Part shown: positions 1-64,000 of the stretch, one piece after another
Layout of the letters: every line of letters starts with the position of its first letter
How positions within the stretch are numbered: position 1 is the stretch's first letter
Assembly: GCA_964035545.1 (NCBI GenBank)
Contig: OZ037773.1
Coordinates: forward strand, 7,776,751-7,840,750
Direction of reading: 5' to 3'
DNA: 64,000 bases
Source: Bugula neritina
Lineage: Eukaryota; Bryozoa; Gymnolaemata; Cheilostomatida; Bugulidae
Position numbers and translations under genes: made by a program
Notes under the pieces: model-generated
The model's database searches: none
Told to the model about the DNA's origin: nothing
Seen by the model: only the letters and a program-made list of their open reading frames with translations

Positions 1-465
1 CTACTTTGTACTTTGATGGTCATCTTGTACTCCATCACTGTGACAATATCTTAATAATATAATTGTTCCTTCTACCTGCATCTAGAATGCTGCGTGAAAA
101 AATAAGTTAATTGAATTAAATCAAATAAATTATGAACTAACACTGGCGGTGATACCAGAAAGTGTAAATTAGTAATATTTGGTATTACTACTTGAAAACT
201 AAGTTATCACTAGTAATTATGTTGACTAAAAGTAAAAGTTTGCTATTTGAAGCTGCCTCACTACAGTCCACACTGACTGACTAGTTCATCAAATACTGTG
301 CTATTGCAGAGAAACTGCAGATATCTGTTGAAAGATAAACGCTTTTGTGAATTCATCAAACAGCTAGACAAGCTTGTGAAATTCTTACTAGAGTTTCTTT
401 CATCTCAAAGCTACATTTTAGAATACATATTATACTATATACCATAGACTATTCTTATTTTCCAG
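1..465. other. Intron or upstream region of ACTR8, no recognised exon
   Basis: AT-rich sequence before the first recognised ACTR8 exon. It ends in a 3' splice site (TTTTCCAG at 458-465). I see no reading frame here that resembles the missing N-terminal third of ACTR8, so the upstream exons probably lie outside the window. Confidence 0.5.
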
Positions 466-3400
466 CTGGCTAGTTTAAACGACATCATAGACGGTGATGA
501 GTCGGATGTGAAGTCTCAGCTGCAGTGGACGGATGTGGAAACAGACCAACCTGAGTATGTGATTGGTGAAGACGCCTTGTATCTGGACCCAGAGAGTGGC
601 TACCACATGATCTGGCCAATCAGCTATGGCGAGCTGAACGTATCGGCCCAGCCAGGTCACACGGTAGCCAACATTACACAGAGTCTAGAAACTTTGTGGT
701 CTTCTGCAATAGAGAAGTTTCTAGATATACCAAAAGCGGAGTTCAAGGTGAAGAGTGAATTGAATACTCCTTTAAATTTGCATTAGATCTGCTTTATTGT
801 ATAAATGCATCTCAGATAGACTAGATGTACAAAAATGAACTCGTTTTGAGTCTTTCAGTTTCCACAATGCATGTCTAAATATCAACCTATGATGTAGTTA
901 AACACTGGCTGCTACTTTAACATTTCAAACTAATGAACAACTGTACAGTTTTATGTTTTCGTACTGGCAATAGATACACAATATAAAATTTCTTATACTC
1001 TTTATATTCCCTCAACATATATTCAGGACGTTATATATGAAACACACCACAAAATATTGCCTGCTCTACCATATAGTATATGATTTAGGACTATACATGC
1101 ATTCTCCTCATCCCCGATATCTTCAACAGATCTCATATCAGGGCTATGATGCAGATAATACTTGAACGGCTCAACTTTTCTGCAGCTTTTCTCATCCAGG
1201 TAAGCTGATATTTTGTAGTATTATGGAATTTTAATATTCCGTGAAGCTTACATTTCACTTGCAAAATGTCAACTCCTTCAGTGAACTGGCACGCTAGTCA
1301 AATAAATAAACACATAATTAAAGTACCAGAATAATCAATATATTGAATAATGGTAATGGAGGGGGCAGTAAGTTAAGACTATAAAATAAATAAATTTTTA
1401 TTTTTAAGCAAATATCATGTTATCACGTTACAGAGTTTTTTAGTAACAAATAATTTCATGTTTGTTTTAAAATATTAATTTGAAGTTGAAATGTTGAAAG
1501 TTGAAGTTGAAATAAGTGAACTCAAATAAACCTCTTACTTTTGGTATGTGTCACATCATTTAATTAAACCCAATAACCGTCTCTTATTTAAAGGATCTAT
1601 CTGTAAAAATAAGGCGCTATTATTTCAAATATTTAAAATTTAACTAATTAATGGAAAGAAATTGAACTAATTATGGCTTTGCATGTCATTAAATGTGGAA
1701 GGGTGTAGCAAAACTAAGATTTTGCATTTTAAAAAGATAACTCTGTGAATGAAATGGGTGTTCTATTCAATACATATACTCACTTTGTTACTAGCTCTGT
1801 TATAAATATCAGCATAGTCCATAAAAAGAGTCATATGTGTGGAAGTTGTTCATATCTCCAACTTATTATGGCTGTTCAGGAATCGGTATGTGCCGGGTTT
1901 GGGGTCGGGTTGAGCAGTGTGTGCGTTGTGGATGTTGGAGATCATAAAACTAGCATAGCCTGTGTGGAAGATGGAATCTCTCTGGAACCCAGCAGGTCGG
2001 TTGGGTGTCTGTACCTCCCCTATCAATATAATAATAGCATTTTGATATGGCGTATAATATGGTGTATGTGTAGAATAACACTGCGATATAGTGGATAGTA
2101 TATACTATTATATGTAAAATAACATTGTGGTAAGGTGTATAGTTATATTATTATGTGTAGAATAACGCTGCGATATGGCGGCAGAGATATTACCCGAACA
2201 TTTTCCTGGCTGCTGGATCACATCTCCTTCCCATACATAGACTGTCAGCTGGACACCAACGTGCTGGATACACTTCTGCTGCAAGAACTGAAACATTCCT
2301 ATTGCCACATGGATACAGTGAGTAAATATTACTACAGCTATACTCTACTATACTATACTATATTCTATACTATACTACTCTATACTATACTATACTATAC
2401 TACTCTATACTATACTATACTATACTATACTACTCTATTCTATGTTACACTCCTCTATTCTACACTATACTACTTTATTCTACACTATTCTATACACCAA
2501 TTATTTTTTAATATAACTTTGTTACATCTGCTCTCACTTAAATTTGTCATTATACCCAGATTTACTCATTTTGCTAAGTTTTCCATTTTCCCTGCTGTCA
2601 TATAAGCACTGAAATCATCTAAACTGTAGGGTGAGATCTTCTTTGTAGCCCCAGTTCCATTGTTACAGGACTCAGTTGGTACAGAGGAGATTCACTTTCA
2701 AGTGAGACCACCCGCAAGCAATATTGTCCGCTACTCGATGCACGTGGGAGATGAGAGAATTGTGCCCACCTTAGCCGTCTTCTGGCCGGACATGTTTGGA
2801 CTGCAGGGTCAGTGAATGTGTTCAGTATAGCGGCTCTGCAGTACACAACAATCAGTGTTTTGAAGAATTTCAACTGATTTATATACTTTAGATCTGCAGA
2901 TGTTGAAACGTTGAGTTTTCACTCCATATTCTTACCTGTATTCCTATGGGTTACGGTTCAAAATCTACACAATCCTCACAATTTAAAATTATAGTTTTTT
3001 TAAAATTATGTTTTTGAGAGTAATTATATTAGAATTAGATATATGAAAAGGAAAAAAAGATATTAAGAAAGTAAAAGCTCTGCAGTTGTACAGTGGTAAA
3101 TTATATTAGGGAATGAATCTAATTTTGTGGATTTAAGTTAATATTTGTTATGAAGGAATACAGCAGAAACACCTAAATACCTCCCTCCTCTTGCCAACGT
3201 ATTTTAAATTTTTGTTCTTTTTCAGTTTTTTGCCAAAAAGTAAAATGTTTACAGAAACTAACAGACGCTTACTATTAGCTATGTCTGGTTGTCGCTTTCA
3301 GGTGACAAGCTGTTGTTGAATGGTGCTTATAAGGATAATGATCACACTGATGTCTTGGATGCAGACTATATCCACCAGACTAGAAGTAAGCAGGAAGAGG

Positions 3401-5122
3401 TCAGTTAATTTTAACTGATAGCAGCAGTAAAACTAATAATAGTAGTAACGGCAGCAGCGACATCAGCAGCAACTATGGGTTATGTATAATTTAAACTGGA
3501 ATTGTTGCGTTATCAAATAGATCGACTGGTATTACAATAGAATTAACAATTGATTTATTTAATAATATTTATTTGTTTATTATTTATCAATAGTTATTAA
3601 AGTAATTAATATTTATTATTTATGAATCATTTATTAATAGTTAATGCAATTAATCAGCTAGAATTAATGACATTTCTAAAAGTTTTCGCCTCTTGAAATG
3701 ATTCATGCTCCGGCTTTTTTTCCTTTCCATGAAGTTGTAAGGATTTAAATACACAATTACCATGTAAAGTGGAGGTATTTCATTTTATTAGTGAAAATGA
3801 TTTTATCGAAATTTGACCTCGTTTGAAACACATTGATAGTAGTAACTGTTGCATACGTGTGTGCAGTGCAAGTAACGATTCCATTAATGATCTTTGTGAG
3901 TGTGTGTAGAGTGCGAGACTGGCCGCCTTGAAGAAGAAGGAGCTGGCCAATCAACCGGAAGACTCCATGTTAGACGAGTCTTCTCAGAGGGATTTAGACG
4001 AGGACATGGATGCGGGGGATGACCCTGTCCCCCCTACCAGCTCCAGTAAACACTCAGATGGGTATGCTGTCCAATAGCTGTGCTCGTATTATGCATCTGT
4101 CCAATAGCTACACTCGTATTATACATCCGTCCAATAGCTACACTTGTATTATACATCTGTCCAATAGCTGCGCTTGTATTATACATCTGTCCAATAGCTG
4201 CAATGTATACTTACTCTGTTTCTAGTCAGCCAAATAATAAGAAGACAACTTCTGAAGAGAAACTTCCTTCTGATAAGTTAATGGCTTTAGATCTAGCTAT
4301 AATATGGAGCATAGAGCAGTGTGGTGAGTTTATATACATTATATATTATGCACGCACACACTTTCTTTATTACATAGCATGAAGTATTAACATTGCACCA
4401 AGTTCTCATATTATAATATAAGTTTTTGTTACCACCCAGACAACGACGAACTGAAAAAGAAGATGTATGGTAACATTCTATTGGTTGGCGGTGGTCTGCT
4501 CTTTGAGGGGGTGGAGAGTTTGCTGCAGTACAGAGTCTGGTTGAATCTACCACCTCAATACCAGTCAGCTGCCTCTGTTAACGTCCTCACCAGGTCAAAG
4601 GTTAGCTTCCCCCTAATACTACATCATTGTAGGAGTGTTGGTTTTGCATTCTTATAATATTTTCATAGCTCCATGCATTATCTATTGGATTTGCTATAGA
4701 AGGGGCTCAACAAATTTTGCTGTCAATTAATAAGTAAATCTTAGCAATGATTTTGAGACCTGTCTCAGAAAGGGTAGTCAAACAAATCAGAAAACTAAAT
4801 TAATATAACATTATATAAAATGTGTTATAATATAATAACTATGCTATATTGTAACCATTATATTGATTATAATATATTATTATCAAGTATCTCACATTAG
4901 ATGTCATTTTCCACTGTATGAGTTCTATTAGTTACTCATGTAAATGGAAAGAAATAGCTATCCTTTCAATTATTACAGGACGTAGACCCCCAGTATGTGT
5001 GCTGGAAAGGAGGCTCTATACTGAGCGTGCTCGATACTATCGGAGAGCAGTGGATATCCCGGGAAGAGTGGATTACCCACCAGAGTCGTATTGTCAGAGA
5101 GAAAGCCCTATTCTCCTGGTGA
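466..5122 (+). CDS. ACTR8: Actin-related protein 8 (INO80 complex subunit), 5' partial
   Basis: Ten exons: 466-747, 1089-1199, 1880-1995, 2161-2317, 2669-2807, 3302-3399, 3910-4061, 4226-4323, 4440-4600, 4979-5122. All junctions are GT-AG and keep frame, giving 485 residues to a TGA stop; vertebrate ARP8 is about 620, so the N-terminus is missing. Recognisable ARP8 stretches in order are YVIGEDALYLDP, ILLIPDIFNRSHIR, ESVCAGFGVGLSSVCVVDVG, TLAVFWPDMFG, KKKMYGNILLVGGGLLFEGV, and WKGGSILSVLDT with the tail EKALFSW ending like the family. In this family the protein is a nuclear actin fold that helps the INO80 remodeller bind nucleosomes and linker DNA. The segment around 3910-4250 is a charged linker typical of the ARP8 insertion. 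A repeat array crosses the acceptor at 2161. The identity is firm; only the missing start is open. Confidence 0.93.
2030..2185. repeat. Four-copy 41-44 bp repeat crossing an ACTR8 acceptor
   Basis: Copies of a unit holding TAGAATAACRCTGCGATAT recur at about 2033, 2071, 2115 and 2158. The last copy is the real 3' splice site (TGTGTAG at 2154-2160) plus the first 25 or so coding bases (ITLRYGG) of the exon starting at 2161. The intronic copies are diverged and one has stop codons. Confidence 0.8.
2336..2490. repeat. TATAC/ACTCTA microsatellite in ACTR8 intron
   Basis: Irregular run of CTATACTA and ACTCTA motifs that begins about 20 bases after the donor at 2318. The translated reading frame over it (poly-YTILY) is an artefact of the repeat. 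Confidence 0.85.
4066..4203. repeat. 30-bp tandem repeat starting at ACTR8 donor
   Basis: About 4.5 copies of a 30-bp unit (CTGTCCAATAGC followed by a TCGTATTATACAT-type half). It begins four bases into the intron after the donor at 4062 and runs almost to the acceptor at 4225, so the intron is essentially all array. Confidence 0.85.
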
Positions 5123-6597
5123 AACGTTACCATAGAAACCCCTGAACCAATGAGAATTGTAACTGTCCTGCTAGTCAAACGTTTACATCTATATGTGATT
5201 TTTACTCAACATTCGTTTTATAAGCTCTGTACATTGTCACTGAATGTGCTGTAACGGTCAGTTTTGTTTTGAAATTGTCGATCCTTATATTTATATCGAG
5301 TAATTTTCAATCGTGTATGTGACTATTTGTGGATGTAACTGAATAATTGTAAATACTAATGTAAATGTTTGTACATACAAGTTGGTACTAATACACACAC
5401 TGTTATTTTTACACCAAGTCGTCATGATTTTGCCGCATGTCAAAATGTCTACTGAAACATAGTGTTTTATAGCTCAGTTACTCCAAATGCACATTTTTAT
5501 GGTCTCTGCATGTCTTATACATGCCAAAGACTATAGAAGCCGTGCTAGATTTGAATAATGAAAATCATCAACTGATGATAGTTGCTCTTTCCATTATTTT
5601 ATTTCAGAGTGATTACCTTCATAAACTCGATATATAGCTGCAACTGGCACATCGATCTTTCTCACACAATTATTTGCTAAAACTTCTGTTTTTGAATGGT
5701 TTTTCATGCTTTGGAAGGCTTTTTCTTTTTGTCTTCCCACTTCTTGCAAATGGAAAAATTTATGGTTAAAGCTCCCACTGCTATGTGGACATATTTAATA
5801 AGTGTCTAAACTTTTCATAAAATTACAAGTAACGTCACCTTTAATTTGTTTACTAAACCAGTTTTATTGCTAAAATTTTACTCAATTTATTTAGATGGCT
5901 TCAATCTAGCATGAACCAACTAGTCATCAATCATATGTCTATAACCAGAGTAACCTTTAGTTTATTAGGTTTAAACTTTTAATTTTCTTCTACTCATTTG
6001 TGTTTTTTTATCTACACATATATTTCTATGAATCATTGCTTTAGGCCACTGTTAGGCTATTCAGTTTATGCATCTCATCAAACATTTTATAATTGCCTAT
6101 AGTTCTATAAAAGTTAACATTAGAACGTTGGAATCGTTTTAACGGCGGAAGACATAGCGAATTTCACCTGTTTTTGGTTCTTCACTGTAGTTAGACTTTG
6201 TTGTAGAAGAGGCAGATTATCCTAACACCTGGTAGTGTTCTCTTGGTGGTTGGATTAAAGGAAGAGTCAAGGAAGTTACTGAGCAGGTGAATATATACAG
6301 GTAGCTTTTTACAGGTAGTTCTCTACAAGTATTTTCTGCAGTCATGTATAGTAGAAATACTCACATGTAAAGGATTGTACATTCCTGGTGTACACAGTAC
6401 TGTTATGTTTATAACAATGTACAGTTGGAGCATTATATACAGTGCTAGTTTATACTAATAGTTTTGTATCTTTTGCACTAAATGGTGAAATAAATTTTAG
6501 ACCAGATTGTTTTGCATACCTTTACTCGATTTTGCTTTCTACTTGTATAATTGACATGTAGATCTTGTTATTCTTTGCTAGAAACTAAATCGTCAAC
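5123..6597. other. Intergenic region between ACTR8 and the LRR gene
   Basis: Contains the ACTR8 3' UTR and whatever promoter and 5' UTR serve the LRR gene. I found no further coding exon. An AATAAA lies near 6489, too far from the ACTR8 stop to assign with confidence. Confidence 0.5.
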
Positions 6598-8975
6598 ATG
6601 CTGGTGGATCTCTCTTACTTCGGCCGGTCGGAGCTTCCTGTTGAAATGTTTAGCTCCGCCCACATCACCAGATTAATTCTGCGCGCACATGGCTTGAGCA
6701 ATGTTAGTTCCGAGATCGGCAACCTGAAACACCTAATTCAGCTGGATCTCTGCTCTTATAATAACAAGATCAACAATTGGCACACGCACCTCGACAAGTA
6801 TATACACTATGTTCTAGTTATCTTATCTCACCTTGAAGTTTCTATATTGTATTCCCTGAAAATTTAGTACAAAGCCCAAGTTGAAATACTTGTAAATTTC
6901 CAACTGTTTTTATCTCACCTCTTTAATTCCTAAACTGATACACTTCAACTCTAATTTTTGAGTTAGCTTGTTAATTACTATAAATAGCATACTTTACAGT
7001 TTAGGAAAACAACAGTGCAGGAAAAGTCGATATTTAAAGTTACATGATGCATTTGTGTAACCCTTTTGCTTTTCATCCTAATACCTAAGCAGATATACCA
7101 AACATCATGTGACGAGTTTTGCAAAAGAATTTTATTTATCGTTAAGGTTGCCGCCTTCACTTTGCTCTCTCACGAACTTGGTTCACCTTGACCTTTCATT
7201 CAATGGACTTGCAGCACTACCCTATCAAATGCACAAACTAGAATCTTTGAGATATCTCAATATATCCAACAACCAGATTCCAGACCTGCCACCTACTCTC
7301 TTCCAGGTAAATAAGCACCAGATGTTACTCTTCATGTTGTTCTTTCCAAACCTGCCAATTTTCTTCTGCTGCGTTATTAAGTTCTCCGAGTATGTGTTGA
7401 TCACCTGCACAAGCCCTTGTTTCCTATTTCCTGTTCAGTTTTTACATAATTTATCAAAACACACCATTGTTCTTCACTCTGGTAACATACAGGTTTGCTT
7501 CAATAACGTTTTAGCTGAAAAATGTTGTCACAGTTGAGTTTTGAAATTATAGTTGTAATAACGAAACTTTTGATTGGGTCTAAAATGTTCAAATCCTACT
7601 TTGTGAGTAGTGAAGTTTGACATGTAAAACTATTGTTTGCCATTTCAGCTGGAGAACTTGCAGCTGTTGAACGTCAGAGCTAATAGACTTAGTTTCTTGC
7701 ATCAAGATGTGGGGAAGTTGAAAGCCCTCGCACATCTAGATATAGCAGGTGGAGTGTTGGCTGATTTTCAATTCTCTGTTGTCTTGTAGACTGTGACGTT
7801 GTGTATGTTTTTATTCTTACCAATCAAGGAACTCACAAACTATTTTCTTGCACAAAACTATCACTTGCTTGTATAAGATTACTCTTGTAAATGTTACTGA
7901 GAAAGATTTACATGGTGACAGCAAATAACTCATTACTTGTGACTCACTCAAGGCGAGATAACTCCAAACTTTTACTTATAATAACAATTATCGAATAAAT
8001 TAAAAATTTAGATTTGAATTAACAAACAGCTAAAGATTTAATTATTTATGCCCCTTCTACCAGGATAGCGTTAGTGGAGAGAGCTAGCCACTAATCAGGG
8101 TGATTTAACCTCTTGTGACTTGGCTGCCATGCAGTATTATTATATCCAAGTGAGTTGTTGTATCATGTTATGTAAATGTATACTATAGAGAATATGATTA
8201 CTGAAGTAGGAGAGACGATAAGTGACTGTAAGATGCTGTGTATAGTTCTGCTAGACTCTCTCTGGATAAACAGTTTGCCAAGGTCATTCAAGCTTCTAGT
8301 CAAGTGAGTGCCATAATGGTAGATGAAATCAATGTACATCGAGTCAGTGTATGTCTAATCAGTGTATGTCAAATTAGTGAACGTCAAATCAGTGTACTCC
8401 ATGTTCATATTGCCAATATACTATGTTTTACTGATTGTCAATTTTATGTTTCATTGATATTTAATAGTAATGGTAACTTGATATTTGGCATGGCCATCAC
8501 TGATATTACTGTAAGCCCCAGCTGCATGATGTATATAATTATATAAAAGATGCCTAATCTGTAGAAATGAAAATTATTTTATCAGTAAGGTGGATCTAAG
8601 TGTTTCGATACATATAGAAGTATATTTTTTCAAATAATTGATTTTTCTGCTCTACATTCAAGTCATGTCCTAAGCAGTTTTTAACCCCTTTGCATCTACT
8701 GTAGTTTAACTCTCCTCGAACTGTCTAATAACACGAGGCTACAGACTTTACCGGAAGGGTTGGACAAGCTCCCACACTTGGAGGCATTACACATATACAA
8801 TTGTCATCCTAGCCTTAGGGTATCAAGTCCCCGACTGCTGCGGGTTACCAAGAATAAGCCCAGTCAACTTTCCTTCCTCCAGTGTACAAAAAGAGTTCCA
8901 GTGTTGCATAACTTTGACTTGCTAATTGACAGGAAGTTAGAGATGGTGGACCAATATGAAGCGGACTTTGTCTGA
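6598..8975 (+). CDS. Leucine-rich-repeat protein, intracellular type
   Basis: Five exons: 6598-6797, 7147-7306, 7649-7748, 8246-8303, 8705-8975, giving 262 residues with all phases consistent. LRR units are clear: LVHLDLSFNGLAALP, LRYLNISNNQIPDLPPTLF, LQLLNVRANRLSFL, LAHLDIA, LTLLELSNNTRLQTLPEGLDK and LEALHIYNCHPSL. There is no signal peptide or membrane segment, so it is probably cytosolic or nuclear, resembling small PIRL/LRRC-type scaffolds. The start ATG follows CGTCAAC and opens with MLVDLSYFGRSELPVEMF. The first repeat has an unusual insertion before LPPSL, where the exon 1 donor (GACAA|GTATAT) is weak. The C-terminal 70 residues after the repeats (VTKNKPSQLSFLQ to EADFV) match no domain I know. 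I cannot assign an orthologue. Confidence 0.8.
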
Positions 8976-10159
8976 GTCCAGTTTGGCTGTCGGCTGGAAG
9001 TTAACGCGAATACTGCCAGACTTGTAATATTTGGAGTTGTTACATCAGCCAATATTTAGGCAACAGTTCATGAATAATATGGTCTATCTTCTTTGTCAAC
9101 ATATCTACTCGAAATATTATTGTTTTACATATTTTTTTTATAAATGTATACCGGTAGCTAACTTATATTTTTATAACTCTAAGTTTAGTTGTTGGCAGAT
9201 AAATCTTTCTATAAGCTTCATCGTAAATTGATACAATTTGACAAGGTTAAAGCAATTCCTAAATTCTAGGGCATCAAATCAATTTTACTGGAAATGCTGT
9301 TGGGTAAACAACATCCTGTCTATAGCTTCATAGTTACTTTAATTTGCAGGTTTCATTTGTGATACAAATACCTAGAGGGCATGCAGATCCAAGGTGCTGA
9401 GAGATGGCATGCTGATATTGTAGGGTTGGGATAATATTATTATAATGGTGCTGCTACTTTATTATAATGCATTTTGCTTTATTTTATGCTGCATAGTTTA
9501 CACTAACCCCATTTTTGTACTTTTGTAATGTCTATACTTTCAATAGAACTGAGATGAAACCATCTTTCAACGTTTGGGGCACTTTACACAAAAACTAATG
9601 CTGTTCTCAACATAAGACAACTTCAAAATATAGTGTAACCTTCATTTATTTGCTTGGAGTGAAACCAAGAATGGTAAAATAACATCCCAAAATTATCTTT
9701 TGGCAGTATACTTCAATAACAATTGAATAAACTGTTGTGATGTCTGAACTTGAAAGCCTGATTCAATATTTGACAAATTGAATTGCAAGTCGGAGGATAG
9801 CCTCAAAATTTATTGGTGGACTAAACATTTCTTGACTCCAGTGATTGTAAAGCTTAAATAAATCTCATTGTTAACTTGTAGCCTTGAGGATACAGTACTG
9901 ACAGAAGCTATATAAAAGTTCTAGAAAACTTCTCAATTTTAACCAAGAACAGTTTGGCAGTAAACAGAAAAACAGAGCATTCCATTTACTCGTGTAATTA
10001 CCGTCACAGAATAGAGTTTCCGTAAAAACAGGATTTTGTTTTTGTGAGCAAAATTGGATTCGGCAGGAATTATGAATAAAACCCAAAACTGCGGTGATAA
10101 CTACCCACTCTTTTGACGAGCTCCATCTGTTAGTGGCACAGGCAACGGCTTCATTGCTT
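8976..10159. other. Intergenic region between convergent LRR and POLR3F genes
   Basis: Holds the 3' UTRs of both genes. A minus-strand AATAAA (TTTATT on the plus strand near 9809) could serve POLR3F. No further gene or repeat array seen. Confidence 0.5.
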
Positions 10160-12874
10160 TCAGAATGTCAGCCAATCATCCAGATAAATGCAGTTGGAAG
10201 GTGACACGATGCCACCTATCTCACACTGTGCAGCTACCTACAAGCAATAAAACACATTATGTTTAATGATGAGTGCTGTACTTAGTGTGCTCAATGTAAC
10301 AAGTACATGTATAATGCAGAAGATAATGAGCATATACATACAGGGCATACTCCACAGGGTACTTTTACCATAGGAGTACTGTTCAATGGAGAGTTAACAA
10401 CTTTATACAATGCCTCCTGGTTGCTTGGGTCAAAAGATCGCTCCACCTTATTATCATACATCAACGCATCCATCACCATACCCATGTCATCGGCAGAGAG
10501 CTTTACCTGTCAGGTATAATACAAGCCAATACAATAGGTGACCAATACAGATAACTTTTACAGCTCTCCAATTAGAAGTCTTAAAAGATCTGAAGACTAT
10601 TAATTCTATCTAGATGATACTATCACTCCTAGTTTCATGTTGAGTAGAAAACGTATACAATTATTCAAATTATAGGAATAAAAAAAAAACTCAACTCCAA
10701 AAGATTGATTTTCTCAAAATCTAAAGCCAGTAGCTTACTAACTCAGGACAATGATATTACCTTACTAATTCCGAGAGCAGATATGTATTCACAGATCTCT
10801 TCGACTGAAGCGTATGATGAGTTTTTTATTGTTATTGGATCCGTGTGTTTGCTGCACGCGTCTTCGTACTGTAACAGCCAAAGAACTGCAGGTGTATTGA
10901 CATATCACCTGATCACAAAAAGCTATATAAATAATAAAATCAAAGAGCATTTACACCAATCACTTATTTTTTTTCTAATTTTATAGAATGAGATAAATAA
11001 ATGTTTCCAACACTTATTTAGTTTGCATTCTAACTCTGAAGATGAATACCGTGGTATTAGTATGTTATGTTATGTTATTATATGTTTGGAATATTAGTCT
11101 ATTTTGTTTAAAATGTTCCTCGTTGATTTATTTCTAATATTCTAACAAATTATTCACTTTATTCTGAAGTTTTTAGCACTCACTTCATTCTAAAGGTGCT
11201 AGTGCTTACCTTATTCTGAAGGAACCGATGGCACTGGTTAGTAAGAACGTCAACATACTCTGACTCAAAGCCCTGGTCGCTGTACCAGGGTCCACCAGTC
11301 ACGGATTTGTCAGGTTGAAGGTCATACAACATGTACACTTTCTTCTTGGCATTCTAAATCAGTAGTACTGGGAATAGTAAATGCCAATACTACCTACATA
11401 CTCTATTGCAATACTTTAGTGCAACACTCTATTGCAATTCTCTAGTGCAATACTTTAGTGCAATACTCTAATGCAATACTTTAGTGCAATACTCTATAGC
11501 AATACTCTAGTGCAATACTCTAGTGCACTCACTTTGACATGTTTGACAGATTTTATCAACTTTCGTGACACAAGATTCTGGAATATTTTGTTGAGAGGTT
11601 GGACGGATAGATTAGTCTTCAGCCGTACGTCTCTGCACCATATGCCTGGCATAGCATGGAAAGTATAATATAACAGCATATGTCTGGCATAGCATGGAAT
11701 GTATAATATAACAGCATATGTCTGGCATATAACACAATGATAAGCTACATTATGAATTATAAAAGACTTTAAATCAATGCATTTAAAAAGTAAAAGCACT
11801 TTAACTTCACCACTAATTATATTTGAATGCAAAATAATTATTCAATATTGGCAACTACAACATTACTGAATCTCATTGATAGACCAACTCTTGTTTAACT
11901 ACAGCGAACCATATAGACTAAACTTCGTCTAACCTAAAGTCTGACGACTTAAACTAACCTTAGATTTACCTACAAGTAGATTAAACTTTGCTTAACCTGC
12001 AATGCATGAACAAGACTAGACTCATGAGTTTAACCTACAGTGCATGAACAAGACTAGACTCATGAGTTTAACCTACAGGGATGAAATAGACTAACCTTTA
12101 TTTCCAGCAGCTGAAACAATTTGGAAAACAAGCCGCTCTTGACTGTCTCCACTTGGACCACCTCTGAAACCAGATGTACGGCACATACGGGTAAACAGGT
12201 AACGTTAGCAGTAAAGTAACAAAAAACTGAGGTTAGGCTGAATAGTATACACCTTTCTATTATTCTATTCTATTAAAAACCAATTTAGCACATGGATATG
12301 TATTTGCTTTACCAACTGGAAATCATTTAGACATGAGCTATGAGGAATAAACTATGAAAACAACTTTCATGTGATAGAAGAATGCGTAATAAAACATTCC
12401 AAAATACAAAACAAATGAGAATTTTACTCACTCCTCTTTAGTTTTGTATTTGTAAATGTATTCAGATCCAGATTTGAGTAAACTCAACTTTCCCTGCAAA
12501 GAATCAATCAGAACAGTTAATAACAAAAAAAGGCTTTACAGAGTACTACATCAGTTGTCATGGAAACAAGATACTAAAAGCAGCAGTACTATACCCACAG
12601 CTTGTAAGAGTCTGTTGTAAGCAGCTACTCTGTTCCCCAATTCTGTATCAGGAAGCAACTGTGCGAGTAGGGAGTCACTCACGCCTTCCTCATTTTGCTG
12701 AATGGCTTGCAACACCCTAATATAACAGAATAATCTAAGAGTTTTACAAAAAACCTTTACTTACTTGATAGATTTTGAGTCAAAATAGCATATATAAGCA
12801 CAATAGACATAGTATGTAGAATAAAAAAAATGATATCAAAACCTGGTATCAATATCCGAACTTCCTTCAGCCAT
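10160..12874 (-). CDS. POLR3F: RNA polymerase III subunit RPC6 (RPC39)
   Basis: Nine exons in transcription order: 12874-12843, 12716-12599, 12493-12432, 12163-12096, 11645-11533, 11353-11210, 10868-10761, 10506-10342, 10237-10160. They give 295 residues (family about 316) from MAEGSSDIDTR to SNCIYLDDWLTF. Two winged-helix domains are recognisable (DSLLAQLLPDTELGNRVAAY; GIWCRDVRLKTNLSVQPLNK, NLVSRKLIKSVK), then KKKVYMLYDLQPDKSVTGG, EYISALGISK and a C-terminal cysteine set PCGVCP-x4-C-x10-C. In RPC6 and archaeal TFE-beta the equivalent cysteines hold an iron-sulfur cluster, so the cluster is inferred here. The protein acts in the Pol III initiation subcomplex with RPC3 and RPC7. The donor of exon 2 was placed at GTGGGT because only that keeps QAGKLSLLKSG in frame. 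Head-to-head with NOP2. Confidence 0.95.
11163..11235. repeat. Three-copy ~27-bp repeat crossing POLR3F exon 6 donor
   Basis: Read on the minus strand, TTCAGAATAAG|GTAAGCACT (the exon end and donor at 11210/11209) is followed by TTTAGAATGAAGTGAGTGCT and then TTCAGAATAAAGTGAATAAT. The exon end and 5' splice site are therefore copied twice into the intron with drift. Confidence 0.75.
11400..11530. repeat. 13-bp tandem repeat starting at POLR3F exon 5 donor
   Basis: About ten copies of TGCAATACTCTAG and variants. On the minus strand the array begins five bases after the exon end (GTGAG then TGCACTAGAG), so it is anchored on the 5' splice site at 11532. Confidence 0.88.
11639..11731. repeat. 38-bp repeat carrying copies of POLR3F exon 5 acceptor
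   Basis: CATATGYCTGGCATA recurs at 11639, 11677 and 11715. The first copy is the real junction (minus strand TATGCCAG|GCATATG). The two upstream copies read TGCCAG|ACATATG and keep a usable AG. Confidence 0.85.
11995..12080. repeat. 38-bp direct repeat in POLR3F intron 4
   Basis: Two nearly identical copies of a unit containing CATGAACAAGACTAGACTCA and GAGTTTAACCTACAG, lying just inside the exon 4 donor at 12095. On the minus strand each copy carries GTAGGTTAAAC, which resembles the real AAAG|GTTAGT donor. Confidence 0.8.
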
Positions 12875-13894
12875 TTTGCATAACACTGAAGTCTGGTGCC
12901 TGACTCAATTGTTCATGTGAACTTGCGACCCTTGTGTCAAGCATATACCAACCTGTAAAAGATAATACTAATAGTAATAGCTCAGGCCATTGCACTAAAA
13001 CTTACATAGAAGAAAACCTTAAACACTCCTACATGTTTTGTTATTCTTGCTTCTGTAGTTTTCAAAAAAAGCCAACCATGACAAATGCTAATTGGAGTGC
13101 TATTTCAATTGAGTTTGTCATTCAAACCTATACCTTAGAGGCTTAGCTTTTTACCAAAAACTTGACCATATTGATATTGATATAATCATAATCATAATGA
13201 TAATGATAATGTCAATGTATATGCAAAATAAAAATGCAATAGCCAAAGGCAATAGCCATTGCTAATATGAATACAATCTTATACTTAAGGCTGATGTTAT
13301 ACTTATACTTATAGTTATATTAATACTAATAGTAATTCTAAATACTTGGTCTTGTGTCTTGTAAGTTCAAGTTGTAGTTGTACTAACTAATTACTATTAT
13401 CACTATCAACAACATCCAGTATAGTCTTAACTATTACAAAAGTAATACATTTGTAATTAATATTATATTTAAAAATTATATGTAATAGTAAGACTAAAAG
13501 TAAATCTAATAGTTAATGTTATATTTAAAATAAATATCACAATGATAGAGTCAGAATGAAAAAGTACTGAAAAATTGAATTGAACTTAAGTACAAATTAT
13601 TCGAAAGGACTCGCTGCTCGCATACTTCACCAAGTATAATAATACGAAATAACGAAACATTCCCTGTAAATGTGTTATATGTATAGGATCTAAGGGTACA
13701 AATATCCGGTTTTCACAACAGCGTGGTCGGGTAAATAATTATAAGTTAACTTCATGTTTTTTGGGAGCCTGACGAGCTAACTCCTATTTTGCTGTATTTT
13801 ATCTACTCTGCCAAAACAAACTCTCTTTTCTTTGGTGTCAAGAATTAAGGCAACAATAAAATATTTCAACTAGTGGGCAGGAATATTTAGCGTG
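12875..13894. other. Shared upstream region of POLR3F and NOP2
   Basis: 1.0 kb between two divergent start codons. It contains AT-rich simple sequence (TAATAGTAAT-type runs at 13150-13560). No coding exon seen. It probably serves as a bidirectional promoter region, which is inferred from the layout only. Confidence 0.5.
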
Positions 13895-16800
13895 ATGGGA
13901 AGAAAATTAAATGTTGGCAAAAAGGCTGTAGAGGTGGCCTTCAATCCCGATACAAAATCGAAGCGTGTCAGGGCATCTAGTAGAAAAAACAAACGGCAGC
14001 AAGAGCCTGTTCTACCGAAATTTCTAGCTGGTGATGAAGCTGAACCAAAAAAGTTATCTTCTCATCAGAAGAAAAGGAAAAAGTTAGCTCTACTCAAGGA
14101 GGCTGAAAGAAAGGCTCAAAAACTTGCGAAACAAAGTACCAAAAAAGCTAAACTGGCTAAACCGAATGAACGCCAAAATCAAAATAAAGTTAATGGACGT
14201 GCAAAATCCAAAAGCAAACCTGAAGGTAAGATTGCTTGTAGTTATATGCTACTGCCTAACAGTTTTTTTTTTGCATATTGATATATAACTATCAATATGA
14301 ATATTTTATTTCTGGTAAGACTAAGTGTAAGTTGTAATGCTCTACAATTAATTTTCATTAAGTAATATGTATTTATACTATTAAGTTATGGCACTGATAG
14401 TGACATTACTACTAAGTTAAATAAGTAATAACACCAACTTATATAAACCGTCATTCTTAACTTTAATCAGTTACCTCATTAAATTTAATTATGAGTGCAA
14501 GTTGCAATAACCCTATTATTGTATTTTCATAGTCATAATTATAATAAATTTAAACTTGCTATACTCCTAATGATAAATTTAATGTTGGTAGACATTCCAC
14601 TTAAGTTAATATTGATCTACCGTGAACATGTTCTATTTTAGAGGAGATTAATGGAAGTGCCAGCGAATCAGACGAGAGTTTTGTGGAAGATGATATGAAC
14701 TTTAAAGATGACAATGCAGACTGGCTGACCCCTAAAAAGACAGGTGTACAGTTGCATGGTAAGCCCAAAGTTTATTTACCTGTCTTAGTCTTTTCACTAA
14801 ATGCCGTGTCCTTGGTAACCGATGTGATCGCTAGACAAAGCTGAACTTTCATTTAGACTTATGCTGCTTACAACTATATTTCGTATAATCAGACATATAT
14901 TCGGTACAAAAGTGTATTGAGTAGTTTTAATGCCCTCATCAGGTAGTGAAGATGACGAAGAAATGTCAGGAGATGAAGAAATGTCAGATGATGAAGAAAT
15001 GTCAGGAGATGAAGAAACGGATGATGTATCAGAAGCTGAGAGTGAGGAGGTAAGCTTTAGTGAAATTCTATCTCCATAAACTATTTGCAAACAGAAATCG
15101 AAAAGTTTACTTTTAGCAGAACCTGTTCTGTGGGCGTGACTTAGCACTTGTAAGTGTGACACGCTAATCTGTAGGTCACACTTCTTTAGTTGCGAGTATG
15201 TAAACTCGTCTGTATACTTCACAGGAGGATGAGTCAAACCTGCTTCCTATTGAGAGGAAAGCAAAGAAACTGCGACAGAAAGAGGTGGTTGATAAACAGC
15301 TGGCGGAGGAAGAGCTTGATATGAACATCAAACAAACAGAAGTTGGTATATTCACTGTTACTCAGTCGTAGTGCTTAGTAGATAATCACTTCATTAGCAG
15401 CAATAATGCTGACTGTCTGTATGATGATGTTGCAATTGTGTAGCTCAAAAACACTAGAAAAATTCTCTATCTCGTGCGACATATGCAGTAATAATTAGCG
15501 TTTCGTTGAAATTCTTGAGAGATATCTCTGAGAACTTGTAGATGTTTGTCCGGAAGTATTTAAGAGAGCTCGGTTTGTACGATGATTGTATAATTTAAAT
15601 TTAATCTTTTATCTTGTATTATATATTATACTACTTGCGAGTGTATTGTGTCAATGAGAAAACAACTCCCATAAACTCTCAGAGATGTAGAGTCAGTGTA
15701 TAATACTACCAGGTAAATATTAGCATGTGCTTGTGTCGTGTCAGGTTTATAAACTACCCAGTGGTCAGGACATCTCCAGAGACTCCAACCTTGCACCAGA
15801 TCTGGAGCTGCTCAAACAGAGGATCCGGGATATACTTCAGGTAGGTGGAGTTGTCTTCTTCTAGACTGGTAACTGTGCTCCAGCATAGAACTTATCAAAG
15901 CTCTCGGGCTATACATGATGAAACACTGAAGTATTGCACATGAATATGTAGACTGCTCCTTGTGTTGTGTTATTGTGTGAAGTGGCTGGCTTCTCATATA
16001 CCATAACAGCAGTAGTAATACTAGTGTGTTGATTGTTTGAAAAAGTTCAAGACATTGTGTTATAGATAAAAAGTAGAGCTATAGTAGTGTGTGTTCATGG
16101 AAATTTATATTTTAGGTTTTAGGTGACTTCAGTTCGAGGCGCGACTCCGGTACCCCGAGACAAAGTTATGTATCACAGCTACGCACTGATCTCTGCACGT
16201 ACTATGGTTACAATGAGTTTCTTATGGAGAAGTTGATGGCAATCTTTCCTCAAGACATCATTGAGTTTCTAGAGGCTAATGAAATTGATAGACCGGTATG
16301 TCCAGTATATACTAGCTAACTTCCTGTCAGTCATGTGGTTTACAGTATAATACAGTGCTTCCTCCATATCTCACCGTTCCATTTCTCACGAAATTCCATA
16401 GATTACGAGAAGGGTTTGGACTCATGTTTTGTGGCATATGTATGTGTGTATAGGGACAAAATGACCCAGTTTAACAGATCCGTGAGTTGAATCTGGTATT
16501 CTACAATCACTATGTCACGAATTGAGGTTTCGGGACTTGCAGCTTAGTGAGATATGGACATTACTTGTTGGCAGCTGGAAGATTGGTTTTCTTGTAGCTG
16601 AAATATTTCAAGTATTTCCGGTAATAATTGAAAACTTGTCCCTCTGTTCAGGTTACGATTAGAACCAACACTTTGAAGACGCGACGTCGCGACCTTGCTC
16701 AGGCCTTGATCAACAGAGGCATGAACCTTGACCCTATAGGAAAATGGTCCAAAGTGGGCCTAGTCGTATATGATACACAAGTTCCTATTGGTTAGTATTA

Positions 16801-19800
16801 CTAATATATATGATACATAGGTTTCTATTGGTTAATATTACTAATATATGATACACCAATTCCTATTGGTTAGTATTACTAATATATGATACACACGTTC
16901 CTATTGGTTAGTATTACTAATATATGATACACCAATTCCTATTCGTAAACTAAAATTATCTATTCATGATATTGCCAGGTGCGACCCCCGAATACCTTGG
17001 CGGTCATTACATGATACAAGGTGGGTCCAGTTTCCTCCCCGTCATGGCCCTGGCGCCTCAGCAGCACGAGAAAAACCTGGACATGGCGGCAGCTCCAGGC
17101 GGTAAGACTTCCTACATGGCAGCGCTGATGCAGAACACCGGCACCATCGTGGCTAACGACAAGAACAAGGCTAGGTTGAAGGTGAGTATGTAGTGTATAC
17201 TGTGAGTATGTAGTGTATACTGTGAGTATGTAGTGTATACTGTGAGTATGTAGTGGTATTTATTTGTTTATAATTTTCATTTGGTTGTAGGCAGTTATTG
17301 GAAATCTTCATCGAATGGGAATCACAAATTCTGTAATAACTAACTCAGATGGTAAAGATATTATTAAGGTGAATTTATGCAGCAATTTGTAACAACCTTT
17401 TTCTATAGCTGTACTATATTACTATCATCCAATGAATGAAAACTTAGCAAAGACAGTTGATCTTTCAGCATGATGAAATTCAAATTATCTTTTTTCATCA
17501 GAATTGTGATTTGTATTGCATTATCTTTACATTTTATTGTTTATTTATAAAAGGTAGGATTGATTTATGGATTCAACCACAGTTGTCAATTCATTCTTAT
17601 TTGTGCTGGTAAATAACAGCTCATTATTATTAAATTATTTCACGCTAGCATTATTTATTAATTTCTGTTAAAATTGACAAAACACTTTATTGTTTGTTAT
17701 AAACTGAAATTGATTATTTCTCAATGAATTTGTTCCAAGTCAGCCGTAATCATATCTATTACTGACCAGATAGTAGTAACTAGTAACTAGTAACTAGTAT
17801 CTAGTAACTAGTAACTAGTAACTAGTATCTAGTAACTAGTAACTAGTATCTAGTAACTAGTAACTAGTATCTAGTAACTAGTACCTAGTAATTAGTACCT
17901 AGTAGTATTTCACAGTAACCAATGGTTCTGCTCTGTTTCAGTATGCCAATAATTTTGACCGAGTGTTGCTTGATGCACCATGCAGTGGTACTGGAGTTAT
18001 ATCTAAAGACCAATCTGTCAAGGTAAGTTTAACATACAATGTTCTGTGTTTAGAGAAGTAAGTAATAGTAGCATTTAGATATGTGGAGGGTGCCTATTTC
18101 TTGTATAGATGTGTAAACCCTTACGTTATCTATAGATAATTTGTTTGGTTATGAAGGGCTGTATGTTGCATGTCTATAATCTACTTGTGTCAACTATTGG
18201 CTTAGCTGACCTTGTTTCAGCCAGCACTTTTGGTCTCGAAATGCATTCGTGATATTAATTAAACTTTGAAATGGCCATGTTGTGTCCTGAGTGCTAGCTG
18301 TGATGCATTATGGGTATGTTGTTTGATTGCTAGGCTAACAAGGATGAGGTAGACATCGCCAAATGTTCCCAGTTACAGCGTCAGTTGCTACTGACTGCCA
18401 TAGACTGCTGTGATGCTAAGAGTTCCAGTGGAGGGTATATAGTTTACTCTACCTGTTCTATTCTAGTGGAGGAGAATGAGCAGGTATAATATATCTAATA
18501 CTAGCTGTAATATATCTATTACTAGCTGTAATATATCTATTACTAACTGTAATATATCTATTACTACCTGTAATATATCTATTACTAGCTGTAATATATC
18601 TAATACTAGCTGTAATATATCTATTACTAGCTGTAATATATCTAATACTAGCTGTAATATATCTATTACTACCTGTAATATATCTATTACTAGCTGTAAT
18701 ATATCTAATACTAGCTGTAATATATCTATTACTAGCTGTAATATATCTAATACTAGCTGTAATATATCTATTACTAACTGTAATATATCTATTACTACCT
18801 GTAATATATCTAATACTAGCTGTTTTATATCTATTACTAACTGTAATATATATATTACTAACTGTAATATATCTATTACTAGCCGTAATATATCTATTAC
18901 TAACTGCAATATATCTATTACTACCTATAATATATATATATATATGTATATATTACTACCTTAAATATATATAATATTAGCTGTAATATATATATATTAC
19001 TACCTATAATATATGTAATACTACCTATAATACAACTAATACCAACTATAATATATTTAATATTAGCTAATTAGTGAACCCTTGACTGTAATATTGTGTC
19101 ATTTGAGCCAATAAAATGTTTATGCTATTTTTAGATGCCAAATGTTACAAAATAAACTTAAACTAGAAATTATATTTGAAAACTAGAATAGTATTCAGTG
19201 TGTATAGTAAAAAGACTTAAACAATACTACTGCATGTTGTGCTGTTAAGATCTGAAAGATAGGTAGTCTAACTGCTAGAGTTGTCTGCTATACATAAGAC
19301 ATTGTAAAATAAGTCTGAGTTAGGATAGCACTAGGTGATGCCGGCTGGTTGCATTTTGAGTTCATGACCCCATCATTTGTAAACAGGTGATTGACTACGT
19401 GCTGAAGAAAAGAGCTGTAAAACTTGTCTCTACTGGCCTAGATTTTGGTAAAGAAGGATTTAGCCAGTACAAGTACCACAGATTCCACCCATCTCTCAAA
19501 CACACGCGCAGGTAAACAGTCTAAATAGTTGTCAAGTAGAGCAAGTTTAGTAGAGTACTTTATGCTTGATTTTACTGTATAGAGCTTCGTCAATTACTGT
19601 AACGCAAGTCTAGTAAAGTATGTTATATTTGATAGTAAACTCTAAGGATTTGTTTTAACTTTTACAAAAACTTGTCACCCAACATTTAATTTGTTTCATA
19701 TCAAAATATAAGTTGCTGTATTTATATCTACAATATTTCAAACACTCATTGTACACAGCTGACAATTATGAGTTTTCTTACAAAGCCTGGTGTTACAAAT

Positions 19801-20327
19801 ATAAAACATGTGGCTATACCTTCAGATGATAGTTATTTTCTGTAAATGCGTTACGTTAGTGTTGACGGATTTCTGTAGGTTTTACCCGCACACTCACAAC
19901 CTGGATGGGTTCTTTGTTGCAAAACTCAAGAAGTTGGCCAACATAGACGGGGCTGCCGGTGAAGAGGTTACTGATGAGCCTATGGCAGCGGAGCCCATGG
20001 AGACGGTCGACAGCGGACCTGACACGGGTAAGTAGACTTGCTGACCCAAATTCAAGTTTCATGTCTTTGAGTCAGCTTGTGTGACTGTATTTGATGCATA
20101 TTTTCTTAGAATACTCACTTTAGGGTATTTCACATTCATTTATAGAGACCACCGAAGCTGCAACTACAGCTGCCCCTAAATCTAAACCTTCGAAATCATC
20201 TCCAAAGAAAAAGCAGTGGAACAGATTGAAAAAAATTGAGAAAACGAGTCGTCAAAAGAAACTCCAAAGTCGAGAAACCTCTGGTTCAACAGGAAATAAG
20301 AGTAGAAAACGAAAACATTTGAAATAA
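13895..20327 (+). CDS. NOP2: NOP2/NSUN1 rRNA (cytosine-5) methyltransferase
   Basis: Fourteen exons: 13895-14225, 14642-14758, 14943-15049, 15225-15341, 15745-15840, 16116-16295, 16652-16790, 16979-17181, 17291-17368, 17942-18022, 18334-18483, 19387-19511, 19879-20027, 20146-20327, giving 684 residues. A lysine-rich nucleolar N-terminus and an acidic repeat lead into LPSGQDI and the RsmB/NOL1 core: [17 protein letters not shown], the SAM motif [27 protein letters not shown] with the motif IV cysteine, and [13 protein letters not shown] with the motif VI cysteine. [17 protein letters not shown] closes the domain before a basic tail ending RKRKHLK. Family members methylate a conserved cytosine of large-subunit rRNA and are needed for 60S assembly. 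The DMAAAPGG variant is the one seen in yeast Nop2. Three of its donors are copied into tandem arrays. Confidence 0.97.
14951..15018 (+). repeat. 18-bp in-frame acidic coding repeat in NOP2 exon 3
   Basis: Four tandem copies of a unit encoding DEEMSG/D (GATGAAGAAATGTCAG-type), slightly diverged. It makes an acidic linker in the N-terminal part of NOP2 and keeps frame because 18 is a multiple of three. Confidence 0.9.
16353..16568. mobile_element. MITE-like element in NOP2 intron 6
   Basis: Imperfect terminal inverted repeats: CCATATCTCAC at 16364-16374 and its complement GTGAGATATGG at 16547-16557, inside longer diverged ends starting CAGTGCTTCC next to TA. The size of about 216 bp and the TA flank resemble a Tc1/mariner or pogo-type non-autonomous element. 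There is no coding capacity. Confidence 0.5.
16767..16948. repeat. 38-40 bp repeat copying NOP2 exon 7 end plus donor
   Basis: The unit TATGATACACAAGTTCCTATTG|GTTAGT begins inside exon 7 (coding YDTQVPIG). Donor-like GT positions fall at 16791, 16831, 16869, 16907 and 16945, spaced 40, 38, 38 and 38 bp. The intron is almost entirely copies of its own 5' junction. Confidence 0.93.
17182..17255. repeat. 20-bp repeat of the NOP2 exon 8 splice donor
   Basis: Four consecutive copies of a 20-bp unit beginning GTGAGTATGTAG start at 17182, 17202, 17222 and 17242. The first is the real 5' splice site after AAG. Each copy keeps a consensus GTGAGT. Confidence 0.95.
17770..17910. repeat. CTAGTAA-type short tandem repeat in NOP2 intron 9
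   Basis: Run of CTAGTAACTAGTATCTAG motifs ending about 30 bases before the acceptor at 17941. Confidence 0.88.
18484..19060. repeat. 21-bp minisatellite starting at NOP2 exon 11 donor
   Basis: Over 20 copies of a 21-bp unit (CTGTAATATATC then TATTACTAG) degrade towards 19060. The first unit overlaps the 5' splice site itself (GAGCAG|GTATAATATATC). Reading frames of about 150 codons on both strands across it are repeat artefacts. Confidence 0.93.
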
Positions 20328-21236
20328 AACTTGACCAACAGTGTTGAGTCAGACTAATATTATAACCCCGGATGCCACCCAGCAGTGCATTGGCAATAGA
20401 ATGGTGGAACTGGACACGTTGTATAGCAGCTAATGAATCAGTTTGTTTTATGGGCTAGTCACCTCCTATTAACGAAGTAGAATATCTTTTTAACTTGAAA
20501 ATTAACAGTGAATTTGCAGATGATATTGATGTACTTTTGGTGGTTTGCATTAAAATCTAACAATTAAATCTAGCAACTGCAACAATTAGCTAATGTAATG
20601 AATGGAATTTAAAGCAATTTTAACAATAATTATAATGATACAAATGTTTTAATACATTAAACCACTATTATTACTTCACAAATTTGTTTTCTTGTTCATT
20701 TCCAGTACATTAAAGTTTTTTATGCAGTAATAAAATGCACTGAAATGTTATAAAACATAGATTCTATTTCTACAATATTGTTTGATGGCTGGTAAGTAGC
20801 TGTACTTCTCAGTAAGACTATATTCCTTTGTACCATACCTAGTAGTAGTATTGTGACCTAATATTTTTTTCGTTGGTGTATCTAAAGCCCGGACACATTT
20901 TCAACTTAAAAATCATATTTATTAATTGAATATTTTTCTCAAGATGAAAATGTGCTTCAGATTAACGCAATAATAACAATTATTATTGCAGCCTAGCAAT
21001 GTAAAATTTCATATTAATTTTGTAATAAATAATATATCGGTGTTACAATAATGAGTTTTAGCCACAAAAATGTAACTATGAAAAGTTGACCGAATTGTTG
21101 CTTAAAGATATTAGTTTATAGCTGGTGCGGTATCATTTTATATTTACCATATATATGTATGTATTAACGTGAAACACTAAATAGATTCTCGGCATTATCA
21201 TGGAACATATTCCCTGTATATAGGTGTGTATTTCAG
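20328..21236. other. NOP2 3' UTR and upstream region of PLSCR
   Basis: No coding exon could be recognised, although the first coding exon of the scramblase should lie here. An AATAAA overlaps the NOP2 stop (20322-20328) and another lies at 20729-20734. The rest is AT-rich without arrays. Confidence 0.5.
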
Positions 21237-24024
21237 GGCAACCCCCAACGCGTCCCCAAATACCTTGGGTTGAACAAGCTCAGGCTATACCCGACTGCCC
21301 TCCAGGTTAGTGACCCTCACTAAGAGTGTACTGCTTCAAGTGTTCCACGTACAGAATATGCTCACCCAATACCTAATGCACTAATCCTATGTATATATGT
21401 GTCCTACAGGTCTGGAGTACTTAGCATACGTAGACTGCTTGTTTATTAAACAACAAGTCAGCGTCCTCGAGGCATTCACTGGCTTTGAAGCTGCCAATAA
21501 GTATGAAGTAGTGAACTCTCTTGGACAGCGAGTGTATCTAGCAGTTGAGAGTGAGTAAGACTATGAGTTGCGGCTATGTGTTGGACTACGAGTTTGACTG
21601 TGGTAGTAAAACTCATGTCATGGTGTGTTCTTGTAAGAAACATTCTACTGCCTACCCTGGCAAATTACACACCCTTCAAACATGATTGCCAAGTCACATC
21701 TGTTATGTTTTCACAAACACAAATATACTTTCTACATCAAAAAATTTTGTTCATAAACTGAACATGATTTATGCTCTCCAATTGGAATATTCAGAGTATA
21801 TTTGTTGAATCGTTTCGAAGTTATGCACGAGATATTAATTGTTTGCCAAGTTTAATTTTGTAACTGATAATTTTTTAAACTCTCATCAGAATCTGCTGCA
21901 GTTTGTTTTGAATGTCTTGAATAAGAAGCTTGTATATAATAAACCTACTTCACCCCTTACCTAGACTAACTTAAACAGAACTTTACCCCTTACCTAGACT
22001 AACTTAAACAGAACTTTACCCCTTACCTAGACTAACTTGAACAAAACTTTTGCGCTCAGGTTATTGTATGACTTGTGCTGACTTCTAGTAACTTTACAGA
22101 GACTGACTGCTGCACCAGACAGTGCTGTGGAAACAGCCGGCCGTTTGAGGTCAGCCTGTACGATGCTTACCAACGAGAAGTGCTGAAGGTTAAACGCTAT
22201 TTGCGATGTGATTCTTGTTTCTTTCCTTGCTGTCTGCAGAAGGTAAATTCAATTTCTGTGATATATCCATAATTTTGGAAGTTTCATGCACTTACGCTGT
22301 TATTCTCCACAAGAAGGAAGAAAAACTAGAACTAAAAACTTGGGCAGATACTATATTGGTGATTTCAAAGCTGCAGGCATAAAGTTTTAGTTTCAAAAGT
22401 TGTACTTGGATAAGTTGCATCCTTTTCTTTCAACCAGAGTACATATATAAGCAGTTGAAGAAATTAGACTGATAAAAGTTCTCTCTACAACAACTTTCAA
22501 ATAATATATAACTAGTAGAAGAACAATAATTTGTTTTCTACAACAACTTTCAAATAATATATAACTAGTAGAAGAACAATAATTTGTTTTCTACAATGCC
22601 TCAATCCTTTCAAGTATCTGAATGCTGATTGGTGAAGAGCGGGTGATCCACTCACGTGATCAGATAGTAATATATTGTGATCAGATAGTGATATATTGGG
22701 ATCAGATAGTGATATATTGTGATCAGATGGTAATATATTGTGATCAGATGGTAATGTATTGTGATCAGATGGTAATATATTGTGATCAGATGGTAATATA
22801 TTGTGATCAGGTGGTAGTATATTGTGATCAGGTGGTAATATATTGTGATCAGGTGGTAATGTATTGTGATCAGGTGGTAATATATTGTGATCAGGTGGTA
22901 ATATATTGTGATCAGATAGTGATATATTGTGATCAGGTGGTAATATATTGTGATCAGGTGGTAATATATTGTGATGAGATGGTAATATATTGTGATCAGG
23001 TGGTAATATATTAGATAATACTCAGGTGGATATTCTAACGCCGAATGACCAACTAATTGGAAGTGTGAAACAGACGTGGAGTATTTGTGTTCCAAATTAC
23101 AAAGTCCGTGATGCGCAGGAGAACAATGTGCTGGCTATAACGGGCCCTTTCTGTACCAGCTCGTGTTGTGGAGATGTGGAGTTTGAGGTGTGTGTTACAG
23201 TTAAGATTTTGATTTTATAAAAATTATAACTGGAAAAGTTTAGTGGAAAAAGTTTTGTCCAAATATTTTCTTGATCCAATCAATAATCCAGGAAATAGTT
23301 TGGGCAAAACCCTCAGAAAAATATTTTTGTCTTTTTCCATATTCAACGACACATTTTTCTTGAAGGCACTCTGAACTTACTAATGTACACATGGGGGGGG
23401 GGGGGTGTATAAGTTGGTGTTATAACAAAATCGTAACTAGCATTATTCGCTAGACCAGTTTTACTTTAGATATTAAGCACTCACGGAGACATTAAAATTG
23501 GCACTCTATCTAAATTATATTCCGGAGTGATAAAGGAAGCATTCACAGATGCCGATAATTTCCGAGTAACTTTTCCAATGGATTTGAATGTTTCAACAAA
23601 AGCTAGTCTGCTGGGAGCAGCCTTGTTGATTGTAAGTTTAATCATTGTGTTATTGTTACATATAAGTATAGTTTTTATTATATTATAATAAAAACATTAT
23701 ATTCATTGTATGACTATTGATACATATAAATATAGTTATTCTATAATTATTATATGTAAGCATATTTTAATATACGACTATTAATGCATATTATAAGAAT
23801 AGTTATTGTTATTACATCAAAAAATTAAAGAACTTGGGCTATCTCAATTTCTCTACTTCTGCACCTAATTGTAAACATGGCTCCCATTAAAAAGGCATGT
23901 CCTCCGTTCCTAATTTTTTGATATTTTGTTATAATCTCAGTTAAATATGTTTTATTTTCAGGATTTCATGTTCTTTGAGAAGGAGCAAGGTCAAGGAACA
24001 GATGGTATTGGGATGATAGCCTGA
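21237..24024 (+). CDS. PLSCR: Phospholipid scramblase, first coding exon missing
   Basis: Six exons: 21237-21305, 21410-21550, 22100-22242, 23026-23187, 23470-23631, 23962-24024. They give about 246 residues from [20 protein letters not shown] to GIGMIA. Scramblase signatures in order are [55 protein letters not shown], the cysteine cluster CDSCFFPCC (palmitoylated in PLSCR1), the [15 protein letters not shown] motif, and the calcium-binding loop [12 protein letters not shown], followed by a short hydrophobic stretch ([13 protein letters not shown]) before the end. The family mediates Ca2+-dependent lipid scrambling or transcription-related roles at the plasma membrane and nucleus. The exon at 21237 starts in mid-codon after an acceptor and has no in-frame ATG upstream, so a start exon remains to be found. 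Which vertebrate paralogue it matches cannot be told. Confidence 0.92.
21950..22048. repeat. 33-bp tandem repeat, three copies, PLSCR intron 2
   Basis: Unit starting CCCCTTACCTAGACTAACTT, three near-identical copies about 50 bases before the acceptor at 22099. Confidence 0.9.
22491..22596. repeat. Perfect 53-bp tandem duplication in PLSCR intron 3
   Basis: Two identical 53-bp copies (start CAACTTTCAAATAATATATA) at 22491 and 22544. The lack of divergence implies a recent duplication or an assembly duplication. Confidence 0.92.
22657..23012. repeat. 21-bp minisatellite before PLSCR exon 4 acceptor
   Basis: About 17 copies of a 21-bp unit (TGATCAGGTGG then TAATATATTG). The array ends 13 bases before the exon 4 acceptor, and the unit's GATCAG|GTGGTAATAT resembles the real junction ACTCAG|GTGGATATTC. 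It is open in frame on both strands, which is why long false reading frames appear. Confidence 0.92.
23393..23405. repeat. Homopolymer tract, 13 G
   Basis: Uninterrupted G13 in PLSCR intron 4, unusual in this AT-rich sequence. Confidence 0.95.
23816..23922. mobile_element. Small MITE-like palindromic element in PLSCR intron 5
   Basis: Terminal inverted repeats ATCAAAAAATTAAAGAAC (23816-23833) and GTTCCTAATTTTTTGAT (23906-23922) match with about one mismatch over 17 bases, 107 bp end to end. No coding capacity. Confidence 0.65.
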
Positions 24025-24083
24025 GAACCAAGATAATTTCTATTCTGAGACTGTACAATATGTATATCACATGTGATTAACCT

Positions 24084-24089
24084 AATAAA
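24084..24089 (+). promoter_or_regulatory. Polyadenylation signal of PLSCR
   Basis: AATAAA 60 bases after the PLSCR stop codon, in a stretch followed by TGTTGTACACTG. Confidence 0.6.
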
Positions 24090-24196
24090 TGTTGTACACT
24101 GTCCTGGAACAAAGGCTACTTGTGTTACACTAATTCTTTGGAAAGTGAAAATAAATTTATATGAAAATAAATGAAGTTGAGTTTACAATAAAGTTT

Positions 24197-24202
24197 TTTA
24201 TT
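24197..24202 (-). promoter_or_regulatory. Candidate polyadenylation signal of FAM161
   Basis: AATAAA on the minus strand about 500 bases beyond the FAM161 stop. Several overlapping A-rich motifs make the choice uncertain. Confidence 0.35.
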
Positions 24203-24582
24203 GAAAGCAACTAAACACAAGTAATTAGACTAAATACTAACACCAACAGTTTGAAGTAACACTCTGTATGTATGGCAGACTATAAAATAAATATGTAAAC
24301 TAACCGCTTAAAGAGCATAAGTTAAAATAACAGGAAGTATCAAAGGAATACAAAATGTAGAAAATGTAATCATCAAAAACTGTAGAGTTGATGGGCTGTA
24401 AAAAATCAAACTAAAAGATGGAGTAACACTTCTCACTCACGTCTTGTGAACAGGTAGTAGATATCTGCAGATAAATACTCGTGCACATTCTGCAGATAAC
24501 TGTTTGCGTTAATCAGAGAGAAGAATGAAGCTAATGTTTAGGTTGTTGTGCAGAAGAAACTAGTAGCTTCACTACCGACAGA

Positions 24583-24700
24583 AGGCAGCTTGACTACCTA
24601 CAGAGGGCAGTTTCACTACCTACAGAGGATAGCTCTAGTACCTACAGAGGGCAGCTTTAGTACCTACAGAGGGTAGCTTCACCACCTACAGAGGGTACGC
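24583..24700. repeat. 28-bp repeat in FAM161 3' UTR
   Basis: Four to five copies of CTACCTACAGAGGGCAG with variable spacers end 4 bases from the FAM161 stop codon. Together with the convergent 3' UTRs it fills most of the gap between PLSCR and FAM161 (24025-24703), in which no other gene is seen. Confidence 0.85.
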
Positions 24701-24703
24701 CTG

Positions 24704-27700
24704 CTACGCCATTTCTAGCACCTGCTCAGGAATACTCTCAGCTTCACTGTAGTCTTCATCAGAAAGTCCGGTGTCTTCTTTAGTGAATGTGTTACTGTGT
24801 GTAGAAGAGATCAATGTAAATACACCATCTATTGTGAGTTTACTATGTACTAGTAGTAATGTGAGTACACTATGTATGTACTAGTAGTACTGAGAGTGTA
24901 CTAGTAGTACTGTGAGTGTACTATGTATGTACTAGTAGTACTGTGAGTGTACTAGTAGTACTGAGAGTATACTAGTAGTACTGTGAGTACACTATGTATG
25001 TACTAGTAGCACTGAGAGTGTACTAGTAGCACTGAGAGTGTACTAGTAGATCTACTCACCTATAAGAATAGTCCTTCTCATGAGCCGATCTGACTGACGC
25101 TGACTTGGGTGATGCAATGCTGCCGCTACCAGAATTAAAGTCAGCTCGTCTGCAACACAAAGTGTATGCGTGACATCGGAGCAGCACTGTCTCAGCACAT
25201 TATGACAGCAACTAATAATCTTTTTACTATTCAATATTATATATACACTCCCCACAGCTGCACACGACAGGCTATAAAAATGGCTACGGGGCTCCCAACA
25301 ATCATAATACGCTCACAGAGACAGTCAGCTGCACGAAATGACACACAACGCCCTAGCTAAAGACTGAGGAGTAACCTCCACCTGTTTGGAGACTTGTAAG
25401 ATCCTTCTTTGTCACTATCATCCTCCCTCCCTCTCTCCATAAGTCTGGGAGAAACACCAGCCTTGGATAATGTTTCATTGTATCTCCTTTCAGCCCTGTC
25501 GCGTGCCATTTTCTGCACATAAAAACAACATGTAAAGTTTTCAACTGACGTCTTGCCTTTACCAATGAACTCAGACTATAAACTAAATGTGAGATACTGT
25601 GTAACTAGTAAAGTGGCCGTGAGTATTATACTGTGTAATTTACCTGTGAGTATAAAACCAGACTAGTAGATTACCTGCGTAGTTCTCTCAAACAGCAGAG
25701 GTCGTCCGCTCACTCTATCCTGCATTTCCTTTATAGAGCGCCGGTATTCCTCGGCACGAGCTTTCTCTTCTTGTCTATAAAACAATCACACCATTCTGCA
25801 TCACCATATCTATTGATATTCTGAGTGTATAATTGTCAATAGCACTGACAATTCCCAATATAGCGTCAGATGACTTGTGAATATGTATATACATGGAAAT
25901 AGAATAGTCATGCTATTGTAATAAAGTGACTATTTTAGGAAACCTATGTGACTACATACATACTACTTTTCTAGCATCAGTTTGCTTACAATGTCAATGC
26001 TAAAATAGCCCTAAAAATTATGTCTGCGTATTGTCAGCACATGTATACAAGAAATGATATTAAAGATGGTGAGTGCGTGTTAGCTGGTTCCTCTACCAGC
26101 AGAGAAATTTGTAAATCCTACAGTTACTTTAAACAGCTACATTACAGGCATGCTAAGAATCTTAATACATACACACTACAGGTAACACAACTCCTGCATA
26201 CCTGACTTGCAGACGTCTCTCTTCGCTGCGATCTACCAGGCCATACTGAATGTCATTGGCTGCAGCCTTCTCCATCACCTCGCTTTTCAGCTTCTTAACT
26301 TTCTGTCGTCGTTTCCGTTCGGCTTCGAGACGACTCAGCTCTCTCTTCATTTCCTCCATAGTTTTCTGTTTGACCACCGACTTCCTCAACTCAGAAGATT
26401 GCGTAGACATACTTGGCATACGATCTGCAGAGGTCACTGCCGAGGACAACTTGCCAATGTTAGATGGCTTCGTACGACTGTTCTTGTATGGCCATCTTGT
26501 CTCTGGAAGATGTCGCTCATCATCCTCCATATCCTCGTGTATCCTATCCTTATTGGACAGAATACGAGAAGTTCTCAGATTGAACGGCTGCGTTACTGTA
26601 GCCTCCTTTGTTGAGCTGCTAGCCAGTTTTCTAGCCAGTCTACGGTGAGCCTCGTCGAAATCGGGGGCGTCACCGGTAATCTTGGGTCTGAAGGTTGGCT
26701 CCGAAGATATTCCAAGCCCCCGCAGTTCCCGAGCCAGACGCTTTATTCTGTTGAGTTCTTTAGACTTCTCCCTAGCATCCATACTGGGGGGCAACCTGCT
26801 CTCTCTCAGCAACTCCTCGGCTCTCATCCTCACTCTGATCTTTCTGTACTCTTCCTCCTCGGCCAGTCTCTCCGCTATTTCTTCATCCAACTAAAGTATA
26901 GTTCACACTACAGTGACGGGTCTGACGCAACATGGTAAATGTAAAGTGATTATACTGCCCAATGCCTTCACACATAATTCACAGTAACTTATTTATACAT
27001 ATTCATTATTTTACATAAAAAATTAAAGCTGTGATTGGATTGCCATACTATAGTATAGAACTGTCTATTATAATGAGCACAGCACTAAGCTATAATATTA
27101 ATGCATTTCTATGGTGTTGTTTGTCATAAAATTTTTATCTGCTTTTGACGTTTCTACAAAAAATACAGCCATAGGTTCTTGTGTAAAATACCAAGGTTAA
27201 CATAAGGACTCACCACTTTTGGTACAGGATTAGCTTTGAAAGTGTTGGTCTTCTTTTGAGCAGGTTTACCTTTGTATAATGCCTCGTTAGCCTTCTGTCT
27301 CTGCTTGGCTTGCTCTCTTTGATAAAACTTAAATGGCTTCTCGATAGATCTAACATATGAAAAATTGTTTTTATTCAAATAATTTGCAAATCTTCAAATA
27401 TTTATAACAATTATTATTAATTAACAGATACGAGACAAAAATTGAGCACTGTACAGTTTCCATCACCACACAAGATAGGAATACCTAAGAAGTTCTTCTC
27501 TGTAGTCATGATTTAGTCTGCGCTTAGTCTCTTGCTGCTCTGCAATTTCATCATACAATGGCAGGTAGATATGGGCGGGTGCCGGGCTAGCTTTGAACTT
27601 TTTAGCCAATTCTGCTTCTTCAGCTTTTTTCTCTTCAAGTCTTTTCTGTTCCAACTCTTCCTGTGCCTAATAAATAAATATAACGAGTATGACTACTTGA

Positions 27701-30337
27701 ACTTTATATGTGCATGTGTAGATGTGTAGATAGAGTACAGATGAATTACTAGATGAAGTGTAGACTACTTAATAGATAAAATATTAGTAGATACAAAAAG
27801 CACAAAACATAGAAAAGTTATAAAATATATTTCATAATTTGATGGACTTGGAACATATACTATCTAGAATTTTACTTTTGATTTCTTCTTTTGCTTCTTT
27901 TCTTCACGGATCATCATTTTAAAAGGTTTTGGTATAGTTATGATGGGAGACCAACTATCCTTTGCTTCTTCTGCAGTGAGTCTGTTACTAGTCCACCCGC
28001 TGTTTTCCTTATTGGACACATAGGAACCCGAGCCACTAGATTGTAGGTCCCTGAGTGAGCGGGGAGGGGCGTACTCGTCTATGTTGAAATCCTTCCACAT
28101 CCCCTTAATTCTAATAACACAGGGTATGTTTTATAGTAACAGCATGAACATTACACATTAACTTCACCTCTTAACTAAACTACTACACGAAGCAGATAAT
28201 TCCTAATGGCTTTTAAACAACACCATGATGGAGCAAAGAATGACTTTTTGCTATGCCTGTGGCAGGTGGCTATGCTAGAATCAAACGAGCAGTAACACAT
28301 GAAGATAGGGAAACCTATAGAAAAATGAGACCATGTAAAAGCTAACCTTACCTTTCCATACTATCAGAGAGTCCATCCAGTAAACTAGCATTCTTTTCTG
28401 TCAGGGGAGCTAAGAGAGGAAAAAAACATAATGTTCGCTTATATTTGAAACATAGTGTTACAGTATTGCATCAGAGCTGCTATTTATCAAAACAATGTTA
28501 ACAGCTAAATGAAGGACAACTTACTGCCCCCATGAACTTCTCTGGTCCTTGATTGGCTGAATTCATAGTCATCATCTTCATCTTCATTGGCCGAGGAGTC
28601 AGTAGGTCTGAAACATGCACGGCATAAAATGACACATAACTAAAATAATGTCAGGATAGAAGTGGTCCATATATTACACACAGTAATGCTATGTGTCAAG
28701 TGATGTCATGTGTCAAGTGATGTCAAGTGATGTCATGTGTCAAGTGATGTCATGTGTCAAGTGATGTCAAGTGTCAAGCGATGTCAAGTGATGTCAAGTG
28801 TCACGCGATGTCATGTGTCAAGAGATGTCATGTGTCAAGTGATGTCAAGTGTCAAGCGATGTCAAGTGATGTCAAGTGATGTCAAGTGATGTCAAGTGTC
28901 ACGCGATGTCATGTGTCAAGCGATGTCAAAAAACGTGCTAAATCAAAATGTGTCGAGTCTTACTATGTATGGATCAAGAGGTGGAATGAAGAACACCACA
29001 TCTGTAGAAGATACCTGGCAACTACCATCTGATCTGCATATAACCAGGGTACTGGAATGGCTAATACAGAATTATTACACTCTACCTGAAGATGCTGTGG
29101 TTGGCTATGTTTCGACCACTTGACCAAGCATGGCGGGTAGTTACTGAGGGAGGAAGAGGCGGCCTTGACATATCTTTTATCCTATCTCCAGATTGACCTA
29201 CTTCTGCAATCTGAACCAAAATGCAACAAAAGTTAATTTTTTAGTATACTAAACATTTTTGAATACTAAAAAATAGGATCGACAATCTAGAATCTAACTA
29301 GAAAACTTGAGTAGAAATCTAACTGAAATAGTCACTGTACAAATAATGCCTTTTACAAATTAAATTTAACAAAACCTAACTTATGTTTTCAAACCATGTT
29401 ATACTAATCAATGTTCAATATCAGAAACATTGAAAAAGGCTTAATGATGTTTTATCAGAGATCTTAAAAATGGCAACATACTCATAAAGTTTATTGCAGC
29501 ACATGTTACATGCAACTGTTGGTCACACAAGACACGTACTTTAGAATTGTAGGCTTGCTCACACATCTTTAGAGTTTGCTGGTGATCAGACTTAAGTTCC
29601 TGCAGCCTCTGGTAGAATTGTTCATCACTCAATGTATCCAGTTCTTCTGCCAGCCTCTCAACCTTGGGGTCTCTGGGACTAAGAGAATATGCATGCTTCA
29701 CACGCTGTCCATTTTTCTGAGATAGATCAAACTGTAAACACAGCAATGAAAATACAGCAAATTATAATTCTTCAACCACGCAATACTAATAGAATGCTTA
29801 TTTTTTACCATCTACATTGCTCTAATCTACTAAGTAATGCTTACTGAGATTACTTACTCTTAGTATTACTAATATTATTACAGTATTACTAATAGTAATA
29901 CTAATAGTATTTTAATATTTAAACATTATTTATAAATATAAGTAAAACTAAAAGTAAAAGTTTTCAATTACTAAATAAAAAATTATATTATATTTAATTT
30001 AAAATAAAAAAACAATTATAATTATAATATGAACATTTTTTATAATATTATTTTTAAATTAAATTCAAAAATAATCATAATCATAATGTGAAACTTAATA
30101 TCAAACTCAATGTGGGAGACTGAGTTTCAGTTTCAATGTGAATGTCAAATTCGATATGCAAATTTATCAGCCCACCGTATTCGACTCTTCTTCGTCCAAA
30201 TATGTAAATCTTTCGTTTAAGTTCATAGAATTACCTAACACTCTTTCATGCAGTGTTTTAGGTAGACCATGAACAGGGTCAATTGGTTGTTTTATACTAG
30301 AATTCGTAATTATAGATATTTCATGTTCGGTTGCCAT
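24704..30337 (-). CDS. FAM161A: FAM161 (UPF0564) centriole/cilium protein
   Basis: Thirteen exons in order: 30337-30176, 29731-29540, 29210-29086, 28607-28525, 28409-28352, 28110-27876, 27666-27485, 27349-27214, 26890-26202, 25774-25675, 25512-25382, 25149-25060, 24794-24704, giving 757 residues (human FAM161A about 660 to 716). Family landmarks: LSDEQFYQRLQELKSDHQ, MWKDFNIDEYAPP, ITIPKPFKMMIREE, FKASPAPAHIYLPLYDEI, EKPFKFYQREQAK with KTNTFKANPVPK, RIRMRAEELL-type helix, DMEDDERHLPETRWPY and RRYNETLSKAGVSP. The family binds microtubules at the centriole inner scaffold and photoreceptor connecting cilium. The protein is largely charged helix, probably coiled coil. A/B paralogy is not resolvable here; I use the A symbol because the ETRWPY and RYNETL tail regions match it. 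Divergent from FUT8. Confidence 0.88.
24831..25055. repeat. Tandem repeat anchored at FAM161 exon 12 donor
   Basis: GTACTAGTAGYACTGAGAGT and TACTAGTAGTACTGTGAGT units fill intron 12. On the minus strand the array begins within about 10 bases of the donor (GTGAGTAGATCTACTAG). Confidence 0.85.
28685..28925. repeat. GTGATGTCAAGTGTCAA minisatellite in FAM161 intron 3
   Basis: Alternating 8- and 9-bp motifs (GTGATGTC, AAGTGTCAA) over about 240 bp. Confidence 0.92.
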
Positions 30338-31285
30338 GATGAAAAATTAAAGCTGTTCAATCCCGCATAAGTCCAACAAGCTACATTTGTATTGGCTCGA
30401 TTACAGTTCAACGCTTATTTTTTTTCTCCAAGAGACAACTACTCCAACAACATAAATAACCTATAACATTACATTGCCTTCTATGACACAGGTTTGAGTC
30501 ATTGCAGCTCTACTGACCTACAAACGACCTTGGAGGCTCAACAGCTTTTTTATTTTGTTGATAAAAATAGCTTATTTAGTGTTAAATTTAGTTTAGCGTT
30601 ACTCGTAAATTAGATCTTTTCATCTACAATCGCAATGTGTGGAACTGCGCATTTTTTGACACATTTTGATATATTCTAAATTTAATTTAGGTGATTGTTG
30701 TAAATCTAATAGTAATAGTAATTACTAATAGTTATAGTAATTATATTTTAAAATAAAAATAATTATTATTATTTGATATTTCTATTTCGATTTTTATGTT
30801 TAACTTCAGGTTTATCATTATGGTAATCTTAAGGATATTTATTTTAATTGAATTGATAAATGATAATCATAGTGATTCATGGTGATAATAAAATATGATA
30901 AATTTAAATGATTTATTTTTAGATAAGTAAATACTAACACTAATACTAATAGTAATGCTAATACTAATAGTAATAGATTATCTTTATTAGACTAGTAGTA
31001 ATACTATTACTATGACTATAGTTATTGCTATGCCTATTGGGTTATACCGTTTTCCAATACCCTGGGATGTTGAAAAGTGCATGAGGACATTTGCATTTTT
31101 TCTTTTACCTTCTGTCTTTTTGCTTTAGATTTCAAGTTATGTATTTTGATTATAATAATTTTCTTTTCGAATTTGGCCTCTACTAACTTAAGTTATTAGA
31201 GTTTTTGACAAAAAATTAATAAATTAAACTTTAATGGTCACCAATTTTTAATTGTAACTGTAAATTTAATTTTTTTAAAGAAGAC
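30338..31285. other. Shared upstream region of FAM161 and FUT8
   Basis: 0.95 kb between divergent start codons. AT-rich, with TAATAGTAAT-type simple sequence at 30700-31000. No exon seen. Confidence 0.5.
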
Positions 31286-34200
31286 ATGACATCTACCAGA
31301 GTGAAGTTGGTTGCTTTGTTTATCTGCCTCTGGCTGATTATGTTGGTCACACTCTACTCTAAATCGGGTTTCGAGGAATCAATGGAGACAGAAATGTTAC
31401 ACAAGGAGCTGAGAAGAGCCCAGGAAGATGTAAAAATGTTAGCGGATCGCAATAAAGCCCTCGAACGGTATGTAAAAGGATCTTTGCTAATTTTTTTAAA
31501 AATATTTATGATGACAGGGGTTAAAGTGTTTGCTTAATCAGCACGAAGTTATGGGTTCAAGCCCCATCAAAGGCCATTGGTGATGTTAAGAAGAGCATCC
31601 AGTCATAATTGCTCCTGTGCCCATCTAAATAAGTCCTTAGCCCAATTTAACAAAAAACCCCTTCCTAAAAGGTTTTTTTCACAGGGATAATAACTATAAA
31701 CTTGCGTGAGTTTCTTTTTATTTATGATAACTAAAGATATTTTTGAAATATACTGATGATGATTTTAGAGAATTGCTATCATCCAAAGCTGACAAACTAG
31801 TTGGTGAAGAAGTAGACGTTGTAAAGCGTGATTCTAACAGTAATGATTTAAATGGAGAATGCCAGCAAAAGGTAAGCTAATAATTCTAGCTTGTTTCTCA
31901 ATGTTTATTTGCTTAGCGCTGAACATGTTATCAAGGTGGCTTAAGATGTTACAAAGGGAGGACACCGTTATGTCATCTTTCTTGTTGGAATTTTTCCTAT
32001 TACATGCTTTAAAATAAATTTTCTTTAGTTTTAATCTTAATGCAGTATTTAGTCTTTAAATATGGATAAATTTTTATAAACGAATTTTTAATATTTTTGA
32101 TAAAATTAATTTTAATTGTATTATATTACTCTTCTATGGAGATAAATAAGTTGTAAAGGGGAAAATAATGCTGCTAGTACATCTGAAGTATATCATCGAT
32201 TTTGCTTTTCAAGTTCGGCCAAAGTACTTACTAAATTCTAGTAACTTTACAGCAGGCTTATGAATACGTGCAGCTGATGAAACCTTGTGTCAATTTATTG
32301 CCTGGCTTGTCCATTAAACAAGGGTATATATTATATTTTGTACTCTTCAAAGGTTATCAACCTTGAGAATCTGGTGAGAGAGTTAAGAGCACTGAATGGT
32401 GGAGAACAGAAGCCTGAAGAGGGTGGTAAACATGGTATGATAATTCCTCTAGGTGAGTCAACAATGCAATTATATACAGGGTATTGCAATACAATGTAAT
32501 AATATGCAAGGTACTGCAATACAATATAATAATATGCAAGGTACTGCAATACAATACAATAATATGCAAGGTACTGCAATACAATATAATAATATGCAAG
32601 GTACTGCAATACAATACAATAATATGCAAGGTACTGCAATACAATATAATAATATGCAGGGCATTGCAATATAGCATATAAACCCACAAGTAAAATCCAT
32701 TTTATACTGTGTTATTTGTCTCATTATGTTTATTTAAACATGATTTTGACTGAGTTTTTCCCAAGACAAACTGTTGTGATACCTATGTTGTTCTAGTGTA
32801 TAAAACATTTCCAATACATGCCCAGATTATCAGGTGCACATGCACTAAGTTTACTCAACTAACTATTCATTGTTCGATTACTTCTTTAACGTATTATGTA
32901 AGACTGTGTGTTATGTGGTGACCAGGACAGGGGCCCAGTATGGAGCACGAGAAGGCGAGATTCAGACTGGCTGATAATATTCAGGAGCTGTGGTATTACC
33001 TAAACAGAAACTTGAAGAAACTCGGATCTACTAGCGGGAATGGGATTTTGGATGACGTTGCTCATCGTCACAGGTTAGTTGACTTGTACTGGAGAAGTAT
33101 ATCTTCCTAAATGGTGCCTGTGTGAAACATACACCTCTGCTGCATATGTGAACCGTACACTTCTGGTACATGAAACAGTCTAGTTTGTCTTGACAGTCAG
33201 GGGCATTAATAAGTTTTATTATGAGTAGAAATGCTGTATTTCAGCCTTTCTTTTTCCTCTGCTGCTTTATTTTCATGACTATTTTATTAATAACTCAAGT
33301 TACACAGGATAATTCGACTGAACACAGTATAAAGTATAGGGTGTTGTTTTAGTCCTGGATACGTGTTGTGTATAGTACAGGTATTTAGTATACTATGGAT
33401 ACGTGTTGTGTATAGTACAGGTGTTTAGTATACTATGGATACGTGTTGTGTATAGTACAGGTGTTTAGTATACTATCACAGGTCTATAGAAGCCGACTTG
33501 ATTCGTCTGTCACGAGTTGACAACACGGAGGCGTGGAGAGAACAGGAACACTTTGAGTTACAGAGTCTTATGCAGAGGAGACTTCATCATCTCCAAGTAC
33601 TGTCTCTTCTTCAGTTCAACTACTCCATTATTCACATTTCTGCTACATACTCTCCCAGTATTGACATAACTCTTTCTTGTTTTGAGTTCTGTTACAACTT
33701 GCAAGTGTAACATCCAGTATTAGGAGAGTTAATTTTAAACTGTCTCTTTTTGTCATTTTTTTATGCTGTGAATTGTATTATACTCTTTGCTCTAATACTT
33801 GATGGTCACATGCTATAATTTATACTCTTTGCTTTAATACTCTATATAACTCTCTATAATTTATACTCTGTGTTCCAATACTTTATAACCACATACTATA
33901 CTTTATGCTCTTTGCTCCTATACTCTACACATCATGTGCTACGCTGTATACTCTTTGCTCTAATACTCTATATAACTCGCTATACTTTATAGTCTTTGTT
34001 CTAATACTTTATGACCATAGACTACTTCTATCTGTTGTGTAGCATCCGAAAGACTGCTCGAAGGCAAAGAAGGTGTTGTGTGACCTGAATAAGGGGTGTG
34101 GCTTTGGCTGCCAACTGCACCATGTCGTCTACTGCTTCATGATAGCCTACGGCACTGAGAGAACTCTTATCCTTCAGTCTAAGGTTGTCTCCACTTCTCT

Positions 34201-37200
34201 ATCCTGTCTCCACTTTGCTATGCTGTAATACTCATGATATATTGTGTTGAGGACATTAGCCTCAGCACCTATAGACTGTCCCAGTCTGGGTCAGCTTCAG
34301 TCACCTAATTCAGAACACCAGCTACTCGGTTTACAAATGAACACAGCTGTTTTTCCATGAGAATCTTCTTTTTAACCTTATTTGAAGATTACAGACAAAA
34401 AGGTTTTTTTAGTGTAGAAATATTTTACTTATTTTTTGGGTAGATTTGAATATTTTTCAGTTATAGGCGCATGTAATGTGTGTGTTTTATGTATTACATA
34501 TGTGGATATATAGATAATGTTAGCATTGTACTGCACGTATTACACATGTTACTATATAGATATATATTAGCACTGTACTGTATGTATTACACATTCTACT
34601 ATGTAGATATATATTAGCATTGTGCTGTATATATTACCAGGGCTGGAGATACGCCCATCAGGGTTGGGACTCTGTATTCCTCCCCCTCAGTGAATCGTGT
34701 ACAGAAGCTGGAACTCACCGAGTCAACTGGAATGGTGAGTAACTCAGCCTCTAGTCAACAGGAAGTGTGTATCGTGTATCAAACTCGTTCAATTAGGAGT
34801 TGTGTGCTTTGTAAGGGTTATTACGCAGTATTTCATTTGATACTTTCTAAAGCTTAGAACTATGTATCATGTTTAGGTTGGTAGGGCTGCAGTAATTTCT
34901 CTGCTTTTCCCTACCTCCAGCTCCTAGGTGCTGAGGCTGTCTATATTGCAGGTGAGAAGAACTCTAAAGATGCAGAAGTAGTTGTGTTGCCAATAGTAGA
35001 TGCGTTACATAATCATCCGCCGTACATGCCGCTGTCTTACCCCGAGGACATAGCGCCACGTCTGGAGTAGGTATCCCCCCTATTAGCCTTATGGGATGCA
35101 ATCACAGGCTATTTAAATTGTAAACCAATATTTAGAGAATATACGTTATCATATCATTGATGCCGGACTCTGTATTATAAGGCTTGATGAAATTTAGCTG
35201 TGTGTGGATACTCATACTCAAGTCATTCTGCTTTATTCAGTACGCATCAGCAAATTAGGGCCAAACGTTAAAGTTTGCTTCAAATCCATGAAAATGTAAT
35301 TTTTGGGGTAATTTTATGTCCTGATTCTAATTATTCTTAGTAAAAAAGCATCAGAGGAGGCCCTGCAACATTAAAGCGCAGCGTTATTGTCATATGAGCT
35401 AAATATTATATATGTGTGGACCGTGATGGTTTTTTTATCGCAGTCTGTATATTCTAATTTACTAAAAGTTAAGAAACAACAGGAAATCAGGCAAAATTAT
35501 AAAAAAAATCTTGACTATTAATATGTTATTAGTTTAGGACAAAAAACCATATGCATTAGTAGTTAAATTGTGAAAAAATAGCTAAAAACTAGAGGTATAT
35601 ACTATACATGTCACTGACTCACACAGGAAACTTCACGGAGATCCTTCTGTCTGGTTTATTGCTCAGTTTGTGAAGTATCTGATGCGTCCCCAACCACACC
35701 TTCAACTCACTCTAGATGAGGCTAGGCAGAAGCTGAAGTTCCAGAATCCAATTGTTGGGTGAGTTTTGTGCTAGCTACACTATTGTCTGGTAACACTGTT
35801 GACTAGGTACACTATTGCCTGGTAACAACACTATTGGCTAGCTACACTATTGACTGGTAACACTATTGTCCGGTAACACTATTGTCTAGTAACACTGTTG
35901 TCTGGTAACACTATTAACTAGTAATATTACAACTATGCCATTGTCACGCATTTGTTATAATTGTTTTATAATATACTTGTATAATTCTACTGTAATATTT
36001 ATGTATGTTTTCTCTTTTAATTGTTCAATCATATTGCCACGGTGCCTCTGCATCTATATGTTGTCCACTATGTTACTTTTTTTTAATTTAATACTCAATT
36101 TTAAGTAAACCTAGTAGGTTAGGTTAATAGTTACTAGTTCCTAGTTAGTTACTAGTTGTTAGTTACTAATTGTTAGTTACTAGTTATTAGTTATTAGTCA
36201 CTACTTATTAGTTACTAGTTATTAGTTACTAGTTGTTAGTTACTAGTTGTTAGTTACTAGTTACTAGTTATTAGTTACTAGTTGTTAGTTACTAGTTATT
36301 AGTTACTAGTTATTAGTTACTAGTTATTGATGTGCTGTAGTATACACGTGAGGAGGACAGACAAGGTGGGTACAGAGGCAGCATTCCACAGTATAGAGGA
36401 GTACATGGAGCATGTGGAGGAATGGTTTCTACGTAGGGAGGTTCAGGGAGAAGAGATAAAAAGGAGAGTTTATATAGCATCTGATGATGCCTCTGTATTA
36501 CCTGACGCCAGGAAGAAGTAAGTGTTTTACACATGATATACCGTATACCCACTTACAGTGTACTTACAGTATGTAGCAGTGCTTTATGGGAGTTGTTTTT
36601 AAAATATATGTACTTACACTTTCTTTTAACCATATTGAGACCATATATACCTAGAGTGTATAAACCTACACTTTATTGTAGCTGGGACTATATACCAACT
36701 ATATATCATATACTTACACTGTATTGTCACTATATATATAGTATATATACTTACACTGTATTGTCACTATATATATAGTATATATACTTACACTGTATTG
36801 TGACTATATATATAGTATATATACTTACACTGTATTGTGACTATATATAGTATATATACTTACACTGTATATTGTGACTATATATAGAGTATATATACTT
36901 ACACTGTATATTGTGACAATATAGTATATATACAGAGCATAATACGTGTATACATTATTCCTCCCAGATACCCCAATTACGAGTTTTATGGTGATGCTGC
37001 CATTGCTCGGTCAGCTGGACTAGGTAGTCGATACAGTGACAGCTCCCTGCAAGGTTTAATACTAGACATACACCTTCTCTCTTTGACAGACTACCTGGTG
37101 TGTACCTTCTCTTCCCAGGTAAGTACCTACACTCTACTTCAGGTAACTATATTATGCACTATAATACAAGTTACTGTAAACTCTGTATCATCAATAAAAC

Positions 37201-38148
37201 TATGGTATTCCCTTAGAGCTTATGCCTACACCTGCATATCCACAATTCATTCCAGGTGTGCCGAGTGGCGTATGAGATAATGCAAACTCTTCATCCTGAC
37301 GCTGCCCGCTACTTCCACTCTCTTGACGACATCTACTATTTTGGAGGTCAAACGGGTCACGAGGAAACGGCCATCTACAAACATGTTCCTGCCAACAGAG
37401 GTGAGCGTTGATGTTCAGGAAGTGGGTTAGTTGCTGCTGTTTGTGGTGATTGCTGGGGGTCCAATTTTCTCATTTTTATCTTTTTTCGTTTCAAAATCAA
37501 TTTGATTACTCGAAATTATTGTAGTGATTAGGTGATGTTCTATGAAGTGTAGAATATCCAGCTCATGATATGAAGTGTAGAATATCTAGCTCATGATATG
37601 AAGTGTAGAATATCTAGCATATGATATGAAGTGTAGAATATCTAGCTCATGATATGAAGTGTAGAATATCTAGCACATGATATGAAGTGTAGAATATCTA
37701 GCTCATGATATGAAGTGTAGAATATCTAGCATATGATATGAAGTGTAGAATATCTAGCTCATGATATGAAGTGTAGAATATCCAGCTCATGATATGAAGT
37801 GTAGAATATCTAGCTCATAATATATCAAATACAAAGGGTTTGAAACATATTTTGCTATGCGTCTACTGATCTTTAAACCTGTCATTTGTTCATTGGTGTA
37901 TAGTTTAGTAAATTAGTTAGAGAACTTGTGATTTTGTTGAAAAGGATGTTTGTGTGAATGTTGTAGAGGAAATAGCACTGGAGGTGGGTGATGTAGTTGG
38001 TATAGCTGGCAATCACTGGGATGGCTATAGCAAGGGTCAGAACCGAAGGACGGGTGGTATTGGTCTCTACCCATCCTATAAGACTGTGAATAAGAAAGTA
38101 GTGGTGAAGTATCCAATATATGAGCAGGTGCCTCTTACAGAAACCTAG
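31286..38148 (+). CDS. FUT8: Alpha-1,6-fucosyltransferase (core fucosylation)
   Basis: Thirteen exons: 31286-31467, 31769-31871, 32353-32452, 32926-33073, 33482-33596, 34043-34183, 34641-34734, 34952-35066, 35627-35758, 36341-36517, 36968-37118, 37256-37400, 37967-38148, giving 594 residues (human 575). A type II Golgi membrane anchor ([19 protein letters not shown], residues about 6-24) is followed by a coiled-coil stem ([20 protein letters not shown]). The GT23 catalytic domain shows [30 protein letters not shown], the donor-binding [15 protein letters not shown] with the paired arginines, YIASDD, DFLV-type [20 protein letters not shown], and [12 protein letters not shown]. The C-terminal SH3 domain is [20 protein letters not shown] through [11 protein letters not shown]. 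It adds core fucose to N-glycans from GDP-fucose. Several of its introns consist largely of tandem arrays touching splice sites. Confidence 0.97.
31514..31660 (+). mobile_element. tRNA-derived SINE-like insertion in FUT8 intron 1
   Basis: An internal Pol III promoter can be read: an A-box-like GGGGTTAAAGTG at 31517-31528 and a B box GGTTCAAGCCC at 31554-31564, spaced as in a tRNA. A tRNA-unrelated body follows with AAGAAGAGCATCCAGTC, a motif like that of known invertebrate SINEs. A cloverleaf is not intact, so this is not a working tRNA gene. Ends are not sharply defined. Confidence 0.6.
32480..32668. repeat. 30-bp tandem repeat in FUT8 intron 3
   Basis: About six copies of a 30-bp unit (GTACTGCAATACAATATAAT then AATATGCAAG), starting about 25 bases after the donor at 32453. 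Each unit contains AAG|GTACTG, which resembles a 5' splice site. Open in all frames, hence false reading frames on both strands. Confidence 0.93.
33357..33480. repeat. 40-bp repeat running into FUT8 exon 5 acceptor
   Basis: Three copies of GATACGTGTTGTGTATAGTA plus CAGGTGTTTAGTATACTATG. The last copy runs straight into the acceptor (ACTATCACAG|GTCTATAG). Each copy has an internal TACAG|GTGTTTAG similar to that junction. Confidence 0.9.
33780..34020. repeat. ~58-bp degenerate repeat in FUT8 intron 5
   Basis: Copies of TATACTCTTTGCTCTAATAC with ACATGCTATA spacers, ending about 25 bases before the acceptor at 34042. Confidence 0.75.
34491..34640. repeat. 47-bp repeat ending as FUT8 exon 7 acceptor
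   Basis: GTATTACAYAT with a TATATTAGCAYTGTRCTGTA tail occurs three times, and the truncated fourth copy (ATATTACCAG) is the real 3' splice site at 34631-34640. Confidence 0.78.
35351..35600. mobile_element. Degenerate interspersed element in FUT8 intron 8
   Basis: The right half (35482-35584) is similar to 63761-63880, with shared GCAAAATTA, CATTAGTAGTTAAATTGTGAA. The left portion (35351-35405) is similar to 51158-51211 (AGGAGG, CATTGTTATATGARCTAAA). It appears to be a copy or composite of non-autonomous elements present elsewhere in the window. Confidence 0.5.
35775..35930. repeat. GGTAACACTATTG tandem repeat after FUT8 exon 9 donor
   Basis: Motifs TACACTATTGYCTGGTAACA repeat irregularly from about 15 bases after the donor at 35759. 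Confidence 0.85.
36119..36332. repeat. TTAGTTACTAGTTG tandem repeat before FUT8 exon 10
   Basis: 14- to 16-bp units of the TAGTTACTAGTTRT type, ending about 8 bases before the acceptor at 36340. Confidence 0.9.
36690..36920. repeat. ~37-bp TATATA-rich repeat in FUT8 intron 10
   Basis: Five to six copies of TATATACTTACACTGTATTG with a TATATATAGTA spacer, ending about 45 bases before the exon 11 acceptor. Confidence 0.88.
37545..37818. repeat. 28-bp minisatellite in FUT8 intron 12
   Basis: About ten copies of TATGAAGTGTAGAATATCTA plus GCTCATGA, highly homogeneous. It lies in mid-intron and does not touch a junction. Confidence 0.94.
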
Positions 38149-39802
38149 CCGGTATTAAATGTCATATAATTGGCCCCATTTCAACTTAATGTTCTAAAAA
38201 TGGGCTCAAAAAGTATTTTGTAGATAAAATTTTATCATGTTGACTCAACCAGTATTTTTGGCGAATCAAAGTCTGTGATATTGCCTACTAGGTCCGTATG
38301 TTTTAATTCAAACATCTCTCATTTAGGATTTAGTAAAAGCAATATAATTTGTCAAATAATTCTACTTAAACCAAGCTAGGTCTGTTTTGCCTCTAGTTTA
38401 TTTTAGTGAAGCAATCAGTCCCTTATCCTTATGTATAGTTTCATCACAGCACGGCATTCCATGTTGTTTATATTATGTAGACTGGCTCAGCACTGCACCA
38501 TATTTTACTGTTATATATTTCAACTCTAGTTAATAATCATGTGATGTTTGCTTGTATTTATAGTAACTTGTGTATATATATAACATATTACCTACCAGTA
38601 GAATTATTCTACTTATATTATGTGCACATCGCAATATTAGCTACCAGGAAGTCCTATTTAGTGTTTACGGTACTGCTAAAATTGATGTATCATTTTATGG
38701 CAATGTATTATTTTCTTTCGAAAGCATCAGGCAAGTCAATTTATTTTGGGAAAATCTATCATGTTTTTATATTATGTTAGGTTCAGTCCTTCTCACTAAA
38801 TGTTTTATAATGTCAAAAACATTTTAACTCCGTATTAATCCTACTAATACTACTTTAAGTTGCGTTCATTTTATGCAATATTTTGGTGCTCCTGTTCAGT
38901 GTTGGGAATAAACAAGTATCACTACATTTACACACTCGGTCATGCACCTGCACTGAGTTACCTGGCACATTTGTATTCTATGAGTTACTAGACACTTGCT
39001 GTCATGAGTCACCTGGCACTTGTCATGACTCAGCTGACACTTGTTGTCACGAGGCACCTGACATTTGTGGTCACCAGACACTTGCTGTCACGCACTGTTT
39101 CAATTCTATTTAACTTCTCATCAGTTTATTTTTAAAATATACTGTATTGTTTTTTATAGTTTATTTTAATGAAATTTCGTGTGATAAGATCATTTTTTTT
39201 ATTAATCTACGCTCTTCAGGTGTTGAAATACAGCAGGCATATGGATCTAATGAGGGAGTTGTTTATTTACATCATTGCACTGAAATTTTACATCATTGCT
39301 ATGGCAGCAAATTTAAGAGGAAAATAGGACATTTCAGAGGAGTTAAAATGAGCATAGTGGGATAAATTTTAACGTTTTACGATCACACCCCTTTGATAAT
39401 TAACTGCGTGTGGTGATATGCAATCTACCGTACAGGGATAGAATATTTTATAATAGACTGTAACATTCTTCAACTAGCTAAAATACTATAATGTTTCAAA
39501 ATAAAAAACTACCATGTTATATAAAATAGAAGTCAAGCTCATTTAAAAACTGATGCTAGCAAAAATTACTTCATCTGCACACAGAGTGATTAACAATAAC
39601 AATAGATAATAATTTAAGGAATTGTTAGGTTGAAAGCAATAGATCTATAATTAGAGATAAGCATTGGGTGGATGAAACTTGCCAGCATGATGCCACAACT
39701 CCAGGCATATAATTAGCGAGTGCTTGCACCAGCTACTAATTTTAGCTGGTGCAAACAGGGTGTAAAAAGGCTATACTATAATATGGCGAGGTTTGGATTG
39801 GG
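38149..39802. other. Convergent 3' regions of FUT8 and MAP4K
   Basis: 1.65 kb without a recognisable exon. It contains a degenerate 25-bp TGTCAYGAGTCACCTGACAC repeat at 38995-39095 and a strong hairpin at 39724-39754. Confidence 0.55.
39724..39754. other. Perfect 12-bp stem hairpin
   Basis: TTGCACCAGCTA at 39724-39735 is followed after a 7-base loop by its exact complement TAGCTGGTGCAA at 39743-39754. It lies about 50 to 80 bases beyond the MAP4K stop, so it would fall in that gene's 3' UTR on the minus strand. Confidence 0.8.
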
Positions 39803-57765
<17,963 letters not shown>

Positions 57766-59371
57766 ATTGGTAAATAGTTTTGAGTCCAAACACCTACTTA
57801 CAGATAATACATTTTTCACTGCTATGAGCAAAACTAGGTGAACTCTGAAATACCATTCTACTTTTGGGGAACCACTAGCACTCTACATTAGACTAATTTC
57901 CGTAATATTAGTTAACTATGGGAGCAAATTTGTCTGACGAATAATAAACTACAGATATAATATTGCAGTAGTTGTCTTTTCATGTGAGTATGAAGTCAGA
58001 TATCTCACAGCATGCTAACGGAGCAAAATACTTCCCCGATGCTTATCCGGCGGGAAATTGAACATTACTTATAGTTGTGCTCCTTCAGTCACTGTAGCCT
58101 ACTGTTATACTTCTAGTTCTAGTCAGTTAGAGTTAGAGTTCTAGTCACAGTGTATGTTCATTTTTACTTTTATGTCGTTTAATGTAATCAATTTAGTATG
58201 TTCCCTTCAATTTTTACTAAGTTCAAACTCCAAGCATGAGACTGAGTTGCACTTGCAGTAGTGAAGTCTTGTACTTGTAGTTGTAGTTTAAGTTATAATA
58301 AAAATAATAATTAAATATAATAATAATATTATTATTAATAATAATATTATATTTACAGTTTCTAAAAAACATTGTTATTTATTATAATACTAATTTACTT
58401 CAGTAATACTCATTACTAACACTAATAGACTAACACTAAATAGTAATTGTAATGAATTACATTACCATGTAACTGCAATTGAATTGTAATACTAATTAAC
58501 AATAACTGTAATTGTAATAATAATTATAATGCATTAAATTTAATGGTAATTGACAAATTTTCATGTAATTGTATTACTATTTGTAAATAATTAGATTCAT
58601 ATGTAATTGACCCCAACCCTGATAGTTACTTTTAATGTTACACTTACCGTTAATGAAAATTAAATTTGATGTAATTAATTACAATGCCAATCACAATTAC
58701 TTTTGTTCTCACAAGGAATAAATAGAAGTTATACAATGACAATCTTACCTCTGAATTCCAACTACCAGTACCTGGGGCAGTTTTGATGGTGGGGAACTTC
58801 CTTTGTTCTCAACAGTTATAATTGAGTGATACAATACTGCATTGAATTAATCTGAATTTTTTATTAAGCAGTAGACATGACAGGAAAAGTATGAAATTTT
58901 TAAGATTTTAAAATTTGAAATAATATTGATTGACATGCATTGATTATAAAATAATAAAGTAATTGTAAGAATCAATTACGTTAAATGTGTAATAAATTAC
59001 AATTACATTTTTATACATCAATTACAAATTGCATTCAATTACTTTAAAAAAGGTAATTAATTACAACCAACTACAATTACCCCAACTCTGCTCATGACCA
59101 GATATAGATGCTTCTTTGATAATTATATTATAATTGCGCTATCAACCAGCATCATTGCCATTTTAGAGACACCCTTACAATTCATCTAGCATACACACTC
59201 TACCAATATGTGTTGATTCAATTGTCTAGAACGATCTGACGTATGCCACTTTTCACCCTACCAGCACAGTGTGTTAAGCAACAAATACAGTATTTTCTCT
59301 GTATATTCTTAAGTATATGGTATTGTTTTAGCGGAGTGCTTAGCTTTATCAAACTGTAAGGCAACTCAGCA
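57766..59371. other. Shared upstream region of MAP4K and DTL
   Basis: 1.6 kb between divergent starts. The part from 58250 to 59090 is very AT-rich with AATTACAATTAC-type runs. Two similar motifs, AATTGACCCCAACCCTG (58607-58623 region) and AATTACCCCAACTCTG (59076-59091 region), look like ends of a degenerate repeat. An E2F-like site lies at 58049-58057. No exon seen. Confidence 0.5.
58049..58057 (+). promoter_or_regulatory. E2F-like motif GGCGGGAAA
   Basis: GGCGGGAAA about 285 bases upstream of the MAP4K start and 1.3 kb upstream of DTL. DTL is an E2F target in vertebrates. A second GGCGGGAAAC lies at 59394-59403 inside DTL exon 1. Short motifs occur by chance, so support is weak. Confidence 0.3.
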
Positions 59372-62300
59372 ATGATTCTGCAGAATGTGAGGAGGCGGGA
59401 AACTCAAACTGGTAAGTCACAAAGCACCTCAGTGTAGAGTAGCGTTTTCCAGTATGAATTACCATAGTACAGTGTTAATTCATATTCTATCACGGCAGTG
59501 TAGCGGCTGTTGTATCTATCACCAAAGTGTAGTGGTTGTAAATGTCACAGTAATGTAGTGGTTGTTGTAGGTAGTCCACTGTTCAACACACCGCAGTATG
59601 ACTGGTTACTTACTCGGTTCACTAACACCAGACAGGATACTCATTTGGTTGAAGGAGATTTTCACTCTGTTCCTGAAGTGGTGAGTAGTGTTAGTGTTAT
59701 TCCTAGCGAGAAAGAGTAGTACTAGTGATATAGAGAGAGTAGTAATTAGTGCTAGTACTAGTGATATAGAGAAAGCAGTAATTAGTGCTAGTACTAGTGA
59801 TATAGAGAAAGAGTAGTGCTAGTACTAGTGTTATAGAGAAAGCAGTAATTAGTGCTAGTACTAGTGATATAGAGAGTAGTAATTAGTGCTAGTACTAGTG
59901 TTATAGAGAAAGTATAAAGAGTGAAATGCTGCAGTGTGTTACTCAAAGGTCTGTCAAGGAGTGCATGTTATAACCAAGTGTTGATAATCAGCAACTTGTC
60001 ACTTGGGGTGGGAAACATTGTCATCAATATTCAGTTTAATCAATGCCTAGCTTTTTTACCTGAATTTATCACATCCAACACTTTAAAGTCTACTGTTTTT
60101 CATTGTGCTAGGTTAGAGTAGATTATATCAATATTTCAATCATATTCTGTATTTTGTAATTATAAATATGAAGTTTATTTCATTTCTTTGTTAATCTATA
60201 TTCTGTTTATATCCTTCACAAAATGTAAATATATTTCGCTAACTATTTGTGTCAGGCTAATTATCAATAGTTTAGTGTCTGAATTTCGCTTGGTTAACTA
60301 CAATCATCAATGAGATAAACTCGAGTCATTTTATCAAAGACGCTGGTATTAAACCATCTGAAGCTATGCCTGAACCCTGCCAGATAATAAGCACGAGAAG
60401 TTATCCGCTCTCTGTTGCAGGAGTCCGTAGCCGGGACTGTAGTCAAGTTCTGTGAGAGTTACTCCAACTCGCACATGTTGGCCCTGGCTGATGAGGATGG
60501 GATGATGTACCTGTTCAACTCCGTACTCTCTGGAAGGGACTGTCTTATGACCAGTGTGTATATATAACTTTCTCTCTCTCTCTCTTTCCCATCCATTGTT
60601 TTGCATAGTATAAGTTCTTAATCCAAGTGTTTGAGTTCTTACGGTACGACATCAAACCCCTCCATTTTGTTGGACACTTGCAGAGTGGAGTGTGCACAAG
60701 AATGCTATATTTGACCTGGAGTGGGTCCCCTTCTCAGCTAAGATCGTCACTGCATCTGGACACCAGGTGGCGTGTCTGGTTGACATCACGACTAAACAGA
60801 CTATCGACACGTTCAAAGGACACGTGTCTAGTCTGAAGACCATAGCTAGCAGGCGAACAGACCCATGTGAGTCAACTAGTCTCTACACTCTTCTATAGTT
60901 TATGTGTTGTCATACAGTCATGACTTCCGGTCTGTTAGTGTGGTGGTGGTTGCTGCACATTCATTTTAAGCTGCTAGCATCATAAGTAGCTGCAATTATA
61001 GCATAGCAGGATGGTATAGCATTATAGTATAGCAGTATAGCATAGTAGTATAGCAGAATATCATTACATAGTATAGCATAGCCAGATAACTTTATTAGTC
61101 TTTGTTCTTCATCATCCAGATGTTTTCGCTACGGGCGGTAGAGATGGCAGTATCTGTATATGGGACCCGAGGGTGTCGAGGAGATGTAATACTATTCCTT
61201 CTTCGAATGAGATAAGACACGCCCACTCCTCGGGTTCAAGGTCAACTAGGAAGTCTACCAGCCAGTCAATCACCGGTCTGTGTTTCCAGGATGAGACAAC
61301 TCTTGTGTCGTGTGCCTCCAATGATAGGTGATTGAACTTATATTACTATGTGCTTATATTACTACACTCTGTTTATATTACTACACTCTGTTTATATTAC
61401 TACACCCTGCTTATATTACTACACTCTGTTTATATTACTGCACTCTGTTTATATTACTACACTCTGTTTATATTGCTACTCTCTGTTTATATTACTACTC
61501 TGTTTATATTACTACACTCTGATTATATTACTACACTCTGTTTATATTACTACACTCTGTTTACATTACTACACTCTGTTTATATTACTGCACTCTGTTT
61601 ATATTACTACACTCAGTTTATATTACTATACTCTGTTTATATTACTGCACTCTGTTTATATTACTACACTCAGTTTATATTACTACACTCTGTTTATATT
61701 ACTACACTCTGTTTATATTACTGCACTCTGTTTATATTACTACACTCTGTTTATATTACTACACTCTGTTTATATTACTACACTCTGTTTATATTACTAC
61801 ACTCTGTTTATATTACTACACTCTGTTTATATTACTGCACTCTGTTTATATTACTACACTCTGTTTATATTACTACACTCTGTTTATATTACTACACTCT
61901 GTTTATATTACTGCACTCTGTTTATATTACTACACTCTGTTTATATTACTACACTCTGTTTATATTACTACACTCTGTTTATATTACTGTACAGCTCTAT
62001 TAAAGTATGGGACTTGAGAAGAAGCTATAAAACCCATAAATCTAATCCTGTGGCCAAATACAAGTTCACTTATCACGGCAAGAGCCGCAAGCATGGTGGG
62101 TACTTCTCTACTCTGTTGTATTTCTGTCTGTGTGTCTGGCAGCGGCTGACTCTAGGTAGGTGCTGCCGAAACTATCCACTCTCACTTCCTGTTTAGAGAA
62201 TACTGAGTGTCCAGCAGTCCCCATGTATTGTGTGAAATTGTTGTGCTATTGGATGTTGAACATTGATATACTAAACACCATGCTGTATTCAAACGCTACA

Positions 62301-63585
62301 GTTTATTAAGGTCCAATGCTTATTAAATGTTAGCCGAGTGTTAATGAAGTTTGTTATAAAACCAGTCTGCACGAGGAAATTTAACTGGTGGTTACCAGTC
62401 ATTAACAGTTGTGCATTTATTCTGCGTGTGAAAGTATTGTTTTCTTGAGGCCAAAATTTAAATGAGTCCGGGACTCCTGGAAGTTGTGGTTAGACGCCCC
62501 TCAGCTGATTCTCTTTTCATTTCAGTTGGCTATTCTGGTATCTGTATGGATTTCTCCAGAAGTTTCATCTACGCCAACTGCATAGATGACTGCATCTACC
62601 AGTTCAGTGGTATCAACTATCAAGATGCAGGTAATTGTCTGCCCCTGACGTCTGTTCTACACGTCTGCAACTAGCTGTTGCTCATTGCAATTTTCAGATG
62701 TAATTTATTGTGTCTCATATAGTTTAGAATAATGTACATATAGCCTGTGTACCATGGACCAACTGCATGATACTATCATACATATATGTGTAGTAGTAGA
62801 AGGTTTGCTTATGTTTTATGAACTGAGTTGGAATTATAAAGTTACTGGTTTTAAAGACGTTGCATCATTTTCTTATTCTGATGGTTTAGGCTTTTTGTTT
62901 TAGTTATCTCCTCATTCAAAGGACATAAAAACAAGACTTTCTTTGTTAAATCTGCCCTTTCGCCTGACGGGAATTATCTGCTCACTGGATCTTCTGATCA
63001 CAATGCCAGAATATACAGCACAAATATCTCCCCGCACTTGCGTGATAAGTCGTACTCGCTCCACGGCCACACAGAGGAAGTTACATCAGTAGCATGGAGC
63101 TTCTACGACACGTGTAAGGTGAGTAGTGTTAGTCACAGTACATTAGAGTGTTAGTCACAGTTTACCAGAGTGTTAGTCACAGCACACTAGAGTGTTAGTC
63201 ACAGTATACTAGAGTGTTAGTCACCATGTTTTCCAGATTGCTACTATCAGTGATGATGACACTCTGAAAATATGGCGGCTCGGAGAGACGAGCTTGCACG
63301 CTGACATTTCCGGTGAATGTGAAGATTTATCTCCCCGTGAGTCTGAGAGGTTGACTGGTATAAGAGACAGAGCTGCTCCGCTGGTAGTCAAACCTGCCTT
63401 GTGTCCTTCCAGTTCCTCTACAGTGAGCTCTACAGCAGCACATGACATTCACGTGACCGCTACAGCAGCACATGATACTTCGGTAGCTCCAGTTTCTGCA
63501 GCACCCACAACCTCCTCTACACACACCCCTCCCCTTCCAACACAAACTAGTCCTGCGTTCCCACCTTGCGTGGGGGAAGATGGCG
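59372..63585 (+). CDS. DTL: DTL/CDT2, CRL4 ubiquitin-ligase substrate receptor, 3' partial
   Basis: Nine exons seen: 59372-59411, 59571-59680, 60421-60553, 60684-60866, 61120-61327, 61995-62095, 62526-62630, 62904-63118, 63237-63585, giving 481 residues before the window ends. WD40 blades: HMLALADEDGMMYLFN, KNAIFDLEWVPFSAKIVTAS, FKGHVSSLKT, FATGGRDGSICIWDPR, ETTLVSCASNDSSIKVWDLRR (the WDxR motif used to bind DDB1), CIDDCIYQFSG, FKGHKNKTFFVKSALSPDGN, HGHTEEVTSVAWSF and ISDDDTLKIWRLGE. A low-complexity Ser/Thr/Pro/Ala tail then starts. In animals CRL4-CDT2 destroys CDT1, p21 and SET8 on PCNA-loaded chromatin. The C-terminal PIP box, if present, lies beyond the window. A donor follows GATGGCG at 63586. 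Confidence 0.94.
59490..59570. repeat. ~28-bp repeat running into DTL exon 2 acceptor
   Basis: TCACCAAAGTGTAGTGGTTG, TCACAGTAATGTAGTGGTTG and an earlier GGCAGTGTAGCGGCTGTTG copy. The last one forms the acceptor TTGTTGTAG|GTAGTCC. Confidence 0.8.
59705..59915. repeat. ~40-bp repeat in DTL intron 2
   Basis: Copies of AGTAATTAGTGCTAGTACTA with GTGATATAGAGAAAG, starting about 25 bases after the donor at 59681. Beyond it the intron (59916-60420) holds nothing recognisable. Confidence 0.9.
61345..61990. repeat. 19-bp minisatellite filling DTL intron 5
   Basis: About 33 copies of TTTATATTACTACACTCTG fill the intron from the exon 5 donor (61328) to the exon 6 acceptor (61994). The junction TATTACTGTACAG|CTCTATTA resembles one unit (TATTACTACACTCTGTTTA) with a small insertion. 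False reading frames of 223 and 282 codons cross it. Confidence 0.95.
63119..63228. repeat. ~23-bp repeat filling DTL intron 8
   Basis: GAGTGTTAGTCACAGTAYAC units, four to five copies. The first overlaps the donor (AAG|GTGAGTAGTGTTAGTCACAG). The 118-bp intron is nearly all array. Confidence 0.92.
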
Positions 63586-63654
63586 GTAAGTGACGTCTGC
63601 TGTTCTAAGTGTGTCATTTTACTTAGTTTAGTACACACTCGAAATCTCCAGTCT

Positions 63655-63890
63655 TTAGCTATTTTTAAAAATTTAGCTGCTAATGTATATGGGTTTTGCC
63701 CAAAACTAATAAAAAAACTGTGAGAGTTCGCAAATTAACTAGATAATTAGGGAAAACATGGGAAATAAAGCAAAATTAAAAATAACATTGATTATTTACT
63801 TGTATTTTTGTAATTTTTGTAAGTTAAGAACAAAAACCAATGTATGTATTAGCAGCTAAATTGTGAAAATAAAAGTTGTGATGTGTCTAT
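63655..63890. mobile_element. MITE-like palindromic element in DTL intron 9
   Basis: Left arm ATTTAGCTGCTAATGTATAT (about 63677-63696) and right arm ATGTATGTATTAGCAGCTAAATT (about 63840-63862) are inverted repeats embedded in longer similar arms. A related copy lies at 35482-35600. There is no coding capacity, and no further DTL exon is visible between 63586 and 64000. Confidence 0.65.
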
Positions 63891-64000
63891 TCAGTTAGCG
63901 TATTAAATGTAGGTAATACTTCAAATATATTTCGTATCAATTGATCTTATCAACAATGAGTATTCAATTCAATTCCGCTCTACCAACTCTAGCATGTGCC

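What the first reader, a model, noticed from the sequence alone, without database searches (positions are those of the whole stretch)
2030..63228. Minisatellites are repeatedly anchored on splice junctions and copy them
Across at least six of the nine genes, arrays start or end within a few bases of a GT or AG splice site, and in several the unit contains exon bases. Clear cases: NOP2 donors at 16791 and 17182, ACTR8 acceptor at 2160, POLR3F exon 5 (both ends) and exon 6 donor, MAP4K exon 3 (both ends), exon 20 donor and exon 25 acceptor, and DTL introns 5 and 8. Tandem duplication across splice sites is known as one route to intron gain and alternative site formation, but this density in one 64-kb window is unusual. 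It implies either a mutational process that acts at exon-intron borders or selection that tolerates arrays only where spare splice sites keep the reading frame.
Basis: partly seen in the sequence, partly recalled or inferred. Interest (0 to 1): 0.88.

Follow-up and report, generated by a model that had tools for sequence, protein, structure and literature searches.

The report
Minisatellites butting against splice donor sites
This intron-rich animal genome is full of short tandem repeats; some do copy splice sites, but fewer than random placement would give, while repeats that begin just inside the start of an intron are several times more common than expected, which is mildly interesting and not yet explained.

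Summary
Arrays lie within 10 bp of a predicted junction in seven of nine window genes, and in four places the unit includes exon bases (NOP2 16767, ACTR8 2065, POLR3F 11639, MAP4K 39878). Yet against placement blind to junctions, arrays spanning a junction are too few (donor 5, acceptor 4 of 101; 11.6 expected each). Junction words are tandemly copied about as often as, or less often than, intron words. Frame-keeping is not supported (period divisible by three in 4 of 18 near-junction arrays). What survives is one-sided: arrays start 0-10 bp inside donors about three times more often than uniform placement allows (17 of 90, P 2.5e-5; outside the window 7 of 49, P 0.012; in 40 homology-checked introns 7 of 19, P 8e-4). 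Acceptors show nothing. Best reading: in-situ tandem duplication outside exons, with exons as walls, plus an unexplained donor-edge preference. The window is unusually array-rich.

The parts
16767..16943 (+). NOP2 array, 38 bp x 4.6; unit = last 24 exon bases + donor + 14 intron bases; spans donor 16791
   Evidence: TRF; sequence; junction gap-free against human NOP2
17182..17255 (+). NOP2 array, 20 bp x 3.7, 100%; starts exactly at donor GTGAGT
18487..19068 (+). NOP2 array, 21 bp x 28; starts 3 bp inside donor 18484
2065..2175 (+). ACTR8 array, 44 bp x 2.5; runs 15 bp into exon past acceptor 2160
4067..4202 (+). ACTR8 array, 30 bp x 4.5; starts 5 bp inside donor 4062 (junction not homology-checked)
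11398..11527 (-). POLR3F array, 13 bp x 10; starts 5 bp inside donor of exon 5
11639..11729 (-). POLR3F array, 38 bp x 2.4; runs 7 bp into exon 5 past its acceptor
11992..12093 (-). POLR3F array, 38 bp x 2.7; starts 2 bp inside donor of exon 4
22656..23012 (+). PLSCR (scramblase) array, 21 bp x 17; ends 13 bp before corrected acceptor 23025
   Evidence: hand-spliced protein matches Scramblase profile positions 6-220 of 221
24877..25049 (-). FAM161 array, 71 bp x 2.4; starts 10 bp inside donor (junction not homology-checked)
32461..32671 (+). FUT8 array, 30 bp x 7; starts 8 bp inside donor 32453 (outside the aligned part)
33356..33476 (+). FUT8 array, 40 bp x 3; ends 5 bp before acceptor 33481
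34186..34226 (+). FUT8 array, 19 bp x 2.2; starts 2 bp inside corrected donor 34184
34488..34637 (+). FUT8 array, 47 bp x 3.2; ends 3 bp before acceptor 34640
39878..40097 (-). MAP4K array, 21 bp x 10.5; fills the intron before the last exon from 8 bp inside the donor to 13 bp into the exon
41381..41481 (-). MAP4K array, 41 bp x 2.4; starts 1 bp inside donor of exon 20
46784..46938 (-). MAP4K array, 30 bp x 5.2; starts 3 bp inside donor (junction not homology-checked)
51711..51870 (-). MAP4K array, 34 bp x 4.6; ends at the acceptor AG of exon 3 (junction not homology-checked)
61354..61988 (+). DTL array, 19 bp x 33.5; 26 bp inside donor, 6 bp before acceptor
63125..63224 (+). DTL array, 22 bp x 4.5; 6 bp inside donor, 12 bp before acceptor

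Best explanation
The arrays are ordinary minisatellites born in place by local tandem duplication, mainly wherever noncoding sequence is of the repeat-prone kind in this genome (rich in TA, GT, AC, AG steps, poor in AA runs). Exons are walls: duplications inside or across them are mostly removed by selection. A duplication across a donor can be tolerated when the first donor is still used, so the exon is unchanged and the copies become intron; this would account for NOP2 16767 and the four like it in other loci. In introns a few hundred bases long such walls leave many array ends near junctions. Shown: the positions, exon bases in units, units confined to their own locus in two cases, exon depletion, fewer spanning arrays than junction-blind placement gives, and the shared composition of intronic and intergenic arrays. 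Inferred: that selection does the removing and that the first donor is used. Not explained: the roughly three- to five-fold excess, depending on the null, of arrays starting 0-10 bp inside donors.
For: Two units searched genome-wide with up to 3 mismatches occur only at their own array (one of locus L030, 28 of 28 matches; NOP2 16767, 3 of 3). First-copy rates outside the window: intron 1.2%, intergenic 1.1%, exon 0.33%. Junction-blind placement of 101 arrays expects 11.6 spanning each side; 5 donor and 4 acceptor seen. Composition-adjusted copying falls towards zero more than 8 bp into exons. A composition score trained on the window orders the duplication rate in the other loci from about 0.25% to 13.6%. 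Largely the same 4-mers (TAGT, TACT, CTAG, GTAT and complements) are enriched in 97 intronic and 56 intergenic arrays. No frame signal: 4 of 18.
Against: The donor-edge excess is not predicted: 17 of 90 against 6.1, 20 of 101 against 4.1 under junction-blind placement, 7 of 19 against 2.1 in homology-checked introns. Inside the window introns and intergenic DNA differ: first-copy rate 3.45% against 0.41% (9,982 intergenic positions only). In introns with 100 bp or more of non-array sequence, positions are U-shaped (17,8,3,7,3,2,5,5,8,15 of 73). Genome-wide, the donor word CAGGTAAGT gives 450 close pairs among 2675 copies, against 12 among 1775 for a composition-matched word and 4 among 840 for the word read backwards; AAGGTGAGT gives 287 among 2485, read backwards 26 among 1862.
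Confidence: 0.65

Rival explanations
1. A duplication process linked to the donor site (for example at paused polymerase, an RNA-DNA hybrid or a replication problem at the exon-intron step) starts minisatellites just inside donors.
For: Donor-only excess in the window, outside it and in homology-checked introns; words 13-20 bp inside donors O/E 2.91 (1.38-4.65) outside the window; donor words over-represented in close pairs genome-wide.
Against: Words on the junction itself are not above the interior; every other donor-side intron bin has an interval that includes 1; the genome-wide pairs could not be placed at real donors.
Confidence: 0.2
2. The excess is clipped remains of old duplications that once spanned the donor; the exon part of the copies has since been lost.
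For: The number of missing spanning arrays (11.6 expected, 5 seen) is of the order of the excess just inside the donor.
Against: No trace of exon bases one period downstream for arrays starting 0-10 bp inside (18 arrays at 12 bases: identity 0.241 in register, 0.250 off register).
Confidence: 0.12
3. Selection keeps arrays at borders because spare splice sites preserve the reading frame.
For: Spare copies scoring as well as the true donor exist in spanning arrays (NOP2 at +78 and +116; L025, L027, L028).
Against: Periods divisible by 3: 4 of 18 near junctions, 32 of 82 elsewhere; spanning arrays below expectation.
Confidence: 0.04
4. Gene-model or TRF artefact: junctions are wrongly placed at array edges.
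For: The gene finder did err in two array-adjacent places (PLSCR exon 22685-22999, FUT8 donor 34184).
Against: The signal holds in 40 introns whose junctions I judged gap-free in alignments to PDB relatives (7 of 19 against 2.1, P 8e-4); correcting FUT8 turned an apparent exon overlap into a start 2 bp inside the donor.
Confidence: 0.05
5. Introner-like elements: a mobile intron-making unit spread over many genes.
For: Arrays lie in introns of many genes.
Against: Two units searched are locus-specific; outside the window arrays are as common between genes.
Confidence: 0.01

Closest known systems
Human internal tandem repeats at exon-intron boundaries (De Grassi and Ciccarelli 2009, PMC2812944; outline and passages seen)
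   Same: Minisatellites (there on average 30-bp units, 4 copies, 160 bp) that lie at exon-intron boundaries and can alter gene structure.
   Different: There they were found by copy-number difference between recent paralogues, with transcript evidence for new introns or splice forms; here there is no paralogue, allele or RNA comparison, and the window genes checked are conserved animal genes.
[quoted passage not shown] passages seen; also potato PMC4974935, search listing and start of abstract only)
   Same: Tandem duplication that includes a splice site or proto-splice site.
   Different: There a duplicated proto-splice site in coding sequence makes both ends of a new intron. Here the duplication covers one end of an intron; in all nine spanning cases the other splice site lies outside the array, though by only 4 and 8 bp in L030 508 and MAP4K 39878.
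Introner-like elements (fungi, PMC4457414; search listing and start of abstract only)
   Same: Repeated sequence in introns.
   Different: Not dispersed: two tested units occur only at their own locus.

Membership tests
Minisatellite | Head-to-tail units of roughly 7-100 bp | tested here: met
   TRF; most intronic arrays of the window have periods 7-74 bp and 2-34 copies; a few have periods 4, 5, 82 or 103
Minisatellite | Copy number varies between alleles or relatives | not testable with these tools
   one assembly, no relatives held for it
Boundary tandem repeats as in human ITRs | Array lies across or at an exon-intron boundary | tested here: met
Boundary tandem repeats as in human ITRs | Changes splicing or makes a new intron | not testable with these tools
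   no RNA data
Intron gain by tandem duplication | Both splice sites of the intron come from the duplicated segment | tested here: not met
   NOP2 16767 array ends 35 bp before the acceptor; ACTR8 2065 array starts 69 bp inside the donor
Intron gain by tandem duplication | Intron position is new in the lineage | not tested
   intron positions of relatives were not compared
Introner-like element | Same sequence at many loci | tested here: not met
   28 of 28 and 3 of 3 matches at the own array; two units only

The most novel reading that the evidence does not exclude
The 5' splice site, or something bound to or happening at it, promotes birth of minisatellites in the first ten bases of introns, so that introns in this animal lengthen preferentially from their donor end.
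Probability: 0.2. Interest if true: 0.65.

Novelty: new member of a known kind. Interest (0 to 1): 0.4.

Why it matters
If only walls and purifying selection are at work, the case is a warning: in array-rich, intron-rich genomes many repeat ends will fall near splice sites without any special process. If the donor-edge preference is real, it gives a testable link between splice-site position and a duplication process, and a directional route for intron lengthening. Either way the window offers clear examples of donor and acceptor duplication in conserved genes.

Tried and rejected
Coverage of duplicated sequence against distance from the junction first looked like strong junction depletion (donor 0-5: 0.082 against 0.167 in intron interiors). 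It is confounded, because only one copy of an array can sit on the junction; I replaced it by first-copy rates and do not lean on it.

Relic test for clipped exon-spanning duplications: negative. Age test, edge against middle arrays: no clear difference (P 0.67; P 0.10 with score 100 or more). Hairpin or palindrome origin of units: units are not more self-complementary than shuffles. A core motif (TACTA/TAGTA): the enrichment over matched noncoding sequence is largely reproduced by dinucleotide-shuffled units for that word, so I read it as composition; some words (GTAAT, GTAATA, AGTAAT) exceed the shuffles and were not followed. Array-proneness of the donor core: clearly raised only at offsets -2 to 0, which I judge too narrow to explain the excess.

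I could not place those arrays relative to genes. Single words scatter widely around the composition score (CAGGTAAGT scores below the control AAGCTAGTG when the score is trained on the window only), and one array supplies 54 of the 287 AAGGTGAGT pairs, so I treat this as inconclusive. AAGTAGCTG has a single count (3286) but its pair search did not complete; nor was the pair search of AAGCTGAGT.

Rows dropped or corrected: one search used 90 of 99 arrays (fully inside introns). Satellite locus L014 was left out and of the word rates. The two wrong window introns around 22685-22999 were left out and the profiles, and corrected and the placement count; still held them. The FUT8 correction enters only the placement count. 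The 40 homology-checked introns were picked by eye from the alignments; a few lie within about eight residues of a small gap.
Full report
Setting. The window is C9:7776751-7840750 of a 215.8-Mb assembly in 295 contigs. It is an intron-rich animal genome of about 35% GC; I did not identify the species. Many small contigs carry kinase genes with in-frame TAA and TAG, which look like ciliate-code genes (reading recalled, not tested). No related genome is held, so no comparison between species was possible.

Gene models. I wrote a semi-Markov gene finder and self-trained it on the window plus 20 loci of 10 kb, then plus 30: 362 introns, median 326 bp. The nine window genes are ACTR8, a leucine-rich repeat protein, POLR3F, NOP2, a scramblase, FAM161, FUT8, MAP4K and DTL (the leucine-rich repeat gene is named from its sequence by eye). 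Alignments to PDB relatives run through many junctions without gaps: POLR3F, NOP2 (21), ACTR8 (22), FUT8 (23, 66), DTL (24), MAP4K CNH domain (64). Two errors next to arrays were found and corrected: the scramblase array had been called an exon, and the FUT8 donor is 34184, not 34225 (FUT8 checked, scramblase supported by a 261-bit domain match of the hand-spliced protein).

Observation. TRF lists 104 rows in the window, 59 after removal of overlaps. The clearest is NOP2 16767-16943: the unit is the last 24 exon bases, the donor and 14 intron bases, present in 4.6 copies reaching into the intron. At 17182 a perfect 20-bp array starts exactly at the GT.

Chance. For the 90 of 99 arrays (period 7 or more) lying fully inside introns, each was compared with uniform placement in its own intron. 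Within 10 bp of the donor: 17 seen, 6.1 expected, P 2.5e-5; window 10 of 41 against 3.4, P 5e-4; other loci 7 of 49 against 2.7, P 0.012. Within 10 bp of the acceptor: 7 against 6.1. Shielding the last 15 to 35 bp of introns does not change this. In 40 window introns with homology-checked junctions, 7 of 19 inside arrays start within 10 bp of the donor against 2.1, P 8e-4; acceptors 3 against 2.1. The window suggested the hypothesis, so the other loci are the fairer test, and there the evidence is moderate.

Junction copying. If arrays were placed without regard to junctions, 11.6 of 101 should span a donor and as many an acceptor; 5 and 4 do (window 1 and 3, other loci 4 and 1). Counting 9-letter words with an exact copy 15-45 bp away, first copies only, the rate outside the window is 1.2% in introns, 1.1% between genes, 0.33% in exons, 1.3% for words starting at -3..-1 of donors and 0.9% at 0..2. 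In the window it is 3.45% in introns but only 0.41% in its small intergenic part. Adjusted for composition, donor junction words have O/E 0.27-0.39 (window) and 0.60-0.80 (others); words 3-60 bp inside donors have O/E 1.2-2.9, with one bin (13-20 bp, others) whose interval excludes 1. Acceptor words 0-12 bp have O/E 0.30-0.47 outside the window and 1.2-1.7 in it. So donors are not hot at the junction itself, exons are cold, and the first part of introns is mildly raised.

Mechanism. Units are locus-specific in the two cases searched, so those arose in place. Intronic and intergenic arrays share much the same biased composition. This is what local slippage or duplication of repeat-prone DNA, filtered by selection on exons, would give. 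Tolerance at donors is expected when the first donor keeps being used; that use is inferred. The reading-frame idea is not supported (4 of 18 near-junction periods divisible by 3; 32 of 82 elsewhere).

What is left. The donor-edge excess is not explained by relics of exon bases, by age or, I judge, by the array-like donor core alone. Genome-wide word counts also lean towards donor words being duplicated more than controls, but the arrays could not be placed at genes. I keep a donor-linked process as a live rival at about 0.2. On checking I lowered confidence in the best explanation from 0.68 to 0.65, because equal intron and intergenic rates hold only outside the window.

Region. The window has 11.9 arrays per 10 kb of intron against 4.6 in the other loci, and 60% of it is intron against 40%. 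A high count of near-junction arrays in this window is therefore partly a density effect.

Literature. In the listings of searches I saw no report of donor-edge minisatellites; they cover only the open-licence library and I opened two papers in part. The nearest precedent is the human study PMC2812944 (outline and passages seen), where minisatellites at exon-intron boundaries can yield new introns and splice forms.

Noticed in passing
small contigs of G000 (e.g. C188, C173, C64): Kinase genes with many in-frame TAA and TAG, as in ciliate codes; probably ciliate contamination or associates in the assembly (not tested).
   Followed up: no
C1 and C2 of G000: Of 9 loci with close CAGGTAAGT pairs listed on C1 (35.6 Mb), 8 lie within 4 Mb of an end; those on C2 also crowd at low and high coordinates, as if such arrays were denser towards chromosome ends (first 100 of 450 pairs).
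   Followed up: no
14957-15017: In-frame 18-bp coding minisatellite in NOP2 exon 3. Of 12 arrays inside predicted exons, 9 have periods divisible by 3; one of these 9 is the false scramblase exon, and of the other three one is the FUT8 error and one lies in an exon I think false. The gene finder favours open frames, so this is biased.
   Followed up: partly
54001-54508: A 252-bp unit repeated twice with 100% matches.
   Followed up: no
L014 (C1:14800001-14810000): Nearly the whole 10-kb locus is one diverged satellite array of period 60.
   Followed up: no
introns of all loci: In introns with 100 bp or more outside the array, arrays favour both intron ends (17 and 15 of 73 in the outer tenths).
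   Followed up: partly
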